This document shows positions 1 to 64,000 of a stretch of 64,000 nt of DNA, one piece after another; the first letter of the stretch is position 1, and every line of letters starts with the position of its first letter. The notes below the pieces were generated by a model, which had not been told where the DNA came from, did not search any database, and worked only from the letters and a program-made list of their open reading frames with translations. The position numbers were made by a program, and so were the translations under genes. This DNA is from a virus: positions 1 through 64,000 of the IMG/VR virus record IMGVR_UViG_3300036780_000012; one strand, given 5' to 3'.

Positions 1-1141
1 TTACCTTGGCTAAACCCGTAGTAAGACTGCCGGTGGTCTGAGTGGATAGTGGACCTAGTCCATTCGATCCCGGAGCGAATGTTCCTAAGAAATTGTTGGG
101 TATCGCATTGGTAGAACTGTAGGAAGTCCCCCACGTATTAGAGCCAGCGTAATTAGCGATCCCAGCAGTACCAGGCCAGGTCATGCCGCCACCGCCACTT
201 TGGGGTACGCAGTCAGATGCCTGAGGAACAAGCACGTTCGCTGCTACGTTACATCCACTGAGAGACTGTAATAATGTAATAACGTCTCCCGCCGCTGCGA
301 TGCTTGGAGCACCTGTACTGGTTGTATTTTTAAGCAGTCCGGTACCTAGCCCCGACAGCAGTACGCCATTGATACCCTTGACGTTGGGAGTAGTGGCAGA
401 GCCGCCCAAGTCAGTATTCAATTCTACTGCGCCCAGTTGACTATTGGTGGCATTGACCGTAGTCACCTGAACATTGTTTCCGGTATCGGACACCGTCGTA
501 TTCGGACCGTTTTGCAGATTAGGATTCCCTAGAGCGCTGCCACCATTGATGGTGAATGTAAAACTACTCGCGCCATTGGAAACGCAAACCGGATGCCCTG
601 TCGTATCGTAGCCTGTGACTACTGTTCCTGTAGCGCATCCAGTGGAATAGATTCCGCCTAACGTCGCAGGATAGGGCGGCGGAAGAACGATAGTCAAAAT
701 AGTGCTTGGAAGATAAGGAGAAAAATTATCGAAGTCGCATGTACCAGCCGTACACCATGCGGAGTTAGGCATCGGCTGAACGCATTGGTAACCCGACTTC
801 GGTCCTCCGAGAACAATTTGGTTAGACGAGTTCTTGACGGTAGTTGAGAAGCATAAGTTTTGCGGCTGCGTGAGTAGCACATTAGCCACGGTGCAGGTTC
901 CAGTAATTGCTCCATTGGAAATAGGGCATACCGTAGGCGCGGTAATCACCTGCCCCCCACCGCCGATTTGATAGCTTACGGCCTGCCCATTCGTTCCTAT
1001 GGCCTGAAATAGTATGGTGCCGGAGGGTAACGGAACGGAGGGCGCAGACTGGATATTACTAGCGGTGACTGTCACCGTATTCTGTGCCATCGCGACCGAG
1101 CCAAGGAACAGCAGGGAAAGCAACACTTTTTTTATGGACAT
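1..1141 (-). CDS. Secreted tail-fibre-like protein, 3' end outside window
   Basis: An open frame of 380 codons runs from an ATG at 1141 off the left edge without a stop. It begins with a clear signal peptide (MSIKKVLL, hydrophobic core, then AMA-Q as likely cleavage site). The rest is rich in G, T, S, N and V, with repeated beta-strand-like stretches and a few cysteines. Near the window edge it resembles the shaft and collar segments of phage tail fibres. It is the last visible member of the minus-strand adhesin cluster. A signal peptide on a virion fibre is odd; a phage-encoded surface protein is the alternative. The family is inferred from composition and context only. Confidence 0.6.
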   Translation of the reverse strand, partial: MSIKKVLLSLLFLGSVAMAQNTVTVTASNIQSAPSVPLPSGTILFQAIGTNGQAVSYQIGGGGQVITAPTVCPISNGAITGTCTVANVLLTQPQNLCFSTTVKNSSNQIVLGGPKSGYQCVQPMPNSAWCTAGTCDFDNFSPYLPSTILTIVLPPPYPATLGGIYSTGCATGTVVTGYDTTGHPVCVSNGASSFTFTINGGSALGNPNLQNGPNTTVSDTGNNVQVTTVNATNSQLGAVELNTDLGGSATTPNVKGINGVLLSGLGTGLLKNTTSTGAPSIAAAGDVITLLQSLSGCNVAANVLVPQASDCVPQSGGGGMTWPGTAGIANYAGSNTWGTSYSSTNAIPNNFLGTFAPGSNGLGPLSTQTTGSLTTGLAKV

Positions 1142-1164
1142 TGGATAGTCACTTGTATTACACT
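1135..1164 (+). promoter_or_regulatory. Promoter for the lone plus-strand RHH gene
   Basis: TGGACA (1135-1140), 18 bp, then TACACT (1159-1164) fits a sigma-70 promoter. Transcription would start near 1171, so the mRNA would be leaderless for the ATG at 1171 or have a 12-nt leader for the ATG at 1183. The box overlaps the first codons of the divergent fibre gene. The layout copies that of the second RHH gene at 53116. Confidence 0.5.
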
Positions 1165-1182
1165 GTAGGCATGGAGGAATTT

Positions 1183-1740
1183 ATGCTCAAATCTAAGCGG
1201 TTAAAACTGGTAGATACTCCGATAACGTTTCGGCCCCCGCAGGAACTCGCGGATAAAATCGACATGCTTGCCGAGAAGGAGAATCGCAGTCGTTCAAACA
1301 TGATGATCGAATTACTCAGAGAGGCTCTACGCAACCATTTGAAATTAATTGCCTGCGCCTTTCTTCTGATAGCGACAACCGCACGAGGCCAGTCTTTACC
1401 GGACGCCCCGAGCGCGACAGTAGATAAACCGTTCCTGACCTTGGTTTCAGTCAACGCTCTATTCACTGGATTGGACGCATTCACGACGCTTACTCGTATC
1501 GGTCCACATCAATTCTGTACGTACGAGGCTAACAATCCCGAACTGTACGGGCGGCATCCATATGTCGCTCGTGTTACCTTAGTCATGGGCGGAATGACAG
1601 CGGCTGGCATACTGGCGTCCTACGAATTGAAGCGGCATCGAGTTCGCATATGGAGGATTCCGCTTTGGGAGTTGCCTGCTGGATACGATGCTTACGGTCA
1701 TGCGTTAGGAGCTACTCATAACTTCACTTATTGCCGTTAA
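1183..1740 (+). CDS. RHH DNA-binding domain fused in frame to a secreted/membrane LPDAPSA protein
   Basis: The start at 1183 has a GGAGGA box at 1173-1178; an ATG at 1171 is the alternative. Residues about 1-52 form a CopG/Arc-type ribbon-helix-helix domain (PITFRPPQELADKI, then an RSRSN turn), close to the phage's own RHH protein at 53116. From a TTG at 1339, in the same frame, a complete second protein seems to begin: signal peptide (LKLIACAFLLIATTARGQ), the motif SLPDAPSA, and two hydrophobic segments. That second part resembles hypothetical proteins common in Acidobacteria. There is no stop between them, so this is a fusion, a deletion scar or a nested-start gene. It is the only plus-strand gene in a 52-kb minus-strand block, so it is probably a separately expressed moron. 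Confidence 0.7.
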   Translation: MLKSKRLKLVDTPITFRPPQELADKIDMLAEKENRSRSNMMIELLREALRNHLKLIACAFLLIATTARGQSLPDAPSATVDKPFLTLVSVNALFTGLDAFTTLTRIGPHQFCTYEANNPELYGRHPYVARVTLVMGGMTAAGILASYELKRHRVRIWRIPLWELPAGYDAYGHALGATHNFTYCR

Positions 1741-1745
1741 TGCCA

Positions 1746-2495
1746 TCAGGCGGTTGGCCCCATATATTCGACTTTGATGTGTAGCGAATACCGCATTTCG
1801 TCGCCTGAGCCGGGACTGGAATAGGCCGTACTAAATCCGATACCCGCTCCGGCTCGGCAATTTAGTAATACCGGAATGCCCCATAGTCCAGAGGTATTAG
1901 TGTTGCCGGAGTTCGAAGTCGTTATCCCCCCCGCATTAGTCTGAGCTGCAGCTACTACGCCAATAGGAACATCTTCGACATTGTCCGTATACCAGATAGT
2001 TAATGGTCCTAGGGTACTGCCGACTCCACCGGGTAGTGTTACTAATGCTGCCCACGATACTCTGTAGATCCCATTCGCAGGAGGTACGTACAAAGTAGAT
2101 ACCGGTGGTACGGCTCCAATTAACGCGTCTACATCGTAGACCGCTACTACCTGCGGTACGAATGGAACAATCTTCGACGCTGGGATATTGGATAATTGAG
2201 TATAGGAGATAGTGTCGGCGGTCGTAAGTATGTTAGCTAAGATGGATTGTAGCGTGGCTATTGCGGTACTCGGGTTGCCTGATCCATCGTTCGGACTGAA
2301 CCCTTTCCCAACTAGTGAATTAGCGAACGCCTCCAGCCACGTCGTCAATTGATAGAATAGTTTATTCGCCAATGCACTAGCAAAAGGGCTATTGATTGCC
2401 GCGCCTCCGGTGCGTTGCGCATCCGTAGCGTAGGCTGTATCCGACTCCTGATTACTTGCCGGAGGATTCCACTGTTTAAAATTAGTACTTGCCAT
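1746..2495 (-). CDS. Tail fibre / appendage protein
   Basis: 249 residues. The N-terminal 75 residues (FKQWNP, SDTAYATDAQRTGG, ANKLFYQLTTWLEAFA) follow a pattern typical of the baseplate-proximal part of phage fibres. The C-terminal 140 residues are beta-rich with G/T/S loops and end in a strand pair (YSLHIKVEYMG) like a receptor-binding head. It lies directly after the DUF2612-like baseplate gene and ends 6 bp from the convergent RHH-fusion gene. No signal peptide, unlike its neighbours. Role in host binding is inferred. Confidence 0.55.
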   Translation of the reverse strand: MASTNFKQWNPPASNQESDTAYATDAQRTGGAAINSPFASALANKLFYQLTTWLEAFANSLVGKGFSPNDGSGNPSTAIATLQSILANILTTADTISYTQLSNIPASKIVPFVPQVVAVYDVDALIGAVPPVSTLYVPPANGIYRVSWAALVTLPGGVGSTLGPLTIWYTDNVEDVPIGVVAAAQTNAGGITTSNSGNTNTSGLWGIPVLLNCRAGAGIGFSTAYSSPGSGDEMRYSLHIKVEYMGPTA

Positions 2496-2524
2496 TTAGG
2501 ATTGTCGCTTCCTTTTATAGATGA

Positions 2525-3415
2525 TTACGACCACGATCCTACGTCGAATCCAGCAATGAATGTAGGGTTGAGATTGTCGAACCCGAATATCGGCAAGGTT
2601 GCGAACTCATAGGTATACTGCACCGCCTCAGGTCGCGGCACGATTAAACCATTTTCAATCATCTGCTGCTGAAGCGGGGAAAACGAGCCTACCAGAAATA
2701 CGGTGCATGTCATGTTCTGATTATCAGTGATATAGATTCGCCCACCGGGAAATATTACCTGCCACGGCTGCCATAGGCTCCCCGCCTGCCCATCCCAATT
2801 ATTCTGCAGAATCTTAGCTTGAATCAGGGTCAGATAGTCAGAGTCGTCCAAAATTGGACTTAGAGCAACGGCTAGAGGCGCGCTGATAGCATGATTCTTG
2901 GTAAATATTGCGTTAAACAATGTACCGAATGCATTGACCGAAGTAACGGTCACGGTCTCCTGATTGGACCCAGAATCGACCAGCATCTGTGTTATGCCTG
3001 GTACTAGCCCAATCATCGGAGTGTTGGGGAATGCGCCTTGAGGAGACGGGTTGGCGGTAATCGCATTCTGCAGGGTCGAGGTAATCGAGGTGGGAGTAAA
3101 CGGCAATATTCGACTTGCTCCGATCACCGTACCTACTGCGTCCAGTTGTACTCCTTGCGCTACTGGGCCAATCGCAGGATTGATATTGAATGCAGATCCT
3201 AGACCTATCGCACAAAACGCTACGTCGATGAATGGTTGCGCTAGGAGGGCAATGAATGCCTGCAGGTTAGGCGCATTCGCACCCTTGTACTGACTGGTAA
3301 GCAGACTTAGGTAGCAAGACAGAGCAGTACTACCACCGCCATAGCCGCCTTGCCCATAGCCGCCTTCGTTGTAGGCTTCCGCGAGCGTACCGATACAAGG
3401 TGAGTTTGTCGCCAT
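2525..3415 (-). CDS. Baseplate/tail-tip protein, DUF2612-like
   Basis: 296 residues; the start overlaps the upstream stop as TAATG. The C-terminal third has the pattern W-PWQVIFPGGRIYITDNQNM, then IENGLIVPRPEAVQYTY, as in DUF2612 phage proteins that sit beside baseplate J in contractile phages. A glycine-rich N-terminus precedes a middle beta domain. It carries one copy of the dispersed 14-bp palindrome at 2846-2859, read here as SPILDD. Likely attaches fibres to the baseplate; the function is inferred from position. Confidence 0.6.
   Translation of the reverse strand: MATNSPCIGTLAEAYNEGGYGQGGYGGGSTALSCYLSLLTSQYKGANAPNLQAFIALLAQPFIDVAFCAIGLGSAFNINPAIGPVAQGVQLDAVGTVIGASRILPFTPTSITSTLQNAITANPSPQGAFPNTPMIGLVPGITQMLVDSGSNQETVTVTSVNAFGTLFNAIFTKNHAISAPLAVALSPILDDSDYLTLIQAKILQNNWDGQAGSLWQPWQVIFPGGRIYITDNQNMTCTVFLVGSFSPLQQQMIENGLIVPRPEAVQYTYEFATLPIFGFDNLNPTFIAGFDVGSWS
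2846..2859 (-). repeat. Dispersed palindrome, copy 1
   Basis: GTCCAAAATTGGAC on the plus strand. On the coding strand it reads AGTCCAATTTTGGACG, with the better half first in the direction of transcription. It lies inside the DUF2612-like gene, far from any start codon. Confidence 0.8.
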
Positions 3416-6400
3416 TATTGCAACAGGTAAACGAAAATGTCAGATCGGGTATAGCCGACTACGTCTTTACCCAGTAATCCCAGCATAGAGGAGGTTTGCT
3501 CCCAGAGTGTGCCGTCCTGCGATACCGATCCGATGCCATCCCCCGCCTGAAATATCTGGATCGTATCGAACGGCCCAACATTCCCGCTTCCACAACCACC
3601 GCTCCCTAAGTTGCCGATACCTAGGATGAAGTTATGACCAAACCTACGTACCGTCCCTGCCGACCCTCCAGACGTGATCATAGCCCATACTTCGTTCTGT
3701 CCCATGCTGGTGAAAGTAGAAGTAGTGGCTGAAGTGCTGTAGTTATTATTGGAAGTAGAACCGATCCAAGGCTGCGTATCGCCCGAAGTTGCATTGCGCC
3801 AACTGAAGTGGTTGTCGCAGTTCGCCGCAGCGGCTGCACCGGTGTTGCCAGATACCGCTAAACTCATTTCGTCCAAATAGGCGCTTACCGTAGTCGCCGT
3901 ATAGCCTGCATCAATCTGGAACTGGATACCAATATTATCCGTCTCGGATACCGGAGCCGATGGTTCGGTAAGGTTAAGGGTATGTACTACTCCATCAACG
4001 GTGAGGCTATCGTAATACATACAAGGATTGCCGCCAGTACAGGAGGTATCACCAGGAACGCGGTGAGTAGCCCATACTACTGAATGCCAAGCAGCCGCCG
4101 TGGTAAGCAATGTACAAGGGACTGTAGTCGTTACCCAGGAGGTCGTGTATTGATTCCAGATTCTCCAGTAGCCCCCAGCCAATGTCGATGAATCACACTC
4201 CGAACCCATCATAAAACGCTGCCCACCTAGGAACTGGAACTGGTCAAATTCTAATGCTTGAATTGTAGATACCGTAGGCAGATAGACGTTATAAGTCCCG
4301 AGAAATGATGTAGCCGAACTGTTAGCCCCGACCTTGTTAGGCCATAACACATTAGTGGTCTGGCCGGAGGATAGTCCTGATTGCGCCGTGAATCCCACTT
4401 CCATACTCTCGCCATCCAGCGATGGTGATGCATTGTTGATAGTCTGAAAATAAGCGGTAGCCGTGCCTGTTCCTCCTGCACAACTTGGTCCATAACACGG
4501 CATCGGGTACTGCCATCCGCTTAACGAATCATCCAGGTTAGGGAAGGTATTGGTAAACGATCCGGACGTTGGCACGGTTCCAGTAGAAGGGTAGGGAGTG
4601 ACAGAATTCGCCGACTGCGGGGGGAATTGATAGAAATATGGATTGGCGGTAATCGCCATATTGTGATAGCCGACAGCATCATGGCCACCGACGCATAGAT
4701 TTGGACCTTGAACAGTAGTAGCGGAGCAGATTGCCTGGTGTAGAGTACCGGACTCGGAGAATATCTGGACATTGCCGCATCCTACGCCTGTAGATGCCCC
4801 CGACATCAATATCCACTCACCATCGTGGGCGATGAATCCATCGTGTTGCCGCATCAGTACGCATCCAGAGTCAAGTGTACCGGTGGCGCTGGACGACCAT
4901 GCACCCGTTCCGGTTGAGGTCCCTAGATAGGTGTTATAAACCTGACAGGCGGCAGGCGATAATTGCAGAACTACCCAGAATATGCCCGTACCCTGACCAC
5001 CTAGAACGGCTACCGATACCCCTGTCCCGGTCGCGCCAGCATATATAGTGGTAAGCGTACCCGATAAGCCGCCTGCATTAACCGAGGCAATAACGTAGAT
5101 GACTCCATTAATCTTGATCTGCGCGTATACGTCCGCACCATTAGTCAACAGGGCTTTAGGACCAGTCAAAGTAAATGCATTCGAGCCATTAGTGACAGCA
5201 ATCGTATCCACCCCGGCATTGATTGCCACTACTGGTGTAATATCGAAAGAGAAGATATTATCATTTACGTCGTGCGAAAATCCTCCGGAGTACTGCTGGC
5301 CGAATTGGATACCGTTTAGCAGTGGACAACTAGCCCCCACGTCCAGCACTGTAGTACGCGTGCCTGTTGGGACATGACCCGTTCCCCCATCTAATTCAAT
5401 AGCGTATATCTTAGGATCGCCAGCGCAGCCGCTGCAACTACTGTCGGGGGCTTCCATAAAGAACTTCTTATGATCCTGGTCACTGAATGCACTAAGGCCA
5501 TTCGGAGTCCCGAACTGTGGAGAACTGGTAGTTGGTAACGGCGCTACTACCTGTGGTGCTCCTCCAGCACCACTCTTAGTGATACCGAGCACGTATGGGA
5601 TACCACCGTATAGAACCGACATATAGTACAGAGTAGCGCCAGAACAATCGCCAGAAGTATCGGTTCGCCCGGTGCAGGACCATGTCTCGTCATTGTCACC
5701 ACCGGACGGGGTAGCTTGGATAGCATGGCCGCTAAGTTCCGTACAGTCAGTAGCACGAAGAATTGGGTCTACTCCCGAAGGGTTAATACTTGTATCGTAG
5801 CCAATAGAATTATATAGGCCATTGCCGGAACCGTTCGATGTTCCAGCCACACAGGTAGTACCATTCGAAGAAGAAGTATTAAACGGAGGAACTGGTGTCT
5901 GTATAACACTAGCGGAATTAGAGGAACAACCATAATTTGTTAGTGGTCCGCAACTGGCGGTCGAGGTGATATTAACGCTAACCTGAATGCTGGCGTTAAG
6001 ACCGACATTGTCGGTTACCTTTACTGTAGCGCTGCATGTTCCGCTTACGGCGGTTCCGGTAAGCGTGCCTGTATTGCTGGAATTGCCTAACGTAAGTCCG
6101 CAGGCAGTGAACGATCCGCTCGTGACTGACCAGGTATAGGGCAACGTCCCACCGATAGCTGAAAACGGAGGGGATAAAGCATAAGCCACTCCGTTAGTAC
6201 CGGAAGGTAGCGCGCATGGCTGTGTGACGCAAGTCGGAGTAGTGATCGTAGGTACTCCAGTGACGGTCAGGACAGCCGTTCCAACTACGGCAACTATGGA
6301 GATAGTACTTGTATAAGTTATGGTAGTAGTACCAGACGTCAGTCCAGTAGCCAGACCGGTCTGGTCAACCGTAGCTACCGCAGGATTAGAACTACTCCAC

Positions 6401-6636
6401 GTGCAACTATTAGACGGCACATTGCAGTTATATGGAAGAGGGGCATTAGACGTACCGTCCTGTAATTGGGACAGTGGACTACTGGTAGACCCAAATGCGT
6501 TAGTAGCACCCACTGGAATAGTAGCGGACTGCAGGATGGCAGAGAGTACGGGATTAGGTTGGCCGCCAATAACAGTTCCTTGACCAAACGCTGGTGCCAC
6601 CATCCATAATATAGCGAGTAATATTTTCTTCATCAT
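3415..6636 (-). CDS. Very large secreted Ig-like adhesin
   Basis: About 1073 residues from the ATG at 6636, which overlaps the upstream stop (ATGATG). A signal peptide (MMKKILLAILWMVAPAFGQ) is followed by a BIG2-like bacterial Ig domain (residues about 60-125: CTWSSSNPAVATVDQTGLAT), then a second Ig or cadherin-like domain that includes GGTLPYTWSVTSG. A long middle region has repeated GG and WSC motifs, possibly a propeller. The C-terminal part (about 740-920) looks like a concanavalin-type lectin fold (YWRIWNQYTT, YYDSLTVDG). Domains are judged by eye. It sits in the adhesin cluster downstream of the baseplate, so surface binding is likely; the leader implies Sec export. Confidence 0.6.
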   Translation of the reverse strand: MMKKILLAILWMVAPAFGQGTVIGGQPNPVLSAILQSATIPVGATNAFGSTSSPLSQLQDGTSNAPLPYNCNVPSNSCTWSSSNPAVATVDQTGLATGLTSGTTTITYTSTISIVAVVGTAVLTVTGVPTITTPTCVTQPCALPSGTNGVAYALSPPFSAIGGTLPYTWSVTSGSFTACGLTLGNSSNTGTLTGTAVSGTCSATVKVTDNVGLNASIQVSVNITSTASCGPLTNYGCSSNSASVIQTPVPPFNTSSSNGTTCVAGTSNGSGNGLYNSIGYDTSINPSGVDPILRATDCTELSGHAIQATPSGGDNDETWSCTGRTDTSGDCSGATLYYMSVLYGGIPYVLGITKSGAGGAPQVVAPLPTTSSPQFGTPNGLSAFSDQDHKKFFMEAPDSSCSGCAGDPKIYAIELDGGTGHVPTGTRTTVLDVGASCPLLNGIQFGQQYSGGFSHDVNDNIFSFDITPVVAINAGVDTIAVTNGSNAFTLTGPKALLTNGADVYAQIKINGVIYVIASVNAGGLSGTLTTIYAGATGTGVSVAVLGGQGTGIFWVVLQLSPAACQVYNTYLGTSTGTGAWSSSATGTLDSGCVLMRQHDGFIAHDGEWILMSGASTGVGCGNVQIFSESGTLHQAICSATTVQGPNLCVGGHDAVGYHNMAITANPYFYQFPPQSANSVTPYPSTGTVPTSGSFTNTFPNLDDSLSGWQYPMPCYGPSCAGGTGTATAYFQTINNASPSLDGESMEVGFTAQSGLSSGQTTNVLWPNKVGANSSATSFLGTYNVYLPTVSTIQALEFDQFQFLGGQRFMMGSECDSSTLAGGYWRIWNQYTTSWVTTTVPCTLLTTAAAWHSVVWATHRVPGDTSCTGGNPCMYYDSLTVDGVVHTLNLTEPSAPVSETDNIGIQFQIDAGYTATTVSAYLDEMSLAVSGNTGAAAAANCDNHFSWRNATSGDTQPWIGSTSNNNYSTSATTSTFTSMGQNEVWAMITSGGSAGTVRRFGHNFILGIGNLGSGGCGSGNVGPFDTIQIFQAGDGIGSVSQDGTLWEQTSSMLGLLGKDVVGYTRSDIFVYLLQ

Positions 6637-7325
6637 TTCGCCGCCACGGTCCAATTCGTGCCATTACAGAAAGCCAGTACCGCATCCGAACCACCGCCAG
6701 CTATCGTTGCCCCCCAGGTATTCGTAGTAGAGTCGGAAACCGTCTTTATCGCACCCATAATATTAGATACGCAAGCAGGCAGTGAGGTAAATATTGCTGG
6801 TTGGAATATTTGCGGCTGCGTGTAAGTCTGAGTAAGATTGAGGAATGCAAACGCCCGACCGAATCCATTCGGTCCGTTCGGGTAGAAGTAAAGAGAGTTA
6901 TTACTACTCAGTTCACAGATATAGTCTGGGTAACCGAAGGCCGCCAAATTGAATGCGCAGTATGAATCCGGCGTGAGGGCTAGATAGGACACACCAGATA
7001 CTTGTAGCGGTCCCGGTACTGGATTGGTAAATCCTCCGCAGCCAACACATGCCCCATTAACCGTCAAACTACCATTAATCACCAAACTACCGGGGAGGGG
7101 CTGTATGCCGCTCAAGTATGAATCCAGCATATCGAAGTTAGCATTCAGAAGAGTACCCCAGTTAGCCGCACCGCTTATGGGGAGATTTAATCCTAAATTG
7201 GGTGTAACTGGAGCCGTTACAGTTCGCAATATTGGCGGCGGAGGTTGCGAAGAAATAGTCTTATGTGGGCGGAGACACCCCGTAGTCACGACCAATAATA
7301 AAAGTAAGCCGTATACTTTCTTCAT
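6633..7325 (-). CDS. Lipoprotein-type tail-fibre protein
   Basis: 230 residues. The N-terminus is a lipoprotein signal (MKKVYGLLLLLVVTTGC), with Cys17 as the likely lipidated residue. Then follows a fibre-like motif (NLGLNLPISGAANWGTLLNA) seen at fibre N-termini, and a C-terminal tip ending GGGSDAVLAFCNGTNWTVAAK-like, as in fibre heads. A lipobox on a fibre-like protein is unexpected. Either it is displayed on the infected cell, or the host leader was captured. It overlaps the next gene by 4 bp. Confidence 0.6.
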   Translation of the reverse strand: MKKVYGLLLLLVVTTGCLRPHKTISSQPPPPILRTVTAPVTPNLGLNLPISGAANWGTLLNANFDMLDSYLSGIQPLPGSLVINGSLTVNGACVGCGGFTNPVPGPLQVSGVSYLALTPDSYCAFNLAAFGYPDYICELSSNNSLYFYPNGPNGFGRAFAFLNLTQTYTQPQIFQPAIFTSLPACVSNIMGAIKTVSDSTTNTWGATIAGGGSDAVLAFCNGTNWTVAAK

Positions 7326-7335
7326 GGTTTAGCCT

Positions 7336-8226
7336 TTAAGCCCAAACGATACCGCTATCCTCAGCCAGTACCCTCTCTCGCGGCCCACTCGATTGTTCGT
7401 CATAGTCATCCCATGTGAGAATCGCGATTACAGGAACAGCGGGATTAATCGTTGCTAACTGTTGCTGTGCGAACTGGCCGGAGAACGAGTCTAGTACTCG
7501 GTTAGGCGCATCCCCCCAGACGCCTACATTCCAATTACACACACCACCCGCTGCATCAAATGCCGCCTGAGTAGCTACGCCTGCAGGGAGCGGCTGGCCA
7601 GAATCGTTGAAACTCTTGCAGAACGACGCAATCCTCATTGCCGGATTCGCGTGCTGCGTTTTGATATTGGCTACTGATGCGGTATTGCGCACGAAGCTAT
7701 CCGTAATTTTAGGAATACTGATCCATGAAAAGCCGGAGTTCATAGGTAAGAAACTGAGCGAAGGAAACGTCTTAGCTAACGTCGCTAAGTTCGCACCCGT
7801 GTTAAAGTCGAGAAGCCATTTCTCCGGGACATAACTCGTAGCGTTCAACATTCCTTGCGTGGTTGAGGCTTGCAGTGCGGCGATTGCATTGGCTGTAGTC
7901 GCAGCCGGAGTAGGATTAGCTACCCACTTCTGCATTCCGCCAGGATCGAGTAGTAGCGCAAACTGCATTCCGAACTCTACGCAAAGGGATGAGAACAATA
8001 GAGCATCACCATTGGCCCATGGACCCTGCCACGTGCCGATGACTAAATCTACTCCATCGGATTGCATCAGTTTTAGTTTCTGCACCACTACGGCCTCCGT
8101 ATAGGCGGTAGCGACGTAGGGGATAGCCCGATGGACAGAGGAGTTTCCGTTGTAGCAGACATGGTGTGCGGCTAGTCGTCCATTCCATGTTGGTAACGCC
8201 TGCTGTACTAATTGCTTAGAGTTCAT
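7336..8226 (-). CDS. Putative TIM-barrel glycoside-hydrolase-like tail protein
   Basis: 296 residues, no signal peptide. Barrel-like order: an early AAHHVCYNG strand, VDLVIGTWQGPW near residue 60-70, and a late strand AILTWDDYDEQSSGP. The last resembles the TWNEW-E strand of GH71/GH99-type glycosidases, so an acidic catalytic residue may lie there. It is between baseplate J and the fibre genes, a usual place for a tail depolymerase. The family assignment is by motif only and is uncertain; a non-catalytic barrel is possible. Confidence 0.5.
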   Translation of the reverse strand: MNSKQLVQQALPTWNGRLAAHHVCYNGNSSVHRAIPYVATAYTEAVVVQKLKLMQSDGVDLVIGTWQGPWANGDALLFSSLCVEFGMQFALLLDPGGMQKWVANPTPAATTANAIAALQASTTQGMLNATSYVPEKWLLDFNTGANLATLAKTFPSLSFLPMNSGFSWISIPKITDSFVRNTASVANIKTQHANPAMRIASFCKSFNDSGQPLPAGVATQAAFDAAGGVCNWNVGVWGDAPNRVLDSFSGQFAQQQLATINPAVPVIAILTWDDYDEQSSGPRERVLAEDSGIVWA

Positions 8227-8234
8227 AATTTCTC

Positions 8235-9437
8235 CTATACGGAATTCACCGCAACGTTGCCCGTTACCCCTTGAGCCTGAGCATAAAAATTTAGCGATAT
8301 ATCCGTAATTGTTGTCGGGGTAGGCGTAGTAGCGAGATACAGAGTCTCCACCCGTACAATCGGAACTGACGGGTTAGGATTAACCGACATTGCAGCGGCG
8401 ATTAAAGATGTCCAATTCACCGACTCACCGATACCCAAACTATTCAGATAGTTTACAATCGCCGTCTTAATAGCTGCTATCGTGGCTGACGATCCCCCTA
8501 ACAATAAGTTGGCATTGCAGATTACATATATCGCGGTCGCCGTGGGTCGGTTAAAACTTACCGAGATAGCGATGTTCGTATTTGGGTCTACTACTGTCAC
8601 AGTTACTACGGTCCCGTCTGAATTTCCATTCATTAACACACCAAGGCCGCGCTTGTTATAGATGGCCGTGGCGACATCCAGATCAGTTCCGCCCGCGACT
8701 ACCGCAGTAATCGAATGTCCGGGATTGCCGAACCCATCCGTAGACCCGGTCGTATTCTCTAAAATATTCGCCTCGGTAACACCTTCGACAGCTAGTACCG
8801 CCGCCAAGGTTCCTGCCAGAGGTGTCAAGGATGGCAGTTCCGTACTCACTGCCTGTCGCGCTCGTAATGCCGAGTCTGACTCTACCGGACTACCGATGTT
8901 CGCCGTATTCGAGCCGTTTGTAACGCTAGTCCAGCCCGAGGTAGGCGTATTGATTACTGTTAATTGATTAGCAAGAGCGTTAATTGCGCCCGATGCTTGC
9001 GCTGTAGCGGTCACAGTGACCGTTCCTCCCCCGCCTATCGTTACCGTAGCGGGCAAGTTCCAAAGATCGCCAGTGGCGGCATTCTGTACCACTCCATTCG
9101 TAATTACCGCCCCTGCCGTTCCAGTCAGCGTTACTTGGCATGTCGAGAATGTAGAGATAAGCCGCTGCAATCCGTTGTTGGCTACGACAGTTGATAGCCC
9201 TGCTCCGATTGCCGTAGTAGGCGATTGCTGATTGTAAGCCAGTTGCAGGGCAGAATTAGAGTCTGCCGCAAGTATCGCCACTATACTTAGCAACTGGAAA
9301 TCCGCATCGTCATTTCCTAGCGCAGCCGTTACTCCGTAGATCGACTGATAACCAGCTACAAGGTAGTCCAGAATAGTGGGATACGAATTGATACTTAGCC
9401 CTGCGGGACCGACTGAGGGCGCGGCGTAGCTTCCCAC
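8235..9437 (-). CDS. Baseplate J-like protein
   Basis: 400 residues. It matches the Baseplate_J family: N-terminal helix with ILDYLVAGYQSIYG, then AADSNSALQLAYNQQSP, a central beta domain with VTVTATAQASGAINAL, ESDSALRARQAVSTELPS, and VEGVTEANILENTTG. This wedge component links the hub to the periphery in P2- and Mu-like tails. Its stop and start abut the gp25-like gene upstream, in the canonical wedge gene order. Confidence 0.9.
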   Translation of the reverse strand: MGSYAAPSVGPAGLSINSYPTILDYLVAGYQSIYGVTAALGNDDADFQLLSIVAILAADSNSALQLAYNQQSPTTAIGAGLSTVVANNGLQRLISTFSTCQVTLTGTAGAVITNGVVQNAATGDLWNLPATVTIGGGGTVTVTATAQASGAINALANQLTVINTPTSGWTSVTNGSNTANIGSPVESDSALRARQAVSTELPSLTPLAGTLAAVLAVEGVTEANILENTTGSTDGFGNPGHSITAVVAGGTDLDVATAIYNKRGLGVLMNGNSDGTVVTVTVVDPNTNIAISVSFNRPTATAIYVICNANLLLGGSSATIAAIKTAIVNYLNSLGIGESVNWTSLIAAAMSVNPNPSVPIVRVETLYLATTPTPTTITDISLNFYAQAQGVTGNVAVNSV

Positions 9438-9842
9438 TTAGATCAAAGCTCCCGTAGTAGCCGGAATCGAAAAGTTCACTAGCGGCACTTGTCCGAACTG
9501 AGTATTCACCGTTGCACTGTAGTAGTACGTCCGCGTCTGAGGATTAAATATGACCCCAACTCCATTTACGGTGATGACGTATGGCGTTCCCTGAATGCGC
9601 GCCGTGATGACGGAGGCGATCTGTTGTTGGCTTTGCTGACTTCCAGGTTGACTTAGGATGCTCTGCCAAAGCGGTAAGCCGTCTGTCAGATCGGTCCACC
9701 ATTCACCTTGGAATAATAATAGACGCGTGCCTATGATCTGCTCTACCGCTGCCAAGTCCGATATAAAATTGGACTGCCCCGAACCCCATACCGGATCATG
9801 GTTCGGTCCTAACTGGCGAACGGTGATTGTAGGAGAACTCAT
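9438..9842 (-). CDS. Baseplate wedge protein, gp25/W-like
   Basis: 134 residues. The core AVEQIIGTRLLLFQGEWWTDLTDGLPLWQSIL is a typical gp25-like wedge pattern (initiation of sheath assembly). The C-terminal half is a beta domain ending VNFSIPATTG. Directly upstream of baseplate J and overlapping the spike gene by 4 bp. A weak half match to the dispersed palindrome at 9774-9784 is probably chance. Confidence 0.8.
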   Translation of the reverse strand: MSSPTITVRQLGPNHDPVWGSGQSNFISDLAAVEQIIGTRLLLFQGEWWTDLTDGLPLWQSILSQPGSQQSQQQIASVITARIQGTPYVITVNGVGVIFNPQTRTYYYSATVNTQFGQVPLVNFSIPATTGALI

Positions 9843-10573
9843 AAGACAGGTCCAGTATCACCGCTGCCCGTAGATACCCCAGTATGTTGGTGGGTAAGGA
9901 ACGTCTTGCCATCTAACGTTCCAGAGTTATTAATGTTCCCATTTACTTGAAGATTTCCGTTCACTGTAATCGTGGTAGCTGTCATAGCAACTGCGCCAGG
10001 AGTAACCACTAACTGCGTAGTACCTGAATCCGGCGTCACCGTTATCTCGCCTGCGCCAACTTCTATGTATACCGTTCCGTCATCCTTGCGAATCTGTAAT
10101 GCAGTAGTCGAATATGCCGGAAGTACGCGCGGTTGCGACCATCCTGCGGGAAGGAAGTAAGCGTCCGATAGATCATGTCGACGGCGTTCTACTTGGTTCG
10201 GCATCGGTCCGCTAGAGGGAGCGCCTTGCTGCCACCATGCGTCGATACACATATCAGAGAATACGAGCAGTCCTTCGTCGCCCGCTTTTATTGGCAACGT
10301 AACCGAGAATCCTCCCCCTCTATAGCCACCTAGTACAACATCGCTCAGTACTGGCAAATTGACCTGAGCGATATTGGCGTTTTGCAGCATGTTCTCTTGG
10401 ATCGCTGGCTGCACGTTAACCGTCTGGTTGCTGTTGACGCTTACTACAATGCCGGGAATCGACACCCTTAAGTCGTGTCCAAACTGGTAGAGCATCTCCA
10501 TCATCACAGCGAGGCGAGGACCTAGTAACTGACCAAGGTTAAGGAAACTTCCGGGTTGTGCGTTAGCCCCCAT
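9839..10573 (-). CDS. Central baseplate spike, gpV/gp138-like with HxH tip
   Basis: 244 residues. An N-terminal OB-fold-like domain (RVSIPGIVVSVNSNQTVNVQP; later LPIKAGDEGLLVFSDMCIDAWW) matches gp138/GpV spikes. It is followed by a beta-helix-like shaft (ITVTPDSGTTQLVVTPG, then NGNLQVNGNINNSG). The tip has His228-Gln-His230 (THQHTG), the motif that binds iron at the apex of P2 and phi92 spikes. It pierces the outer membrane during contraction. Lies between hub and wedge genes. Confidence 0.9.
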   Translation of the reverse strand: MGANAQPGSFLNLGQLLGPRLAVMMEMLYQFGHDLRVSIPGIVVSVNSNQTVNVQPAIQENMLQNANIAQVNLPVLSDVVLGGYRGGGFSVTLPIKAGDEGLLVFSDMCIDAWWQQGAPSSGPMPNQVERRRHDLSDAYFLPAGWSQPRVLPAYSTTALQIRKDDGTVYIEVGAGEITVTPDSGTTQLVVTPGAVAMTATTITVNGNLQVNGNINNSGTLDGKTFLTHQHTGVSTGSGDTGPVL

Positions 10574-11570
10574 TTGCTAACTGTGCCCCTTGTCCCGCGA
10601 CCAACGCTGCCAATTGCGCACTCGCCAGATACCATCCAGTCACATCGGTATACCACTCTTGCCCGCGTGTATCGCCACTGTAACTCGCCCCAATCACTGC
10701 GTATGTTCCGTCTTTATTGAGTAAGCCGGGATACTGTCCTACCTGATACAGGAGTTGCTGAATCTGGGAGTTCTGTATATTGACGCACATGCAGGGTATC
10801 TTGACTTCCACGGTTGGGTCGAGAAGAAGTCGAATATCTACCCCTAACTGTGTTTGGCGCGGCGTTCCAATGATTCCGGTCGTAGGTGTATAGACAACGG
10901 CATTAGCCGTATCAATAGGAGTAGCCAGTGCAGCGGTACCGGATAGTCCGGTAAAATTCAATAGTCCTTTTTTCCCTAACCACCATTGCAGGTTGTTATC
11001 TCGCGCCGTCTCTGACAGGAATTTTCCGGGATTCCCAAACGCCGTCTTACTTCGCGGCAGACTTTTATTATTCAGAGTCTGTGTAATCTGCCCCACTCCA
11101 ATCGGATGGTAAGAGTTAGCCGCTATGTCAGCTACGATCTGTTGCTGCTGCACACCGGACGCCCAAGACTTGTTGATGTAATTGCTACTGACTGCTCCGA
11201 GCCAGTTAATGCAGTGTAGGGTAAGTTTGAAGTCAATCTGATTCTCGCGCTCCCAGACGGGTTGGAGTACAAACCCATCCCAGATCACCCCATACTTCCC
11301 ATTCAGGTATCCAGCGCTAAGAATTACTTCCATACCCTGCTGGACCTGATTGAATAACTGAGAAGTCGTAGCTTCATTCAGATTGTAGATGCTAATGTCT
11401 GCATACCACGGTGTTGACCACCAACTAGTATAAACATCGAACGTCAGACGCAACGCCTCGGGTTCCCATGCGGAGTCGGTTAGCGTATAGGCATTCCCGG
11501 CAGTCCCACCAGAAGGGATGATTTGCAGTTGATACTTGCGTCCAAACAGCGGATTAGATGCTGCGCTCAC
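10563..11570 (-). CDS. Baseplate hub protein, gp27/gpD-like
   Basis: 335 residues. The pattern FGRKYQLQI, LRLTFDVYTSW, ISIYNLNEATTSQLF, GVIWDGFVLQPVWERE is that of phage hub proteins bridging tube and spike. The C-terminal domain (VNIQNSQIQQLLYQVG) fits. It overlaps the spike gene by 11 bp and the plug gene by 4 bp, the expected order Dit-like, plug, hub, spike. Confidence 0.8.
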   Translation of the reverse strand: MSAASNPLFGRKYQLQIIPSGGTAGNAYTLTDSAWEPEALRLTFDVYTSWWSTPWYADISIYNLNEATTSQLFNQVQQGMEVILSAGYLNGKYGVIWDGFVLQPVWERENQIDFKLTLHCINWLGAVSSNYINKSWASGVQQQQIVADIAANSYHPIGVGQITQTLNNKSLPRSKTAFGNPGKFLSETARDNNLQWWLGKKGLLNFTGLSGTAALATPIDTANAVVYTPTTGIIGTPRQTQLGVDIRLLLDPTVEVKIPCMCVNIQNSQIQQLLYQVGQYPGLLNKDGTYAVIGASYSGDTRGQEWYTDVTGWYLASAQLAALVAGQGAQLANGG

Positions 11571-11905
11571 GCCGCTAGCACCGTGTTATCTCCCCACACA
11601 AGATGGAAATCACTGCCAAGATCATTGTTATTCGGGTAATCAATATCCACGCCCGTCGTATTAATCAGGTAGATACTTCCAATCCCCAAATACTGATACT
11701 GTCGAAGCAGATTGAGTCCCGTCACTAGCGGTATCCCTTGTACTAGCAGATTCTGATTGGCATCCGAGATCGACATGATCCAATAGGCCGCTACTTCATT
11801 GAATGCCAGAATAACGAAGAACGTATACACCGCTCCGTTGATAGACACGGCCACGTTAAAGGTCTGACCCGGAGCGCTGTTGATCGGAATAACTTGCAGG
11901 CTCAT
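11567..11905 (-). CDS. Small baseplate plug protein, Pam3 gp18-like
   Basis: 112 residues, all beta. The pattern IPINSAPGQTFNVAVSING, YWIMSISDANQNLLVQGIPLVTG, LLRQYQYLGIGSIYL, then LGSDFHLVWGD matches the baseplate plug family described in cyanophage Pam3. It probably fills the hub. 4-bp overlaps on both sides indicate translational coupling. Confidence 0.7.
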   Translation of the reverse strand: MSLQVIPINSAPGQTFNVAVSINGAVYTFFVILAFNEVAAYWIMSISDANQNLLVQGIPLVTGLNLLRQYQYLGIGSIYLINTTGVDIDYPNNNDLGSDFHLVWGDNTVLAA

Positions 11906-12612
11906 GGTTTGGGGATTGCGTCTACCCCATTCAGCGTACTAAATGAAGGTGGCTGAGTACTGAGGGTTCCCGTACTCGTAGTATTCGTAGCATTCGGGCG
12001 CGCACTGACTGTCTGCGAGCTAACGGTAGCAGAAATAATCTGTTCGAAATGCAGAGTTCCGTTAAAGCCTTGGCTGGTACGGAAGTCGTCGTGGCCGTTG
12101 ACTAAAGACAGCCACATGTTCTGGTAGGTCTTGAGTCTTGTGACTAGAGTTATCGGAGCTCGAGACGCTTGTATCTGCAGGAAGGCCTGAAACGCACTTA
12201 CGCTCTTGCTAGGAACCGAGGAGTACTGGCCCTGTATAAAACTCTGCATAGCGTTCGACATCTTCACCTGCAAAACTATGCGCGCCGGCAGCAGGTATAC
12301 ATGGTCGATGATTGCTGGCCCTACCTGCACAGGATGTCGTGTACCCACAGCTTCCTGCGTATGGTCCGCTAGCAATATGGCATCGAAATAGTAAGTAGTC
12401 GGGCTTCCGGTAGCGGCTTGAGTATTGGCTCCGGTTCCAGAAGCATCTGGCGTAGCTACTCCACCTACTGATCCCGAGCTAGTTACCGATGTAGCGGGTA
12501 ATCCAGGAAGCGTGCAAGTTAAGGAATACTGCTGAGGCTGGCCCCAGTTGGCTGGACGATAGGCTCCCGCTGCAAGAAACTCGTTAAGCGCAATTGCGCC
12601 GAGAGCACTCAA
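11902..12612 (-). CDS. Dit-like tail/baseplate protein
   Basis: 236 residues. The central part (YYFDAILLADHTQEAVGTRHPVQVGPAIIDHVYLLP) matches the N-terminal domain of Dit-like phage proteins, with the conserved DH and HPV motifs. An Ala/Gly/Thr-rich insertion precedes it and a Ser/Thr-rich tail follows. It lies between tape measure and hub, as expected for a distal tail component that starts the baseplate. Confidence 0.75.
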   Translation of the reverse strand: MSALGAIALNEFLAAGAYRPANWGQPQQYSLTCTLPGLPATSVTSSGSVGGVATPDASGTGANTQAATGSPTTYYFDAILLADHTQEAVGTRHPVQVGPAIIDHVYLLPARIVLQVKMSNAMQSFIQGQYSSVPSKSVSAFQAFLQIQASRAPITLVTRLKTYQNMWLSLVNGHDDFRTSQGFNGTLHFEQIISATVSSQTVSARPNATNTTSTGTLSTQPPSFSTLNGVDAIPKP

Positions 12613-14066
12613 GCGTAAGATCCTTGAACGGCTGCAAAGTAGCGCGAAGCTTCTTTTACCGCTGCCTCGTCTATACCCTCTTGTACGGCCTTCTTGATCT
12701 GTTCCTGCGTGGCTCCGGGCTGAGTGATATGGATACCACCAACGTGGATTGTTGGGCTATATGACTGGCGCTTAAAATCAGGGTCCGTCAGGTAGTTGTA
12801 ATCCTTGCGCCATTTGCCGAGTACGTCCTTCTGATAAGCGTCAGCATCCGGTCCACTACCGTTATATTGCCGAGCCTTTTCCTCCCAAGTCGCACCGGGT
12901 TTATTCTTAAGCCAGTTCAATCCACCCCAAATATTCTGTAAAGGATCGTTAGGGTCCGTGATGATGCCTTGAGCCATTAACTGCTTGATCGTATCCGGCA
13001 TCAATTGGAACATGCCGATCTCGCCCTTCGATCCACGTTTCGCCCAAGGATTAATACCGGACTCTTTGTCGGCTATCGCCATAGCCAGTCCAGCAGGAAT
13101 GCCTAATTTTACGGCGTCTTTCAATATCTCTTCGTCATAGTTCACGCCAGATGGATCGCTTTTACTGTAATCCTGAGTCCGCTCATCTAACCCGAGATTG
13201 CCTATCCATGGAATCATGCGTTGTGTACGTGCGACAATCCCCCCGCCGCCCGGTCCTAAATCCTCAATACCATACCCACCCGGATGAGTCTTAAAGTACT
13301 CGCGAGTATAAGGCTCATGCCCGATGCCTACGCTATGCAGGAAACCTTCTAGCATCGAGGCTCCTGCCGAAACCTTATCAAAGGCCCAGACCGCTGCCTT
13401 ACCGATGTCACGCAACGCCGGTGCGATCACGTTCGATGCTACATCGGCGATATGAACGAATCCTTGCGGAGACTGGAACCAGGCATTAAATTCCTTCAGC
13501 CGTTGCTCCAAAGACTCAGACCCGCCAAACAGTTTATTCAGTACGTCCTCGGTAAGCGCTATACCGAACATCTGCAATTCTGGCCCCATTCGAGTGAACT
13601 CAAAGGCTACATCTCGCACGCGACGCATCGCTATTTCCATGTTGACGAAGCCGCCCATGTTCTGAATCATTCGGTCTTGATCTTCGACTAACGTCTTGTA
13701 GCGCTCTCGCAACTCAGGCGGACCGAAGATTACGTCCTGCAGAGATACACCTAAAGTATCCAGCGCAATCTGCATCTTGCGAGCCGACTCCGTACCCATG
13801 AACATACGTCGCGCAAGCATTTGATAACCGAGGTCCTGTTTTGCCAGATTACTCATCATCGAGATAGTGCCCGCTGTTACGCCTGCCGCGATTGCTGCGA
13901 AGGCTCCACTAACAGCTAAAAATCCCAACGTTACATCCTTGGCGAACTTCTCCGTCTTGACCGCAGTCAACTTAAGAGCATCCTCCCACCTGCGTTGACT
14001 CGGAGCGTCAACGGTGAAACCAAGCGAAACGAGATATTCTTTTATTGTGCTAGTTTTCCCGGCCAT
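12609..14066 (-). CDS. Tape measure protein with lytic transglycosylase domain
   Basis: 485 residues. Residues 1-290 are a helical tape-measure region with a hydrophobic segment at about 45-72 (VTLGFLAVSGAFAAIAAG). Residues about 310-430 are an SLT lytic transglycosylase domain: IADKESGINPW with Glu335 as the likely catalytic acid, then GEIGMFQLMPDT, then KARQYNGSG. It sets tail length and opens peptidoglycan during entry. At 485 residues it implies a short tail. It overlaps the end of the frameshifted chaperone frame by 17 bp. Confidence 0.85.
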   Translation of the reverse strand: MAGKTSTIKEYLVSLGFTVDAPSQRRWEDALKLTAVKTEKFAKDVTLGFLAVSGAFAAIAAGVTAGTISMMSNLAKQDLGYQMLARRMFMGTESARKMQIALDTLGVSLQDVIFGPPELRERYKTLVEDQDRMIQNMGGFVNMEIAMRRVRDVAFEFTRMGPELQMFGIALTEDVLNKLFGGSESLEQRLKEFNAWFQSPQGFVHIADVASNVIAPALRDIGKAAVWAFDKVSAGASMLEGFLHSVGIGHEPYTREYFKTHPGGYGIEDLGPGGGGIVARTQRMIPWIGNLGLDERTQDYSKSDPSGVNYDEEILKDAVKLGIPAGLAMAIADKESGINPWAKRGSKGEIGMFQLMPDTIKQLMAQGIITDPNDPLQNIWGGLNWLKNKPGATWEEKARQYNGSGPDADAYQKDVLGKWRKDYNYLTDPDFKRQSYSPTIHVGGIHITQPGATQEQIKKAVQEGIDEAAVKEASRYFAAVQGSYA

Positions 14067-14630
14067 GATTCAGTTCGTCTATGAGAAGATTTATTTCCAC
14101 TAACTGCTCGAAACTATACGTACCATCGTCTACTTCGCAGTGACGCCAGTAGTTTGCGACGACTGGCCGGAAGAGGTAGGGATCGATTCCGGGGTGCTCA
14201 AGTCCGGGAAGACTACGAGCAGAGTCTTCAGCGCCCCCGGAGCGAAAAAACAGTAGAGGTTGAAAACAAGCCCCGAGATAGTCAGGGCGGTGAGTGTTAC
14301 TAGGTCTAACTCTGGAGGAATGAACCGTCCGTCCGCCATTTGCAGCGGCATCGGAACGCGCTGCCCGGCATTATCTTCGTAGCGCTTAATGACATTCAGG
14401 CACTTAGTCTGAATGCGGTTGAATGTTTCCTCGGGAAGTTGCGAGAGGATCGCCGCAAGAGATATTCCTAAATCTTTCTCGCTTATCGGCTTCGCATCTC
14501 CGGTTTCCAACTGCACCAACAGGCCGCGCATATTGAATTGCGCTGCAATCCAACTTCCGTCGCGGGGAGAGAAAGAACCTATCTGATACGTAGTATTTTC
14601 AATAACTACGTCTTTTGTGCGTGGCGTCAC
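14050..14630 (-). CDS. Tail assembly chaperone, -1 frameshift (long) product
   Basis: Reading from 14630 and shifting -1 at TTTTTTC (14250-14244) continues for 66 more codons to a TAG at 14052-14050. The extension (RSGGAEDSARSLPG, then VANYWRHCEVDDG, then EQLVEINLLIDELN) looks like real protein: Trp, acidic helices, no low complexity. No start codon serves it separately. Two-frame chaperones lying between tube and tape measure are a conserved arrangement in tailed phages. The long and short forms would bind the tape measure and the tube during assembly. Confidence 0.8.
14130..14630 (-). CDS. Tail assembly chaperone, short product
   Basis: 166 residues read without a shift (NTTYQIGSFSPRDGSWIAAQ, FNRIQTKCLNVIKRYE, PPELDLVTLTALTISGLV). 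It is placed between the tail tube gene and the tape measure, which is the position of gpG-like chaperones. The C-terminal 35 residues (PESIPTSSGQSSQTTG) are the low-complexity end produced when the ribosome does not shift. Confidence 0.75.
   Translation of the reverse strand: MTPRTKDVVIENTTYQIGSFSPRDGSWIAAQFNMRGLLVQLETGDAKPISEKDLGISLAAILSQLPEETFNRIQTKCLNVIKRYEDNAGQRVPMPLQMADGRFIPPELDLVTLTALTISGLVFNLYCFFAPGALKTLLVVFPDLSTPESIPTSSGQSSQTTGVTAK
14203..14250 (-). promoter_or_regulatory. -1 programmed frameshift signal (slippery heptamer plus stem-loop)
   Basis: On the minus strand the zero-frame codons TGT TTT TTC contain the slippery heptamer T TTT TTC (14250-14244). Three bases later starts a hairpin: TCCGG pairs with CCGGA (14241-14237 with 14207-14203), and inside it GAAGACT pairs perfectly with AGTCTTC (14229-14223 with 14214-14208) around an 8-nt loop. 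Both arms and spacing were read directly. Confidence 0.85.
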
Positions 14631-14646
14631 AATAAGACCTCTTTCC

Positions 14647-15111
14647 TTAAACAGTAATGTTCGCGATATTGCAAGCCATGAGAACCCACGTCAGTTTTCC
14701 ACCTTGCGCGGCATAGGTCTTGTCGGGGATCTTCTCGAAGCTAACGCCCGTCAGGAGATGCTGACTTTGGTCAACAGTATTCCGTAAGCTCAGACTACTG
14801 GCTGCCCAATTAGTAACGTCTCCACCGTCCGCCGCAATCTTCAGCAGGTTATACAGAGCGAGTAATGCTGCGTGTAACGAACTATTCTGCTGCATCTGAA
14901 TCGAGACCGCGCCATTGTCTCCAGCGATGTAGCTAGGCATGACGGTAGAATCCGCCGCTACATCATGCGTCGTACGCACTGTATGCATGGATACAACGAA
15001 CTCCCCCATACCGATCTCCCCGGCAAACACGATAGGCGCATCGAAGAGAACCGGGTTAGTCATGGATCCCGATGTGTCTTTGAAAGAATACGTGGTAGAC
15101 TGAGCCGACAT
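14647..15111 (-). CDS. Tail tube protein, DUF3277-like
   Basis: 154 residues. The pattern TYSFKDTSGSMTNPVLFDAP, ADSTVMPSYIAGDNGAVSIQMQQNSSLHAALLALYN fits the tube proteins of DUF3277-type contractile phages. The C-terminus has LTGVSFEKIPDKTYAAQGGKL. It forms the inner tube and follows the sheath gene by 11 bp. Confidence 0.8.
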   Translation of the reverse strand: MSAQSTTYSFKDTSGSMTNPVLFDAPIVFAGEIGMGEFVVSMHTVRTTHDVAADSTVMPSYIAGDNGAVSIQMQQNSSLHAALLALYNLLKIAADGGDVTNWAASSLSLRNTVDQSQHLLTGVSFEKIPDKTYAAQGGKLTWVLMACNIANITV

Positions 15112-15122
15112 TTAAGTTCTCC

Positions 15123-16529
15123 TTAGAGATTGACGATTACACCGATCACTACCGACTGCACAGCTCCCGCTTCATTGATCACGGTATAAATCGGTTGCGC
15201 CTTCCGAGCGGCTTTATCAGCTTTCGATTGCTGAGAGTAAGGATAGGCTTGACTCAGGAATCCAGCAGGTAGCGGGTCTCCGGGACTGAGCGACAGCACA
15301 TCATTTACACCTTGATACGTTCCGGGAGCCAAATATCCGGTATTGACCGCCGCTTGACATGCCCCATTTACTGCATGGATCAACTGCGTCTCACCCGGAT
15401 CGGTCTGCGGTACGGACGGCGAAGCGATCAGCAGATTCATTATTGAGTACTGAATAGCCGCTGCCAGAATCGCTCGATTGAGTACTGGGTCGATAAACAG
15501 ACCGCTCGGAGTAATGCCGGGAGTCACTAGCGTGTAGGTATTCGCATAACCAACGTAAACGTTACAATTGTTTCCGGTAATCGTATTGACTTGCGCTTGC
15601 GAGAGCGGTTCGGGACTGACGCCGATTAGAGTCTTGCCCCACTCCGTGAAGTAACTGTTCGGCAAGCCGGTGTTCTGACCGACGACGCTCCCCATCAAAG
15701 CCGCTGCACCATAGGCATTATTCGGAGCCACGCCGCTCTGGGTAGTCGAGTAGACTAAGGCGGTATTCGAATACTCATCACCTTTCAGCGTCAACGCCAG
15801 ATTGTTAGGCGCATTATTCAACACGGCGACGTCCGCCGTAGTATGGAAATAGAAAGTAGGAGGAGTAGCAGCTTGAACGTAAGGCGCAATCGCTTCTGCA
15901 TCTGCCGTTGTAGCATTGCAGCACATCACGCCCCAGAATACAGAAGATGCCGAGCGGCAGGCGATTAAGGCGACTAAATAGGTCTCACCGACCGCGGTGA
16001 TGTCTACTTCTAGACCTACCCCATCGCCAGTAGTCGTAGTCGCTAATCCAGTAGCCGTGGAGTACCCGGTACCGTCTGTTCCGGCAGGTGGCGTAAATAC
16101 GGCTAGCCCGGTAACGACTCCGCCACCACCTATTGTAGTAACTTCACATTGACCAAGCGTTGCCCCAGATTGGACTACTACAATTACGTCGCCTACTGCA
16201 TATCCTGTCCCTGCATTGCCCGAATGAGGAATCACGGTATTTAACGAAGTCAGGTCCTGGCGTCCTACCCAAACATAGTTAGGAGGCTCCGCTTGACCGA
16301 AGTACAGAACGGCAGCAATGTATTCTGGACTGGTAGTAGTAAACCCATCCGTCAGCATAGCCGCTAACGTTTGATACTGCCGGAGACGCTGATTAGTACC
16401 GTAGGAAGGAATCACGGCTGAGGGGCCAATGATTAGCCCTTGGTTGAACAAAGGTGGGGCACCTAGCGATGGTCCAGCAATCACAGTTACATCTACGATA
16501 GACTGCAGCGGCAGGGCGGGACTAGACAT
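15123..16529 (-). CDS. Contractile tail sheath, DUF3383-like
   Basis: 468 residues. N-terminal VDVTVIAGPSLGAPPLFNQG, then AAVLYFGQ and PPNYVWVGRQ; the C-terminal part has LFIDPVLNRAILAAAIQYSIMN, all typical of DUF3383 sheath proteins. Residues about 98-180 are an inserted Gly/Thr-rich beta segment (GTGYAVGDVI, GGVVTGLAVF, GTGYSTATGL), probably a surface domain. It establishes the phage as contractile (myovirus morphology). Confidence 0.85.
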   Translation of the reverse strand: MSSPALPLQSIVDVTVIAGPSLGAPPLFNQGLIIGPSAVIPSYGTNQRLRQYQTLAAMLTDGFTTTSPEYIAAVLYFGQAEPPNYVWVGRQDLTSLNTVIPHSGNAGTGYAVGDVIVVVQSGATLGQCEVTTIGGGGVVTGLAVFTPPAGTDGTGYSTATGLATTTTGDGVGLEVDITAVGETYLVALIACRSASSVFWGVMCCNATTADAEAIAPYVQAATPPTFYFHTTADVAVLNNAPNNLALTLKGDEYSNTALVYSTTQSGVAPNNAYGAAALMGSVVGQNTGLPNSYFTEWGKTLIGVSPEPLSQAQVNTITGNNCNVYVGYANTYTLVTPGITPSGLFIDPVLNRAILAAAIQYSIMNLLIASPSVPQTDPGETQLIHAVNGACQAAVNTGYLAPGTYQGVNDVLSLSPGDPLPAGFLSQAYPYSQQSKADKAARKAQPIYTVINEAGAVQSVVIGVIVNL

Positions 16530-16530
16530 A

Positions 16531-17145
16531 TTAAGATTCCTCCACTACGATGTCGGCGACCGACTGCCCGCCGCTAGTACTGACGATTACCTCTGCGCTT
16601 ACCACCGACTGCGCTATCGCGACTTCCGTAACGAACTCGTTAAACCTTGCGCTGAAGTCTGTACGCTCCCACCATTGACCATCCCTCGACTCTGGGACTC
16701 TACGAGGTGCGGCAGGATTGGTAACTAAGTAAAGTTGACTGGCGGCGAAGATGTCATGCGTTGCTTGCGAGAACAGACTTGAACGTACCTGTCGCGCATG
16801 ATCGAAACTGTTTGGGCCGACGAACTCCCAGAATACTTCCCAAACACGAGTGTAGTTAGTCTGCTCATAATACGTAGTTACGGCTGCTTCGTCCTGTCCA
16901 ACCGTCTGCGAGTAATTCGACTTGTACTTCTCTCGGTTGTACTGATCGTCCACTTCGATCTCGCGAATGTAAACCACATCTTCATTGATCTCTTGAGCGG
17001 GTTGCCCCTGTTGCTGCCAACCAACTCGAACTTGCGAATACACCGGATCGGTTGGAGAAGTAGGAGCAGGTAGGCCAAGCATGGCGATAGTCACCTGCTG
17101 GATTACTGCATCCATCTGAACTGGGACTAGGGGGAAAGTGGCCAT
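16531..17145 (-). CDS. Tail/neck terminator protein
   Basis: 204 residues. The pattern VRVGWQQQGQPAQEINEDVVYIRE, NYTRVWEVFWEFVGPNSFDHAR, and RFNEFVTEVAIAQ matches gp12-like neck terminator proteins that cap the tail tube and join the head. It is immediately upstream of the sheath gene with a 1-bp gap, which is the usual position. Confidence 0.75.
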   Translation of the reverse strand: MATFPLVPVQMDAVIQQVTIAMLGLPAPTSPTDPVYSQVRVGWQQQGQPAQEINEDVVYIREIEVDDQYNREKYKSNYSQTVGQDEAAVTTYYEQTNYTRVWEVFWEFVGPNSFDHARQVRSSLFSQATHDIFAASQLYLVTNPAAPRRVPESRDGQWWERTDFSARFNEFVTEVAIAQSVVSAEVIVSTSGGQSVADIVVEES

Positions 17146-17298
17146 TTAGTTCGGCTTCGCGAATACTCCTCTATCGCCAACCTGTCCCGCAATAGCGTTT
17201 GTCATAACAGGTTTCCCTGTTGGAATTTTGGTTAATTGTTTTTCTAATTCCTCGATTCGCTTTTTCAATCGAGTAATCTCGTCTTTTTCCGTATCCAT
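17146..17298 (-). CDS. Small coiled-coil protein
   Basis: 50 residues if it starts at the ATG at 17298; a GTG at 17364 lies inside the previous gene. MDTEKDEITRLKKRIEELEK is a clear leucine-heptad coiled coil, followed by a short polar tail. The family is not recognised. It sits between head-tail completion genes and is probably a minor connector or chaperone. Confidence 0.55.
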   Translation of the reverse strand: MDTEKDEITRLKKRIEELEKQLTKIPTGKPVMTNAIAGQVGDRGVFAKPN

Positions 17299-17342
17299 TC
17301 CCCTATGATCCTTCTTGTAGTGTTCAAGTGCAACTATTACTC

Positions 17343-17903
17343 TTATTCTTCGCCTAATACCCACGTCATCGCCTGCCTGAGCGCCGCCGTATCAATTAAC
17401 GGGCGACTCGAACCCTTGCGCCGTATCGTACTCGGAGCATTCGGAGCCCAATGATTCTTAGGATTCACAAACCACTGTTTAACCGCATTGCTAGCTACTA
17501 CGCCCGCGAGACTCAACTCTTTGACTACTTCGTCCGCCTTGCCGTCTAACGCGGCCTTCGCTGCCAACTCCAACTCGGGCAGAATCTTTTCTTGATTCTC
17601 CTTATCCTCAATCGCAGGCTCTATGATCGGACGAGCGGGAATACCGCGAATCGCACTGCCATGTGTATGTATATATGTGAGTTCGGCATTGTTAATCCCT
17701 GACTCCACTGCCATCTTCTCCGCACGCTTCCGCCGCTTCCCTTTCATCTTCATGGACAAGGCAAGCACTTGACGTTTACGTTCTAACGCATCTGTAGCGG
17801 GAATCCCTACGTACACTTGTTTTTTCTTGAGCGCATTCAGGCTAGCCGCCATTGCTTCCGGCGTGACTGAGGACTTACTCGTTACTGAGACGGTAGGGTT
17901 CAT
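17343..17903 (-). CDS. HK97 gp10-like tail completion protein
   Basis: 186 residues. N-terminal KKKQVYVGIPATDA, then TYIHTHGSAIRGIPARPIIEPAIED, and C-terminal WAPNAPSTIRRKGSSRPLIDTAALRQAMTW are the signature of gp10-like head-tail completion proteins. It overlaps its upstream neighbour by 4 bp. The family is usually found just before the tail terminator, as here. Confidence 0.8.
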   Translation of the reverse strand: MNPTVSVTSKSSVTPEAMAASLNALKKKQVYVGIPATDALERKRQVLALSMKMKGKRRKRAEKMAVESGINNAELTYIHTHGSAIRGIPARPIIEPAIEDKENQEKILPELELAAKAALDGKADEVVKELSLAGVVASNAVKQWFVNPKNHWAPNAPSTIRRKGSSRPLIDTAALRQAMTWVLGEE

Positions 17904-18094
17904 TTAGATTTGAATGCCAGATTCCGCGAGCAGTACTTAAAGCAACTATTCGTATGAAAGTGGGATTCCAGTTTCTTCGGGACCGTTACAGGAGAAGTAG
18001 CCGCAGCTTTTATCGCTACCCAAAGCGTCACGCCATTCTGCCCTACTGCTATAGCAGAACCGATCAAAGCGAGTACTAATCCAGCGGTTGCCAC
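17900..18094 (-). CDS. Small single-pass membrane protein
   Basis: 64 residues from a GTG at 18094 that shares its G with the upstream TAG (TAGTG), so it is translationally coupled. A hydrophobic segment (GLVLALIGSAIAVGQNGVTLWVAI) is followed by a short tail with two Cys and a His. The family is not recognised. 4-bp overlap downstream. Confidence 0.5.
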   Translation of the reverse strand: MATAGLVLALIGSAIAVGQNGVTLWVAIKAAATSPVTVPKKLESHFHTNSCFKYCSRNLAFKSK

Positions 18095-18867
18095 TACTTC
18101 CAGGGACCGCCTGCATGGACGATTTTAAGATCGGTTTCCGCGTCATCCAGAACCGGAAGTACCATCCAGAAGAAACCAGCAAGGCCCCACTCAGTACCCC
18201 AACTATTCTGAATCAATGCTGCTGGAGGACAGTTCGCGGGACGCAGTGTAGGAGTCTCACCGATGTCGTAGCCCACTATCAGAACCTCGTGACCACCGAG
18301 TACATTTTCGCCGGGTTGAGGATTGTAGATTCCAGTACTCTCCACTTCGTCCGATTCAAACGAGGCATAGACAGTAAAGCCTACCTCTACGGGCCATGGC
18401 GTTGGATCGCCAAGAACGCTAATCGCTACTTGCGATCCGGCCAACCCATGATAGGCACCCATCTTGTACTGAACAGCATTCGCTGTCATCTCTGCCGTTG
18501 GCTGGATAATCTTCTGGCTGGAATCGGGATACAGCGAATCCTCACAAGTACCATCCGCGATTACTACAGTGGACCCCGTAGTGCCATCGGAACCGTTATC
18601 TTGCGGGAAGTCTCCATTGTCGATCAGTTCGTTCGCATAGACGAACAGCGGACTCAGGACAGGTTGCTGGTTTAAGTACCGACGGAATATCCACTCTAGC
18701 GCTTCCGAGAAGGCATGGCCGGTACAGGAACCCAAATTGCCTTGATTCTTTACTGGACCGCACCATTTACGCAAGTCTACAACCTGCAAGGGAGCAAGCA
18801 TTGTACGCGTCAGCATACGGTGCACGGGAAGCGGCGCGGGTATTTTGCGATTGAAAATATGGCTCAT
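18094..18867 (-). CDS. Papain-family (C1A) cysteine protease
   Basis: 257 residues from the ATG at 18867, which overlaps the upstream stop (ATGA) and has AAGGAG 11 nt before it. The C1 triad is all present: Gln42 (oxyanion), Cys48 in QGNLGSCTGHA, His193 in GGHEVLIVGYD, and Asn221 in IQNSWGTEWG. There is no signal peptide and almost no propeptide (about 30 residues before the mature core). A papain-like protease in a head-completion operon is unusual, because the separate DUF2213-type protease should process the head. It may act on a virion protein or be injected. Confidence 0.85.
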   Translation of the reverse strand: MSHIFNRKIPAPLPVHRMLTRTMLAPLQVVDLRKWCGPVKNQGNLGSCTGHAFSEALEWIFRRYLNQQPVLSPLFVYANELIDNGDFPQDNGSDGTTGSTVVIADGTCEDSLYPDSSQKIIQPTAEMTANAVQYKMGAYHGLAGSQVAISVLGDPTPWPVEVGFTVYASFESDEVESTGIYNPQPGENVLGGHEVLIVGYDIGETPTLRPANCPPAALIQNSWGTEWGLAGFFWMVLPVLDDAETDLKIVHAGGPWK

Positions 18868-19679
18868 GCTGCTGCAATCTCCTTGTATCGCGTTAATTGC
18901 CTGACTTGCGATAGCGTCATCTGCTGAATGCGACCAGCCCTGTATACTCTGTGCGGCCAAGTCAGATGTTCTAGGCGCACAACTGGAGCAGGCCCACATC
19001 TGCAATTCCAGATTCCACCAGCCTGGTAATGCCCCACAGGTTTCTCGCCTACTAATGTCTCGGGAGACGGCGGATCATCCCAGAAGATAAGTACGCTTTG
19101 CATCTTGCGGTGACTCCGTCGGACTCGCTCATCTTGACTTGTTTCCCACTCGTAAATTGGTAATCCTAAATTCTCGCTTCGCGCCTCGATCAACGCCGTA
19201 TTGCTCTTACTGATCTCTGTTCTCGCTAGCCGCATTGCGCTGGAGCGGACGAGTCGCGCTAAAGGCTCCCTCCCAGAAAGTTCCTTAGCACGTCCGCCCG
19301 CCGCTCCATGTGCCGCTGCCATCGCCGCCACCTGCGCAGCAACGCTCTTAGGTAAAGTCGTAATCAACTGCGCATTCTCTTGTATCAGTGAGCGCACCCG
19401 CTGCCCCACAGGGCCTTTTAGCTCCTTTTGCAGCGCTGAGTACATGAAACGGCTTCTGCCGCTCTGCGCCGCCGCCTCGCGCCAGGATCGCGCCTGCCCA
19501 AAATACAATCCCGTAATCATCCGAGTTGCGGCTTGCTGCGCATATCGGGTAAAGAATTCTGCACTGCCTATGATCTGAGTACCGAGAGCGTAACTCTCTT
19601 TAATCAGTTTGAACCATAACTGAGTGAGGTTCGAGGCATAGTCGTACTCCGCTCGGCGTCGAGGAGCCCAGTTAATCAT
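18864..19679 (-). CDS. Mu gpF / SPP1 gp7-like head morphogenesis protein
   Basis: 271 residues. The C-terminal domain (RTEISKSNTALIEARSENLG, WETSQDERVRRSHRKMQ, HYQAGGIWNCRCGP) is the classic Phage_Mu_F fold, a minor head protein associated with the portal. Residues 50-150 are helical and Ala-rich. The upstream 35-residue gene overlaps its start as ATGA. Confidence 0.9.
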   Translation of the reverse strand: MINWAPRRRAEYDYASNLTQLWFKLIKESYALGTQIIGSAEFFTRYAQQAATRMITGLYFGQARSWREAAAQSGRSRFMYSALQKELKGPVGQRVRSLIQENAQLITTLPKSVAAQVAAMAAAHGAAGGRAKELSGREPLARLVRSSAMRLARTEISKSNTALIEARSENLGLPIYEWETSQDERVRRSHRKMQSVLIFWDDPPSPETLVGEKPVGHYQAGGIWNCRCGPAPVVRLEHLTWPHRVYRAGRIQQMTLSQVRQLTRYKEIAAA

Positions 19680-19783
19680 AGGGGAAACATACTCGGCAGG
19701 CAGTAACTCATCCCGATTACAAAGAACACCGCCAACATCACGCCTACAAACACCGCTAGTACGATCAAGGCGAACTCTCTCAC
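19676..19783 (-). CDS. 35-residue single-pass membrane micro-protein
   Basis: GTG at 19783 to TGA at 19676, 35 residues (MREFALIVLAVFVGVMLAVF, then a short polar end). Both ends overlap neighbours: GTGA with the upstream stop and ATGA with the Mu F start, which argues for real translation. It has one membrane span. The function is unknown. Confidence 0.55.
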   Translation of the reverse strand: MREFALIVLAVFVGVMLAVFFVIGMSYCLPSMFPL

Positions 19784-19980
19784 GCCATCAGTCCAGTAGG
19801 TAAGGGAATCTGAGTCACTATAACGCTAACCGCGAATAGCAATGTCTTGAGCGCACACTGCGGATTCTCGCAGTACCATCCGCTATCGTTATCGGTAAGC
19901 ATCCAACCGCAAGTACAGAACAGATTCAATTGTGCTTTAAATCCCGTACCAGAAGCGCAATGGACAATGTCTTGACTCAC
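19780..19980 (-). CDS. Small zinc-ribbon-like membrane protein
   Basis: 66 residues, five cysteines including FCTCGW and WYCENPQC, so a small metal-binding ribbon is likely, followed by a hydrophobic stretch (LKTLLFAVSVIVTQIPL). ATGA-type overlaps on both sides. Unknown family; the position suggests an accessory of head completion. Confidence 0.5.
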   Translation of the reverse strand: MSQDIVHCASGTGFKAQLNLFCTCGWMLTDNDSGWYCENPQCALKTLLFAVSVIVTQIPLPTGLMA

Positions 19981-20339
19981 GCTCCGCGCATCCTAGTGGC
20001 GACGGCATAATTAAATCCGCGATTCCCGTATGGACCAATACTTTGCACGCGCCATCGCTGCCCGCCATAAAGCAGTATGTCGCTTATTACCCCTCGCTGC
20101 TCGCTAGTCTCATAGATCGTGGTTGATGTTATAAACATACGAGCTCCATGAACGCGATCAGCTTCGGGAATCATCTCCAGGTAAATGTCTTGAGCCACGG
20201 TAACGATGCCATATGCCTGAATATTTTGCGGGGTATTTGCCAACAAGCCACCGACACCGAATGCCACAGTAGTACGCAGGATAGTAAATGCCTGCGCTAT
20301 ATCTGGGTTTGTTACTGAATCTAGGAGAGCGGAGATCAT
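19977..20339 (-). CDS. Head completion / head-tail joining protein
   Basis: 120 residues. The end has YGGQRWRVQSIGPYGNRGFNYAVATRM, a pattern of small beta-barrel connector proteins in contractile phages. It lies between the capsid and tail genes and upstream of the gp10-like gene. Identification is by pattern and place. Confidence 0.5.
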   Translation of the reverse strand: MISALLDSVTNPDIAQAFTILRTTVAFGVGGLLANTPQNIQAYGIVTVAQDIYLEMIPEADRVHGARMFITSTTIYETSEQRGVISDILLYGGQRWRVQSIGPYGNRGFNYAVATRMRGA

Positions 20340-20839
20340 CAGCCTTGTGCGTAAACAATCACGTAGTCTTGTATCGGAGTAGTGCCGCCGTCCAAGTAGC
20401 AGAGCGCATTCGCTGCTGGTACGGTTCCGAGAAAGAAGCCTGTAGTATTCACTAACGTGTTGGCCGTCGTAGTTATGGCCGGCAAGAATACATGCTGCCC
20501 CGTTCCGCAGTTAGTGCCAGTCCCATAGACCAAACTGAAAGTGGGTGTAGTACCGCTAACTCCTACGACTGTTACCTTGCAAACATAGATTGGTGTTCCT
20601 GAGGGAACGGCTATCAACTGTACCGCCGCTGTTCCAGCAGTAGCACCTAGTAGCGTAGTAGTAGTCTTAGATTGGTCGCAGGAATTGTAAGACTGCTGGG
20701 CGTGGACGATATAGGGCTTAGTCTTGTTATCGTGTAGATTTATTAGAACTGCGAGCGCTACTATTCCCGTAAACACTGTAAGAGGAAACCAGAATAACCG
20801 TACAGTGGTTTTTGCTACTTCTATAATCTTCTTCATCAT
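20339..20839 (-). CDS. Exported or membrane-anchored decoration-like protein
   Basis: 166 residues from an ATG at 20839, with AGAGGG 6 nt upstream and just after the methyltransferase stop. One N-terminal membrane span (LFWFPLTVFTGIVALAVLI) is followed by VHAQQ, a possible cleavage site. The rest is a beta-rich domain (LLGATAGTAAVQLIAVPSG, IYVCKVTVVGVSG) with four or more cysteines. It resembles a surface or fibre domain. It is directly downstream of the glycosyltransferase cassette, so it could be the glycosylated target; that is speculative. Confidence 0.5.
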   Translation of the reverse strand: MMKKIIEVAKTTVRLFWFPLTVFTGIVALAVLINLHDNKTKPYIVHAQQSYNSCDQSKTTTTLLGATAGTAAVQLIAVPSGTPIYVCKVTVVGVSGTTPTFSLVYGTGTNCGTGQHVFLPAITTTANTLVNTTGFFLGTVPAANALCYLDGGTTPIQDYVIVYAQG

Positions 20840-20849
20840 AGGAAACCCT

Positions 20850-21431
20850 CTACGCGAGAACCTGATACCAGATCGAACCAACCGCTCGACTGACTCCGCC
20901 AAGAAGTTCGTCTACTGCCTGTTTGACTCCGAGCCAGGTCTGATTCCCATCCCAGTCGTAATCATGGCCGCAGATTATGCCTTTCGGTGCTAGCAATTGC
21001 TTCCATGCCAAAATGTCTGCTTTGACATCGCGGTACTCATGCGAGCCGTCAATAAACACCATATCGAAGGGCGCGACGTTCTGACTTAGCAGTTGACTAG
21101 CGGCACTTGTACTGCTCATGCGCATCGCAGTCAGGTTAGTTAACCCGGAGATGTTGGCGAGGAATTGCGCGTGCAGCCAGTTGCGATTCTGCCTCTTCAA
21201 CATTTCCTTGTGTTCGCCGCTTCCCGACCAAGTATCAACTACAAGAACTGTTCCCGGACAATTATCGGCTAATGCCCGAGTACTGCGGCCCATCCATGAG
21301 CCAATCTCTACCACGCGGTGACTAACGGAACCCATTTCAGCCAGCCATATCATCTCCGCCTCATCCATCCAGCCCTCAATGGTTAGAGCGCGTGTGATGT
21401 TTATGCTGACTTCTGGAGTTGTTCTGGGCAT
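20850..21431 (-). CDS. SAM-dependent methyltransferase (class I)
   Basis: 193 residues. The SAM-binding loop VVEIGSWMGRSTRAL is at about residue 40, an acidic VVDTWSGSG follows, and DMVFIDGSHEYRDVKADILAWKQLL, GIICGHDYDW is the Methyltransf_24 pattern seen beside glycosyltransferases. It probably methylates a sugar. Overlaps the upstream glycosyltransferase by 31 bp. Confidence 0.8.
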   Translation of the reverse strand: MPRTTPEVSINITRALTIEGWMDEAEMIWLAEMGSVSHRVVEIGSWMGRSTRALADNCPGTVLVVDTWSGSGEHKEMLKRQNRNWLHAQFLANISGLTNLTAMRMSSTSAASQLLSQNVAPFDMVFIDGSHEYRDVKADILAWKQLLAPKGIICGHDYDWDGNQTWLGVKQAVDELLGGVSRAVGSIWYQVLA

Positions 21432-22075
21432 CTTCCGTTGAACGGAACAGTGAATACTTCTTTGCCGTTATCGCCACCCCATTTAGCTCGGTAGTATGCC
21501 GCGTGCAGGGGATAAACGATGCTGTTGAGGAATCGCAATTTAGGGTCGGCTTTGAGTGTTTGGCTAGGTTCATGCTTGACAGGTAGGCCGGAGTCCAACG
21601 TTAGGTAACTGGCAAGGCGCAAGCGACGATAGTAATCACAGTCTGAGAGATACCAAGGCAGATTTACGTCCCATGGACCAACTGCCATACATGCCTTGAC
21701 ATTCAATGCTACAAGGGCATCGTAGGCAGTAAAAATGCATCCCCAAATACCACCTATATCATTCTCAGTGTCATCTGCGACTCGGCATTGTCGAAGAAGT
21801 TCATCTCCGTGCCCCTTTAAGGCTTCGGCATCGGAGTGCATAAAGAGACAATACTTTCGCTTCCATTCCTTCGCCATTTGCAAACCGAAGTTCATAGTCT
21901 GAGCAAACGTTAATGGACTGCGCGGATGTATGAACCCACTTAAGCCCCGAGGAAGCCCACAGCCTTCTTCTGAATTGTCTATGACGGACGGTCCCAATTG
22001 TTGCACAGAAATACACGCCCGTTTCAGTAAATCAGGTCGGTTGACATAGGGAATGAATAGACAGTAATCCTTCAT
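21401..22075 (-). CDS. Glycosyltransferase, GT2-like
   Basis: 224 residues. The N-terminal YCLFIPYVNRPDLLKRAC is a GT-A opening; KYCLFMHSDAEAL supplies an acidic nucleotide-sugar site, and NLPWYLSDCDYYRRLRLAS a later conserved region. It is coupled by ATGA to the GT4 gene. Likely modifies a virion protein or host surface glycan. Confidence 0.65.
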   Translation of the reverse strand: MKDYCLFIPYVNRPDLLKRACISVQQLGPSVIDNSEEGCGLPRGLSGFIHPRSPLTFAQTMNFGLQMAKEWKRKYCLFMHSDAEALKGHGDELLRQCRVADDTENDIGGIWGCIFTAYDALVALNVKACMAVGPWDVNLPWYLSDCDYYRRLRLASYLTLDSGLPVKHEPSQTLKADPKLRFLNSIVYPLHAAYYRAKWGGDNGKEVFTVPFNGRCPEQLQKSA

Positions 22076-23238
22076 GCTGCTACCAAACTTTCTTTCGAGG
22101 GGGATTGAACTGGCTTAACGCCATCTTCCAACCAAGAGCGCCAGCGAGTCCAGACGTTTCTCCAGTCGAGTTCCTCGGGGAGTTCCCCGCGTATCCCAAT
22201 AGAAGTCTCAATTTGCGTAGTCCAATTTTGGACTGAGAATACCGGACGGGAAGCGCCATAAATTCCATCGCTACGCAGAGCGATAGGTTCGACTAACTGC
22301 CATGGTCGCATCCATTCCGCCGCCCCGCCATAGTTACCATGCACACATGGCGTTCCGCACGCTAGTGACTCGAATATCGGATAACCGAATCCCTCACCGG
22401 ACCCGATACCAAGCGTTACATCACAGGCAGAGTAGTTCTCCGCCATCGCTTCATCCGAAAGCATTCCAGTAGTAACGCGCGCTTGCTGGATACCGAAGTC
22501 TTGAAGCAATCCGGGTATATCCCACTCACGAACGAGCGTATCTGTATGCAGCCAGAGTTCTATGTTTTTAGACTTCGCTAACTCCGCACAAGTCGCTATC
22601 CCTAGTCCCCAATCCTTACGCCGCTGATTCGTTGCGACAATTCCAATCCGTAGAGCTTCGGATGGCTTCCGTTCGCGGGGATAGAACACCGATGTATCAA
22701 TGCCATGCGGTAACGCTTCGAACTCGCATCCATCAAAGGTACGGCTTAGTATCTTCGCGGCCCACTCCGAGTACGCTAGAACGCGGTCATAGCCTTCAAT
22801 CGTTGCTTTCAGCACGCTTCCGAGTTTATCGTTCGGGCCAGTCGCATCTATTGGCAGATAGCCCCACTTCTTAAATAGTTTGCGCTCTAGAAATGACTTC
22901 ACGTACGGATCGGGGCAATACTCCGGCCTTGTAAACCAGAGCAATCGACTGACATCCCAAACAGTAAGCACTATGCCTTGCTGATCTCCTGCGAAGTCTT
23001 CCCAAACACTTGGCAGCGTTCGAGCCACCCAGCCCATAGAAGTATTATTGCCGAGAGACTCCATGTTGTACTGCTGAAATCCTAGTGCCTGCGAACCTGT
23101 ACCATTAGCCCCGTAGGTAGCTACACGAAACTTTGGACAGTAGCGAGCAATGCGAGTAGCTAAGTCGCGGACAATGCGCCCTAGTCCAGAGGAAGCGGTT
23201 GGAGCATCACCTAACAACAGTAGTGGAATAGGTCTCAT
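22072..23238 (-). CDS. Glycosyltransferase, GT4-like (GT-B fold)
   Basis: 388 residues. GDAPTASSGLGRIVRDLATRIA at the N-terminus, AYSEWAAKIL, EALPHGIDTSVFYP, IGIVATNQRRKDWG, and the C-terminal GIGSGEGFGYPIFESLACGTPC are hallmarks of GT4 enzymes (the E-x7-E region). It is probably cytoplasmic. It carries a palindrome copy at 22220-22233, read in another frame as VQNWTT. Confidence 0.85.
   Translation of the reverse strand: MRPIPLLLLGDAPTASSGLGRIVRDLATRIARYCPKFRVATYGANGTGSQALGFQQYNMESLGNNTSMGWVARTLPSVWEDFAGDQQGIVLTVWDVSRLLWFTRPEYCPDPYVKSFLERKLFKKWGYLPIDATGPNDKLGSVLKATIEGYDRVLAYSEWAAKILSRTFDGCEFEALPHGIDTSVFYPRERKPSEALRIGIVATNQRRKDWGLGIATCAELAKSKNIELWLHTDTLVREWDIPGLLQDFGIQQARVTTGMLSDEAMAENYSACDVTLGIGSGEGFGYPIFESLACGTPCVHGNYGGAAEWMRPWQLVEPIALRSDGIYGASRPVFSVQNWTTQIETSIGIRGELPEELDWRNVWTRWRSWLEDGVKPVQSPSKESLVAA
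22220..22233. repeat. Dispersed palindrome, copy 2 (perfect 16-mer)
   Basis: AGTCCAATTTTGGACT at 22219-22234, symmetric except for the central TT. It is inside the GT4 gene, in a reading frame different from the other copies (VQNWTT). Confidence 0.85.
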
Positions 23239-23504
23239 TGCAGAATTCTACTCCCGCGAGTCAAGCGATCCTGCTCAAGCTTGATCCCAATAGCCATGCC
23301 GTACCAGACCGCTATCTCTACGGTAAGTGCCGGAGTACATCCCGGAGTTGACATGCACTGCTCGGTGACTTGCGCCAGTAGATGTAGAACAGGACGTTCA
23401 TGCGCCTGGACCTCGATACGAAGCTTATCCATAAGCGCCCGCCGCGAATCGGAGTCATCCTTGAGAAATTCAGAAATCGTGTTCGTTACGTCGTAGGGGA
23501 TCAT
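23235..23504 (-). CDS. Hypothetical phage protein
   Basis: 89 residues, mostly helical (ISEFLKDDSDSRRALMDKLRI, ALTVEIAVWYGMAIGIKLEQ). Family not recognised. It overlaps the GT4 gene by 4 bp and sits next to DUF4054, so a head-connector accessory is possible. Confidence 0.5.
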   Translation of the reverse strand: MIPYDVTNTISEFLKDDSDSRRALMDKLRIEVQAHERPVLHLLAQVTEQCMSTPGCTPALTVEIAVWYGMAIGIKLEQDRLTRGSRILQ

Positions 23505-23507
23505 AAA

Positions 23508-24026
23508 TTATTCCTGTGGATTGGGCGCATTGAATGCCCAAGGTCCAGCCCATGCGCCCATGCTACCGAATCTGCCTCCGCATCCCCCGCCTACGTATAG
23601 CGGTCCAGCACCCATGATATTGATTAGGCGCTTCAGCCGAATACCGTAAGTCGTGAAATTCCAATGTCCTGCATCCAACTCCAGCGTAGCAGCAGTATTG
23701 TAAGTCACCGTAACATTAGCCCCACTCGATGCCGCGATAGAGCCTTTAGCGATACCGGGAACTGTCTGATCACCGCCCTGCTCTGACCAAGCCTCTAGAG
23801 CTACATTGTGTGCAACGAACAATTCGCAGGCCGTGTAATACATGTTACCCCAGCGCGATTGATTCAGCATCACTACGGCCATCTGCAGCCAGTAAGCGAT
23901 AGAGTCAGGCGAAATCTGTAAGGCGTTAGGGTCTGAGTTTCCGCTCGTATCGAACCTAGGATAGTCCGCAAGGAACTGCGCCGATGTAGGAGCTATGCTC
24001 GGATTCGCGATCGGACCAGAGGACAC
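23508..24026 (-). CDS. DUF4054-type head-tail adaptor
   Basis: 172 residues. FLADYPRFDTS at the N-terminus, then SIAYWLQMAVVMLNQSRWGN, ACELFVAHNVALEAW, and a C-terminal WNFTTYGIRLKRLINIMGAG, all as in DUF4054 connector proteins. It docks on the portal and starts the neck. Confidence 0.8.
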   Translation of the reverse strand: MSSGPIANPSIAPTSAQFLADYPRFDTSGNSDPNALQISPDSIAYWLQMAVVMLNQSRWGNMYYTACELFVAHNVALEAWSEQGGDQTVPGIAKGSIAASSGANVTVTYNTAATLELDAGHWNFTTYGIRLKRLINIMGAGPLYVGGGCGGRFGSMGAWAGPWAFNAPNPQE

Positions 24027-24027
24027 T

Positions 24028-24849
24028 TTAACTCAATCCTGTACTACCTTCAGCGATCTTGTTCCCGATGTTTCTACCTTTAGCGACGGCTTCACCGATA
24101 CCGATAGCATCTGTCTGATGTTCTCCTATTTCCATAGCCTCGGAACCTTCTACCAAGTCATCCTTCGCCTTCTTGTGCTCTGACTCCTCTTTTTCTTCTT
24201 CCGCCCACTTCTCGAAGCTTTCATCACCGGGTCCTTGTTTACGGAAATGAGCACCAATATTTGTATTTATAGCTTTATTGACTTTCCCCGATCCTGGCTG
24301 TCCTGCACTACTCGGTTCATGTTTCTTTTGATAACTTTCGGCATAGCGCGATACGGCACGAAGATTAACACCTTTTTGTGATTTTCTGGCTAGCCTCTCT
24401 TCTGGGGTCGAATCATTTTCGGCGTCTTCCGCAATAGCGCTCGGCATTGCTCCCGAAGTCAAAGGTTCTGTTCCCGGTATTCCTCCATGTTCGCGGGATG
24501 TGAGATTATCGCTTCTGCTATCAGGCGGAGAACTCTGAGTTGGCTGAACCTCATCTCCAACCCCAGCACCATGCCATGTCTTGATACTGGCGGGACCGAC
24601 ACGAGTACCAGCAAGCATAGGCGCTGCCTCTTCGCGCGGGGCTGGACCAAGATTGCCCCAATAACTTTCATTCTTCTTATTCACTTCCGATGCCGTCATA
24701 GCCGTTTCCGCATCCTTGGCTTTTCCACCTTGAGGATGAGCGGTATGCAAAGCGGCAGCTACTGCCTGCTTCGCAGGGTGACCATGCTCGACCATTTCGT
24801 GAATGTTCTTACTTATTGTTGCGGGACTTGTTCCCTTTACGAGAGGCAT
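24028..24849 (-). CDS. DUF6496-like protein with long disordered tail
   Basis: 273 residues from the ATG at 24849, preceded by AAGAGG at 6 nt. The first 37 residues (MPLVKGTSPATISKNIHEMV, then GHPAKQAVAAALHTAHP) are the DUF6496 motif common as a small stand-alone phage protein. The remaining 235 residues are charged and disordered with one coiled-coil-like region (KWAEEEKEESEHKKAK). Position between capsid and connector genes. Confidence 0.55.
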   Translation of the reverse strand: MPLVKGTSPATISKNIHEMVEHGHPAKQAVAAALHTAHPQGGKAKDAETAMTASEVNKKNESYWGNLGPAPREEAAPMLAGTRVGPASIKTWHGAGVGDEVQPTQSSPPDSRSDNLTSREHGGIPGTEPLTSGAMPSAIAEDAENDSTPEERLARKSQKGVNLRAVSRYAESYQKKHEPSSAGQPGSGKVNKAINTNIGAHFRKQGPGDESFEKWAEEEKEESEHKKAKDDLVEGSEAMEIGEHQTDAIGIGEAVAKGRNIGNKIAEGSTGLS

Positions 24850-25402
24850 TGGAATCCTCTTTCCTGATCTCAGTCTGAAGATTTTCCTCGAACTCTTCTG
24901 GCACTTCAGTTTCGTCCTCAACTGGCGCAGCCGTTCTTGAATCTAACTCTTTCGGCTTCCAGTCGGTAACTTCCGCATGAAACTTAGCCCGCGCCATCGG
25001 GTCTAGCTGCTTTACGAACTCAACCGCCGCTTCCACGCTACTAATCTGCACGCCTTGCGACTGCAGGAACTTCACATGCTTATCGGTTAAGCCCAGCGTA
25101 TCGGGAGCAGTCTTTTGATATACCGTCACTCCATTCTTTTTCAGGTGCGAATGATACTGAAGGCTAACCGGCACGGCTTGCGTCCCAGCCTGAAATACAA
25201 CTAGGCCACCGTAATTGTCGAGGTTGAGCGCGACTTTATGCGGGAACCTCATCATCACGGTAGGTTCATCAGCTAGAACTGGCGGGATAATCGTTCTATC
25301 AGTTCTTGTTGAGTTAGGTGTATATTGCCCCAGCGTAAGACTATTCGGACGTGGGGGAGGATCAACGGAAGTCATTAGGGGAATCGTTTCTTGCGGTGAC
25401 AT
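24809..25402 (-). CDS. Capsid-associated structural protein
   Basis: 197 residues. VMMRFPHKVALNLDNYGGLV, then FQAGTQAVPVSLQYHSHLKK, then GVTVYQ, is a pattern found next to major capsid genes in contractile phages. The C-terminal 45 residues are acidic, then basic (SRKGNKSRNNK). Its start is 51 bp after the capsid terminator hairpin. Confidence 0.5.
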   Translation of the reverse strand: MSPQETIPLMTSVDPPPRPNSLTLGQYTPNSTRTDRTIIPPVLADEPTVMMRFPHKVALNLDNYGGLVVFQAGTQAVPVSLQYHSHLKKNGVTVYQKTAPDTLGLTDKHVKFLQSQGVQISSVEAAVEFVKQLDPMARAKFHAEVTDWKPKELDSRTAAPVEDETEVPEEFEENLQTEIRKEDSNASRKGNKSRNNK

Positions 25403-25432
25403 GATCGGTACTCCTTTTGGTTAATTATAACA

Positions 25433-25454
25433 AGAGCGCGGTGGCTCGCGCTCT
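25433..25454 (-). terminator. Hairpin after major capsid gene
   Basis: AGAGCGCG (minus strand 25454-25447) pairs perfectly with CGCGCTCT (25440-25433), loop AGCCAC, followed by TGTTATAATT. The stem overlaps the capsid stop codon. The T-run is interrupted, so it may attenuate rather than stop transcription and so favour capsid mRNA. Confidence 0.5.
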
Positions 25455-26665
25455 CACGACAATCCGCTAGCATACCCAAGGGTCTCGGGGTACACAATCT
25501 CCAACGCTCCAAGACGCGCGAAGTACGTTGTCTTATGGTACATCCCATCATACTGCACCGGAGTCCGTTGCAGCATAGTCATGGGATAACGAACGCGCTT
25601 CTTGTCCTTGGTATAGGCGCACATAATATCGTACCCAGCGCCCCCGGTTCCAATAGTCCCGCCTGACGCTACGCCCTGACACCATTTACAGGGGAAGATA
25701 GTTAACTTGCCACGCCCTGAAGTAGTCAGGATATTGTTTTCCTGAATGTACTTCAGGATGCTGACGTTACCGGCCGTGGAGATAATCGACGTGCTGATTA
25801 ACCCAAAAGCAGTAGGCGGAATCAGCAAGCGATCCGGAACTACAGCCCATGCCGAGTTGGCCCAGACCGAAGTCAGCAAGGTATTGACATCTGTAGCGAC
25901 AGCAACGTAATTGCCTGCCGCAATCTTGCTGGCCCAAGTCGTATTGCTGCTCACGGTAGCCACAGGAGCGTTATAGCCTACCTCCTGTACTCCCGCCGTT
26001 GTATTAAGTAGCCCTGTAATCAGCGGAGTGCTCGTCTGCAGCGGATTACGCAGCGTGGTATCGCCGACGTATACTTGCTCGTCGATATCCATCTGGTGTT
26101 TGAGTTGCAGCCCTTCATACTTCTGCTGGTCTATCGGACGACCGAGCCTCGCTGCTGACTCCAGTTCCATAATCGTGTACTTCAGTTCAATCGCCCATGG
26201 AGTGAGCGGATTAGGAATCTTCGCAATATCTACGTCAATTCCGGTGATTTGATCCGTATTCTTGCCCATCCAAGCCTTGCCGTTTCCGATGGTCTGACCC
26301 GCGCCAAGTCCGCCAGCGGATGCATAGGTAGAGATAGTGTAACTGCTGATTTCATCGGCTATCGTGACATCTTCCCGCAAATCAATGTCTCGACCCCAAG
26401 TTACCGAAGCCAATGGATCATGCAAAGTTTGATCCAATCGCTCCAATTCCCCTACCAAGAACGCACCGGTTGAATCAACCGTGCGCCCATCGTGGGTAGT
26501 CTCGACGCGCTTCAGTTTCTTGCCAGGCGCATCGCCTTCGCCCGATTGCACCAGTCTCATGGCATCATCGAACGTCATCATTGCATCGCGCGTCCGACCA
26601 GCCACGATCTTACGGTTACCTAGATTTGGCAGGTACGGACTGTGAATCGCTTCCGAGTTCGTCAT
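25454..26665 (-). CDS. Major capsid protein, DUF2184-like
   Basis: 403 residues. DAMMTFDDAMRLVQ, AFLVGELERLDQTLHDPLASVTWGRDIDLRED, ELKYTIMELESAARLGRPID and GLQLKHQMDIDEQVYVGD are typical of DUF2184 capsid proteins (HK97 fold). The end has RYPMTMLQRTPVQYDGMYHK. It lies between the decoration gene and the connector cluster. Confidence 0.9.
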   Translation of the reverse strand: MTNSEAIHSPYLPNLGNRKIVAGRTRDAMMTFDDAMRLVQSGEGDAPGKKLKRVETTHDGRTVDSTGAFLVGELERLDQTLHDPLASVTWGRDIDLREDVTIADEISSYTISTYASAGGLGAGQTIGNGKAWMGKNTDQITGIDVDIAKIPNPLTPWAIELKYTIMELESAARLGRPIDQQKYEGLQLKHQMDIDEQVYVGDTTLRNPLQTSTPLITGLLNTTAGVQEVGYNAPVATVSSNTTWASKIAAGNYVAVATDVNTLLTSVWANSAWAVVPDRLLIPPTAFGLISTSIISTAGNVSILKYIQENNILTTSGRGKLTIFPCKWCQGVASGGTIGTGGAGYDIMCAYTKDKKRVRYPMTMLQRTPVQYDGMYHKTTYFARLGALEIVYPETLGYASGLS

Positions 26666-26714
26666 AGTCTATTGATTCTCCTTTACTGAATGTTGTTACT
26701 CAGTCCGCACTACC

Positions 26715-27383
26715 TTATGCATGGAAAATTAACTCTCCAACGTAGTTCGCATCCCAGCCGCCTTGATAAACAGTCCGCGGGACAGTACCTACCTGAATCA
26801 CTGAGCCCGAGTCAGTAGCTTCCCAGAGCCCTTGAACATGAGCGCCGGAAGTAACTGCCGTCCAGATGAAGGCTGGTCCGCCCTTTACCGGAGCATTGTC
26901 CACATTATTGAATGGGATGGAGATGTACCCAAACTTCAGTACATCCATCAGACCACCAGTCGGAGGGGTAGCCGAGCCAATTGTCGCCGATAACGGCAGC
27001 GTGCCAGTGGTTTGAGAGATTGGATATGGACGTACAGTGATACCGTATACGTCCGTCAGCCCCGAGTCGCCAGCAACTAGCGGACGAACGCCCTCAGTCG
27101 TAGGATCGATGACTACACCCTGTCCGTAATACAGCGGAGGAGCAGTAGAGTCAATCAATACGGGTTCAATCGACGCAGGATGAGTCCGGTTAACTGCTCC
27201 GGCAAATCCAGCAAGCATACGAAAGTCAATCGCAATATCGCGAGTTCTTCCCGCATCCTTCATGCGCCGATCCCTTGCAATAGCCGCATAGCGCTTTAAG
27301 CCTAGCGGCGACTGCTCCAAGCAATCCGGGTCATAATGGTGGCGGCCCGTAGCCAGTAATTCTTTTAGCTCGTTCCACTTCAT
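26715..27383 (-). CDS. Structural cement / decoration-like protein
   Basis: 222 residues. A helical N-terminus (KELLATGRHHYDPDCLEQSP) precedes a beta domain with AGAVNRTHPASIEPVL, YGITVRPYPIS, DVLKFGYISIPF and GGPAFIW, which resembles phage cement proteins found immediately upstream of the capsid gene. Called by order and pattern. Confidence 0.6.
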   Translation of the reverse strand: MKWNELKELLATGRHHYDPDCLEQSPLGLKRYAAIARDRRMKDAGRTRDIAIDFRMLAGFAGAVNRTHPASIEPVLIDSTAPPLYYGQGVVIDPTTEGVRPLVAGDSGLTDVYGITVRPYPISQTTGTLPLSATIGSATPPTGGLMDVLKFGYISIPFNNVDNAPVKGGPAFIWTAVTSGAHVQGLWEATDSGSVIQVGTVPRTVYQGGWDANYVGELIFHA

Positions 27384-27422
27384 AATCTAATTCTCCTCTC
27401 GAACAATTTTTACTACGGGTCG

Positions 27423-28826
27423 TTACTTGTACATCTCTGCCAAACGCTTATTCATGTCGGCAGGCGTCTTGATCTTGCCTACCGCACCAGAGCCACCACC
27501 GCTGGCTGTATTACGGTCCTCCGTGGAGTTGCTTCGGGTATTGTTCAGCATCCGCTTATAGCCGCCAACGGAACGGAATACAGTACGTACTTCGTCGCAC
27601 GTCATGCGCTTCATATCGCGGCTACTGAGTACTCCATCCATGTAGGACTTCAACTCTGGTTGTGTATGGGCCAGTTCAAGGACACCGCGACGGAACTGGC
27701 AAACCGCGTCTAGAGTCTTGCGCGGAGCAGCTTTAGCATCGAACGTTGGAGCTTGGTAGCCAGGAGTAATGATCTCAGCCAGACTCACGGTTTCCTGCCA
27801 ACTATCTACGAAGTAAGCCGAGTCCTTGGCTTTCTTAGCCTCATCACCCGTTCCCGGAGGTGCTTCCATCTCCAGCGAGCCTTCGATGGCCGTATTGTCC
27901 TTGGTCTTCTCTTCTTCCTCTTCCTCTTCTTTTTTCTTCTTTTCGAACTCATCTTTCATTGACTTAACATCTTTGCCGATGGTGTCAACGGCATCCTCGA
28001 CCTTCTTCATGCGGGCATCGAGAGCGCGATCCTTCATCTTCGCGTCTTTGCATTTAGCGCAATCGCAGTCCTCTTTGTGCTCGGCATCCCGAGTCATGCT
28101 TGAAATAGTTCTAAGCTGCTCCGTAGTTAGAGCAACCGTATCTCCCTTCGGGGCTTCGGCTAGAGCGGCATTTAAGGCCGCCTCGTCCTTACCCGCGAAA
28201 GCGGCTTTCACTTTATCAATCCAGCTCATAGCACAATCCTCCGTGTTTATAGTTTTTTTGTCACCAATTGCACAACGCGGACCGCAACGTCCGTTTTCTA
28301 CCAAAGCCACATGATTCCCAATGATATTGAATTGCCGATAACGGGCAGGTCCTGTCTTCTCATACTTCGCCTGATATCCACAACTGACTTCGCGCAAACC
28401 ATCGCGCACCGCTTCAATATCGTCTTTATTAGTGATTAAGAGATCGGCTATCGCTACATCGTCTTGCGCTGCTTCTCCGCGCCTCACTCTCAATACGACA
28501 CCTGAGGCTAATCGACGCCAATTATCCGGAGTAACATCATCATCCGGATGCGAGTTAACGACAGGCTTACCTTCAAAGCTAGCAAGGGTTTCGGGACGGA
28601 ATACATCCTCTGCCGAGCGGTCTACATAGGAAATGCCATCGAGTCCGGTTTCTAGTGGTTGCACTTCGCCGTCAATCTCGGTATAGACCTCGCCGGGACC
28701 ATAGAGCATCTGTCCCGTGCGATAGATTGGCGTATTCTCACATAACAGGAATCCCTCGGGTGTAAGCGATTGCTTCTGCCCAAGACGCTCCCGTATGAAG
28801 TACGTTTGCTTTTGACCGACGATCAT
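27423..28826 (-). CDS. DUF2213 prohead protease fused to scaffold
   Basis: 467 residues. Residues 1-190 are DUF2213 protease-like: FEGKPVVNSHP (likely catalytic His), GLREVSCGYQAKY (likely Ser), NIIGNHVALVENGRCG. Residues about 200-330 are scaffold-like: Lys/Glu-rich coiled coil with a run of Glu (EKKKKEEEEEEE) and a CDCAKC motif. Residues 350-467 form a helical domain. A protease-scaffold fusion next to the capsid gene is typical of head assembly. Confidence 0.85.
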   Translation of the reverse strand: MIVGQKQTYFIRERLGQKQSLTPEGFLLCENTPIYRTGQMLYGPGEVYTEIDGEVQPLETGLDGISYVDRSAEDVFRPETLASFEGKPVVNSHPDDDVTPDNWRRLASGVVLRVRRGEAAQDDVAIADLLITNKDDIEAVRDGLREVSCGYQAKYEKTGPARYRQFNIIGNHVALVENGRCGPRCAIGDKKTINTEDCAMSWIDKVKAAFAGKDEAALNAALAEAPKGDTVALTTEQLRTISSMTRDAEHKEDCDCAKCKDAKMKDRALDARMKKVEDAVDTIGKDVKSMKDEFEKKKKEEEEEEEKTKDNTAIEGSLEMEAPPGTGDEAKKAKDSAYFVDSWQETVSLAEIITPGYQAPTFDAKAAPRKTLDAVCQFRRGVLELAHTQPELKSYMDGVLSSRDMKRMTCDEVRTVFRSVGGYKRMLNNTRSNSTEDRNTASGGGSGAVGKIKTPADMNKRLAEMYK

Positions 28827-29390
28827 TGTAGACGTTCGATAGTGGCCGAAGCCTTGGAAGCCGTCAGCGTCCCGCTGGCCAGAGTCAGTTTTACGACCAT
28901 GGCCGTTGCGGAGCCGTCAGTATCGTAAGTCTGGCAACCGCTATAATTCGAAGCCGCGCTCGTGGTAAACGTGAGCGCAGGAGCCGCAGTCCCTGTCTGA
29001 GTCAATGACAGATTAGTAGGTGTCTGAGCATTACCGTTGGAGTCCTTCCAGGTCATACTCCAACCGACTACAGCAGATGTTGCCGTCGCTACAGAGAATG
29101 TAATACACGCCCGATAGGTAACCAGCAGATGATGGCGGAGTAACGGATAGTAGACTCGTATCAGCAGCAGTCTCTGACTTCTGTAAGGTCTTACCTACAA
29201 CGGTTGGATAGCAGGTAATATTGAATGCGCTTGTTAAAGTCGCACTGCATCCCGAAAGCAGGTTAATTACTGGTGGTACGCTCGACACGACTCCAACCGA
29301 GGAGCCATTGTTATTCACTTGCAGTGTTCCACCTTGCGCGACGCAGAAGGTGGTAGCGAAAAGGAACAGGCAAGACAATAGCGTTTTCAT
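28823..29390 (-). pseudogene. Secreted virion-surface-like protein split by a +1 shift
   Basis: One frame starts at 29390 with a signal peptide (MKTLLSCLFLFATTFCVAQ) and runs to about 29120 (SLLSVTPPSSAG). The next frame continues as YRACITFSVATATSAVVGWS and then MTWKDSNGNAQTPTN down to 28823. Read together they give one continuous beta protein of about 188 residues. The break is at minus-strand GGTTACC (29123-29117); dropping one T gives GGTACC and joins the frames (SAG-T-YRAC). Either a one-base insertion, a sequencing error or a +1 frameshift site. It lies between portal and protease genes. Confidence 0.75.
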
Positions 29391-30934
29391 TGCATCAACT
29401 CCTGCAGTGCATCCTTAGAACTAGCAGCACTTTTCTTAGCTTTTGCTTTCCCGTTCGGCTTGCCACCTTCTGGCTCAGGAGGATTCTCGGCTAACTCCAT
29501 GCTCTGCTCGCCCTGTTCCAGCATCTGCCCATGCTGCTCCTCGGCCATACTTGCACCCGTAGTTTGGGAGGCAGACTTAATATCGTCGTCGGTTATGTTC
29601 GTCCAGCGCCCGCTGATCTTCGATAATTGCCGGAGTTCCTTTAATGCAGTCTGCGGCGAACATATACCGGCATTAAATACACCAGTTACATTCGCAGCGT
29701 CTTGGCTGCCAATCTGCGCCTTATCATTGTCGCTCAGCACCCAAAGACTGCGAAAATCAAGAGTAAAGCCTTCAGGCAACTTAACCCCTTCGCTCTGCGC
29801 AATCGCTCGATAAATACGAGTCAGCGGAACAAGCAGCCACCTATTCTGCTGTTGTTTGATACCGTCGTAGTACGTTCGCAGATCGGACTCACCAGTAGCA
29901 TTCATACCGATAGGGGATTGACCGAAGAGGCGCGTGAGGGGAATCTGAAGCGCACCGCCTAATTGCTGTCCAAACTGAATCAGAGCATCACTAAGGCCAG
30001 AGAATGATGGCTGAGCCATAGCCGCAAGCTCGTCCTTGCCGTCGATGAGCGTAATACCCTCAATCGACTGCAACCGCCGCATGAACTCGGTATAGCGTAA
30101 TAGGTTCTGCTCGCCTGGTCCACCGTTAGCTATAATCTCTCGCATACCGTCGATCTTGTAGCAACGCAGATAAGCCTTGTAGACAAGCTGTGCCGCTCCG
30201 GTAGTGGCTGAGTCGAAAGCAACCATGCGATCATACAGGCGCTCTAGTACCGATATGCCCCAGAGGTTCTCCATTACGCGCTGCCAGTAACTTAACCGAA
30301 TGCCTTCCAGTCGGAGACACCGCGAGTAATGGATTTTCTGCTTGATAACTGCGGGTGCTGTAGCGAGCACGGTGTAGAACTTAGGCAAGCCGAGATCGGG
30401 ACCAAGGTCAGTTACCAAATCGTTCAGTGATGGATCAATCATCCACCGATCCAAGACTAGTAAACCCTTGAACTGATCCTTCCCGATAGTCTCCAAGCGT
30501 AGCGGCGTCTCCATCCGCTGCCCGTCAACTAGCATGACTGCAATAGCGCCACCATACAGCCTCGACCATTTCACCGTGTCCGAGATTGCCGGCCAAATCT
30601 GAAATGTATTGACCGCCCGATCCATATGCTCGATATCGTCAGGCTTAACGTCACCCCTGATATCGGCCCCAGCGCGCGTCATGTCATCAGCTACAACATC
30701 GACTGCTACGCCACCAAGCCATGAGCCGCGATGAATCCATTCGAGCAGGGTACGGATTCGGGTTATTGGATTAAACCCGTAACTCGATGAACTTAAAAGA
30801 TTGTCGGTTCCTATTCCTAAATTCGCTGCAAAATTTTGGAGAGAGTCTGCGGTCTTGTTCAAGCGCAAGTCGCGGGCTTTTTTGTCAGCAGCTAGTGCCT
30901 GTTTGACGACGCGCTTGATACTGGCTTTCGCCAT
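29387..30934 (-). CDS. Portal protein, DUF1073-like
   Basis: 515 residues from an ATG at 30934 sharing bases with the HNH stop (TAATG). RIRTLLEWIHRGSWLGGVAVDVVADDMTRAG, KWSRLYGGAIAVMLVDG, SYWQRVMENLWGISVLERLYDRM, and GQSPIGMNATGESDLRTYYDGI are diagnostic of the DUF1073 portal family (Acb1-like N-terminal fold in Pfam). The C-terminus is a charged tail. It forms the DNA entry ring. Confidence 0.9.
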   Translation of the reverse strand: MAKASIKRVVKQALAADKKARDLRLNKTADSLQNFAANLGIGTDNLLSSSSYGFNPITRIRTLLEWIHRGSWLGGVAVDVVADDMTRAGADIRGDVKPDDIEHMDRAVNTFQIWPAISDTVKWSRLYGGAIAVMLVDGQRMETPLRLETIGKDQFKGLLVLDRWMIDPSLNDLVTDLGPDLGLPKFYTVLATAPAVIKQKIHYSRCLRLEGIRLSYWQRVMENLWGISVLERLYDRMVAFDSATTGAAQLVYKAYLRCYKIDGMREIIANGGPGEQNLLRYTEFMRRLQSIEGITLIDGKDELAAMAQPSFSGLSDALIQFGQQLGGALQIPLTRLFGQSPIGMNATGESDLRTYYDGIKQQQNRWLLVPLTRIYRAIAQSEGVKLPEGFTLDFRSLWVLSDNDKAQIGSQDAANVTGVFNAGICSPQTALKELRQLSKISGRWTNITDDDIKSASQTTGASMAEEQHGQMLEQGEQSMELAENPPEPEGGKPNGKAKAKKSAASSKDALQELMQ

Positions 30935-31512
30935 TATGCCGCCACCTTGCGGATCATTTGCCACTCTTCCATGGTTCTAGCGCCCTTACTTTGATTACAG
31001 GGGGGACAGAGTAACTGTAGATTGCTAGGCCAGTTCGAACCGCCTCTCGCTATAGCAAGAATGTGATCAACATGATACTTAGGACTTAGGTTGGATGGAC
31101 AAGCCGCACAGATCCCTTTCTGTTTCTGGAATAAAGCGATAATATCTTGTGGGCTGTGCCGACCTCCTACTAACCGTTTTCTTGCTCGACGATTGCGAAC
31201 GAGAACTGCTGCCTTAAGACGTTTCCCTACGATATCACGCTCCCTAGACCTAACTTCCTGTTGTCGAACTTTATCGCGATTAGCTCGTTTCCATTCACGA
31301 TTAGCAGCAATGCGTTTTGCTTTGTCTTTTCTGTAGTGCAGTTTAAGATATTCTCGACAATCGCGAACTCTCCCCTTTTCGCGTTCATGTTTGCAGCTTA
31401 CACATGTCTTTGTAGAGATGATACGTTCGCATACATGGCCGCGCTTGCATGGTATACCAGTGAAATAGCGAGTCGGAGAAATGAATGCAGAAGCAGGAGT
31501 CTTGGCACTCAT
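30934..31512 (-). CDS. HNH endonuclease inserted between terminase and portal genes
   Basis: 192 residues from an ATG at 31512, which overlaps the upstream stop (ATGA) with AAGGA before it. N-terminal CKRGH-type zinc knuckle and CVSCKHERE; a basic helical middle; C-terminal HNH core: CAACPSNLSPKYHVDHILAIARGG, then NLQLLCPPCNQSKGART. Probably a homing-type nuclease, though packaging HNH proteins near terminase also exist. Confidence 0.85.
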   Translation of the reverse strand: MSAKTPASAFISPTRYFTGIPCKRGHVCERIISTKTCVSCKHEREKGRVRDCREYLKLHYRKDKAKRIAANREWKRANRDKVRQQEVRSRERDIVGKRLKAAVLVRNRRARKRLVGGRHSPQDIIALFQKQKGICAACPSNLSPKYHVDHILAIARGGSNWPSNLQLLCPPCNQSKGARTMEEWQMIRKVAA

Positions 31513-31727
31513 GAGAAGTTCCTTCCTCGCCACCGTCTCGATGCTCTACGCGGCAAATGAATCGCCTTGTCTCCTACTTCAACTGCAGGCTGCTTCATCT
31601 TAAACGTCACGCTTTTAGCTCCAACATGTACGCTATCTGCATTCTCTGCCGCTACTGGCTTCCATTGCGCATCATTGTCCTTCTGCATCTCGCCAACCGT
31701 GCGACCCACTGGCTTAAAGTTACTCAT
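31509..31727 (-). CDS. Small basic protein
   Basis: 72 residues (FKPVGRTVGEMQKDNDAQWK, basic RRASRRWRGR end). Coupled by ATGA overlaps to terminase and HNH genes on either side. Family not recognised. Confidence 0.45.
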   Translation of the reverse strand: MSNFKPVGRTVGEMQKDNDAQWKPVAAENADSVHVGAKSVTFKMKQPAVEVGDKAIHLPRRASRRWRGRNFS

Positions 31728-33304
31728 AAGCGCGCCCAGACATCTAATGCCTTACCTTCACCGCCGAGCCAGATGGCCGCTTGGGTCATCATGTCCACCT
31801 GATCGTCATGCGCTGCCGTGGGAAACATAGTAACTTCATCGACAAACGATGGGCACCAGGCTGCATTACGTTCAATGTACCAATCTCCGGCTTGCCATTC
31901 AGGAGCTGCTGCGAACATGCGAGCTACCTTGCCGCCCTCCGGCTCAATTTCGATTACTCCTGTAGTGTCCTTCTTGAGTGCTTGGATTACAGCGGGTCCA
32001 TTGGCTTTGTCTTCCACGATTACCGCTGTCGCTTGAGGAAAGCGTAAACGCTGATTCTTGATCTCTAGAACCGTACCCTGCATATCGAGATGTTCTCTTA
32101 CGACATTCAGGATGTAGCGCTTACGCCCTCGCACCCCTATTACGCCAATACAAACGTAATCCGAAGTCTTCAGGTCTTTGAATGAGCAATCAACAGAAAG
32201 AAATACACGACTGAATGCTGGGCTGGGAACGTCACCGGGACGCGGCAGTTTTTCATCTGGGAGGCCAGTTAGCGGATCGATGCCACCATAGTATCTCACC
32301 TCCGCCCGCTTAATCATATTCCCTTCAAGCGGTGCAGGGCGTTGCTGATACTGCCCAGCATAGACCAGTCGATTACGTTTCTTTTCCTCAACAATGGCCG
32401 GAGGGAACCTATCAGGCTGGAGAACGTCTCCCTTTAATCTCAAGTGAACTTTTCCGCTAATCGGGTAGATATATTCTTTATCTTCCTCAGCCACTAGCGG
32501 AATCACAATCTCCGTCCAAGCGCCAGGATCTTCTACTGAGACAAATCCGGCAGTATCCATCTCGTGAAGCCGCTGCATAATCAAGATGATTGAAGCTGTA
32601 GCCGGATCATTTAGACGTTGCTTAAGCGTATTCGTAATCCAGCGATTCGCTGCTGTTCGTTCCGTGTCCGACAACGACTGCTCAGACGACATAGGATCAT
32701 CGAGAATTGCAATATCGCCCCCACGTCCTTCAGCGCCACTCCCGGTAGAGGTAGCAATCATTTGCCCCATTTTGCTGTTCGAGAACTGCGTCGTGAGATT
32801 ACGGTCGGGAGCGAGTTGAAACTTGTCTGCCCATAAGCCTTGAAAGAAATTGCTACTAATCAGGTTCCTGCGCCCTACCGAGTGGTCGGTGGATAGCGAG
32901 TTTGAATATGAGGCACAGAGAAATGAAAGCGATGGATTCTGAAGCCACGCCCAACAAGGGAATGAAATTGTAGCGAGGCTGGACTTAGCGGTACGAGGCG
33001 GAACATTGATCTTCAGTCGTCGCAGTTTCTTCTGAATCACTAATTGCAGATGCTCGCAGATGTAATCGTAATGCCATGACCAACGCAATTCACGACCAGG
33101 CTCGATCACCTTCCATGCCGCTTTAAAGAAGGCCGAAAGGTTAGTCTCCATTACGATCTTGTCGATATCCGAGATAGGCGAGGCCGCTGGTGTTTCTGCT
33201 TTAATCTCAGACACTAACTGCAATACAAGCGAAAGCTCATGCTCAGTCATAACTGGCATAAGCCGTTTTATCTTATCGACCGGAATTGCGTACGCGGCAC
33301 TCAA
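31724..33304 (-). CDS. terL: Large terminase subunit (ATPase and nuclease)
   Basis: 526 residues. The ATPase half has an unusual Walker A (VPPRTAKSS, residues 101-109), Walker B IAILDDP (about 198-204) and a coupling region LIMQRLHEMD. The nuclease half has an RNase H-like core: LSVDCSFKD, AVIVEDKANGPAVIQAL, and HDDQVDMMTQA, giving three acidic metal ligands. It packages the genome through the portal. It overlaps the TerS-like gene by 4 bp. Confidence 0.95.
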   Translation of the reverse strand: MSAAYAIPVDKIKRLMPVMTEHELSLVLQLVSEIKAETPAASPISDIDKIVMETNLSAFFKAAWKVIEPGRELRWSWHYDYICEHLQLVIQKKLRRLKINVPPRTAKSSLATISFPCWAWLQNPSLSFLCASYSNSLSTDHSVGRRNLISSNFFQGLWADKFQLAPDRNLTTQFSNSKMGQMIATSTGSGAEGRGGDIAILDDPMSSEQSLSDTERTAANRWITNTLKQRLNDPATASIILIMQRLHEMDTAGFVSVEDPGAWTEIVIPLVAEEDKEYIYPISGKVHLRLKGDVLQPDRFPPAIVEEKKRNRLVYAGQYQQRPAPLEGNMIKRAEVRYYGGIDPLTGLPDEKLPRPGDVPSPAFSRVFLSVDCSFKDLKTSDYVCIGVIGVRGRKRYILNVVREHLDMQGTVLEIKNQRLRFPQATAVIVEDKANGPAVIQALKKDTTGVIEIEPEGGKVARMFAAAPEWQAGDWYIERNAAWCPSFVDEVTMFPTAAHDDQVDMMTQAAIWLGGEGKALDVWARL

Positions 33305-33636
33305 TTTGGTTTCTGCTGCCCCTCATCAGGTAAGCGAGTTATTACTTGCTCTAACAATTGATCCAGAGCATTTTTCTTTTCCTCGCTCGTACTCATACGC
33401 ATAGGGCCACCATTAGGCCCACTAAGTTCGTAAGATTTCGTCGGCGTACCAAACCCGTAAGACAGCACTACTTCAGCAGCCCCGCGTCGGTCTGTTTCTT
33501 TAACCTTCGGGTTTCTAGCCATTCGCATCAGGATTTCGATACACTCCGGCCCATATCGCTGAGCGATAGGCTTGATAAATTCCGTCGCCTTATTTTTAGC
33601 TCCGAGCGGACGGCCCTTTTTTCTTTCAACTAGCAT
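33301..33636 (-). CDS. Small-terminase-like DNA-binding protein
   Basis: 111 residues. A basic N-terminus RKKGRPLGAKNKATEF, then RYGPECIEILMRMARNPK, DRRGAAEVVLSYGFGTPTKSYEL is a common pattern of phage small terminase-like proteins, and the gene is immediately before terL. It would recognise the packaging site. No strong ribosome binding site was found. Confidence 0.7.
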   Translation of the reverse strand: MLVERKKGRPLGAKNKATEFIKPIAQRYGPECIEILMRMARNPKVKETDRRGAAEVVLSYGFGTPTKSYELSGPNGGPMRMSTSEEKKNALDQLLEQVITRLPDEGQQKPN

Positions 33637-33694
33637 TTGGTTATTATTTTATCCACCTAACTTATTACGGTTTAAGCACTTGTAGGCTTTTCGT

Positions 33695-33913
33695 TCATTT
33701 CGCGGTGGTACTCACGGCCTTCGTCGCCGAAATCAGATGACATGATCGACTAGACGCTCTGTCAATAGTTACCGAGCCGTCAGCATGATGCCTAATTGAA
33801 GGCGCGACATACTCATATCCAAGAGGGCAGTTTACCTTAATCGTTCCACCGGGAACGATGATAGAGATGCTCTCCGGTTCTACCCACTCAAGTTGCTTGA
33901 TGTCTTGACTCAT
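33695..33913 (-). CDS. Small hypothetical protein
   Basis: 72 residues with IIVPGGTIKVNCPLGYEYVAP, beta-rich. Starts immediately after the upstream holin-like stop (TAG ATG). Its end ATKAVSTTAK repeats the end of the upstream gene (ATKAVTTTGGK), with CCTTCGTCGCC shared in DNA, suggesting a short duplication. Confidence 0.45.
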   Translation of the reverse strand: MSQDIKQLEWVEPESISIIVPGGTIKVNCPLGYEYVAPSIRHHADGSVTIDRASSRSCHLISATKAVSTTAK

Positions 33914-34153
33914 CTACTTTCCTCCCGTCGTCGTTACAGCCTTCGTCGCCTGCTGCGTCTGCGCCCACCGCGTAAACCAGGAGAATAGAGCCTTGCCAAT
34001 GAAAGCTAGTAAAGCGTATAGCCCAGCCTTGTTAGTGGGTACACCGCCGCCCCAAGAAGTTAAAGCAGCAATCAAGGCAGCTACTAAACCTTGGATAAAC
34101 GAGTGGAAAGCGGTCGAGGTATTGTACTTGTTAAATATCCACTTCAATATCAT
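33914..34153 (-). CDS. Holin-like membrane protein
   Basis: 79 residues. Two hydrophobic segments, about residues 20-37 (FIQGLVAALIAALTSWGGG) and 43-62 (AGLYALLAFIGKALFSWFTR), with a polar end. Small size, two spans and position beside other small membrane proteins just before the terminase genes suggest a holin. No endolysin gene was found alongside. Confidence 0.5.
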   Translation of the reverse strand: MILKWIFNKYNTSTAFHSFIQGLVAALIAALTSWGGGVPTNKAGLYALLAFIGKALFSWFTRWAQTQQATKAVTTTGGK

Positions 34154-34287
34154 TCCTTCTCCTCATCGCTTCCATGATCTACTTTCGTCTTTCGCCGCGT
34201 TCCCTTCTCGCTTTTCCACTTCAACCACTCACGCCAGACTATAACCAGCCAGCGCGTTTTCAAGTCATCCCAACTTAGCGGTTCCAC
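34150..34287 (-). CDS. 45-residue Trp-rich basic micro-protein
   Basis: GTG at 34287 to TGA at 34150; the stop overlaps the next ATG (ATGA) and the start is inside the upstream gene. Sequence MEPLSWDDLKTRWLVIVWRE then a highly charged end. An amphipathic segment with five Trp. No clear SD, so moderate support only. Confidence 0.4.
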   Translation of the reverse strand: MEPLSWDDLKTRWLVIVWREWLKWKSEKGTRRKTKVDHGSDEEKE

Positions 34288-34499
34288 CAAGGCGCGTTTG
34301 GTAACCGAGTAGTCAAGTCCTTCAAGGCTATCTCATTCCGCTTACAGTAGTCCTGAATAAGAATCTCATGCTCCCGCGCGAAATAATCGAAAGCTTTTTG
34401 GATATGCGAGGACAGTTGCGAGAGTCTCCATAGACCGCCAAGGATAACAATGCCTTGAATCAACAATCCCAGTATAAGTGCAATGAGTCCGATACTCAC
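34275..34499 (-). CDS. Small membrane-anchored coiled-coil protein
   Basis: 74 residues. An N-terminal membrane span (GLIALILGLLIQGIVILGG) and a charged helical remainder (LSSHIQKAFDYFAREHEI). Topology resembles inner-membrane spanin-type or holin accessory proteins. Overlaps the zinc-finger gene by 4 bp. Confidence 0.5.
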   Translation of the reverse strand: MSIGLIALILGLLIQGIVILGGLWRLSQLSSHIQKAFDYFAREHEILIQDYCKRNEIALKDLTTRLPNAPWWNR

Positions 34500-34762
34500 G
34501 GCGGCAGAGGGCGTTCGAGGTCAAATAATTCCTTTAGAACTCCTAGTGTAACTGCACGCTTTAACGGCTCTGGAGCGGCATGGCAAGCAAAGCAATAACG
34601 ATCTCGATTAGGACGCACGAACAGATACCCGCACGCTTCGCAAATCTTTAGTGTTACCACGATTGCGCTAGGCGATAGCGAAGGCTGACCAGCGCCTAAG
34701 TAGCGGTTAATCGTTAACGAGGCGCTCACCGTGCTCCCATTCGAAAGATAGGCCAGCGCCAA
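34496..34762 (-). CDS. Small CxxC zinc-ribbon protein
   Basis: 88 residues with CEACGYLFVRPNRDRYCFACH, a four-cysteine ribbon, in the middle. It overlaps the LuxR-type gene by 37 bp. Probably nucleic-acid binding; the family is unknown. Confidence 0.5.
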   Translation of the reverse strand: MALAYLSNGSTVSASLTINRYLGAGQPSLSPSAIVVTLKICEACGYLFVRPNRDRYCFACHAAPEPLKRAVTLGVLKELFDLERPLPP

Positions 34763-34938
34763 TGCATCATCAGATCAGCACGGCCACGCAGATACAGTTT
34801 GCGGTAGATCAGTTGAGCGTAGTTAGACTTCAAATTCTTGTGGCTCATGCCGACTACCTTGCATAACTCACGTAGCGGTTCGGTCCGCGTAGCCAGCGCC
34901 TCAGCTACTTCGTACTCGCGAGGCGTAAGCACGCTCAT
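34726..34938 (-). CDS. LuxR/GerE-type HTH protein without a sensor domain
   Basis: 70 residues, essentially only the DNA-binding domain: LTPREYEVAEALA, LRELCKVVGMSHKNLKSNYAQLIYRKLYLRGRADL. Such stand-alone GerE domains act as transcription factors. It lies about 1.3 kb upstream of terL in the same direction, so control of late genes is a reasonable guess. Confidence 0.75.
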   Translation of the reverse strand: MSVLTPREYEVAEALATRTEPLRELCKVVGMSHKNLKSNYAQLIYRKLYLRGRADLMMHWRWPIFRMGAR

Positions 34939-35024
34939 ACGAATAACATCTCCTCTTCGCGCTTAACACGAAGCATCACAGCGAACACTAGGACCAAGGT
35001 AGCGGCAATGACTAGATAGCGCAT
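34935..35024 (-). CDS. 29-residue membrane micro-protein
   Basis: ATG at 35024 to TGA at 34935 (MRYLVIAATLVLVFAVMLRV, then KREEEMLFV). One membrane span; the stop overlaps the LuxR-type start (ATGA). No clear SD. Confidence 0.4.
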   Translation of the reverse strand: MRYLVIAATLVLVFAVMLRVKREEEMLFV

Positions 35025-35034
35025 AAAACATGAA

Positions 35035-35059
35035 GGGCCGGAAGCGAAGCTCCCAGCCC
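35035..35059. terminator. Hairpin with UUC/UUCG-type loop
   Basis: Minus-strand GGGCTGGGAGC TTC GCTTCCGGCCC forms about ten pairs (two G-T). On the plus strand it is followed by ATTTTAAAT. The T-runs are short on both sides, so it may be a bidirectional weak terminator or an attenuator before the LuxR-type operon. Confidence 0.4.
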
Positions 35060-35199
35060 ATTTTAAATAAGGTGAATCCTCATCATCACTGCGCTAAGCG
35101 TTACGGACCATATTGTCCTCCGTTGTTTTGAAACAATCCCAAGAGAAACGCAAGACAAGTTTACGCCCGTGGCTACACGAAGTAAAGAATTAATTTTCG
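35060..35199. other. 140 bp without a supported gene
   Basis: A/T-rich stretch between the 35035-35059 hairpin and the 35200 gene. No open frame with ribosome binding site and no convincing promoter was found. Confidence 0.4.
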
Positions 35200-35538
35200 C
35201 TAGACGGAGCATGTTCTCTGATCCTTGCACGGCCAGCGCCCGTAATTGAAGTCTGCCCCGTCTGGGTAATCTGCTCGCGCCTTCGCTATCCGAGTTGTAT
35301 CTTCGTATGTAACCTTTACGGCTAGGTCAACAATAGAACGGCCCCGAATGCGCTTTCGCACATGGGGCCATGGCTCGCGAGAGGTTTGAATCAGGTAGGT
35401 TCGGCAGTCCGACCAGCGCACGGCATAGCAGGCTAGCGCTAAAAGCGTAAGCGCCTTGCCAGCGAAATGGGGAGGGCTGGGCAAAGCGCTTAAGTCTACG
35501 CTTCGGGGGAAAACTGGGATTTTATTATTCGCGGACAA
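35200..35538 (-). CDS. Hypothetical protein
   Basis: 112 residues. The middle TYLIQTSREPWPHVRKRIRG and YEDTTRIAKARADYPDG has a sensible composition; the N-terminal 45 residues are less convincing and the true start may be internal. No close neighbours are coupled to it. Function unknown. Confidence 0.4.
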   Translation of the reverse strand: MSANNKIPVFPRSVDLSALPSPPHFAGKALTLLALACYAVRWSDCRTYLIQTSREPWPHVRKRIRGRSIVDLAVKVTYEDTTRIAKARADYPDGADFNYGRWPCKDQRTCSV

Positions 35539-35645
35539 AGCGTTGCGAAACGCTTACTTCGTACCAAAACAGAACGCCCTATGCAGGTAACCCGCTGTTC
35601 TGGCCTACGAGCCTGCTCATCGCAGGAGTCAAGTTGTGAGGTTCC

Positions 35646-35804
35646 TTACCGAAAATGTTGCGACAGACCGCTCGATCCCAAAAGCAAACTCAAAAAGTAA
35701 CAAGCTAGCGACAGCCAGCCTAACGACCACCTTGGAGCTCCAACATTGAATCCAGCAAGACATGCGAGCACGAACGCGAATACTAAAAGAATTACTGAAA
35801 TCAT
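35646..35804 (-). CDS. 52-residue two-span membrane protein
   Basis: ATG at 35804 with GGAGG 6 nt upstream; stop at 35646. Two membrane spans (MISVILLVFAFVLACLAGF; LGWLSLACYFLSLLLG) separated by APRWS. This small pattern is common in phage genomes, often as a holin-like or unknown protein. It has its own promoter about 30 bp upstream. Confidence 0.75.
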   Translation of the reverse strand: MISVILLVFAFVLACLAGFNVGAPRWSLGWLSLACYFLSLLLGSSGLSQHFR

Positions 35805-35830
35805 TCAGTGCCTCCGTGCTTACGATAATA

Positions 35831-35859
35831 GTTATATTACGAGAGTAAACATTTGTACA
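35831..35859 (-). promoter_or_regulatory. Promoter for the 52-residue membrane protein
   Basis: TGTACA (35859-35854), 17 bp, TATAAC (35836-35831) on the minus strand. The start near 35824 gives a 20-nt leader containing GGAGG. A degenerate copy of the dispersed palindrome lies 14 bp upstream at 35873-35886. Confidence 0.5.
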
Positions 35860-35872
35860 GAATATTTTTTCG

Positions 35873-35886
35873 GTCTAATTTTGACT
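35873..35886 (-). repeat. Degenerate copy of the dispersed palindrome
   Basis: GTCTAATTTTGACT on the plus strand, one base shorter in the right half. It sits just upstream of the 35831-35859 promoter, the only copy found beside this promoter, and may be a weak operator or chance. Confidence 0.35.
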
Positions 35887-36055
35887 AATCCTTCCTGATC
35901 ACCGCCGCATACTCCTCGACCTGCGTTCCTGAGTTCACCGTGACCGGCAACCATACGCCGAGCTTCGAGCACCAGTACTTATCGCCAGCCATAGCCGATC
36001 CTGAGGTTACTTGATACCAGCCGCGAAGGATTAGGCGGATATTGTGAGTACTCAT
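35885..36055 (-). CDS. 56-residue hypothetical protein
   Basis: ATG at 36055 with GAGG 5 nt upstream; overlaps the previous stop (ATGA). The pattern LRGWYQVTSGSAMAGDKYWC, GVWLPVT, VEEYAAVIRK looks like a small well-folded phage protein. Unknown function. Confidence 0.65.
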   Translation of the reverse strand: MSTHNIRLILRGWYQVTSGSAMAGDKYWCSKLGVWLPVTVNSGTQVEEYAAVIRKD

Positions 36056-36216
36056 GCAGCCCTCATGTATTCGCGTATAGTTTTGTCCAATTTTGGACTG
36101 CGGACAAAAATCGGTCTTTTGCGCGCCATCCAGAGGGCATTAGCCAGCAAGCATCGACGGCACTTGCTATGCTCTTTTGCCCTCTGGCGCTGACAGTTTG
36201 GATTCGAACATTTCAT
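36052..36216 (-). CDS. 54-residue Cys-rich protein carrying a palindrome copy
   Basis: ATG at 36216 immediately after the upstream TAA; stop overlaps the next ATG. CSNPNCQRQRAKEHSKCRRC has four cysteines and likely binds zinc. The palindrome at 36085-36098 encodes SPKLDK here. Confidence 0.6.
   Translation of the reverse strand: MKCSNPNCQRQRAKEHSKCRRCLLANALWMARKRPIFVRSPKLDKTIREYMRAA
36085..36098 (-). repeat. Dispersed palindrome, copy 3
   Basis: Coding strand AGTCCAAAATTGGACA, better half first. Within the 54-residue gene, read as SPKLDK. Confidence 0.85.
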
Positions 36217-36633
36217 TTAGTGAAGTACCGGAGCGTCTACGGTAACCTCTGCTGAGGTTCCATTCTCGCCAACGCTTGTCGTAGTAATTTCCGGCTCTGG
36301 CGGTGGGAAGTCCGTTGCCTTCTGCGTTGTTTTCTTCTTTGCTGGCAGTTCGCCAATCTTGACTTTCACCTTCTCATCTACGGCCTGTACCCAGCAATGA
36401 ACGTCTGCATGATGGTATTCGGTTTTCTTGTGCTTCTTCATCAACAGTAGAAGATCGTCATTCAATTCGCCTTCTTGTTTCGTCAGGTCCATGCGCTGAT
36501 CGCGGATATCGGCATACTCTTCCGCTTTCTCTTCAAGTTCGGCTAGCGCACGATCTTCCATTCCGGACAGCGTTCCCTGTTTCGGACCTTTCTTCGCTTT
36601 CTTCTCAGTCGTTTTCTTTGCTTTTGGTGGCAT
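36217..36633 (-). CDS. Lys-rich hypothetical protein
   Basis: 138 residues. A basic N-terminus (MPPKAKKTTEKKAKKGPKQG), a helical core (ALAELEEKAEEYADIRDQRM, GELNDDLLLLMKKHKKTEY) and a VHCWVQAVDEKVKVKI strand, then a Pro/Thr-rich acidic tail. It resembles phage proteins of unknown function found near replication genes. Confidence 0.6.
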   Translation of the reverse strand: MPPKAKKTTEKKAKKGPKQGTLSGMEDRALAELEEKAEEYADIRDQRMDLTKQEGELNDDLLLLMKKHKKTEYHHADVHCWVQAVDEKVKVKIGELPAKKKTTQKATDFPPPEPEITTTSVGENGTSAEVTVDAPVLH

Positions 36634-36793
36634 AGTTTTCCTCGCTTGAAATATCTCCCGTATGCAGAACCTCTCAGCTTTGCTAATGGGGCTACGGGGG
36701 ACCCGGAGGTAGGCTGTTTTGGCACCCGCAACTTCCTACCCGCCACTCTTTACTACGATTCCTCCGCTTGTTAGGCAGAGTGTGCCAACGCTT
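36634..36793. other. 160 bp without a supported minus-strand gene
   Basis: Contains the leader of the 36633 gene. A plus-strand open frame runs through it into the antisense of the next gene but lacks an SD and looks like an artefact. Confidence 0.4.
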
Positions 36794-37327
36794 TTACGCC
36801 GCGCTCTCGCTGATCGTGAAACCAGCCGGACTGCTGTCCGAGGTCACATCAATTGCATTGGCTGCGGTACTGATTGTCGCTCCGTTGGTCAAAGTATCCG
36901 AGAACGTTACCACGATTCCCGTAGCATCGACGGGAGGCTGTGGAACGGTACTCAGGAATACGAGGCCGGTTGTATCAGGCAGACGCGGAGGATTCGCTGT
37001 CGGATCGCCAGGGTCTTGTACTGGATTGGTCAACGAAGCAGGCGCACTGCTTGTTCCGGTAATTGGCCCACTACCGCTCGGCAGCGCAACCGGATTGCCT
37101 GCCGCATTGACTGGCTGGAGCGTAAACAGAACACCTTTGCCATCGTCAAGAATATCGAAGTCAACTGTTGCTTTTGCTTTTGCCATTTTCTTTTCTCCTG
37201 TGCTGATTGATACTACATTTTCGGTTATGTTGAATTTAACTGGATCGAGGAAGAACTCGCGGATTAACCGGAGATCGTGCCCTATCTTCTCCAGCGCTTC
37301 CGCGATGCGCCATAGTTGTTCTGGCAC
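36794..37327 (-). CDS. Ig-like protein with two in-frame starts
   Basis: 177 residues from a GTG at 37327 (AGGAGG 4 nt before, overlapping the upstream TAG), or 130 from an ATG at 37186 (AGGAG 8 nt before). The first 47 residues (LWRIAEALEKIGHDLRLIRE) resemble a short helical phage protein. The later 130 form an Ig-like beta domain (ATVDFDILDDGKGVLFTLQP, TGIVVTFSDTL, ISTAANAIDVTSD). Both SDs are good, so two products are likely, one perhaps a virion decoration protein. Confidence 0.65.
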   Translation of the reverse strand: MPEQLWRIAEALEKIGHDLRLIREFFLDPVKFNITENVVSISTGEKKMAKAKATVDFDILDDGKGVLFTLQPVNAAGNPVALPSGSGPITGTSSAPASLTNPVQDPGDPTANPPRLPDTTGLVFLSTVPQPPVDATGIVVTFSDTLTNGATISTAANAIDVTSDSSPAGFTISESAA

Positions 37328-37335
37328 CTTACCTC

Positions 37336-38112
37336 CTAGGCCGCTTTCTCGCTAGCCTTTGCTTCGGAAAACTTCACGCCGTCCCAGCCATCCTCGCTGT
37401 ACGCCTTACGAGCCGCACCGTTCATAACCATGCCGTTGTGCTTCTTCATCTTAAACTTATCGAAGGTTGCAAGCGGCACGGCATAGCCCTGATCGAGTTT
37501 CCCTTTGATGCGAATCGTCGCACAAATGGCTACAGGCAAATCGTTTGCCTTAGCGAATTCTTGCGCAGCATCAAGTCGCTTCTGGGAAAGTTGCAACCAT
37601 TGGCCCCGAGCCTCAACGCCGCGCTCATAGTTTACCTGGTGCCAGATGACAGCCGCTTTCCTGCCAAACAGGAGAGCAGTGTAGACGTTAGGAGTCTCTG
37701 TCGGAGTCAGTTCGACTTCCCGCTCAGGCTTCGCAAAGGGGTGATCAACGCGAGGATTCGCAGACTTGCTCGGCTTTTTCTCTTTGGATTTCTTCGCAGC
37801 CTTGGGCGCTTTCTCTTTCTTAGCCTTCGGCTCTTTCTTGGCTTTAACTTTCTTCGCCTTCGTCACAGTTTCCTCCACTTCCTCGTCGCTGGCGACTTCT
37901 ACGCCGCGTTCAATTGATTCAAGCACCAGTTCTGCCCGATTCTCAATGTCCGGGTTGGCTAGAGCCTGCACATGTTTCTTGTAAATCTCTTTGGCTTTTG
38001 CGATTGTGCAACCACGCCGTTCTTGAATCTTTCCAGCGGCTTCTAAATCAAAATAATTGAACTCCAAGACTTCCTCCGTGATGGCTAACCCATCTGGTGA
38101 ACACCGTAGCAT
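37336..38112 (-). CDS. Hypothetical protein with Lys-rich linker
   Basis: 258 residues. A helical N-terminus (AKAKEIYKKHVQALANPDIE), a Lys/Ala linker at about 85-120 (KKVKAKKEPKAKKEKAPK) and a C-terminal domain (YTALLFGRKAAVIWHQVNYE, ATIRIKGKLDQGYAVP, GWDGVKFSEA). A TTG at 38067 preceded by GGAGGAAG could be the true start, trimming 15 residues. Family not recognised. It is in the early region. Confidence 0.6.
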   Translation of the reverse strand: MLRCSPDGLAITEEVLEFNYFDLEAAGKIQERRGCTIAKAKEIYKKHVQALANPDIENRAELVLESIERGVEVASDEEVEETVTKAKKVKAKKEPKAKKEKAPKAAKKSKEKKPSKSANPRVDHPFAKPEREVELTPTETPNVYTALLFGRKAAVIWHQVNYERGVEARGQWLQLSQKRLDAAQEFAKANDLPVAICATIRIKGKLDQGYAVPLATFDKFKMKKHNGMVMNGAARKAYSEDGWDGVKFSEAKASEKAA

Positions 38113-38168
38113 AATGCATCACGATGTCAATAACTTTTATCTTTGTGGAGTGAATGACTTGCAGAGTG

Positions 38169-38912
38169 TCATGCTCCTACATTCCAAAATAACGCTCCAT
38201 CCGATCCATGCTCTTGGATAAAACTCCAAACCTTAGCATCGTAATTACTGCAACTCGGAAAAGGAGGAATGATCTTCGATGGTTGCTCGAACTTTTCCAA
38301 TGCCTTCCATAGTTTTGCTCGATCCACATTACATTTGGCACCGACTTGGACAGCATTAAACTCCGATTCAGGCCATGCAGATTGCAGCGCTCGCGATAGA
38401 GTTCCACTACCGGCGCAAGCCCATACTTCTCTGGGCTTAATCGGCATCGCAACGGCAACCTTAGAGAACTCAGCAATGGCTTGCGGATGATCTACTCCGA
38501 AGGGTACTAACGACGCCCCAACCTCTTTCGCATAGGTCCGCGCCCGAAACTGGACGACAGAGAGATAACCATTTGGGATCATAACGATCTTTGCGCCTGC
38601 TTCTTCAGCGCGGAGCGTTCGAGCGTGGAGTTCTTTGCGCTGGGCCGTAAAGATAGTAGCTTTGACGCCAATCATGGCACAGCAATGAGCTAATGCAATC
38701 TGAGCATATCCGAAGGCAGGAGATGCGTAAACCCATTCCGAGTTTGGGTTAGATTGTATGAGCGGCAGAATATATCGCATCTTCGAGCCACCAGCGAGTA
38801 AATCATCACGCACAACATAAAATCGCCCAACCTTTTCAATTACTGGCGCTGGCAGCGAGATGGACGATTCGAGATCCAGTGAAGGCCAGTGCATGTTTAA
38901 TAGTTGGCTCAT
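38169..38912 (-). CDS. PLP-dependent fold-type II enzyme (lyase/cysteine-synthase-like)
   Basis: 247 residues. DDLLAGGSKMRYILPLI supplies the PLP lysine (Lys44), YASPAFGYAQIALAHCCAM a cofactor loop, and ACAGSGTLSRAL the phosphate-binding loop, as in tryptophan synthase beta, ACC deaminase and cysteine synthase. At 247 residues it is shorter than cellular enzymes (about 300 or more). Phages use PLP enzymes in hypermodified-base pathways, but no matching nucleotide kinase or hydroxymethylase was found. The substrate is unknown. Confidence 0.75.
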   Translation of the reverse strand: MSQLLNMHWPSLDLESSISLPAPVIEKVGRFYVVRDDLLAGGSKMRYILPLIQSNPNSEWVYASPAFGYAQIALAHCCAMIGVKATIFTAQRKELHARTLRAEEAGAKIVMIPNGYLSVVQFRARTYAKEVGASLVPFGVDHPQAIAEFSKVAVAMPIKPREVWACAGSGTLSRALQSAWPESEFNAVQVGAKCNVDRAKLWKALEKFEQPSKIIPPFPSCSNYDAKVWSFIQEHGSDGALFWNVGA

Positions 38913-38938
38913 AGTTCATCTGTCCACCTTTCGCGGAA

Positions 38939-39292
38939 TTACAACGACAATGGCTGAGTTAGCGAGAATGGCCGACTGCCAGCGTTACCATTGCATAAAC
39001 AACAGGAAACTCCATTCATCAACTCGCCCGTCTCCTCGTTAACAACCCGGTCGTCTCGAAAGCCACCATGCCCTCCCCTACTTCGCTGGTGATCGAACGT
39101 AGGGTCAACGATTAAATGATTGCCGCGAACGCAGATATTATGCTGACGTAAGCGCATTTCTTCAGTACGTCGCATGTACTCTGCTCTACCTTTCGCTGTA
39201 TCGCAGCACACCTCGCGCCCATTCGGGTATCGACGCACGGCACCGTCACAAACTAATTCATACCGTAACGATGGTTTCGCTGAAACTGTCAT
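38939..39292 (-). CDS. HNH-like nuclease or zinc protein
   Basis: 117 residues. PTFDHQRSRGGHGGFRDDRV and VSCCLCNGNAGSR resemble an HNH variant with a degenerate metal site, with CCDTAKGRAEYMRRTEEMR upstream. Overlaps the next gene by 4 bp. It probably cleaves or binds DNA in the replication region. Confidence 0.6.
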   Translation of the reverse strand: MTVSAKPSLRYELVCDGAVRRYPNGREVCCDTAKGRAEYMRRTEEMRLRQHNICVRGNHLIVDPTFDHQRSRGGHGGFRDDRVVNEETGELMNGVSCCLCNGNAGSRPFSLTQPLSL

Positions 39293-39855
39293 GCCTGTTC
39301 ACTTACTAGCCACTCGATAAAGTCCTCTAGCGTAGCGGACTCATCGGTTAATTTGTAAGCTTCGTAACAGCCTTCAATCTTCGACCATTGACTTGCTGTG
39401 AATCGCAAGCGGTGCTCTACTACGCTTTCAATATGTTGCTGAGGAAATTCCTGCTCAAGTACCTGGCGCAGTTCGGCAGGCTTCATCTTGGCAGCTTGTC
39501 TAATTTTGGACTGGCGTCGAACTCCTGAAGAGAGTTGCTTCAGGATGCCAGCCGAACCAAGAGGAATCTGCTCTAGTTCTTTGTCGGGAATATCAGGAGC
39601 AAGTTCCTTGTAACGATTTATCACTAGGTAAAGATAACTCCGCGATCTGGGAGCGGCATCGACAATCCATTTGGTGAAAGATTCAAACCCAAGCAGTTCC
39701 CAATCCTTATCACGCTCAACATCTACACAGCACTTCGCAATCGAGACCCAATTCGAGAATTGCTCATCAAAGGCACGGACAAAACTGTCTCGTGCTATGG
39801 CTCGCTGCTTTGGAGTTAGAGCCTCACTTGAATTTTTATTTATTTTATTAATCAT
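39289..39855 (-). CDS. Putative DNA-binding phage protein
   Basis: 188 residues, all helical. LLGFESFTKWIVDAAPRSRSYLYLVINRYKELA looks like an HTH, followed by LEQIPLGSAGILKQLSSGVRRQ and a C-terminal TLEDFIEWLVSEQ. Family not named with certainty. A palindrome copy lies inside (39498-39511), read as QSKIRQ. Confidence 0.5.
   Translation of the reverse strand: MINKINKNSSEALTPKQRAIARDSFVRAFDEQFSNWVSIAKCCVDVERDKDWELLGFESFTKWIVDAAPRSRSYLYLVINRYKELAPDIPDKELEQIPLGSAGILKQLSSGVRRQSKIRQAAKMKPAELRQVLEQEFPQQHIESVVEHRLRFTASQWSKIEGCYEAYKLTDESATLEDFIEWLVSEQA
39498..39511 (-). repeat. Dispersed palindrome, copy 4 (one mismatch)
   Basis: Coding strand AGTCCAAAATTAGACA: the better half is intact and first, the other half has G to A. 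Frame differs from most other copies (SKIRQ). Confidence 0.75.
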
Positions 39856-40583
39856 TCATTGCCGCCGTCATAGCACGTACATGGCAAGTGATTTACTCTG
39901 GGTGGCATCAGCATCGTTTCTTGATCCCGATGGAACTCTATGATCTGCCGCCACGAATGAGTTCTCGCAAGGCCTTTGATCTGGTAAAGTTTCGTTGCAT
40001 TGTTCTCCATGCCTAGCGCCCGAAGTAATAACTCAGGGTGCGCTTTTCCAAGGTCTATAATCTCCTGCTCCTCCATTTCTGGACAGAAGAAGCATGATGA
40101 TTTTGGCGGCACGTCGAAGCCGTTGCGTTCAATCGCCTGTACACACTCTTCCCTGTACCAACCCCATTCAATCAAAGGATATTGATTCCATGGCCGATCA
40201 ACTGCCATACGATGTGGCTCGCCAGCATCGAATCCGATCAATTTAACATGCTCACTAATGCCAAGGGATTTTAGGTAACGCTCTTGCGGTCGAATCTTGA
40301 ACTTGTCGGAGCAGGATCGCCTACCCATTACAATAGAAGGTAATGTATTTGCGGCAAGGCATTCTTCCTCTAGTGTAAATCTTTCCTCGCGCACCGTGAC
40401 GATTGCGGGAAATCCATGTCGCTCGCACCAGCAAGAAAATGCTTCCAAGTGCTGATACGTCTCAGGCTTTTCGCCACCCGTATCCGCGAATAGAATTATG
40501 TCTGGCCGCATGCCGCGCTCCCACATTCCAATTAACATTGCCGTCGAGTTGACGCCACCTCCGAAGCTAGCTACAGTTAGCAT
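39852..40583 (-). CDS. PP-loop ATPase (PAPS-reductase-like)
   Basis: 243 residues from the ATG at 40583 (AGAAG before it); an ATG at 40595 is the alternative. The PP-loop SFGGGVNSTAM is at the N-terminus, then ILFADTGGEKPETYQHLEAF, RRSCSDKFKIRPQERYL, and CFFCPEMEEQE, a two-Cys motif. This family activates a substrate with ATP for sulfur or nitrogen transfer and is often found in phages. Related to DndC-like sulfur transferases only at fold level. Next to methylases and a PLP enzyme. Confidence 0.8.
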   Translation of the reverse strand: MLTVASFGGGVNSTAMLIGMWERGMRPDIILFADTGGEKPETYQHLEAFSCWCERHGFPAIVTVREERFTLEEECLAANTLPSIVMGRRSCSDKFKIRPQERYLKSLGISEHVKLIGFDAGEPHRMAVDRPWNQYPLIEWGWYREECVQAIERNGFDVPPKSSCFFCPEMEEQEIIDLGKAHPELLLRALGMENNATKLYQIKGLARTHSWRQIIEFHRDQETMLMPPRVNHLPCTCYDGGNE

Positions 40584-40617
40584 TTCTTCTCCCATTCACA
40601 GAATATATCGACCATCT

Positions 40618-41571
40618 TCATTGCTCAAACTCCGTAAAATCTTTCCGAATCGACTCAGGATTCCCGCGAAAGAAACACATCACGTACTGATGCGCACTAC
40701 CAGCCTTACGCCCCTTGGCAAATTGACCATTCACTCGTAATGGCAATGAACCAATGGGCGTCAGCAAAACGAATTCATTGTAGAGTTTGAATCCTGCACC
40801 AAGTAGAGCCGAAGCTGTAGGTTGACGCATGTCACGGATAAAACCTTCATCGTCGCGGATATTTCCTACCACCACAATCGCGAAGCGTTGCGACTTCAAT
40901 CTGCGAGCAGCGAGCAGCATAATGCGCTGATACTTGATTACAAAGTCTTGCCAGTTATCCAGTGTACTTAGGTCGCGGCGGTCGTTTGAATAACGTTCAA
41001 GATTCCAATACGGGGGACAAGTGAATAGCAGATCGTACTCATCTCCCACCATGTTTTCCAGATTCACGCTATCGCCGCATATCCAGTGCGGGTTAGGCTG
41101 ACAAGGAATTTCAATTGCCTGTTTCACGTTCGCATCAATTTGCTCTTGACGAAGATCAATGCCGACGTACTGATAGCCAAGACGACCAGCTACAATGCCG
41201 CGCACGCTGCCACCAGCGAATGGGTCGAAGATACCGAGCGTCGATTTCTCGGGCATATACCATGAGTAAAACAGTTCGCAGAGAACGGGATCGAAGATGC
41301 TACTGGCGTTGCCATCCTCTCCTAAAGCATCACCACGGCCATCACCGCGCCCACGTGCAGCATAATTAGCCGCAGGCATGGCTGAACCGCCCGGAGCCGC
41401 CCAACGCCCCCCCTCGCCTTCCAGTCCTAAAGACAGCCAGTCCCGTTTCCGATCCTGCCACCTGCCCGTTCTCTGGTCGAGCGTCGTAAATGGCGGCTCT
41501 ATGAACCTTTGACACATCGCTCCACCGGGAAGTTTATCTACGGTCGTATTCCCGAACAAATCAGTTTCCAA
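40618..41571 (-). CDS. DNA methyltransferase (N4/N6 amino type)
   Basis: 317 residues from a TTG at 41571 preceded by GAGGAGGAAG. The protein then begins METDLFGNTT, a usual opening for phage methylases. FDPFAGGSVRGIVAGRLG is the SAM-binding motif and LLFTCPPYWNLERYS the TCPPY catalytic motif. A Gly/Arg-rich loop lies at about 50-100. It is probably self-protective or epigenetic. Overlaps the upstream gene by 11 bp. Confidence 0.85.
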   Translation of the reverse strand: METDLFGNTTVDKLPGGAMCQRFIEPPFTTLDQRTGRWQDRKRDWLSLGLEGEGGRWAAPGGSAMPAANYAARGRGDGRGDALGEDGNASSIFDPVLCELFYSWYMPEKSTLGIFDPFAGGSVRGIVAGRLGYQYVGIDLRQEQIDANVKQAIEIPCQPNPHWICGDSVNLENMVGDEYDLLFTCPPYWNLERYSNDRRDLSTLDNWQDFVIKYQRIMLLAARRLKSQRFAIVVVGNIRDDEGFIRDMRQPTASALLGAGFKLYNEFVLLTPIGSLPLRVNGQFAKGRKAGSAHQYVMCFFRGNPESIRKDFTEFEQ

Positions 41572-43798
41572 TGACTTCCTCCTCGTCCAAAATTGGACTG
41601 TCGATAGCACTCTCTGAGAACAAACCTTTATTCATCGTTGCGGCTGCCGCAAGATTTGCGCACGCCTGCTTCCAGTAAGACTCTTTTAATTCGATCCCGA
41701 TAAACTTTCTTTGCACCTTGACTGCCTCATACCCCTCACTACCGATCCCCGCGAAAGGTGAAAGTACGGTATCAAATGGGTTCGTCCACAACTTCAAAGC
41801 ACGAGCAATTACTTCCAACTGCAAAGGACATATATGCCGCTCGTCGCGTTCTTCGCGTGCCGATTCACGTTGCAAAGTATCGCTCGGATTGATATCCATC
41901 CAGACAGGAGAGGCATAGCGCTGCCAGACTTGTACCGGTAAATCCTCTGCCGTATGAGTTACACGTTGGGGATTGTCTCCATGCTTTCGCATTGTTACCA
42001 GATAATCCGGAATGCCTTGACGGCTCATGCACGAATCTTTCTTGAGTTGTTTATGAAGTAATCCGAGAGCTTTGGTTCGCTGCATCGCAGTCACAGGATC
42101 TTTCCAGATAGTTACCTGCGAATGCAGAATGAATCCAGCCTGCTCGAATAGAGCAATGAGCTTGCCGCGAAAATCCGTGATACCAATTACACCGTCTCGT
42201 TCTTTCGATGTAGGGAGGTCCATGCAGTGAAAACTCATCAGTCGCCCAGGCAGCAGAACTCGTAGCAATTCGGGAGCGAGAAAGCGAAGATGCTCAAAGA
42301 ACTCCTCATGCGTCCGGGAATTCCCCATATCACGTTCTGAAGCTGAATACGTGTAGAGCGATGCGAACGGAGGGGAAAAAATACTGTAGTGAATTGAGTT
42401 GGCGGGGAACTTGGATAGAACCTCCACGCAATCACCTAGATGCATCGTCCAGACTTCGCCAGCATCAATCTTGTGCTCGTAATTGACTTTCTGGCGAACA
42501 TTGCCCTTGATCTCTGCTTGATTTAATTCGTGCATGTTGTTCACCATCTCTTCTGCCATCCTCTGAGCATCGGCCTCTTTGCGTTTGATATTCTTCACTA
42601 CTTCTCCCTCGGCTGTACTGGTAACTATGTAACAATCAACTTCTTGCTTTTGTCCGAACCTCCAACACCTTCTCACCGCTTGGTAAAATTGTTCGTATGA
42701 ATCAGACAACCCGAGAAATACAACGTTATGGCAGTTTTGCCAGTTGAGCCCGAATCCTGCGATGCTAGGTTTCGTGACCAGTATCCGAATCTTGCCCGTA
42801 GCAAAGTCAATCATGCTGCGTTCTTTGAATTCAATCGAATCAGAGCCGCATACCTCAACTGCTCCGTCAATTCGCTCGACCGCAGCCCGACTTTCACTGT
42901 TAAGATTGCACCATATTAACCATTGCTCTTTTCGCTTTGCAGAAACAATTGCCGCTACCTCGTCGGCCCGTTCCTCGACACTCTTAGATCGGGCTTGTTG
43001 GCGCTCTTGTAGTGTAACGGCTGGCATCTGAAAGAGCATTCCTTCCGTGCATGTTTCGGCATCGACCTGACGCTCGTGAATTCTTAAGGCAGGCAGTTGA
43101 AACAGATCATCGTTATATCCGAGGTCTGACGGTTTGCGTAGCATTACTGCCCAAGAACATACCCACTTCCAGAACTTCGTCTCAGCATGACCCTTGAGCC
43201 GCCATTTCGATGTATCCCCACCATCATGCACAAAGAATGTTGAAAGCATTTCTGTGCGCGTCAGGTTGCCTAAAAATTCTGAATGGTTACCGAGTTCCAT
43301 GAAGTCATTCGGGGCTGGGGTTGCCGTACATGCAAGTTTGTACGGGGTATCACGAAATCTCTCGATAATTAGATTGCGGAACTTCCCTTCAAAATGCTTG
43401 ACAATGCTCGATTCATCTAGGATGATTGCTTCGTATTTATTCGCATTGAAGTGCTCTAACATTTCATAATTGGTGATTGTAATAGCAGCATCGCGTTCAG
43501 GCTTGCGCTGATAACAGACTTCAACATCGAATTTCCCGCCTTCGCGCACCGTTTGAGGAGCTACGGCAAGAGGGGCGAGAATCAGCGTCTTAACTTTCAA
43601 TGCATCGGCCCATTGCAACTGCATTGGTGTCTTACCTAATCCACAATCTGCAAAAATAGCAGAGCGCCCTTTGCGAGCGGACCATCGCGTAATATCTATC
43701 TGAAAATCAAACAACTGCTTATTTAGGCCGACAATATCTTTTCCAGATGCGACATGCGTCACTACTTTTGACGCTAAGAATTGTTTATAGTTCTTCAC
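41561..43798 (-). CDS. Helicase-DNA methyltransferase fusion
   Basis: 745 residues. Residues 1-440 are SF2/SNF2-like: Walker A ADCGLGKT (51-57), DE box ILDES (127-131), ACTATPAPNDF motif III, and motif VI QAVRRCWRFGQ. Residues about 480-720 are a methylase: YSIFSPPFASLYTYS (SPPF catalytic motif) and VLSPFAGIGSEGYEA (SAM motif). The domain order suggests a methyl transfer coupled to DNA unwinding. A palindrome copy at 41585-41598 lies in the last 15 codons (SPILDEEE). Confidence 0.85.
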   Translation of the reverse strand: MKNYKQFLASKVVTHVASGKDIVGLNKQLFDFQIDITRWSARKGRSAIFADCGLGKTPMQLQWADALKVKTLILAPLAVAPQTVREGGKFDVEVCYQRKPERDAAITITNYEMLEHFNANKYEAIILDESSIVKHFEGKFRNLIIERFRDTPYKLACTATPAPNDFMELGNHSEFLGNLTRTEMLSTFFVHDGGDTSKWRLKGHAETKFWKWVCSWAVMLRKPSDLGYNDDLFQLPALRIHERQVDAETCTEGMLFQMPAVTLQERQQARSKSVEERADEVAAIVSAKRKEQWLIWCNLNSESRAAVERIDGAVEVCGSDSIEFKERSMIDFATGKIRILVTKPSIAGFGLNWQNCHNVVFLGLSDSYEQFYQAVRRCWRFGQKQEVDCYIVTSTAEGEVVKNIKRKEADAQRMAEEMVNNMHELNQAEIKGNVRQKVNYEHKIDAGEVWTMHLGDCVEVLSKFPANSIHYSIFSPPFASLYTYSASERDMGNSRTHEEFFEHLRFLAPELLRVLLPGRLMSFHCMDLPTSKERDGVIGITDFRGKLIALFEQAGFILHSQVTIWKDPVTAMQRTKALGLLHKQLKKDSCMSRQGIPDYLVTMRKHGDNPQRVTHTAEDLPVQVWQRYASPVWMDINPSDTLQRESAREERDERHICPLQLEVIARALKLWTNPFDTVLSPFAGIGSEGYEAVKVQRKFIGIELKESYWKQACANLAAAATMNKGLFSESAIDSPILDEEEVIGN
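41585..41598 (-). repeat. Dispersed palindrome, copy 5
   Basis: Coding strand AGTCCAATTTTGGACG. It lies in the last codons of the helicase-methylase gene, about 14-27 bp upstream of the TTG start at 41571 of the second methylase. Confidence 0.85.
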
Positions 43799-43824
43799 TT
43801 GCTTCCTTTCACAATCCTCGCTGA

Positions 43825-44052
43825 CTACTTAACCCAATTCCCCGCCAGTCGCCAATTGCGCCGCATCTGCGCGATGTTAATCTCACTTACTCTGATGATT
43901 CTCACTAACGTATTTCTATGGACATTCAAACTCCGAGCGCACTCGCTGATATTGAGACCGCATTCGTTTAGCCTGAGAATTACGAACTCTCGCCGATACT
44001 CCCACATCGCCTGATGCAGACTGGCGCGATTCGTAACTCTAGGTAATTCCAT
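43825..44052 (-). CDS. Fis-like HTH protein (first of pair)
   Basis: 75 residues. EYRREFVILRLNECGLNISECARSLNVHRNTLVRII is a Fis-type helix-turn-helix (HTH_8). It is downstream of, and overlaps by 14 bp, a second Fis-like gene. Both are upstream of the methylase genes, so they may regulate or bend DNA at replication. Confidence 0.75.
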   Translation of the reverse strand: MELPRVTNRASLHQAMWEYRREFVILRLNECGLNISECARSLNVHRNTLVRIIRVSEINIAQMRRNWRLAGNWVK

Positions 44053-44260
44053 ATTTGTCCATCCACCGCTTCAGTTCCATCGTATCTATTCCCAAAACGT
44101 TTGAGGTATGTACGATATTCCCGCGATTGAGTTCGAGCGCTCGTACGATAACTGTATTGCGGAAACGGTCCACGATCTCATCCAGTCTGCGACGGTAGAG
44201 CTGGATACTACGGTCGATTAACTCTACGACGCTTCGTTGTTGAACTAGCGGAGTATTCAC
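44039..44260 (-). CDS. Fis-like HTH protein (second of pair)
   Basis: 73 residues. FRNTVIVRALELNRGNIVHTSNVLGIDTMELKRWMDKYGI matches the same HTH_8 layout, preceded by a helical dimerisation part (VVELIDRSIQLYRRRLDEI). Pairs with the following gene; the two are probably an ancient duplication. Confidence 0.7.
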   Translation of the reverse strand: MNTPLVQQRSVVELIDRSIQLYRRRLDEIVDRFRNTVIVRALELNRGNIVHTSNVLGIDTMELKRWMDKYGIT

Positions 44261-44269
44261 ATGTTTCTC

Positions 44270-45931
44270 CTAAAACGGCGCATCGCTTTTCGCATCTTCA
44301 TGTCTACGCCATCCATTCTTTGGCGGTTCCCACGATACTCTTGCTAACTCCGTTGAATCATCTGCTCCGCGAATGATGCGCCAGTAAAACGGGTCTACTG
44401 GCTCCGCAATCTTCAACTCGCATTCAAACTTTCGTGTCCAAGGCATCTGATCTTCCATCTGCGTAATGCCTACTACCCACTCTAGCCATCCGGCAATTGC
44501 CGACCCGCCGCGTACTCGCTCCGTCAATCGCGTTCCCGGTAGATTGTTCTTGCTTTCATGGTGGATAAGGCAGATAGAAACTCCCGTATCACCCTGAATC
44601 CGATTCATCGTATTGACAACCTTTTGCATATCATTGTTGTCATTCTCGTCTCCCGCATGAAGAACACGCATTACATCAAGAATCAGGAATTCGCTTTGAT
44701 ACCGTTTTAGGTCTGCAATGAGTGCAGTTACGTCGTCGGGATAGTCCAGCATGATCTTCGGCTTGAGTCCCTTCGCGTTGATATACAACCAGCCTTCTAA
44801 GTCGATATTTGTAAGATTACGAAACTGCATAATCTTCGTCTTGCGCACTTGGGTTAAGCCTGAAGAATCTTCTCGGCTAACTAATGCGACTCGAATACGG
44901 CGCGGAATGTAGAAGTCCATCCACTTCTGCCCGGAAGCGAGAGCGAGAGCGAGGTCGAGGACCATATAGCTTTTCCCACTCTTAGGATGCGAGATGAAAG
45001 AACCGTTTGCTCCAGCTTGAACTAAACCTTCCACAAACCAGTTCACCGTTTCTTGCCGCGTAGCATCGAACTCGGCAGGAGTCATAAACAGCGTAGTTGC
45101 TGCACTACTCTCTTCCGGCTTCCACCATTTCGTTTTCTTCGCCAGGTCCAAGAGGTCCGCTACTGAATGAGTTTTCAGGAAGTCGCTAACATCTCCATGC
45201 TCGGGTAACTCTGGGAGTTCTACGATCTTCACACCTTGAGCGTAGCGTAAACAGGAAAGCGCGATGCGAGCCGCATGATCTCTTCCCGGCTTATCGTTGT
45301 CGGGGATAACAAGCACCTGCTTACCAGCCGTATAGAGCGCGAAATCATCTAGCCATTTACCAGCTCCGCGCGGGGAAGTAGTCACCGCCAGGTGTGGAAA
45401 CTTCCCCGCTAGAGCCGTCGTCAAGTTATCGGCATCGCGTTCGCCCTCTACGACAATCAAATTCTTCGCGGTTATTACTTCAGGTAATTTGTAGAGAACC
45501 ATTTTCAGATTCTCGGTTTTCCAAATCCAACCGCCCTTTGCGTCAGGCTGACGCTGGGCGAAACGTTTACCGGGATAACGAACTACTTGAAACAGGAGTT
45601 TCCCAAAAGCATCGGTGTAAGGATAAATCGCTTCCGGCTGCTGCCCGAAGTTTAGATGCTGCTCACCTACAATCTCCGCGATCCGAGATAGGGCGGCGTC
45701 CTTATCACAGCTAGAAAACAGCATCTCGAATTCTAGGACGCCACCTTGTCCGCATCCCGCGTGACATTTCCATGCACCTTTTTCGGTACTGATTGAAAGC
45801 GATGGAGCCTTGTCATCATGGAAACAGCATTTTGCCATATAACCGGAACCGGATCGGCGCATTCGGTTATCGGCTAGACGAGTTTCGAAGTAACGGCGAA
45901 ATTGAGATTCTGTTAGGTCGGAGAGTTTCAC
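44270..45931 (-). CDS. Primase-helicase (CHC2, TOPRIM, RepA-like)
   Basis: 553 residues. The CHC2 zinc finger is at about 35-60 (KCCFHDDKAPSLSISTEKGAW, CHAGCGQGG), the TOPRIM domain at about 155-215 (VVEGERDADNL, then VIPDNDKPGRDHAAR), and a RecA-like helicase from about 290 (SHPKSGKSYMVLDLALALASG). A DVMRVLHAGDENDNNDMQ loop and SICLIHHESKNN follow. It primes and unwinds DNA for phage replication. The phage appears to have no DNA polymerase in this window. Confidence 0.9.
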   Translation of the reverse strand: MKLSDLTESQFRRYFETRLADNRMRRSGSGYMAKCCFHDDKAPSLSISTEKGAWKCHAGCGQGGVLEFEMLFSSCDKDAALSRIAEIVGEQHLNFGQQPEAIYPYTDAFGKLLFQVVRYPGKRFAQRQPDAKGGWIWKTENLKMVLYKLPEVITAKNLIVVEGERDADNLTTALAGKFPHLAVTTSPRGAGKWLDDFALYTAGKQVLVIPDNDKPGRDHAARIALSCLRYAQGVKIVELPELPEHGDVSDFLKTHSVADLLDLAKKTKWWKPEESSAATTLFMTPAEFDATRQETVNWFVEGLVQAGANGSFISHPKSGKSYMVLDLALALASGQKWMDFYIPRRIRVALVSREDSSGLTQVRKTKIMQFRNLTNIDLEGWLYINAKGLKPKIMLDYPDDVTALIADLKRYQSEFLILDVMRVLHAGDENDNNDMQKVVNTMNRIQGDTGVSICLIHHESKNNLPGTRLTERVRGGSAIAGWLEWVVGITQMEDQMPWTRKFECELKIAEPVDPFYWRIIRGADDSTELARVSWEPPKNGWRRHEDAKSDAPF

Positions 45932-46302
45932 GCAAACACTCCCGCCAACCCATCTTCCGTCATCCAGGTTTGAGGAATCTCAGGTCCGATTAAACCACGC
46001 AGCGTTGCGAGCTCCTGCCAGTCCAAATACATCGGCGGTAAATCCGTTCTTTCAAACGTTTCTATTTCATGGCAGCGGCGACAGAGAACTTCGAGGTCGC
46101 TATCCAGTTCACGTCCTATACGCTGATAGTTCTTATGGTGAACATGAAGGCGCTGATCGTAGAACAGAAGTGCGGCGACATTTAGGATCCCGCACCGATT
46201 GCAAGTCGGATGATCGAACAGGAATATCTTTCGGCGTTGGAGCCATTGCTCGGAAGAAAGATAATCACAGTATTCGCTTCGAGTTCTAATTTGCGATTTC
46301 AA
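45928..46302 (-). CDS. HNH endonuclease
   Basis: 124 residues. YLSSEQWLQRRKIFLFDHPTCNRCG, then LHVHHKNYQRIGRELDSDLEVLCRRCHE: a clear HNH core with two CxxC pairs. Coupled by ATGA on both sides between the primase and the 46299 gene. Confidence 0.85.
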   Translation of the reverse strand: MKSQIRTRSEYCDYLSSEQWLQRRKIFLFDHPTCNRCGILNVAALLFYDQRLHVHHKNYQRIGRELDSDLEVLCRRCHEIETFERTDLPPMYLDWQELATLRGLIGPEIPQTWMTEDGLAGVFA

Positions 46303-46688
46303 TGGATCGCCTTTCGCTGAGAAAAGCCATTCTCATATCGGTCGATCCATTTCGTAAAACGATCCTCGGAGTTAAATAACTGCTCCCAGTCAAGATAACC
46401 GTTAGCTTTATGGAATTGTGAATCGCAGAGTTCGTCGATAATATGCTTGAACGTCGTTCCTACCCGAGCGCGGATAAGAGTATTAGGCGTTCCCTCAGAA
46501 CGCTCTATGGCAGATTCTTCCTTCCATCGCTTAGCTGCCATTCTATATCTTGCTTTAGTTAGAGAATAGCGTGTAGATTTACCTGCCTGCTGACAAAAGT
46601 ACGCAAAGGCTTTTGGGATTGGATCATCACTCTCGACTATATTTTCAGCAGCGGAGAAGAGAGTTTGATCCTGTCCGATTGATCCCAC
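46299..46688 (-). CDS. Phage replication-associated protein
   Basis: 129 residues. YFCQQAGKSTRYSLTKARYRMAAKRWKEE and DSQFHKANGYLDWEQLFNSEDRFTKWIDRYEN follow a pattern of proteins preceding primase genes in phages, whose end resembles helicase loaders. Function inferred from context. 4-bp overlap with the HNH gene. Confidence 0.55.
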   Translation of the reverse strand: MGSIGQDQTLFSAAENIVESDDPIPKAFAYFCQQAGKSTRYSLTKARYRMAAKRWKEESAIERSEGTPNTLIRARVGTTFKHIIDELCDSQFHKANGYLDWEQLFNSEDRFTKWIDRYENGFSQRKAIH

Positions 46689-46976
46689 TTATTGAACTGC
46701 GGGAGATGCCGACTGACTTACAGGTTTAGCGGACCGCTGTTTGTCTCGCTCAATCTGCTGCTGCTTTGTAAGTAAATTCCTCTGACGGTTAATCTCTTGT
46801 TGCATATTGCCAACCTTGCGAATCAGGTAAAGAATCGCCGCCGAGTCCGGAGAAGGTAACGCTCGATGTTTTGCTCTCAGTTCATCGAGTTTAAGGTTTG
46901 AATTCCGTTCGTCATCGTATTCTCTGAGTTTTCGTTTCAGTATCTCCAGTTCAAGTAATACTTCTTTTTCTTCCAT
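46689..46976 (-). CDS. Coiled-coil hypothetical protein
   Basis: 95 residues from an ATG at 46976 (GGAG 6 nt upstream). MEEKEVLLELEILKRKLREY is followed by RKVGNMQQEINRQRNLLTKQ, two coiled-coil segments. Family unknown. Confidence 0.5.
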   Translation of the reverse strand: MEEKEVLLELEILKRKLREYDDERNSNLKLDELRAKHRALPSPDSAAILYLIRKVGNMQQEINRQRNLLTKQQQIERDKQRSAKPVSQSASPAVQ

Positions 46977-47436
46977 AACACTCTCCGTTTTGCTACCGTC
47001 CATTTTGAAAAGAAAGATCACGGGCTAAAGACGTTCGAACTCGAAAATATGTTCGCTCCGGTCCTAACTGAGTACCCGATCCAGTGTCTCTTACGCCTGC
47101 CACGATGGGCGGACACACCTCTGCCTTGCGGCAGCGCCGTCTTTAACTGTCCTGTTTTCAGGAGTCACGAATTTCTCCGTGTGGATAGTCGGTACTGCCG
47201 TTAGCCCGAACCTCAGAAGGGCCGAAGCTGCTTGAGTGGCAGAAAAAACAAAATCCGAATTGTAATGATTTTGCATTCAGCCAGTACATCATTTCAAGGA
47301 GAACAGGTTAGTGGGTGTTGGTGGATGCACTGGCTAAGGAGCTACACCATAGCACCCACATTCCCGGCTCTTTGAAAAGCTTATGAAGAGTCTAAAATAA
47401 CGCGCCCCTGAAAGTAAAGGAAATAATTTCAGATTC
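46977..47436. other. 460-bp stretch without a supported gene
   Basis: A 44-codon minus-strand frame (47292-47158) has a Cys pair but no ribosome binding site. A perfect five-pair hairpin with a GCAA tetraloop occurs at 47121-47134 (CTGCC-GCAA-GGCAG on the minus strand). Near-inverted repeats AGCCAGTACATC (47279-47290) and GATGCACTGGCT (47323-47334) flank a plus-strand AAGGAG. This may be a structured RNA or regulatory region; no promoter was confirmed. Confidence 0.4.
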
Positions 47437-47607
47437 TTACTTCGAGCGTTTCTCTATCACCAACTGATGTGTTCTCAGGTTATCCCTGTCGTGTTTCTGA
47501 GATTCTTCGATAGCCATAAACCCAATTTGGCAGACATGACACCAGACGCGGTAGGGAAACGGAATTACAAACTGAGGAGCTACGTGAAGGTGAAGTAGAG
47601 GCTTCAT
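47437..47607 (-). CDS. 56-residue Cys/His-finger protein
   Basis: ATG at 47607 overlapping the upstream stop (ATGA); ends at 47437. VWCHVCQIGFMAIEESQKHD with a later TH gives a C2H2-like finger. Unknown function. Confidence 0.6.
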   Translation of the reverse strand: MKPLLHLHVAPQFVIPFPYRVWCHVCQIGFMAIEESQKHDRDNLRTHQLVIEKRSK

Positions 47608-47843
47608 GTAGTTGACTCCACAATCCTATACTTCATTCCGGGACTCACAAGACCTAAATCGTTAACGCATATTTCTGCCTCGCGTTGTGAATTGAATCCA
47701 TTAGTAGGATTCATACAAGAACGTATCCACGGACCCTCGACGTTTTTGACGGGAATTGTTATTGTGTCAGAGGTAGGTCGAACTTGATTAAAATATGGGT
47801 GCGTCCCAGTAGACCGAGCTTCTATGAACCATCTAACCGTCAT
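47604..47843 (-). CDS. Small hypothetical protein
   Basis: 79 residues from an ATG at 47843 (ATGA overlap with the upstream gene). MTVRWFIEARSTGTHPYFNQ and ITIPVKNVEGPWIRSCMNP suggest a small beta protein with Cys. Family not recognised. Confidence 0.55.
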   Translation of the reverse strand: MTVRWFIEARSTGTHPYFNQVRPTSDTITIPVKNVEGPWIRSCMNPTNGFNSQREAEICVNDLGLVSPGMKYRIVESTT

Positions 47844-48040
47844 GGCTTCCACAACCTCGTTCCCGCCCAGATAAAGAACCACCAGAAACCGATACAGAAG
47901 GCGAATAGTCCGATGCCTACAAGTACCTGAGTTAACGGGTTAACCTTGTCCAATTTTGGACTGCCTATCTCCGGCTCCTCGACCTTAATCCCGAGCTTAT
48001 GAAAGTACTTCTTGTCTTCAATGCCCCAGGTTTCGCTCAT
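47840..48040 (-). CDS. Single-span membrane protein with palindrome copy
   Basis: 66 residues. A soluble start (MSETWGIEDKKYFHKLGIKV) is followed by one membrane span (VLVGIGLFAFCIGFWWFFIW). A palindrome copy at 47948-47961 encodes SPKLDK just before the span. Overlaps neighbours by 4 bp. Confidence 0.6.
   Translation of the reverse strand: MSETWGIEDKKYFHKLGIKVEEPEIGSPKLDKVNPLTQVLVGIGLFAFCIGFWWFFIWAGTRLWKP
47948..47961 (-). repeat. Dispersed palindrome, copy 6
   Basis: Coding strand AGTCCAAAATTGGACA, better half first. Read as SPKLDK inside the small membrane gene. Confidence 0.85.
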
Positions 48041-48228
48041 AAACAGCCTCCAATCCTACTAAGAGTTACTCCTAAGCGCACCGTGAGCCCTACAAGCGCA
48101 GCACGGGCCATCCCTCGAATGCTTGCTTTCGGTATTTCCGGCCCTGCCAACGTTCTCCATGCGAGCGCGGAGCCTAGAATCTGTATCTGGCCGTTAATCT
48201 TTCGCGTTCGGAGCGAGAGTGGTTTCAT
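48037..48228 (-). CDS. Small basic protein
   Basis: 63 residues (ILGSALAWRTLAGPE, ARAALVGLTVRLGVTLSRIG), an amphipathic basic protein. Both ends overlap genes by 4 bp (ATGA), which supports translation. Unknown. Confidence 0.45.
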   Translation of the reverse strand: MKPLSLRTRKINGQIQILGSALAWRTLAGPEIPKASIRGMARAALVGLTVRLGVTLSRIGGCL

Positions 48229-48482
48229 CGCAAAGCCTCGGTAATATCTGCCCTTGAATACGTCAGCGGCTTCAATACTTTTCCGTGCTCGTCGTAATGG
48301 ACCGTTCCATCCGGCCAGACCTTTGTCATGTTCGAACGGTGAACCTCATCAAAGACTCGCTCAATATCAATCCCGTAAGATACTGCGGTGCCAATAATCA
48401 CGTAAAGCGAATCAAGTTCCATGTTATAGCTTCGTGGTAATGGAGTGCCCTGTATAAGCAAACCAGAAACACTCCGTCCCAT
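48225..48482 (-). pseudogene. MazG-type NTP pyrophosphohydrolase, C-terminal remnant
   Basis: From about residue 21 (MELDSLYVIIGTAVSYGIDI, then VFDEVHRSNMTKVWPDGTVH) this matches the C-terminal half of phage MazG-like phosphohydrolases. The N-terminal part with the first ExxE metal motif is missing. The first 20 residues (GRSVSGLLIQGTPLPRSYN) do not look like the family. No SD precedes either candidate start. Most likely a truncated gene. Confidence 0.6.
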
Positions 48483-48521
48483 GCGAGACTCTTCGCCATG
48501 TCAAATACCTTAGCCCTCATC

Positions 48522-49712
48522 TCACGCCTCCGGCCCAAACAGTTCTTGCTCTACCGCTTCATCCGCTGACATCGCAGCCTGTTCTTCGGCAGGCTTATCA
48601 TCTACGAACTTCACGCCAGCTAGTTCGAGTAGGTGCTCTACCTGAAAGAACTCTTTCCCATCTTTTGTTTCCTGTCGCGAGACTTCTGCCAACATCGTCT
48701 TGGGATAGGCACCGGCAATAAAGTAATCATGCATCGACTTATGCCAGACGTACAGTTTGCCATCCTGATTCTGTTGGTTCACGACAGAGAGTACAAGATA
48801 CGGCTCTCCAGGTTCGCCTTTTTTTGTCGCCTTCTTATTCTTTTTCTCTGCCGCCTTTACTAAGTACACCGCAGCGGTAATCGGCTTTGAGGTTAGACGG
48901 TCCTGTTCGGCGTGCTTGCAATCCTTTTCATGGCCACCGATTTTTCGGCATTCTCCACACATGGTTGGAGCTTCTTTTGCCGGGGCCTGAGCCTGTTCGT
49001 CTTTGTCCAATTTTGGACTGGCGTTTCTGCTAAGGCCAGTATCCTCATGTCCCCGATTTGGTTCGGAGGATGGTTGCAGATTCGCAATATCCAAGGTCAT
49101 TGACTCACGCTGGGTTTTCGCCTGTGAGGTATCTGTAGGAATATCCATTGCTTCCTCGGCTAGCGAGATACCTTTGAGTACATCGGCGAAGGAATCGCGC
49201 AAGGCAAATCCTCTCGCTCTCATCTGTCTCATGCGGTTTCGATATTGAATCCACGGGCCTTTGTTTAACAGGCCAGCTTTCGCAGCGTCGTCATCGCTGA
49301 ACTTACGTATCACCGGAGAACGCCCACGACGCTTTACAATGCAGGTTGCGACCGTTCCCTCTGTGCTTTCCTGAATGTCTTCGAAGTCAGGATGTCCGGA
49401 GCAAAGGGCTAAAGCTCCATCGCCCCAGAGAGCAGGTCTGCCGTTAATCACCGATACAGACTGCAAGGATTGCATGGGCGGTAAGCCGATCTCCGCGCCG
49501 AACTGGATCGCCACAATAATATTTGCAGGTTTCTTCTGATAATCTTTCGGTACGATCTCGCTTGCGGCCATCATCTTTGCGAGAGCAATCGCCTCGGTAA
49601 GATTTGCAGGAGTAAAGGCGGCGAGTCGAGTTTGTTTTGCGCTGCGGTTAGTGTCGATTGCGACAGCAGGTTGGACAGGGAGAGCGAGAGCGTATTGCTT
49701 TGCTTCTGACAT
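48522..49712 (-). CDS. recT: RecT-family ssDNA annealing protein
   Basis: 396 residues. Core about 30-190: MMAASEIVPKDYQKKPAN, IIVAIQFGAEIGLPPMQSLQSVSVINGRPALWGDGALAL, GLLNKGPWIQYRNRMRQMRARGFALRDSFADVLKG, all classic RecT. A disordered linker at about 195-260 carries the palindrome copy at 49005-49018 (SPKLDK) and a CGEC-type zinc motif follows. It pairs single strands in recombination with the nuclease upstream. Confidence 0.9.
   Translation of the reverse strand: MSEAKQYALALPVQPAVAIDTNRSAKQTRLAAFTPANLTEAIALAKMMAASEIVPKDYQKKPANIIVAIQFGAEIGLPPMQSLQSVSVINGRPALWGDGALALCSGHPDFEDIQESTEGTVATCIVKRRGRSPVIRKFSDDDAAKAGLLNKGPWIQYRNRMRQMRARGFALRDSFADVLKGISLAEEAMDIPTDTSQAKTQRESMTLDIANLQPSSEPNRGHEDTGLSRNASPKLDKDEQAQAPAKEAPTMCGECRKIGGHEKDCKHAEQDRLTSKPITAAVYLVKAAEKKNKKATKKGEPGEPYLVLSVVNQQNQDGKLYVWHKSMHDYFIAGAYPKTMLAEVSRQETKDGKEFFQVEHLLELAGVKFVDDKPAEEQAAMSADEAVEQELFGPEA
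49005..49018 (-). repeat. Dispersed palindrome, copy 7
   Basis: Coding strand AGTCCAAAATTGGACA, better half first, in the disordered linker of the RecT gene (SPKLDK). Confidence 0.85.
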
Positions 49713-49784
49713 ATTGCCTTTCTTGTTTTTCTAGACATTTCACGCGCCTCTAGAGGCTCCGAGGAAAACAGTTTACTACTTTGA

Positions 49785-50879
49785 TTATCCAATCTGTACT
49801 AACTTCGGCACTGCCACTGTATGCGGGCGTTTCGCGGCTGGACACATGTCCCAATATCCACAAAACGATTCGGAACAATGCCAATCGTCGGTATTCGCTG
49901 GCATAAAGGCTCCTGTCTTCGTTGCTACATGCCATGAGTGAATCGCTCGGGCGAATCGGAACAAAAACACATTAATGTCGTCCATTGTTACCGTACTCGA
50001 ACGCGGAACATAATTCAGGTCATGGCGCTTCGGAGTCCGAACGAGATAGTCGAGCACCGTAGCGTCCGGTAGTTTCTTGTCGAGGACCAGGGTTGCGAGT
50101 CCGTAACTGACAAGCTGATTCGAGTCGTCCGCGCTATCCTCGGATGGAGAACGTTTGCTTGTTTTTGTATCACGGATAACGATTTCTTTCTTGAATCCAC
50201 CGTCTACGAAGCCTTCTGCTCTCATCCACTGAGGAATATGGACATTGCGCAATTCGTCTCTAACTGGAACCGTAGTTTCTTCGATGATGTCGATAGCTCC
50301 GGCAAAGTCCGTTCCGATCCGCGCCGCTGAGTTCATCGCCGCACCTTCTGCATGGAGAATCTTCGCAGCATCTAAGCTCTGCTGTTTATCGCCGTCCGTG
50401 TGTAATTGCTTCGCTCGCTTTCGCAACCAACCATCCATGTCGATAGCGAATGACCTTTGCACGTACTTTGGTTGAATGACCGGCGCAGCCTTATCGTAAT
50501 GCAGGCCGGCAAGCGACACGCTCTTATCAAGCGCCTCTGCCTTTGCCGCATCTTTCGAGATGCCCTCTTTCTTCTCGCTCAGTTCTACCTCGAACGGATC
50601 GGAAGATTCTTTAGCTTCGAATGTAGCAGCCGCAATATCAACCGCATCCTGGCGTTTCAGGAGTTCACCAGTGTCAATCTTGTTCTGCAAGTCCTGTGTT
50701 ACGCTGGCATCTACAGCAGAGCCAACGTGGAGATAGGCAGACGGCGGACGCCTGATTCCTAGTTGATAACGAAACATGGCGCGTAGCTGACACACCGACA
50801 TGGTAGACATGAATGATTGATGGTACTGCATTCGCTTTTTAGGCGTAATAGATTTTAGTGCTTCTGTAGCGTCAGGCAT
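49785..50879 (-). CDS. PD-(D/E)XK nuclease, RecB/Cas4-like
   Basis: 364 residues. An N-terminal SPSQFSTY-like stretch (MSTMSVCQLRAMFRYQLGIR), the nuclease core near VIRDTKTSKRSP and DDSNQLVSYGLATLV, and a C-terminal CSESFCGYWDMCPAAK cysteine cluster suggest a Cas4/AddB-type 4Fe-4S nuclease. Next to recT it is probably the 5' exonuclease of a two-gene recombination pair. Confidence 0.8.
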   Translation of the reverse strand: MPDATEALKSITPKKRMQYHQSFMSTMSVCQLRAMFRYQLGIRRPPSAYLHVGSAVDASVTQDLQNKIDTGELLKRQDAVDIAAATFEAKESSDPFEVELSEKKEGISKDAAKAEALDKSVSLAGLHYDKAAPVIQPKYVQRSFAIDMDGWLRKRAKQLHTDGDKQQSLDAAKILHAEGAAMNSAARIGTDFAGAIDIIEETTVPVRDELRNVHIPQWMRAEGFVDGGFKKEIVIRDTKTSKRSPSEDSADDSNQLVSYGLATLVLDKKLPDATVLDYLVRTPKRHDLNYVPRSSTVTMDDINVFLFRFARAIHSWHVATKTGAFMPANTDDWHCSESFCGYWDMCPAAKRPHTVAVPKLVQIG

Positions 50880-51111
50880 CTGCTTTCCTTTCGAACTTTC
50901 TCATTTCGCGACCGCGCTCCATCGCTTCATACTCCTCTTGCGCCTGCCGCTGCCGAATGCGTCTCATGCAGTCCAAAATTAGACAGCGCTGACTGTTCTT
51001 CTTAGCGCTCCAATCAACCGGATTGCACGTGCGGTTTAAGAATTGCTGAAGCAGACGCAATACGGTAGTCGATTGATCGTTTAACTCCACAGCGTTCCCT
51101 TTCCCTGCCAA
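50872..51111 (-). CDS. Small helical protein with palindrome copy
   Basis: 79 residues. VLRLLQQFLNRTCNPVDWSA, MRRIRQRQAQEEYEAMERG. Overlaps the nuclease gene by 8 bp. The palindrome at 50971-50984 is read as LILDC, in the opposite orientation to most other copies. Unknown function. Confidence 0.55.
   Translation of the reverse strand: MAGKGNAVELNDQSTTVLRLLQQFLNRTCNPVDWSAKKNSQRCLILDCMRRIRQRQAQEEYEAMERGREMRKFERKADA
50971..50984 (+). repeat. Dispersed palindrome, copy 8 (one mismatch, reversed)
   Basis: Plus strand AGTCCAAAATTAGACA. The gene is on the minus strand, so this is the one asymmetric copy whose better half comes last in the direction of transcription. Confidence 0.75.
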
Positions 51112-51251
51112 AGTCTCTTTACTCCAGAGCCGAGTTCCCAGAACGTCATTACTGCGCAGATTACCGTTACGAGCAGGATAAGACCGAACAGGGGAACGGT
51201 ATAGCCTTGGTCGTCTAGCTCGGCCTGATCTAAACTTGAAAAACTAGTCAT
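51081..51251 (-). CDS. 56-residue single-span membrane protein
   Basis: ATG at 51251 directly after the upstream TAA (TAAATG); stop at 51081. Soluble start SFSSLDQAELDDQGY, then a span (LFGLILLVTVICAVMTFW). Unknown. Confidence 0.65.
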   Translation of the reverse strand: MTSFSSLDQAELDDQGYTVPLFGLILLVTVICAVMTFWELGSGVKRLWQGKGTLWS

Positions 51252-52040
51252 TTATTTCACCGCTATCATACGTTTGACCAAATCAACAGCGGAATTCTGT
51301 AGAACTACCAAAGTCGGTTTCAAAGCAGCCCTCGCAGCAGCCCACGCAGCAGCCCTCGCAGCAGCCCCCGCAGCAGCCCCCGCAGCAGCCCCCGCAGCAG
51401 CCCACGCAGCAGCCCCCGCAGCAGCCCACGCAGCAGCCCTCGCAGCAGCCCCCGCAGCAGCCCCCGCAGCAGCCCCCGCAGCAGCCCCCGCAGCAGCCCT
51501 CGCAGCAGCCCCCGCAGCAGCCCACGCAGCATCCCTCGCAGCAGCCCTCGCAGCAGCCCCCGCAGCATCCCTCGTAGCAGCCCTCGCAGCATAAGCATTA
51601 TCGCGGACGGCTTCTATAGTGCCGCGAATAGAAGGTGTTTGAGTAAAGTCGGTAATTCTCGGCAGCGATTCTAGCGCTTCGGCACTAGTAGTCAAGCCAG
51701 CTAACCGCAACCACATTGGAGTATGTACGCGAATCAGCCAATCGGCGCATAGTATCGCTCGCTGAACCTCTACCTCTTTCGTTGATCGGGTACCGATTAG
51801 ATCGCGGATAAGCGGCTTCAAAAGACGGTCACGGTCCGCATCGCTTGGCAATGCATCATTCCATGAACGCAGGAAAGCGCTGATAACCGGACAAGCGCAT
51901 TTAGGATGGTCGCTCCATGATTCACCCGCAACAAAGGCAACAGCTTCCATCACGCAGAAAGTCGAGTCCGGGGAATGCGCTCCGGCTTTCAAAGATAAGT
52001 TAGCAAGTTTATTCCAACGTTCTTCAATTACTGGAGTCAT
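51252..52040 (-). CDS. Phage protein with long alanine tetrad repeat
   Basis: 262 residues. Residues 1-150 are a helical domain common in phages (STFCVMEAVAFVAGESWSDH, SAFLRSWNDALPSDADRDRL, LCADWLIRVHTPMWLRLAGL). Residues about 150-240 are AAxA tetrads (AARA, AAGA, AAWA) in a long helix or bundle. The tail is NSAVDLVKRMIAVK. The DNA repeat is 12 bp, so copy number changes keep the frame. The role is unknown; families of this design occur across actinophages and soil phages. Confidence 0.7.
   Translation of the reverse strand: MTPVIEERWNKLANLSLKAGAHSPDSTFCVMEAVAFVAGESWSDHPKCACPVISAFLRSWNDALPSDADRDRLLKPLIRDLIGTRSTKEVEVQRAILCADWLIRVHTPMWLRLAGLTTSAEALESLPRITDFTQTPSIRGTIEAVRDNAYAARAATRDAAGAAARAAARDAAWAAAGAAARAAAGAAAGAAAGAAAGAAARAAAWAAAGAAAWAAAGAAAGAAAGAAARAAAWAAARAALKPTLVVLQNSAVDLVKRMIAVK
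51324..51592. repeat. 12-bp tandem repeat (minisatellite) coding for Ala tetrads
   Basis: About 22 copies of GCAGCAGCCCNC-type units, differing mainly at two positions (ccc/cct/cca and c/a). All three minus frames and one plus frame stay open. Likely unstable in replication and variable among relatives. Confidence 0.9.
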
Positions 52041-52067
52041 TAAAGTATTTTCCTTTCCTGAAACCTG

Positions 52068-52313
52068 TCAGTGTGTTTCCTTGTCAAGATGGCGAACGCA
52101 ACGGGCCTCGTCGCCATCTGGTAACAACTGCACCGCTGCCTCTTCTCCGCACTCGCGCCCTTCCCTGTTTACGAATGAGCAAGCAACGCTATTTACTTCG
52201 CGCAAGCATTCCTCGGTACAACGGTGAAGTAATTCTTCACTTGGCAGGACGAGCACGCGCAGAGCCTGGTTCATCTGGTTTACGATCTCTTTTGCTTCTT
52301 GAGCGGATGACAT
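52068..52313 (-). CDS. Small Cys-rich hypothetical protein
   Basis: 81 residues. AQEAKEIVNQMNQALRVLVL then CTEECLREVNSVACSFVNRE and ARCVRHLDKE; several cysteines may bind zinc. SD AAAGGGG upstream. Unknown. Confidence 0.6.
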   Translation of the reverse strand: MSSAQEAKEIVNQMNQALRVLVLPSEELLHRCTEECLREVNSVACSFVNREGRECGEEAAVQLLPDGDEARCVRHLDKETH

Positions 52314-52546
52314 AATTCCCCTTTTGGCTTTCGACCAATCATTCGCAGGGTGCTGGAGTGTCTCGATCGGGAGTACATCCCTATGCTATCTACCCAGTCC
52401 ATTTGGCATGCCTTTATATGCGGCTGGACTCGACGCTGCTGCGTCTCGAAGGATCTATAGCGGGAGCCGCCCCGCAGATCGGCAGAAATCATCGCACTCA
52501 ATCGGGTTGTCCTCGCAGCACCCAGCGAATTACTGGCTTGTCTCAT
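52280..52546 (-). CDS. Basic hypothetical protein (doubtful)
   Basis: 88 residues with a GGAG/TTAGGA ribosome site, but Arg/Ser-rich composition without clear fold (RTTRLSAMISADLRGGSRYR). Overlaps the next gene by 34 bp. May be a chance open frame. Confidence 0.3.
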   Translation of the reverse strand: MRQASNSLGAARTTRLSAMISADLRGGSRYRSFETQQRRVQPHIKACQMDWVDSIGMYSRSRHSSTLRMIGRKPKGELCHPLKKQKRS

Positions 52547-52549
52547 ATC

Positions 52550-52735
52550 CTAACTCCACATCTTCCACGTTACAGCCAAACCAACTGCAATGATCCCGCA
52601 GACTATAGCCAGCAAAAAGTAATCCGTTCGCTGACTATTCAGAACGCAGAGACCATAGCCGTTATTCTCCAAATCCTCGGGGCCGACGTACCGTCCTCCG
52701 CATAGGCAGCAATAAGTTGCAGGTTTGAATTTCAT
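52550..52735 (-). CDS. Zinc-knuckle membrane protein
   Basis: 61 residues from an ATG at 52735 with AGGAGG 6 nt upstream. FKPATYCCLCGGRYVGPEDL is a Cys knuckle, followed by one span (FLLAIVCGIIAVGLAVTWK). A palindrome copy lies 14 bp upstream of the start. Confidence 0.65.
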   Translation of the reverse strand: MKFKPATYCCLCGGRYVGPEDLENNGYGLCVLNSQRTDYFLLAIVCGIIAVGLAVTWKMWS

Positions 52736-52748
52736 GGGACGCCTCCTG

Positions 52749-52762
52749 TCTAAAATTGGACT
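52749..52762 (-). repeat. Dispersed palindrome, copy 9 (one mismatch, in a leader)
   Basis: Coding strand AGTCCAATTTTAGACA. The only full-length copy in an untranslated leader, directly before the AGGAGG of the 52735 gene. Confidence 0.75.
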
Positions 52763-52809
52763 ATCCAACTATTCTCCAAGGCCAGCCGCCCGGAAGAATA
52801 GCTCGGCAG

Positions 52810-52974
52810 TCAAAGCACCTGCGAAGGTTGCGATGGGACCGCCGAAACCTTAGCCGCTACCGTTTCCCAAGCTTTCTGCTGCGCGCTTCCAATACATTCC
52901 CATTTTAGGGAGATCATTCTGTTGGTTTTGTAAAGGGCATTGATGTATGTTTCGTAGAGCAATCTATCTTTCAT
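52810..52974 (-). CDS. 54-residue phage protein, first gene of the minus operon
   Basis: ATG at 52974 with GAGG 8 nt upstream; stop at 52810. LYETYINALYKTN, MISLKWECIGSAQQKAWETVA follows a common small phage pattern (W-x-x-IG-x-x-x-x-x-AW). It is the first gene after the minus promoter at 53012-53041. Confidence 0.7.
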   Translation of the reverse strand: MKDRLLYETYINALYKTNRMISLKWECIGSAQQKAWETVAAKVSAVPSQPSQVL

Positions 52975-53011
52975 TGGCTTGTCCTCGCAGGTGGATTTCG
53001 ATTACGAAACC

Positions 53012-53041
53012 AATATACGCAGACTCTCAAACTTCTGTCAA
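53012..53041 (-). promoter_or_regulatory. Strong promoter reading leftward into the 52-kb block
   Basis: Consensus -35 TTGACA (53041-53036), 18 bp, TATATT (53017-53012) on the minus strand; start expected near 53005, giving a 30-nt leader. Its -35 lies in the left arm of the inverted repeat. Confidence 0.7.
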
Positions 53042-53084
53042 GCATTATTTAACATTATTTAACAGCCGTTATTATTTGCTTGAC
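53037..53084. promoter_or_regulatory. 48-bp inverted repeat spanning both divergent -35 boxes
   Basis: GTCAAGCA (53037-53044) and TGCTTGAC (53077-53084) are perfect inverted arms; each contains most of one -35 box. The middle holds a tandem CATTATTTAA (53043-53062) and a related TTATTATTT. One dimer on each arm could silence both promoters. Confidence 0.65.
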
Positions 53085-53108
53085 TTCCGCAAAACGCAGG
53101 TTTACAGT
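53080..53108 (+). promoter_or_regulatory. Rightward promoter for the RHH regulator, leaderless
   Basis: TTGACT (53080-53085), 17 bp, TACAGT (53103-53108). Transcription would start at about 53115, one base before the ATG at 53116, so the mRNA is probably leaderless; no SD exists. Confidence 0.6.
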
Positions 53109-53115
53109 CTCGTTC

Positions 53116-53268
53116 ATGAGCGATTCCCCGATTACATTTCTAAGATTGCCAGAATCACTCCGCAAGGAAGCGCAGAAACTTGCGGTGCGGGAGGATCGGT
53201 CTCTAGCTAACACGCTGCGTATGCTGATTAAGGAAGCATTACAAGCTCGAAACGGGAAGGCGAGATGA
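53116..53268 (+). CDS. RHH (CopG/Arc-type) regulator
   Basis: 50 residues from the ATG at 53116. SPITFLRLPESLRKEAQKLA is the beta strand and first helix, then VREDRSLANTLRMLIKEALQ the second. The pattern PITF-R-P-L...RS..N...L..EAL is shared with the RHH part of the 1183 fusion, so they are paralogues. It heads the plus operon and faces the minus operon across the inverted repeat, so autoregulation and repression of the left block are likely. It is also a candidate to bind the dispersed palindrome. Confidence 0.85.
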   Translation: MSDSPITFLRLPESLRKEAQKLAVREDRSLANTLRMLIKEALQARNGKAR

Positions 53269-53687
53269 GCCCTCGAATCAGTTTTACCGTAATCGGAACT
53301 CCTCAACCACAAGGCTCTAGCCGCGCATTCGTTCCGAAAGGCTGGACGCGGGCAATCATTACGTCAGCTAACTCGAAGCTCAAGCCGTGGCGCCAGGAGA
53401 TTGCAGGGACCGCCCAAGTAGCGATGAACGAGTCCAAAATTGGACTACTCGAAAATGTCCCGCTCGCTATCGAAGCTGCCTTCTTTTTTGATAAGCCTAA
53501 ATCCGCAAAGAAGTCATTGCTTCATAAGATCACAAAACCAGATGCCGACAAACTGTTGCGCGGTTTGCTCGATGCACTAACCGGGATCGTATTCAAAGAC
53601 GATGCTCAGATCGTCCAGTGCATCGTTAGAAAAGGGTTTGGAGTTCCTAGCAGAGTCGAGGTTTCCGTAATGGGGGTTTCGCAATGA
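53265..53687 (+). CDS. rusA: RusA-type Holliday junction resolvase
   Basis: 140 residues. ITKPDADKLLRGLLDALTGIVFKDDAQIV is the family core; Asp93, Asp95, Asp103 and Asp112/113 are the likely metal ligands. N-terminal FTVIGTPQPQGSSRAFV fits. ATGA overlap with the RHH gene. Contains palindrome copy 10, read in a different frame (SKIG). Confidence 0.9.
   Translation: MSPRISFTVIGTPQPQGSSRAFVPKGWTRAIITSANSKLKPWRQEIAGTAQVAMNESKIGLLENVPLAIEAAFFFDKPKSAKKSLLHKITKPDADKLLRGLLDALTGIVFKDDAQIVQCIVRKGFGVPSRVEVSVMGVSQ
53431..53446. repeat. Dispersed palindrome, copy 10 (perfect 16-mer)
   Basis: AGTCCAAAATTGGACT, symmetric except for the central AA, inside rusA in the frame ESKIGL. Confidence 0.85.
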
Positions 53688-53848
53688 CCGACAAGCAATA
53701 TCACGACCTGATAGAAATTCTGGAACGTGCATGGCAGCGAGCCGAACGATTACCGACAATCAGCCGCGAACGCGATGCTCAGTTAGACGATTTGCGGCGA
53801 GCGTTGAATATCTTGTTTGAGATATGGCAGGTTAAGGAGACAGCGTGA
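53684..53848 (+). CDS. 54-residue helical protein
   Basis: ATG at 53684 overlapping the RusA stop (ATGA), ending in GTGA with the next gene. LIEILERAWQRAERLPTISR, LDDLRRALNILFEIWQ: a small helical protein of unknown role. Confidence 0.6.
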   Translation: MTDKQYHDLIEILERAWQRAERLPTISRERDAQLDDLRRALNILFEIWQVKETA

Positions 53849-54297
53849 GCAATAGTGTTTGCCTTTTCGTATCAACCGAGGAGTTCGATCCTGTTTCCGC
53901 GCTGATTCGAGCGCGTACTGAATGCGATTGGTCGCATGTAGGTTTCTACCGACTCGCGAGTAATGTAACGTTTAGCGCTATGTGTGACGGTAAAGGCGTG
54001 GCATGGCGAGCCTTACGACCAATGCAGAAGATCATGTTGCTGGACGCACCGCATGTAGATGAAGCATTTTCGTATGCGCTAACTCAGTCTGGAAAGCCGT
54101 ACAACACTATCGACATCGCCGGGTTAGCCGTAGGCCGCAACTGGGAGACCGTCGATAGCTTTATTTGCTCTACGCTCGTTCTCTGGGCATTCGAGAAGGC
54201 TGAGTATCCGCTTCTCAACCCTACATTCATTCCGCTGGAACATTACACGCCACGCGACATCTTGTTGAGTCCGTACGTGCAGGAAAGGAAACCATGA
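53845..54297 (+). CDS. Permuted NlpC/P60 (YiiX-like) papain-fold enzyme
   Basis: 150 residues from GTG. WSHVGFY supplies His31, a KPYNTIDIAG loop follows, then SFICSTLVLWAFEKA with Cys108, and PLEHYTPRDILLSP at the end: the permuted NlpC/P60 order (His before Cys). Such proteins cut peptides or lipids; here it may modify the cell wall. Part of the plus operon. Confidence 0.75.
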   Translation: MSNSVCLFVSTEEFDPVSALIRARTECDWSHVGFYRLASNVTFSAMCDGKGVAWRALRPMQKIMLLDAPHVDEAFSYALTQSGKPYNTIDIAGLAVGRNWETVDSFICSTLVLWAFEKAEYPLLNPTFIPLEHYTPRDILLSPYVQERKP

Positions 54298-54569
54298 AGC
54301 TGGACGAGAAGCAGATAGAGGAATTACGTCAGTGGGCTTGGGAAGAGGGTTGGGAGGGAAGTCCAACTGGACCTATACACCATCCTGTCAGGCTTGAGAT
54401 TAGCACGGAGCCAGACTTACTTCCGGGGAAGAAGCCTTGGGCTGGACGGTACTTTCAACGAGTTGTGGCGCGTGTCTATCTCGTCGAGCCAAGCTGTATA
54501 GGCCCCGGACACGATGACAATTTAGCTATTTGTGAGTGCGAACCGCTTGCGGTAAGGAGATTGCAATGA
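54294..54569 (+). CDS. Hypothetical protein
   Basis: 91 residues: LRQWAWEEGWEGSPTGPIHH, RVVARVYLVEPSCIG. Family unknown. ATGA overlaps on both sides. Confidence 0.55.
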   Translation: MKLDEKQIEELRQWAWEEGWEGSPTGPIHHPVRLEISTEPDLLPGKKPWAGRYFQRVVARVYLVEPSCIGPGHDDNLAICECEPLAVRRLQ

Positions 54570-55366
54570 AGAAAAACCCTACATCTTTCGACCTGATCGC
54601 CGCATTGGATAAGCGGGTAAAAGCAATCGAGAATGAACCTGTTCCGACGACGCCTAAACTCGCTTTACTTTGGCACCAGCGCGATATTGAAGATTACAAT
54701 TCCATGCGCGGTATGGTGAAAGAAGTATCAGATGCGCCTAAGATTACACAGTTAGAAGAGTTTGATAAAACAACGTTGTCCCCAGAAGAGCGCGAAGCAT
54801 TAGCTAGGATTCTCGCTGCTCCTTCCCGTCCTCCTGTTCGCTGGCCGCGATGGGTAACGGTACTGGCGCTAGCAGGGTTCATAGTCTTTATAGGGTGGCG
54901 AGTCAGTCCAAAATTGGACAAGAATGCTCCCATGCGTCCTACTGCGGATAGTGTATTCTGCCCGGAAGGTAAACTCTGTCCTGATAATAGTGGCTACAAC
55001 CCTCAGCAGAATAACATGGGTTACTTATATCCTAATACGGATGGGCATATTGCTGCGAGTAGCGGCACGGGTACGGTAGGGACCGTAATTCTAAAACGAT
55101 ATTCCAAATGGCTGCTTGCAGTTTCCCCGCAGATCGAGGACTGCTGGATACGCATTAGCGTAGGCGATAGTCGGGTCGTGGCCGAGGGAACGGTTATGGG
55201 CGGGAATATAGATACTTATGCGTTCCCTGTCGGTCAAATAGCCACCGTGCGTACAGGATGCCCCGGTGGCGTACGTTACTGGGTAAACGGCGAAGAGATT
55301 CAACCTGAAGAGTCTAAGCAGCCGCATGATACGAGCAAGGTCGAACTGGTAGAGGTTAAACCGTGA
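54566..55366 (+). CDS. Single-span protein with palindrome and large C-terminal domain
   Basis: 266 residues from the ATG at 54566 (TAAGGAG 6 nt upstream). A soluble helical N-terminus, a membrane span at about 97-117 (WVTVLALAGFIVFIGWRVS), then the palindrome-encoded SPKLDK and a beta-rich outer domain with paired Cys (FCPEGKLCPDN; DCWIRISVGDS; GCPGGVRYWVNGEEI). Probably exposed on the periplasmic side. Unknown function. Confidence 0.65.
   Translation: MKKNPTSFDLIAALDKRVKAIENEPVPTTPKLALLWHQRDIEDYNSMRGMVKEVSDAPKITQLEEFDKTTLSPEEREALARILAAPSRPPVRWPRWVTVLALAGFIVFIGWRVSPKLDKNAPMRPTADSVFCPEGKLCPDNSGYNPQQNNMGYLYPNTDGHIAASSGTGTVGTVILKRYSKWLLAVSPQIEDCWIRISVGDSRVVAEGTVMGGNIDTYAFPVGQIATVRTGCPGGVRYWVNGEEIQPEESKQPHDTSKVELVEVKP
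54906..54919 (+). repeat. Dispersed palindrome, copy 11
   Basis: AGTCCAAAATTGGACA at 54905-54920, better half first in the direction of transcription, read as SPKLDK just after the membrane span. Confidence 0.85.
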
Positions 55367-55599
55367 AGTTAACTATACCAGAGGTCTTACCATTGGTCGT
55401 CAGCCTATATAAAAAGCATTCCGCAGGATGCTGCCTGCATATAGTGTTAGACGATAACAATGTAGACGATAGCTGTGTAGATTTTTGCATTCGGCAAGCG
55501 CGGAGGTTAAATCACGCTGACTGCCTAAACTTGGCGCTCTTATTGGCAAGGATGTCCAGAACGCAGCGATTAAAACTAGCGCACAGAAAATGTTATTAG
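55363..55599 (+). CDS. Conserved-looking small protein
   Basis: 78 residues: VVSLYKKHSAGCCLHIVLDD, VDFCIRQARRLNHADCLNLA, RMSRTQRLKL. Composition and start overlap (GTGA) support it. It follows a common phage pattern of unknown function. Confidence 0.65.
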   Translation: MKLTIPEVLPLVVSLYKKHSAGCCLHIVLDDNNVDDSCVDFCIRQARRLNHADCLNLALLLARMSRTQRLKLAHRKCY

Positions 55600-55617
55600 A
55601 ACTAAAAAGGAGAAACA

Positions 55618-56043
55618 ATGAAGCGAATTGCCACTGTAATTCTATTGCTCTCTGCCGCTCTTTACGGGCAGGAGAAGATCAAACCGCTAACCGCTGAAGA
55701 AGAGTTAGACATTCGTACACCTCAGATTCGTTCTATGCAAGACGCCGCGCAAAAGGCAGCTATTACAGCTCAGTATCAGGCAGAGATGGAAAAAGACCCG
55801 AAGTACGTGGCTCTCGATAAGGATCAGCAAGAAGCAGACGCGGAAGCGCAAAAGGCTCTAGATGAGGTGTACTCTTCTCGTCGTCTGAATAAGAATGAGG
55901 TCGTGTTTTGTATGGGACAGACTCATAACGCAGGAGGTGTAATTGGTGGGCCTTGCGATTCTGCTCCGGCGAATCGACTAAGCCTGCAACCGCTAACTAA
56001 GGTAAAGTCCGACAATAAGGCTAGTGAGGTTAAGAAACCGTAA
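55618..56043 (+). CDS. Secreted coiled-coil protein
   Basis: 141 residues. Signal peptide MKRIATVILLLSAALYGQ, then a helical region (MQDAAQKAAITAQYQAEME, QEADAEAQKALDEV) and a Cys pair near the end. AAGGAG upstream. Probably periplasmic. Unknown. Confidence 0.6.
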   Translation: MKRIATVILLLSAALYGQEKIKPLTAEEELDIRTPQIRSMQDAAQKAAITAQYQAEMEKDPKYVALDKDQQEADAEAQKALDEVYSSRRLNKNEVVFCMGQTHNAGGVIGGPCDSAPANRLSLQPLTKVKSDNKASEVKKP

Positions 56044-56055
56044 CTAGGAGAAGCG

Positions 56056-56790
56056 ATGCCAAACCAAGTGCAGGACTGGATGCTCCGAGCAGTTAAACAA
56101 ATCAGGGCAAATTGGTGGCACTCCGGAGTCCCTGATGAATCTATCGCGCAGATCATCGCCGATCACGCTCCGGGGGCGGAACCCATGCCCGTTCCAACAA
56201 CGCCGAAGTGTTTGAGCTATGACGAGTGTGATGGCGATCTTCCCGGAGAATGGCATGAGAAAAACTGCCCCTGCTATGTAGAGGAAGTTGATGGCGTGAT
56301 GGCGGCCGATTGGGAACGTAGGAAGCCGGAGCTAGATGCGGAGTTCGTGAAATTCAAAGCCCAACGTGAAGCGAAACCCCTTCCTGCTGTCTCCCCACGG
56401 TACGAATGGACACCAGAAGTTGAGACTGCACGGAAACTCCTGATGGAGAAGTTTTCCGATCAGTTCAGTATGGAGGCAATCGCCGAAGCGGCTTACATAC
56501 TTGGCGGAAAAGTATCGGCTGGGGCTGTCTCCTCCGCTTCCCGGCCTTACGAAGTAGGCGAGTCCGAGCGCATGAAAGATCCTCAGCCCGCGAAACTGGT
56601 CAAAGCCATGACCGAGGCTCAGGAAGATGGCAGAGAGGCTGTCTCTCCAACGAATGAATTTTCACGTGGACGGCTGTTTCAATTCCAGCGTATGAAGGAC
56701 AAGCGTCCACTTGACCCGGTTTATTGGGATATGCACGAATTGCGGGAACTGAAAGCGGCTGTTTCTCCAGAGCCGCAGGAGAAGAAATGA
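56056..56790 (+). CDS. Modular hypothetical protein with AVSP linkers
   Basis: 244 residues. An N-terminal helical part with IADHAPGAEPMP, a Cys-rich segment (CLSYDECDGDLPGEWHEKNC), then segments separated by the motif AVS(P) (LPAVSPRYEW, AGAVSSASRP, EAVSPTNEF, AAVSPEPQ). The GCTGTCTCC DNA recurs in two later genes. Unknown role. Confidence 0.6.
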   Translation: MPNQVQDWMLRAVKQIRANWWHSGVPDESIAQIIADHAPGAEPMPVPTTPKCLSYDECDGDLPGEWHEKNCPCYVEEVDGVMAADWERRKPELDAEFVKFKAQREAKPLPAVSPRYEWTPEVETARKLLMEKFSDQFSMEAIAEAAYILGGKVSAGAVSSASRPYEVGESERMKDPQPAKLVKAMTEAQEDGREAVSPTNEFSRGRLFQFQRMKDKRPLDPVYWDMHELRELKAAVSPEPQEKK

Positions 56791-57152
56791 TTAAAGAATT
56801 TACGCCGGGAACGGTTTTGATTGAGCGCGAACGCGAGCGGCAGATTGAGAAAGAAGGCTGGACTTCGGAACACGACGCGCACCACGATGCGGGAGAACTG
56901 GCCGATGCTGCGGCGTGCTATGCCGATCTGTCCGCTGCGCTTATTCGAGGAGCGAGCGTCGAGGAGTTGAAGCCGCTAATTATTGATGGCTACGATTCAA
57001 TGCTGACGTGGCCCTTCGATGATGACGATTTTAAGCCGACCGATGATCCGATACGCAATCTAGTGAAGGCCGGGGCGTTAATCGCGGCAGAAATTGACAG
57101 ACTTCAACGAGCTGTCTCCCCAGAGCCAACACTGAAAAAGGAGAACTCATGA
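56787..57152 (+). CDS. Conserved-looking phage protein
   Basis: 121 residues from the ATG at 56787 (ATGA overlap). VLIERERERQIEKEGWTSEH, DAHHDAGELADAAACYADL, then WPFDDDDFKPTDDPIRNLVKAGALIAAEIDRLQ is a widespread phage pattern of unknown function. Ends with AVSPEPTLKK. Confidence 0.75.
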   Translation: MIKEFTPGTVLIERERERQIEKEGWTSEHDAHHDAGELADAAACYADLSAALIRGASVEELKPLIIDGYDSMLTWPFDDDDFKPTDDPIRNLVKAGALIAAEIDRLQRAVSPEPTLKKENS

Positions 57153-57428
57153 AGCAATTGTTAGCCATACTTCTGTTGACTGGTTTTGCGTTGGCACAAA
57201 GTCTCATACTTGCCGCCGATGAGCGATCCGTTCTGGAAGACGGACACCGGGAAAGCGTTCATCGCCCGCTATCAGGAGTTGAAGCAGTGCGATGCGCGAG
57301 CCGTCAAAAATCTACGCTCTGTATGGCCGGATGTTCACTGCGTCAAGAATCAGATCGGCAAGGGCAACCATTTCGAGTTCACCGGAAAGTTGTATGAAGA
57401 GTGGATGCAACCGAAAAAGGGGAAATAA
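57149..57428 (+). pseudogene. Secreted protein split by an apparent one-base shift
   Basis: ATG at 57149 (AAGGAG 6 nt upstream) starts a signal peptide (MKQLLAILLLTGFALAQ). After CAA, the original frame degenerates, but the +1 frame reads VSYLPPMSDPFWKTDTGKAF, then QELKQCDARAVKNLRSV, CVKNQIGKGNHFEFTGKLYE to 57428. The run CAAAG at 57199-57203 is the likely point: one extra A. Alternatives are overlapping genes or +1 frameshifting. Confidence 0.6.
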
Positions 57429-57445
57429 ACAAGGGGGTAAGTAAG

Positions 57446-57679
57446 ATGAGCGAACGACGAGCATGGACGGCGGCGGAACAATTGCTAGATGAGTTGTATC
57501 ACAATCCCGAACTCGTGAATCGCGGCGAGTGGAGAAATCGGGTAGCTCAAATATTGCCGAGATGTCCGCGCAATCAACCAGATGGGACTTCGCATGAAGT
57601 AACCATGAACGAATCTCCGTGGCGAAAACCAACGCGAGGTTGGATGGGAGCTAGGAGCCAATTTGATTTAGGGGATTGA
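57446..57679 (+). CDS. Small hypothetical protein
   Basis: 77 residues from the ATG at 57446 (GGGGGTAAGT upstream). MSERRAWTAAEQLLDELYHN, VAQILPRCPRNQPDG. Unknown. Confidence 0.5.
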   Translation: MSERRAWTAAEQLLDELYHNPELVNRGEWRNRVAQILPRCPRNQPDGTSHEVTMNESPWRKPTRGWMGARSQFDLGD

Positions 57680-57682
57680 ACC

Positions 57683-57793
57683 ATGAAAGCACGCAAGCCG
57701 AAAAGTAAGACTCTGACCGAACGGGTAGCGGAACTCGAACGCTATACCGCAGAACTGGCGCTACCGCTGCGAGCGGCATCGGGGAAAGGATAA
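57683..57793 (+). CDS. 36-residue micro-protein
   Basis: ATG at 57683, TAA at 57793: KARKPKSKTLTERVAELERY, a basic start and short helix. The SD is weak (GGGGA). Support is limited. Confidence 0.4.
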   Translation: MKARKPKSKTLTERVAELERYTAELALPLRAASGKG

Positions 57794-57797
57794 CAAG

Positions 57798-57998
57798 ATG
57801 AGTGCCAGAATCTACGTAATTGACAACGCGACCGGGGCGAAAGGTTCATTCTGCATCGAGCGCCCTAGCCATCAGTGGCCAAATACTAACGAGTATTGGA
57901 ATCCACAAGGTTGGTCTGGATCAGGCTATGTATTCACTGACGAAAAACTGGCCTATGCCGTGCGCGACATATTGGCAGGGGAAGGCGTAAAACGCTGA
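57798..57998 (+). CDS. Small hypothetical protein
   Basis: 66 residues: ARIYVIDNATGAKGSFCIER, FTDEKLAYAVRDILAGEG. A plausible small alpha/beta protein. Unknown. Confidence 0.55.
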   Translation: MSARIYVIDNATGAKGSFCIERPSHQWPNTNEYWNPQGWSGSGYVFTDEKLAYAVRDILAGEGVKR

Positions 57999-58010
57999 CT
58001 AGCGGCGTCA

Positions 58011-58020
58011 GGGGGGGGGG
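58011..58020 (+). repeat. Ten-G homopolymer tract in a leader
   Basis: Ten consecutive G just before the ATG at 58029 (8 bp gap). It replaces a normal SD and could change spacing by slippage. Confidence 0.8.
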
Positions 58021-58028
58021 ATAGCTCC

Positions 58029-58379
58029 ATGGACAGGGAGACGCAGAATCGAACCGCCGCAGAGGTTGGGCATGTTGTCGGAGAAGGTGGCAAATGTTGG
58101 TGCAGCCAATGGCATAAATTTGCAAACCCCGCTGGATGCTGCCCTTTTCATATTGATGGTGGACGGCGTGATTTACCATGCGGACCCGGAACGGTTGCTG
58201 CTGAATGGCAAACGGGTGAGCGGCTGCGGGTCGAAGCGGCGTACCGGAAATACTTCTTCGACATTCGCGGGTTCCGACCGTTCCCGGTGGAAATAACGTT
58301 GGATAAGTTGATTGACTTTGTACTGTGGCGGGACAATGGGGCTGTCTCTCAGCCTACACCTGCCAAGGGGGAGAAATGA
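58029..58379 (+). CDS. Cys-rich hypothetical protein
   Basis: 116 residues: GKCWCSQWHKFANPAGCCPF and a later Cys suggest zinc binding; a helical rest (RLRVEAAYRKYFFDIRG). Ends GAVSQPTPAKGEK, sharing the AVS linker. Its start is immediately after the G tract. Confidence 0.55.
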   Translation: MDRETQNRTAAEVGHVVGEGGKCWCSQWHKFANPAGCCPFHIDGGRRDLPCGPGTVAAEWQTGERLRVEAAYRKYFFDIRGFRPFPVEITLDKLIDFVLWRDNGAVSQPTPAKGEK

Positions 58380-58418
58380 CCGCGTGAGCTACTCCGAGCA
58401 AGACGGGCAGGGAGGACT

Positions 58419-58691
58419 ATGAAGCCGAAACGAATTCAACGCAAGCGAACGAAGGGCTGGAAGATGCCACCAAATACGGTCTATGTGGGCAGGCCGACGA
58501 AATGGGGAAATCCGTATCGGGTGACCCACAACACGCCGCTGGCTAGAGTCTTAATCCATTTCCGGCAATCCGCGTTGTCGATGCAGAACGAAATTCAAGC
58601 AGAGCTTCGCGGCAAAGACCTAGCCTGCTGGTGTCCACTCGATCAGCCCTGCCACGCGGATGTACTTCTGGAGATCGCCAATGACTTATAG
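58419..58691 (+). CDS. DUF4326 protein
   Basis: 90 residues. RIQRKRTKGWKMPPNTVYVGRPTKWGNPY, then LRGKDLACWCPLDQPCHADVLLE is the DUF4326 signature, common in phages and mobile elements, with a conserved cysteine cluster. Function unknown. Confidence 0.85.
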   Translation: MKPKRIQRKRTKGWKMPPNTVYVGRPTKWGNPYRVTHNTPLARVLIHFRQSALSMQNEIQAELRGKDLACWCPLDQPCHADVLLEIANDL

Positions 58692-58739
58692 CGAGCAAGA
58701 CGGGCGGGTGATCCTCGCAATGAGCCGGGAAGGAGAATG

Positions 58740-59108
58740 ATGGCGAAAGTAATCGGGTCTGGCGAAATTAAAGGCGAAGTGACGTTGCTTCTCAGTGAGG
58801 CAGAGGCGAAGGCATTGGACGCGCTCGTTGGCTACGGGCCTGAGCCATTCCTGAAAGTTTTCTATGAACATCTTGGCAAAGCCTACCTTCAGCCGCATGA
58901 GCGAGGACTGAAGTCATTGTTTGAATCCGTGCGGACCGGCGAAGGCTCAGTGTCGAATTTCCTGAAACGAATTCACGATGCGCGCGACGTTTTCACAGGC
59001 CGAAAGAACGCCTACATTCCGCCGGAATATAAGACTCTCACGAGCAAGTCCGAGCATTTGGGCAGCGGACCCATCCCATCGAACCAAGTTTCAGAGAGTG
59101 AAGGCTGA
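58740..59108 (+). CDS. Hypothetical protein
   Basis: 122 residues, with ATG ATG at 58737-58742 and AAGGAG just upstream favouring the second. GEVTLLLSEAEAKALDALVG, FLKVFYEHLGKAYLQPHERG; helical. Unknown. Confidence 0.6.
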   Translation: MAKVIGSGEIKGEVTLLLSEAEAKALDALVGYGPEPFLKVFYEHLGKAYLQPHERGLKSLFESVRTGEGSVSNFLKRIHDARDVFTGRKNAYIPPEYKTLTSKSEHLGSGPIPSNQVSESEG

Positions 59109-59228
59109 GAATATGTTGCGTCTGAACTTCGGGGAACCCCCCAGTACACGCAACCAGAGAACAATGAAAGGTTTGGAGACGGGAGTTGAGCGCGGTTCAC
59201 GAGACCGCGAGACACAAGGAGATAACAA

Positions 59229-59330
59229 ATGGACGAAATGACGAAAGCCATGCTCCAAGGATTAACCGACGCACAACTGGCAGATATGGCCGCACTTATA
59301 GCGGCAGAGATGAAACGTCGCAAGAAGTGA
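59229..59330 (+). CDS. 33-residue helical micro-protein
   Basis: ATG at 59229 with AAGGAG 7 nt upstream; MTKAMLQGLTDAQLADMAAL then basic end. An alternative frame from 59114 overlaps but has no clear SD. Confidence 0.5.
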   Translation: MDEMTKAMLQGLTDAQLADMAALIAAEMKRRKK

Positions 59331-59376
59331 CTAGCGGTCAAGGCCGCCGAGAAATTGCGAGACCGAAAGGAAACCA

Positions 59377-59577
59377 ATGATTGAGCAGCTTCAGTGCCTA
59401 TGTATGCTGACTTGGGACGGCAATCTGATCTCTAAGGGTTGCCGTGACGATCTAGTGAAAGCAGGATTAGCGCAACGTTTCGAGGGAGGCTTCAACCTAA
59501 TTACCGCCAAGGGCGTGCAATACCTTTACGATCTAGGCTTGCTGCCGAAGAAACTAGCCGGATCAGTCAGGCCGTGA
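59377..59577 (+). CDS. Small hypothetical protein
   Basis: 66 residues: LQCLCMLTWDGNLISKGCRD, RFEGGFNLITAKGVQYLYDL: a small winged-helix-like pattern. AAGGAA upstream. Unknown. Confidence 0.55.
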   Translation: MIEQLQCLCMLTWDGNLISKGCRDDLVKAGLAQRFEGGFNLITAKGVQYLYDLGLLPKKLAGSVRP

Positions 59578-59609
59578 CAAGCGGTTCACGACATAGCTAG
59601 GGGCAAGAG

Positions 59610-59801
59610 ATGCAGCGCAGACCATTTGAACTCGAAGAGGTTGTGATTTGTGTGGCGTTAGCAGTCGTGGGATTGCTTGGATGCCTCTGGATTTTCGTTG
59701 CTGTCACCGTTATCCGAATGCAAGTGCTGGGGGAGGGGATTCCAGAGCTGCGGCACGGCTTCATTGCGCTCGGGGTACTTTTTATAGCTGGGTTACGTTG
59801 A
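59610..59801 (+). CDS. Two-span membrane protein
   Basis: 63 residues: span 1 VICVALAVVGLLGCLWIFVAV, span 2 FIALGVLFIAGL. GGGGCAAGAG upstream. Unknown; holin-like in size. Confidence 0.5.
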   Translation: MQRRPFELEEVVICVALAVVGLLGCLWIFVAVTVIRMQVLGEGIPELRHGFIALGVLFIAGLR

Positions 59802-59870
59802 TTGGTGCGGCAGTTTGGGCGGCATGGGAGATATTGAATCGTTGAGGATGCAGCGCAAAGGGAGGAAGGG

Positions 59871-60023
59871 ATGATGAGAGAAGTTATTCAAATTTCCGTT
59901 TTGTTTGCCTTGGGGCTTGGCAACTCCATCCTTGCCGCCATAGGTGCGCGGATAACGCTTCGGTTCATGGAACTCACGAATACGAGACTGAAGCAGTTGG
60001 AGGATAAGACTAATGGCAAATGA
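59871..60023 (+). CDS. 50-residue single-span membrane protein
   Basis: ATGATG start at 59871 with GGAGGAAGGG upstream. ISVLFALGLGNSILAAIGA is a span, then a charged tail. The stop overlaps the next ATG. Confidence 0.55.
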   Translation: MMREVIQISVLFALGLGNSILAAIGARITLRFMELTNTRLKQLEDKTNGK

Positions 60024-60208
60024 CACTCCTAGCACGCCGCGCATTTTTAGAAGAATGGATCTCGGACCTGAATGGGACCTATCTCCCTTCTGACGGAACG
60101 CGGATTTATTACGAGAACACGTTTCTGTGGTTTCTTCGCAAGCTGCGCAAGCGCTTTGTCGCGTTTCTCAAGTGGTTTGTTGGATTTCTCAACGACGATG
60201 CGCGATGA
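60020..60208 (+). CDS. Small basic hypothetical protein
   Basis: 62 residues: RRAFLEEWISDLNGTYLPSD, TFLWFLRKLRKRFVAFLKWF; an amphipathic C-terminal helix. Coupled by ATGA. Confidence 0.5.
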   Translation: MTLLARRAFLEEWISDLNGTYLPSDGTRIYYENTFLWFLRKLRKRFVAFLKWFVGFLNDDAR

Positions 60209-60232
60209 CTTCTGACCCACGAGAGGAGACAG

Positions 60233-60457
60233 ATGAGCACAGTTCCTAGTGAGACGCCGATTGGTTCGGACGTTTGTCAATGCGGCGATTATCGCAGTCA
60301 GCACAATTACGGCAGCAACAGCGCTTGCCGAGTCTGCGGCAATATGAGCGGGCCGTACAACGGATGCCAAAAATTCCGCTTCGGGCGAATGGCAGGGCAG
60401 AGCGAATTGGAACACTGGCGCTTATATCATGGACGCGAATCCGAGGCTTCCCGATGA
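60233..60457 (+). CDS. Zinc-ribbon small protein
   Basis: 74 residues with CQCGDYRSQHNYGSNSACRV and CGNMSG, four cysteines in two CxC/CxxC pairs. GAGGAGACAG upstream. Unknown partner. Confidence 0.6.
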   Translation: MSTVPSETPIGSDVCQCGDYRSQHNYGSNSACRVCGNMSGPYNGCQKFRFGRMAGQSELEHWRLYHGRESEASR

Positions 60458-60930
60458 CCATCCCCAGCAGAGAAGAGACGATCCAGCGAACCGCCAAGCG
60501 TGAGAAGTTTGAAGCGTGGGCAGCCACACATAACTTTAGGGGAACATTAGGCACACGCGGGAGTTATTCAGCGCCTGCAATCGCGTGGATGGGATGGCAG
60601 GCTGGTTACGACGCTGCCCTAAGCCAGTCCGCAAACTCGCCGGATAGACGAGCATGGATTGACTCGATCAATTTGGAACTATCCAATTTGCGAGACTGGG
60701 CGAATCGAGAAGCCAAGTTGAAGGAAAAGGCTGAAGCCGAGTTGAGCCAGTCCGCAGAACGGATCAAAGAACTGGAGGCAGTATTACAAGAATCGCAACA
60801 AATGTTTGAGCAGATCTTGAGGCGGGGCGACATCATGTTCGCCGCCTATGTCAAATGGAAAGATCGGGTGGCGGATCTGCTCTCTGAATCGAAATCAAGC
60901 ACGGCGCAGTCTGCCGAGATAAGGAGGTGA
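60454..60930 (+). CDS. Ead/Ea22-like early phage protein
   Basis: 158 residues from the ATG at 60454 (ATGA overlap). REKFEAWAATHNF, YSAPAIAWMGWQAGYDAALS is the Ea22-like motif; a coiled coil follows (LSNLRDWANREAKLKEKAEA). Early, non-essential genes of this type are common in temperate phages. Confidence 0.65.
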   Translation: MTIPSREETIQRTAKREKFEAWAATHNFRGTLGTRGSYSAPAIAWMGWQAGYDAALSQSANSPDRRAWIDSINLELSNLRDWANREAKLKEKAEAELSQSAERIKELEAVLQESQQMFEQILRRGDIMFAAYVKWKDRVADLLSESKSSTAQSAEIRR

Positions 60931-61112
60931 AAATTGATAACTGCCAGCTTAAGGGCGAGCATTCTACTCCTAACATTCCTGGGAACTCCCAGAATAATTA
61001 CTGCGTCCCCGATCCGCTGGATCAACCGCGCCTCGTAGGAGCCGTATCGAGGGCGGAGAAGTACCACGGCTCACAAGTTTTGGCGGCTCTGCTAGCAGAG
61101 AGGACAAACTAG
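60927..61112 (+). CDS. Doubtful small protein
   Basis: 61 residues from a GTG that overlaps the upstream stop; AGGAGG is too close to it. Sequence DNCQLKGEHSTPNIPGNSQN is weakly protein-like. Could instead be an intergenic region. Confidence 0.3.
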   Translation: MKIDNCQLKGEHSTPNIPGNSQNNYCVPDPLDQPRLVGAVSRAEKYHGSQVLAALLAERTN

Positions 61113-61242
61113 ATATTTCATGTCAAGTACTTTTTATTTCGTTTGTTATCAACGCGCCATTCTTGGTAAGTGCTTGAAAGGTGCATGAACATTGCCGATT
61201 CGCGATCTCGGCCTGAGATAATAGTGACAGGAGGAAACATAA
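61113..61242. other. Intergenic region with possible promoter
   Basis: TTGCCG and GATAAT occur with a long 19-bp gap; ATCTC-GGCCT-GAGAT makes a small inverted repeat overlapping the -10. A promoter for 61243 is possible but weak. Confidence 0.35.
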
Positions 61243-61482
61243 ATGACACTTGCCCAACTCATTTGGATCGATAAGCGCGGAGGTTGCCGCATTGAACAAG
61301 GACAAGCGGCAAGGCTCGCAAAGAAATTAGAGACGCTACGCTGTCCCGCTGACCTCTGGGTATTGGACGAATACGGAGTGAAGATCGAAACCATTGGCGG
61401 ATGCGAATATGCGCCCGACATCGCAGACGACAAGCGTATTAAATGGCAATGGTGGTATGACAAGACGGCGCTTGGTCTATGA
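61243..61482 (+). CDS. Small hypothetical protein
   Basis: 79 residues with AGGAGGAAAC upstream. IDKRGGCRIEQGQAARLAKK, then DKRIKWQWWYDKTALG. Unknown. Confidence 0.6.
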   Translation: MTLAQLIWIDKRGGCRIEQGQAARLAKKLETLRCPADLWVLDEYGVKIETIGGCEYAPDIADDKRIKWQWWYDKTALGL

Positions 61483-61691
61483 AAATGCCATGCCGTAGGT
61501 GCGGAAGGATGGTTGCTGCAACTCGCAGCGGACGACACGCACATAAATGTCCGCACGGTATGCAGTGCGAACCAAACTGGGCTGGAGTCTGCAAAGAATG
61601 CCAGAAGCACTGGGAAGTCTTTCGCCAACTAGCGGCTGAGGCGGAATTGAACTATCAGCACAGTATAGCAATGCAATCGAAACGAGACTGA
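61479..61691 (+). CDS. Zinc-finger-like small protein
   Basis: 70 residues: MPCRRCGRMVAATRSGRHAH, CPHGMQCEPNWAGVCKECQK; a C2HC-type pattern. ATGA overlap with the previous gene. Confidence 0.6.
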   Translation: MKMPCRRCGRMVAATRSGRHAHKCPHGMQCEPNWAGVCKECQKHWEVFRQLAAEAELNYQHSIAMQSKRD

Positions 61692-61706
61692 TACAGACAA
61701 CCTAGA

Positions 61707-61718
61707 TATTCTACGAAG
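61707..61718 (-). repeat. CTTCGTAGAATA, inverted copy
   Basis: TATTCTACGAAG on the plus strand, the inverse of the two direct copies at 62135 and 62451. It lies in the gap before the 61784 gene. Confidence 0.6.
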
Positions 61719-61783
61719 TTTTACTGTTAGTCAATTCAATCGTGGTCCGCGCCCTTCAACAGCGGAGGAAAGGTGGGAAATAT

Positions 61784-62092
61784 ATGTGGACAGCACCAGC
61801 GGTAATGTTTATCGAAGCCGCAGCCGACAGTCTAAAATCGGCTGATCCTAAAATGCTTGCAGCAGAGGTCAAGGAACTCGGCTCCTTTGGGAGTACGCGC
61901 ATCACAGACATGATGGATACTTTATGGCCATCGGCTGGGGACGTAATGGATAACGCATTCAGCGGCATGGAGCACGATACCGATGTGATATTCGCTCAGG
62001 GATACCTGCTCGGTCTGCAAACCGCACGTCAGATGCTTGCGGGGAGTGCGGCATTGATACTAAAACAGATTGATCCTACCAGCATTCTATGA
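61784..62092 (+). CDS. Hypothetical protein
   Basis: 102 residues from the ATG at 61784 (AAAGGTGGG upstream). AVMFIEAAADSLKSADPKML, AQGYLLGLQTARQMLAGSAA; helical. Unknown. Confidence 0.6.
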   Translation: MWTAPAVMFIEAAADSLKSADPKMLAAEVKELGSFGSTRITDMMDTLWPSAGDVMDNAFSGMEHDTDVIFAQGYLLGLQTARQMLAGSAALILKQIDPTSIL

Positions 62093-62134
62093 GATGTGGG
62101 GTAGGGACTCGTGATGCTTTCCCCAAGGTCCCTG

Positions 62135-62146
62135 CTTCGTAGAATA
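62135..62146 (+). repeat. CTTCGTAGAATA, direct copy
   Basis: TGCTTCGTAGAATA in the 108-bp gap before 62200. TAGAAT could be a -10 box but no -35 is seen. Confidence 0.6.
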
Positions 62147-62199
62147 AAGAGTTTTGGAACTTTTGAGTTTACCTACAGTCTGAGAGGAGAATGGTCAAC

Positions 62200-62406
62200 A
62201 TGATAAATCAAAATACCGTTGAACAAGAACCAGAGTTGATGGTCGTGCATTGGCCGGGGCAGGATACGGTCGCATGTCCAGAACATCTTCGCAAATTGGT
62301 GGGACTAGCTGCGGTCCTTGGATTCCCCTTAAGTTGGACACCTGCCGGTGAAACTATGGGATGCGACAACTGTCGCACCGAGAAAGCTAGCCATGCGCAA
62401 CCCTGA
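62200..62406 (+). CDS. Small hypothetical protein
   Basis: 68 residues from the ATG at 62200 (AGGAG 10 nt before); an ATG at 62191 sits too close to it. VVHWPGQDTVACPEHLRKLV, then GCDNCRTEKA; zinc ligand pairs (C, H, CxxC). Unknown. Confidence 0.55.
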   Translation: MINQNTVEQEPELMVVHWPGQDTVACPEHLRKLVGLAAVLGFPLSWTPAGETMGCDNCRTEKASHAQP

Positions 62407-62450
62407 AGTCAGGTAGGCCCCTATCCCAATGCTCAAAGTTCGGAGACATG

Positions 62451-62462
62451 CTTCGTAGAATA
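62451..62462 (+). repeat. CTTCGTAGAATA, second direct copy
   Basis: TGCTTCGTAGAATA immediately before AGAAAGGA, the ribosome site of the 62476 gene. Confidence 0.6.
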
Positions 62463-62475
62463 GAAAGGATTTCCT

Positions 62476-62763
62476 ATGCGACCTACTTACTTATTGGCAG
62501 TTGTGTTAGGGATGGGGAGTTGGGCGGCGGGCAAACCGAGTTCTGGTTATACGGTCATCCCTAAGCATAGTGCTAATGGTCGGCAAGAGTGGGAAGTGCT
62601 CTGCCGTAAGGGAGTGGGCGACGGAATTTGGTCTACGCTCCCTACGCCTACCGAAGCCGATAAATTCTGTGCTTATTGGGAGAATGAAGATTGGCGTAAA
62701 CAAGTCGTATCCCCAGCGAAGCCGATTACCAGGGAATGTCCGGTCGATAAGGTTTGTATCTAG
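62476..62763 (+). CDS. Secreted small protein
   Basis: 95 residues. Signal-like N-terminus MRPTYLLAVVLGMGSWAAGK, then VIPKHSANGRQEWEVLCRKG and two more cysteines (possible disulfides). Last gene of the plus block. Confidence 0.6.
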   Translation: MRPTYLLAVVLGMGSWAAGKPSSGYTVIPKHSANGRQEWEVLCRKGVGDGIWSTLPTPTEADKFCAYWENEDWRKQVVSPAKPITRECPVDKVCI

Positions 62764-62797
62764 GCAAACCACTTGTTACTGCCCATCTCTCCCCAAG

Positions 62798-62826
62798 AAA
62801 AACGCCCCGACTGTTTAGGCCGGGGC
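62798..62826 (-). terminator. Rho-independent terminator for the right-end minus operon
   Basis: Minus strand GCCCCG...CGGGGC (62826-62821 with 62809-62804) with an 11-nt loop, then GTTTTTC. Just downstream of the lipoprotein gene. The plus side lacks a T-run. Confidence 0.8.
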
Positions 62827-62847
62827 AGGGGAGAACAGAAGCAAAAT

Positions 62848-63441
62848 TTATTTAATCTCGTACTGCTTGCCGAAGAATCCCACCGCACTATTGAAATCAG
62901 ATTTGAATTTCTTTTTCGTCTCGTTGACCTTCTCCCCAAGTTTCGCCTCATCGCCTACGCTTAACTTGGGAATCGTAGCCACGGCCGGAACGAGAGCAAC
63001 TAGAGACGCCACAAACGCTTCTACCGCCTCTACTCCTGCAATGAACTTAGCCTGCGAGTTAGGATCGGTAATGTGCAGGTTAGTCAGGATTGGAGTTAGA
63101 TTCGCGGTAAGGGCGGATAGTGCCGCCTGAATCTCAGCCAAGATGCCGGGTTGAGCCGTTGCCGAAGCAGTCTTGTACGAGGCAATCAGAGCCTTGATAT
63201 TCACTAGTGCCGTTTGTGCCTGCTGTGCCCAGTTATTGAACTGAGTTACTACCTCTTCGCTGACTCCGGCTCCAAAGGCTGCCAGAATCGCCACTAGGGC
63301 CTGTAGTGCAGGTCCTAGCAGGGTTATGATGTTAGACGCACTACTTTCCCAATCCGTGCAGGCCGTGGCCAGTAAGCAGAGATCGAGAACGGCGAAAATA
63401 CCGATCAAACGCCAGAACAACTTCGAGTCGAATCTTTTCAT
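62848..63441 (-). CDS. Lipoprotein, possible surface or exclusion protein
   Basis: 197 residues from the ATG at 63441 with AAGGAG 7 nt before it. A lipobox LLATAC after MKRFDSKLFWRLIGIFAVL; then a long Ala-rich helical body (QALVAILAAFGAGVSEEVVT, AEIQAALSALTANLTPIL) and a Lys-rich end. Prophage lipoproteins often block superinfection; that is a guess here. Confidence 0.65.
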   Translation of the reverse strand: MKRFDSKLFWRLIGIFAVLDLCLLATACTDWESSASNIITLLGPALQALVAILAAFGAGVSEEVVTQFNNWAQQAQTALVNIKALIASYKTASATAQPGILAEIQAALSALTANLTPILTNLHITDPNSQAKFIAGVEAVEAFVASLVALVPAVATIPKLSVGDEAKLGEKVNETKKKFKSDFNSAVGFFGKQYEIK

Positions 63442-63454
63442 GTACTTTCTCCTT

Positions 63455-63613
63455 TTAATCGTAGTAAGCGAGAAACGCGAATGTTCCATCGCTGCAGGTC
63501 GCCGCGAAGGAACCATTGTAGGGGAGGGGAAGTTCGTATTCAGATTGCTCAATAGGTTCGCGCTCGACAGCGCGACTATATCGGATGTACTGGAAATCTT
63601 TATCGTGATCCAT
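63455..63613 (-). CDS. 52-residue hypothetical protein
   Basis: ATG at 63613, TAA at 63455, just before the lipoprotein SD. DFQYIRYSRAVEREPIEQSE, YELPLPYNGSFAATCSDGTF looks protein-like. No SD of its own; an in-frame longer version of the neighbouring lipoprotein frame starts at 63636 with AGGAGG, so the true start or a frame break is uncertain. Confidence 0.45.
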   Translation of the reverse strand: MDHDKDFQYIRYSRAVEREPIEQSEYELPLPYNGSFAATCSDGTFAFLAYYD

Positions 63614-63654
63614 TTATCGGGCGGGCCTTGCGGCATTGGATATTCCTCCTTGAA

Positions 63655-64000
63655 TCAACGTTCTGCAATTTTAACCACGTCCTTAGTTATCGGATCTCGT
63701 TTCCACCATACACCTAAGTCTGAGCGGAGAATGCTCTTACACTTGCCGAAATCCTGGTATCGAAACTTATCCATGACGTAGCCAGTCCAGATTACCCTAG
63801 AGTTAGGAAAGTCTGGACAACCGTTCCAGAGTGTCCCGCCATCCTCGCGTTCGATCCACCAGTCGTTTGGGCCGAGTTGATTAAGCACCTTGACATTATG
63901 GTATTCGTAGACAGGATAGTCCGTTATTAGTGTAGCCGCGTAAGCTAATATGCCAGCGGCTAGCATTGCTGTCCAGAGAGGCCATTGCGACGCTACGAAG
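63655..64000 (-). CDS. Membrane-anchored protein, 5' end probably outside window
   Basis: The frame stays open to the window edge upstream of an ATG at 63966. A membrane span (SQWPLWTAMLAAGILAYAAT) precedes VYEYHNVKVLNQLGPNDWWI and NGCPDFPNSRVIWTGYVMD, a compact domain with Cys. Unknown role. Confidence 0.55.
   Translation of the reverse strand, partial: FVASQWPLWTAMLAAGILAYAATLITDYPVYEYHNVKVLNQLGPNDWWIEREDGGTLWNGCPDFPNSRVIWTGYVMDKFRYQDFGKCKSILRSDLGVWWKRDPITKDVVKIAER

Follow-up and report, generated by a model that had tools for sequence, protein, structure and literature searches.

What keeps a single short palindrome, nearly letter for letter, in the genes of a bacteriophage, and which protein would read it? 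The question is raised by a window of 64,000 nucleotides (the whole stretch analysed) from a viral record of 73.6 kb, in which the 14-bp core GTCCAA-WW-TTGGAC occurs eight times exactly and three times with one mismatch; a 12th copy, also with one mismatch, lies just beyond the window at 64701. Scattered regulatory arrays have been described in a few temperate phages and plasmids. Near-identical 14-letter palindromes are dispersed over this soil bacteriophage (record G000) and six relatives (G001, G002, G017, G018, Tunturi_1 and Tunturi_2), many of them within genes. Their best explanation overall, to which we give a probability of roughly 0.55, is that they are dispersed operators of a 188-residue phage protein, P188, probably acting on transcription. 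The original prediction, made from the letters of the window, had placed all eight exact copies correctly, along with the one-mismatch copies at 39498 and 50971; the third of these starts at 52748 rather than 52749. It had also taken the element to be 16 bp long, a length that does not hold for the core; the 16-bp form AGTCCAA-WW-TTGGACT occurs twice in the record. The copies in the window are as follows.

2846–2859, no strand assigned: exact copy (GTCCAAAATTGGAC) within predicted structural gene 2525–3415 (−)
22220–22233, no strand assigned: exact copy within glycosyltransferase-like gene 22072–23238 (−), phase 0 (VQNWT)
36085–36098, − strand: exact copy in a 54-codon open reading frame, 36052–36216, conserved in G001 and G017, both of which also have a site at the equivalent place
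39498–39511, − strand: one mismatch, inside the P188 gene; 14/14 kept in G017
41585–41598, − strand: exact copy, 3'-terminal in helicase/methylase gene 41561–43798; it overlaps the start of gene 40618–41610 or lies immediately upstream of it
47948–47961, − strand: exact copy in small gene 47840–48040 (SPKLDK)
49005–49018, − strand: exact copy in RecT-like gene 48522–49712 (SPKLDK)
50971–50984, + strand: one mismatch, in gene 50872–51111 (−), polarity against transcription
52748–52761, − strand: one mismatch, just upstream of gene 52550–52735 (−)
53432–53445, no strand assigned: exact copy in the RusA gene (+); 14/14 kept in G001 while its flanks are 75% identical
54906–54919, + strand: exact copy in gene 54566–55366 (+) (SPKLDK)

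The number of copies is far above chance, as had been claimed: 12 with at most one mismatch in the record, against a mean of 0.043 and a maximum of 1 in 300 first-order Markov resamplings of it. Copies with two mismatches do not exceed background, none being observed where 20 resamplings predict 0.7, so the set has a sharp boundary. A motif-blind palindrome search ranked the same palindrome top in G001, G002, Tunturi_1 and Tunturi_2, and recovered its inner part in G018. A restriction or methylation site was judged improbable on general grounds, because a 14-bp element whose arms are invariant is too long for one.

Relatives share the element, and it is missing from three further phages that infect hosts of the same genus. 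Tunturi_1 and Tunturi_2 are cultured Acidobacteriota phages with one host strain for both, and carry 10 sites each; G018 has 15, and each longer record between 5 and 15. Tunturi_3, Tunturi_4 and Tunturi_5 have no site in 494 kb and lack P188 as well, so the palindrome is not equally frequent in unrelated phages. It is improbable that the phages exploit a host (Acidobacteriota) factor for which the sites serve as operators: the shared host of the two named carriers would suit such a factor, but Tunturi_3, which grows on that same strain (Tunturiibacter psychrotolerans X5P2), is among the three phages without copies, and a phage gene accompanies the array in seven of seven records. The terminase was abandoned as a guide to relatives, the 10 records that it found containing no motif; they gave no P188 match either, in a search run without a positive control. 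The motif scan listed at least 117 stretches, of which all but eight (L115–L122) were followed up, and 93 of 100 records chosen for an exact match carry that single copy. Multi-copy records in which P188 was not found, and which speak against it as the binder, are G043 (five copies) and G083 (three), by a search whose positive controls were themselves members of the profile; five others have two copies. G043 was rejected as a further array phage: its five copies (at most one mismatch, 31 kb) have three of four mismatches at positions unmutated elsewhere, the palindrome does not rank among the leading repeats in a 12.6-kb stretch, and P188 was not found.

Placement was examined in a table of 54 sites that leaves out Tunturi_2, a near copy of Tunturi_1. 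The majority are intragenic, with an excess at junctions: 24 of the 54 are no more than 50 bp from the point where a gene starts or stops, against 14.4–15.4 expected from local shifts (P 0.002–0.006, P values here being too favourable because sites are partly homologous between records), and 16 are intergenic, against 8.1–8.5. Simple gene calls put nine of the 12 copies in the present record inside genes, one across a gene junction and two between genes, and one of these two (36085) sits in a conserved reading frame that the caller missed. The 36 intragenic sites fall in codon phase 1 (17), phase 2 (17) and phase 0 (2), and among all mismatches in sites collected with the palindromic 14-bp pattern, 21 of 22 occupy two symmetric position classes (P 1.4e-9). 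In alignments, 27/28 and 28/28 site bases are conserved beside flanks 76% and 71% identical, and three of seven sites aligned from G018 to G002 are not conserved; one G002 site scored as 14/14 in G018 (at 18977) adjoins an alignment gap and has a true value of one mismatch. As read from these sequences, selection acts on the DNA rather than the protein, because two phases are equally used, 16 of 54 sites are intergenic, the mismatches are symmetric and sites are mostly kept beside diverged flanks; this is also what had been proposed. Chance or a shared SPKLDK protein motif has a practically negligible claim on the array: several copies do encode SP(K/I)LD, yet conservation is not confined to that peptide, given the spread over phases and intergenic places and the 12 copies where 0.043 are expected.

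The same mismatches bear on the suggestion that the element acts as an RNA hairpin (terminator, antiterminator or processing site). A short stem is possible in the transcript, but the common C-to-T change would give U.G in six transcripts and C.A in eight, the pairing form not being preferred, and the nine sites in 36000–55500 overlap none of the 12 listed terminator-like stems; the suggestion is very unlikely to be right.

The sites are asymmetric through a flanking A only, to which Tunturi_1 adds a degenerate second half. Among the 11 copies in the window the better half comes first along transcription in eight, is reversed in one (50971) and cannot be assigned in two symmetric copies, which recovers the eight of nine originally reported; the copy at 64701 is a second exception. 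Pooled over the five IMG/VR records, the A-side comes first by 24 to 3 (P 5e-5). A half-site score over all 54 sites gives 29 same and 10 opposed (G018 6:4, Tunturi_1 6:2), counting as opposed one G017 site affected by a wrong gene call (4059–4169); that place truly lies within P188 on the opposite strand, the corrected site is "same" with its phase unchanged, and the 24:3, junction and mismatch counts use the corrected call. For Tunturi_1, the better half is on the + strand in 10 of 11 unequal-half copies (at most two mismatches), three of these in − strand genes, so that polarity there tracks the genome more than transcription. The original prediction had also seen the array as dense in the early region, and, counted post hoc, nine of 12 copies do lie within 36–55 kb. 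The largest-empty-arc test is non-significant for this record (P 0.40), G018 (0.27) and Tunturi_1 (0.72), and significant for G001 (P 0.005) and G002 (P 0.04).

Candidate binders were sought among gene families shared by the array records, in a survey of open reading frames of at least 40 codons. The relevant features are:

39289–39855, − strand: P188, 188 residues, proposed site binder; sole gene family detected in 7/7 array records
42752–43444 of Tunturi_1: gp51, 230 residues
38939–39292, − strand: gene read as HNH-like, directly downstream of P188 and overlapping its stop; family in 5/7 array records
53265–53687, + strand: RusA Holliday junction resolvase, in 6/7 array records, missing from a 5.7-kb fragment
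53080–53268, + strand: RHH (Arc-like) protein, detected in 4/7 array records (G000, G001, G002, G018)

By sequence search the array co-occurs with P188. The family was defined from the motif-picked G000, G001 and G002, and the other four records serve as a test: the arrays of G018, Tunturi_1 and Tunturi_2 were reached by protein search alone, and G017 by motif and protein independently. P188 is thus likely to be the binder of the palindromes. RusA, detected in six of seven records, keeps a possible claim on co-occurrence alone. The HNH-like gene gave an empty Pfam scan of its own, and its G018 homologue a weak Endonuclease_7 match (E 3e-4), below the cut-off. The original prediction had named the RHH protein and a Fis-like protein as binders. 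Recognition by the RHH protein, whose related PHROGs are Arc-like repressors, or by another small phage regulator is quite improbable, below even a host factor: RHH is undetected in Tunturi_1 and Tunturi_2 by phrog_3431 or a four-protein profile (best E 0.84) although both have the array, and the Fis-like gene (44039–44260) is confined to G000 and G001, so that the two reach four and two of seven records against seven for P188.

No Pfam or PHROG match to P188 was found at E 0.1, and the five IMG/VR P188 proteins gave no Pfam match, the ParB N-terminal domain included. Relatives were not found in 84,980 prokaryote genomes by short-pattern scans, which can miss them, nor, using the Tunturi_1 protein, in the viral contigs and plasmids searched. 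Candidate recognition sequences for P188 or Tunturi_1 gp51 are GTCCAAAATTGGAC, GTCCAATATYGGAC and GTCCAATATCGGAC. The P188 gene contains a site in four of six cases (P 0.002; three of five, P 0.01, when the 5.7-kb fragment is excluded), at three different positions; those of G002, Tunturi_1 and Tunturi_2 have none. In B. subtilis, a parS site lies within parB. Two predicted P188 models, of low confidence (mean pLDDT 60 and 66), both have Spo0J (ParB) as their best second-look structural match (Z 4.1 and 4.6 over 63–66 residues, values below 5 that may reflect a common helix arrangement). Plain Foldseek places Spo0J at rank 3 with E 6.4, a PDB search gave nothing below E 4.7, and profile searches of solved structures did not find ParB; in a viral structure library the best matches are uncharacterised phage proteins (E 0.03), with DUF3102 at E 3.8 and a chromosome-partitioning protein at E 6.6. 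The models may weakly resemble the ParB helix-turn-helix around residues 70–136.

This resemblance is one reason to consider that P188 binds its sites to organise or mark the genome (compaction, replication, recombination or packaging, in the manner of parS or NBS) and not to regulate transcription, a reading that we regard as unlikely. It would suit the numerous sites deep in genes, the single-strand polarity of Tunturi_1, the empty arcs of G001 and G002, and the rank of RusA and the HNH-like gene, both early-region genes, as the next most shared families. Against it, orientation in the IMG/VR group tracks transcription, sites are more frequent than expected at gene junctions and between genes, and a ParA-type ATPase (PF13614) was detected in none of the seven array records, five of which may be fragments, and was detected in Tunturi_5.

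If the palindromes are operators of P188, the protein would recognise them probably as a dimer, through a putative ParB-like helix-turn-helix; at sites upstream of genes it would block initiation, at oriented sites within operons it would impede or pause polymerase, and on the site in its own gene it would limit its own synthesis. It would most likely regulate phage transcription genome-wide, and that transcription is its main target is about an even call. Promoter-like sigma-70 sites in 36000–55500 are uninformative on this point (15, against 18.7 in shuffles). The lysogeny-repressor role implied by the word "stoperator" in the original prediction has little support: no tyrosine integrase (PF00589) exceeds the cut-off in the seven array records, of which those from IMG/VR may be incomplete, G018 having a match below it (E 0.005); the Tunturi viruses are described as showing lytic cycles (PMC11924767); and the prokaryote scans found no P188. 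A serine recombinase is present in G002 and G018, its profile matching none of the other five.

The OB operators of plasmid RK2 are palindromic and number about a dozen copies. The array can be likened to KorB and OB of plasmid RK2, described as a ParB-family repressor on 16-bp operators near to or distant from promoters; KorB differs in being a CTPase clamp that works with KorA (PMC11790492), and P188 has no recognised CTPase domain. The stoperators of L5 (cluster A), whose phages are temperate, are presented as asymmetric 13-bp sites to which a monomer binds, and are placed in promoters and short gaps between genes (PMC9283540). Shared with L5, as that account gives it, are one short site in many copies genome-wide, an orientation correlated with transcription, a proposed control of both initiation and elongation, and a repressor of similar size (183 residues); the present array differs in its 14-bp palindrome, its mostly intragenic placement and its phages without a detected tyrosine integrase. 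ParB-parS and Noc-NBS likewise pair multi-copy palindromes, there with a 16-bp consensus, with a protein whose type of helix-turn-helix is suspected in P188; P188 has no match to the Pfam ParB N-terminal domain and no ParA was found, and the palindrome differs from parS (TGTTTCACGTGAAACA) and NBS (TATTTCCCGGGAAATA) as reported (PMC7383237). With MrpR (YopR) and SPBRE of prophage SP-beta it has in common that a repeated phage element, there a 15-bp motif, was recognised computationally at a time when the phage protein that binds it was not yet known; it differs in that SPBRE is placed in promoter and intergenic regions and MrpR is described as having a tyrosine-recombinase-like fold and maintaining lysogeny (PMC10516654). 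The palindrome matches no known set in the literature searched, as the original prediction had supposed, and no DNA-binding regulator tied to sites in Acidobacteriota phages appeared in the PMC literature searched. The best reading is that the P188 array works like an L5 stoperator or a ParB/parS system and belongs to neither.

Tentatively, P188 may represent a new phage-only ParB-like family without CTPase or ParA, serving an oriented, largely intragenic array in lytic Acidobacteriota phages that would pace elongation or structure the genome, with no role in lysogeny. The array and its likely binder have been linked by comparison alone, and because two of the array phages are cultured isolates, binding, orientation dependence and an effect on transcription are directly testable. 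If the proposal is true, the array would show how selection keeps intragenic operators across unrelated genes, and P188 might add a ParB-like protein that operates without a CTP switch.

The palindrome GTCCAA-WW-TTGGAC occurs in the window as eight exact and three one-mismatch copies, at the positions of the original prediction except for that at 52748, which is shifted by one base; a twelfth copy lies at 64701 of the 73,588-bp record, beyond the window. These 12 copies with at most one mismatch compare with 0.043 by chance (maximum 1) in 300 first-order Markov resamplings. Two-mismatch copies are at background (0 observed, 0.7 expected), so the set of sites is sharply defined. The record ends in AATGATACGGCGACCACCG (record position 73570-73588; L005:18570-18588), which we take to be Illumina P5 adapter sequence, and its end is therefore probably an assembly artefact.

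At least 117 stretches of viral contigs match the exact 14-mer, most of them single chance copies: among the matches listed, 100 records were checked allowing one mismatch, and 93 had exactly one copy, five had two, G083 had three and G043 five. Four further motif records have one or two copies each. Outstanding among the matches listed were G001 (63.2 kb, 5 copies) and G002 (41.1 kb, 10 copies), whose protein content in common with the window is limited and chiefly of early genes; all three encode P188 (a 188-residue protein), an adjoining HNH-like protein and RusA. Searching viral contigs with three P188 sequences retrieved four records, namely G001, G002, G017 (5.7 kb, 2 copies, also reached by the motif scan as L006) and G018 (46.3 kb, 15 copies of which 2 are exact, absent from the motif list). 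In an annotated phage collection, relatives of P188 were present only in the Tunturiibacter phages Tunturi_1 (29.8% identity over 60%) and Tunturi_2 (28.6% over 64%).

The two Tunturi phages each carry 10 copies of the slightly wider pattern GTCCAAWNTYGGAC, with one mismatch allowed. A motif-blind search for inverted repeats (6-bp arms, gaps of 0-10 bp) returned GTCCAA-2-TTGGAC as the commonest in Tunturi_1 (5 copies) and Tunturi_2 (6), for each of which three second-order Markov resamplings reached 1-2; it is also on top in the window's record (8), G002 (7) and G001 (4), and the commonest in G018 is its inner form TCCAAATTTGGA (6). The scan of relatives proposed with the original prediction thus finds arrays in them and, with the wider pattern and one mismatch, 0 copies in the 494 kb of Tunturi_3, Tunturi_4 and Tunturi_5, which also have no P188 match; PMC11924767 describes Tunturi_3 as isolated on the same host strain as Tunturi_1 and Tunturi_2. 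Ten relatives of the window's terminase have no copy of the site and no P188 match, the latter in a search run without a positive control.

Features of the window's record and of related records
1084-1740 (+), second protein with an RHH (Arc-like) match, besides 53080-53268
22072-23238 (-), glycosyltransferase-like gene with one of two outlying sites
39289-39855 (-), P188, the proposed site-binding protein
40618-41610 (-), DNA methylase, encoded near P188 here and in G001 and G017; its N-terminal stretch matches the 'ParB-like partition nuclease' PHROG phrog_15396 (E 6e-6)
41561-43798 (-), fused helicase and DNA methylase; the matching region of G017 is two ORFs
51252-52040 (-), alanine-rich repetitive protein (AARAAAGAA-type repeats), with a relative at G002 6460-7251
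53080-53268, RHH protein
53265-53687, RusA gene
G002 8276-9103, DUF932 gene
G002 7822, 8247, 9283 and G018 8494, 8747, 10116, sites clustered round the DUF932 gene

Iterated profile searches set 104 ORFs of the window's record against every ORF of 40 codons or more in the seven array records (five from IMG/VR, possibly fragments and with genes called by a simple script, and the two Tunturi phages). P188 is the single family detected in all seven. RusA was detected in every record but the 5.7-kb fragment G017, and the HNH-like neighbour of P188 was detected in five. The window's record, G001 and G002 had been picked by motif before the gene was known, and the remaining four are a test of co-occurrence. 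The RHH protein originally favoured as the binder gives way to P188, being detected in just four of the seven and, by two further searches, in neither Tunturi_1 nor Tunturi_2.

At E 0.1 the window's P188 matches nothing in Pfam or PHROG, and its relatives have no match below E 0.04; that of G017 has one weak NCBIfam match, at E 0.002 and well under the family cut-off, to a replication/partitioning family of Borrelia. Confidence is low in two AlphaFold models (mean pLDDT 60 and 66), each with Thermus Spo0J, a ParB protein, as the best second-look alignment of residues ~66-136 (Z 4.1 and 4.6; 63-66 residues at 2.8-2.9 Å); plain Foldseek placed Spo0J third (E 6.4). P188 is probably a ParB-like helix-turn-helix protein without a recognised CTPase domain, for which the fold evidence is insufficient by itself. 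Like KorB-OB, ParB-parS and Noc-NBS, the present system has dispersed sites and perhaps the helix-turn-helix; the CTPase feature of ParB-type systems is undetected here, and searches of the seven array records gave no ParA-type ATPase, which makes a role of the array in partition unlikely.

That selection acts on DNA rather than protein, as originally claimed, is borne out in several ways. Codon phases 1 and 2 each hold 17 of the 36 intragenic sites and phase 0 the other 2; identical DNA thus encodes SPKLD, SKIG or VQNW, and conservation is not confined to SPKLDK. In a table of 54 sites from six records, partly homologous between records, 16 centres lie outside genes against 8.1-8.5 expected from local shifts, and 24 sites are no more than 50 bp from the start or end of a gene, where 14.4-15.4 would be expected (P 0.002-0.006). 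The five IMG/VR records together have 22 mismatches, of which 21, mainly transitions, fall at positions 1/14 and 4/11 (P 1.4e-9, with position classes picked post hoc), and the other is an inner A-to-G. The cluster of mostly intergenic sites round the DUF932 gene is a good candidate place for a promoter-type operator.

Where DNA can be aligned, most sites are kept. Two sites of the window's record retain 27 of 28 bases in G001, where flanks are 76% identical, and two retain 28 of 28 in G017 (flanks 71%). All three aligned G002 sites are still sites in G018, with base differences; 3 of 7 aligned G018 sites are not sites in G002, so sites also turn over. Most site pairs of the IMG/VR records have no alignable counterpart, and between Tunturi_1 and Tunturi_2 flanks are 98-100% identical round most sites, hence uninformative on conservation; in Tunturi_1 the counterpart of the Tunturi_2 site at 45710 carries two mismatches, and the Tunturi_1 site at 52830 has no aligned counterpart.

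The P188 gene itself contains a site in four of six records (P 0.002 under uniform placement), or three of five (P 0.01) when the 5.7-kb fragment is left out; G002, Tunturi_1 and Tunturi_2 have none there. The position is common to the window's record and G017, six codons earlier in G018 and near codon 39 in G001, which looks like repeated gain, as for autoregulation. Sites also occur in the RusA genes of the window, G001 (4277-4726) and Tunturi_1 (40494-40907), at the same place in the first two and at another place and codon phase in the third; RusA of G002 and G018 has none.

Along transcription in the five IMG/VR records, an A before the site without a T after it is found 24 times and the reverse 3 times (P 5e-5). 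Intergenic sites alone give 6 to 0, a bias for which codon preference cannot fully account. By half-site score over all 54 sites, 29 run with transcription and 10 against. The predicted orientation therefore holds for the IMG/VR records together; by the half-site score it is weaker in G018 (6 to 4), and Tunturi_1 differs, with the better half GTCCAAT on the + strand in 10 of 11 copies with unequal halves (up to two mismatches), 3 of those 10 in - strand genes. Because the common C-to-T change gives a U.G pair in 6 transcripts and a C.A mismatch in 8, a role in RNA is unlikely.

Dispersion and orientation are shared with the stoperators of phage L5, described in PMC9283540 as 13-bp, asymmetric, monomer-bound and oriented with transcription. 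The present sites differ in being palindromic and largely intragenic, and are thus stoperator-like in working at most. Control of lysogeny, as a stoperator would imply, is on the whole unlikely: a tyrosine integrase scoring over the cut-off was found in none of the seven array records and P188, by short-pattern scans, in no prokaryote genome, and PMC11924767 reports lytic cycles for the Tunturi viruses and annotates recombinases or integrases in Tunturi 3-5 only. G002 and G018 do encode a serine recombinase (Resolvase domain), whose profile has no match in the other five records, and these two may be temperate.

Four versions of the 14-mer did not occur in the literature searched, which yielded no paper on phage ParB-like regulators and, judged from listings, nothing evidently relevant on Acidobacteria prophage repressors. 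SPBRE and MrpR (PMC10516654) are a precedent for an element found before its binder. The main rival is a structural role, in which the array organises the phage genome. Sequence comparison shows the array, selection on its DNA, its occurrence together with P188, an orientation in the IMG/VR group and a bias to gene junctions; binding by P188, its dimerisation and its effect are inferred. Most likely, P188 dimers would occupy the palindromic sites and act on transcription, as an operator at sites upstream of genes and as an oriented obstacle at those within operons.

Follow-up and report, generated by a model that had tools for sequence, protein, structure and literature searches.

The tail assembly chaperone gene of this virus very probably gives rise to two proteins through −1 programmed ribosomal slippage at a T TTT TTC heptamer (14250–14244, minus strand), a reading drawn from comparison of sequences. 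The window, that is, the whole stretch of 64,000 nucleotides that was analysed, is contained in a 73.6-kb virus record. A −1 programmed frameshift in the tail chaperone had been proposed in a first-pass annotation, and it is the best-supported reading of the locus, with both the slip site and the −1 frame kept in relatives. Taken alone, the window sequence is suggestive. As judged from the aligned relatives, the conservation of the putative frameshift is far beyond chance.

The gene lies in a myophage tail module on the minus strand, arranged in the order sheath, tube, chaperone, tape measure and Dit-like protein. The tail sheath protein (DUF3383; 15123–16529) matched PF11863 with 153 bits and phrog_205 with E 1e-71, and the tail tube protein (KPP10_Orf10 family; 14647–15111) matched PF11681 with 107.7 bits. 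The short form of the chaperone, encoded in the 0 frame (14130–14630), comprises 166 aa and begins with GTG; a Shine-Dalgarno-like sequence, AAGGAAAGAGG (14638–14648), is read 7 nt before this start codon. Its identification is based on matches to Phage_TAC_15 (PF21822), with 31.5 bits compared to the curated Pfam cut-off of 22, and to phrog_1688 (tail assembly chaperone), with E 1.8e-8. The ORF call and profile matches place a tape measure protein of 485 aa with an SLT transglycosylase domain at 12609–14066, followed by a Dit-like protein recognized by profile matches at 11902–12612, all on the minus strand. The location of the chaperone gene between the tail tube gene and an SLT-containing tape measure gene is the one expected for Phage_TAC_15.

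At the slip site, the codons of the chaperone 0 frame read TGT TTT TTC GCT. The heptamer is thus in the X XXY YYZ phase, as had been stated earlier, and it is aligned in one column with the heptamers of the relatives. The −1 frame encoding the C-terminal extension of the long chaperone (14050–14250, minus strand) continues for 64 codons after the heptamer; the 66 codons given originally are obtained when the two slip codons are counted. It was also said to end within the start of the tape measure gene, and its stop codon is indeed found at 14052–14050, 14 bases beyond the tape measure ATG at 14066. The conserved core of the extension spans 14053–14187, and the peptide VANYWRHCEVDDG, previously assigned to the extension, falls in its most conserved part. 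The tape measure ATG, which sits inside the end of the extension, is without a clear Shine-Dalgarno sequence, and translational coupling is possible at this position.

For the recovery of relatives, single-sequence searches of viral and genome contigs with the chaperone and the sheath gave no confirmed relative, and profile queries were therefore needed. With sheath profiles, approximately 230 loci were collected from viral and genome contigs regardless of any frameshift, and a match to the extension domain counted in whichever of the three frames it occurred. The homologous C-terminal domain (PHROG 4364) was found in the −1 frame in 218 loci and otherwise in only 2, meaning that the downstream frame is conserved. 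The exceptions among the sheath-fetched loci were L071, where the extension is in the +1 frame as sequenced, and L003, where the chaperone frame is broken. L071 was the sole locus combining an intact-looking chaperone with a +1 extension; TTTTTTC is still present there, and a sequencing indel is possible.

A profile built from 13 near relatives, with the window excluded, recovered the window extension at E 1e-11. The window extension alone matched phrog_4364, a family listed as ‘unknown function’, at E 1.4e-5. The consensus of the extension was FFRR...P....NxDxFLxxPVxAGxWxQHExxDGTYxxxDLLDxHE.

Two alternatives concern the extension itself. The first is coincidence, meaning that the −1 frame just happens to be open in a GC-rich overlap, with no product made from it. 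Its probability was estimated with a null model in which the 0-frame protein was held fixed and the codons were resampled. The −1 frame remained open across the overlap in 19% of these trials, a point in favour of coincidence; across the whole extension, with the intergenic bases also shuffled, the value was 2.8%. However, the extension is homologous to those of 217 other loci and the position of the heptamer is conserved, in genes where the background of in-phase A/T heptamers outside the site is about 0.0016 per codon. Coincidence is accordingly regarded as extremely improbable.

The second alternative, which we regard as very unlikely, treats the extension as a small gene in its own right, whose translation would begin at a start codon of its own or through re-initiation once the short form has been completed. 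A separate small ORF is called there in several annotated relatives, and phrog_4364 is listed as a family of its own, both of which would agree with such a gene. In the −1 frame of the window, however, the first ATG, GTG or TTG is codon 51 of 66, downstream of the conserved core, and a start codon of these three kinds before the core is likewise absent in 95 of 175 loci. In addition, the −1 frame is also open back across the slippery site. Because no ATG, GTG or TTG precedes codon 51, slippage is the only evident route to the extension of the window.

The variation of the slippery site was evaluated by aligning 158 distinct chaperones. The first-pass annotation had suggested looking for homologous sites in relatives, and a slippery heptamer was present at the same codons in 137 of the 158, counting those with at least one canonical A/T heptamer in three adjacent columns that represent overlapping registers. 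T TTT TTN, in the main column to which the window heptamer belongs, occurred in 112 chaperones. The group C CCT TTT, A AAT TTT, G GGT TTT and C CCT TTC accounted for 65, and G GGA AAT for 17, with the register types often overlapping. Perfect re-pairing in the A site was kept in 19 of the 21 chaperones without a canonical heptamer, combined with an imperfect P site, mostly as G CCT TTT. Relatives with an imperfect P site included L185, L130 and L156 (G TTT TTT), as well as L037, L039, L042, L051 and others (G CCT TTT).

This variation bears on a further alternative, in which the slip takes place during transcription: some transcripts would receive one additional U when RNA polymerase slips at the T6 run, and the two frames would be joined already in the mRNA. 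T6 is common at the site, being contained in the T TTT TTN class described above, and an extra U would yield an identical protein. However, the T run in the window is just six nucleotides long, and transcriptional realignment is usually reported for runs of T >8 (PMC3711429). Many relatives also carry CCCTTTT, AAATTTT or GGGAAAT at the same position, sequences that suit re-pairing of tandem tRNAs and are poor substrates for polymerase slippage. Polymerase slippage is consequently considered improbable, and the pattern of heptamers across relatives is in better agreement with tandem tRNA slippage than with a polymerase slipping along a T run.

Regarding RNA structure, the hairpin drawn in the first-pass annotation was only partly retained. 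It had been placed three bases after the heptamer, but only two bases (GC) precede TCCGG. Energetically, the drawn hairpin falls short of the best fold of the same 60 nt (−13.6 vs −25.0 kcal/mol), but the inner part of the hairpin, GAAGACT (14229–14223) paired with AGTCTTC (14214–14208), does form in the best fold once the first 5–7 nt are excluded. In the best fold of the complete segment (−25.0 kcal/mol), the favoured downstream stem joins the 5′ arm TCCGGGG (14235–14241) with the 3′ arm CCCCGGA (14188–14194), both on the minus strand, at a pair probability of 0.99. This fold begins 2 nt past the heptamer, a spacer shorter than the 5–9 nt of many studied frameshift sites (PMC5009743). When the first 5–7 bases were excluded, as if occupied by the ribosome, the best fold consisted of GGGG/CCCC, GCU/AGC and GAAGACU/AGUCUUC, with the GGGG/CCCC helix reduced to three pairs when seven bases were excluded. 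Compared to shuffled sequences, the fold energy of the window was ordinary, with z values of −0.74 to −1.19. For 61 near relatives, the mean z was −1.17 ± 0.19 after the heptamer, indicating more structure there than in the control regions, with −0.17 upstream and −0.49 further downstream.

RNAalifold returned no consensus structure for the ungapped clade alignment, and stems were therefore tested by direct pair counts. In an ungapped alignment of 30 of these near relatives, the best pairing was between nucleotides 15–22 and 61–68, numbered from the first base of the heptamer and corresponding to a spacer of 7 nt, with an arm-permutation p of about 0.001. In an alignment of 26 sequences, the helix peaked at zero slide, with a covariation of 0.296 compared to 0.057–0.192 for slid positions, and 1 of 500 shuffles reached this value; both significance values are optimistic, because the stem was picked for ranking first among about 2000 antidiagonals. 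In split-half trials, the same antidiagonal was picked in 24 of 40 cases, and antidiagonals picked from half A had an average rank within the top 1.7% when scored on half B. Arm-permutation z scores were equally high for other antidiagonals. The stem of the window is related to that of its clade, not column-aligned with it, and its linker is 3 codons shorter. Beyond the clade of the window, the structure signal was weak and did not exceed that of a control region, so the stem is no general requirement. The pair counts thus indicate a covarying stem about 7 nt past the heptamer in the window's clade, and not convincingly elsewhere.

A broader reading of the site data, to which we assign somewhat less than an even chance, describes a series of −1 sites fixed at one position of the protein. 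The heptamers would vary at this position (T TTT TTN, C CCT TTT, A AAT TTT and G GGA AAT) and occur in overlapping registers. Sites at which only the A-site tRNA re-pairs perfectly (G CCT TTT, G TCT TTT and G TTT TTT), an under-described class, would also belong to the series, and a covarying downstream stem would have been added in the clade of the window and be absent in others.

The occurrence and rate of ribosomal slippage, the influence of the stem and the functions of the two protein forms, as we infer them, may be outlined as follows. Most ribosomes would produce the 166-aa short form (14630–14130). A minority would slip back by one base with tRNA-Phe on UUU in the P site and on UUC in the A site of U UUU UUC, probably assisted by the mRNA stem located just downstream. 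The product of the slip would be a long form of 193 aa, the last 64 residues of which would come from the −1 frame. If the lambda gpG/gpGT pair is taken as a model, the part shared by both forms would form a coat around the tape measure protein, and tail tube subunits would be brought in by the additional C-terminal domain. With these roles for the two parts, the rate of slippage would set the ratio of the forms that tail assembly needs.

In the AlphaFold model, residues 21–66 of the extension formed a small helical domain (pLDDT about 83–95), preceded by a linker of low confidence. With this model as the query, Foldseek found nothing significant in the PDB (best E 7.6). Its best match among viral proteins was a 73-aa hypothetical protein of phiEcoM-GJ1 (E 0.25, probability 0.90), possibly the same domain called alone.

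The mechanism and the locus are already known in related phages, and the system of the window is mostly ordinary; −1 frameshifting as such is textbook knowledge. Phage lambda, with the slippery site G GGA AAG, is a siphophage, whereas the window carries a myophage tail module; a further point of difference from lambda gpG/gpGT is the downstream stem for which there are indications in the clade of the window. The lambda G/GT precedent has been reviewed (PMC5009743).

Closer counterparts are found in Burkholderia phage Magia and Klebsiella phage Mulock, in which a homologous chaperone with a likewise homologous −1 extension occupies the same position as in the window. Their tape measure chaperones were annotated independently and deposited as joined frameshift CDS, and the programmed frameshift of Magia has been reported (PMC7883833). 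The sheath proteins of both are about 36–39% identical to that of the window over the aligned part. Magia carries the heptamer C CCT TTT and Mulock the overlapping G GGA AAT, A AAT TTT and T TTT TTG, in contrast to T TTT TTC in the window.

A −1 frameshift of the chaperone has also been described in Felix O1-like phages and Vandenendeviridae (PMC4319497, PMC5543628, PMC12846349), and the ORF downstream of the chaperone is mis-annotated in Vandenendeviridae (PMC12846349). In Vandenendeviridae and Andersonviridae (Adele, KPP10 and Felix O1-like phages), the −1 extension lies between the chaperone and the tape measure, as in the window; it is often mis-called as a hypothetical gene, and the slip motif GTTTTT is conserved. 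The KPP10 site, G GTT TTT, differs from T TTT TTC of the window in its imperfect P-site re-pairing. The chaperone and extension of KPP10 gave no match at E 10 to the chaperone or extension profiles built here.

The new elements of the present analysis are how widely the locus is conserved, the assignment of phrog_4364 to the C-terminal part of the chaperone, the exchange of heptamers at a constant position and the stem specific to the window's clade. The annotation of PHROG 4364 is corrected accordingly: in a large group of myophages and prophages with a DUF3383 sheath, it forms the C-terminal half of the frameshifted chaperone. Annotated phages were recovered with the sheath as query; tblastn with the fused protein gave only one weak match in annotated phages. 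The earlier statement that gene calling misses the frameshift holds for most of the 16 annotated records, where the extension region is blank in nine and called as a separate small ORF in five, but not for the remaining two, in which the frames are joined. The approximately 158 distinct natural sites at one position can be used for testing phage slippery sequences and stems.

Several other features of the window were noted. Amid the head-tail genes, a Peptidase_C1 domain (papain-family cysteine protease, 49.5 bits) is encoded at 18094–18855 (minus strand), an unusual cargo for a phage structural region. An insertion between head-tail genes at 20850–23238 (minus strand) encodes a methyltransferase and, separated from it by a further ORF, a group-1 glycosyltransferase. 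A helicase (SNF2-like/Helicase_C) fused to an N4/N6 DNA methylase is located at 41561–43798 (minus strand), and a highly alanine-rich repetitive ORF is open on both strands, at 51252–52040 (minus) and 51274–51594 (plus).
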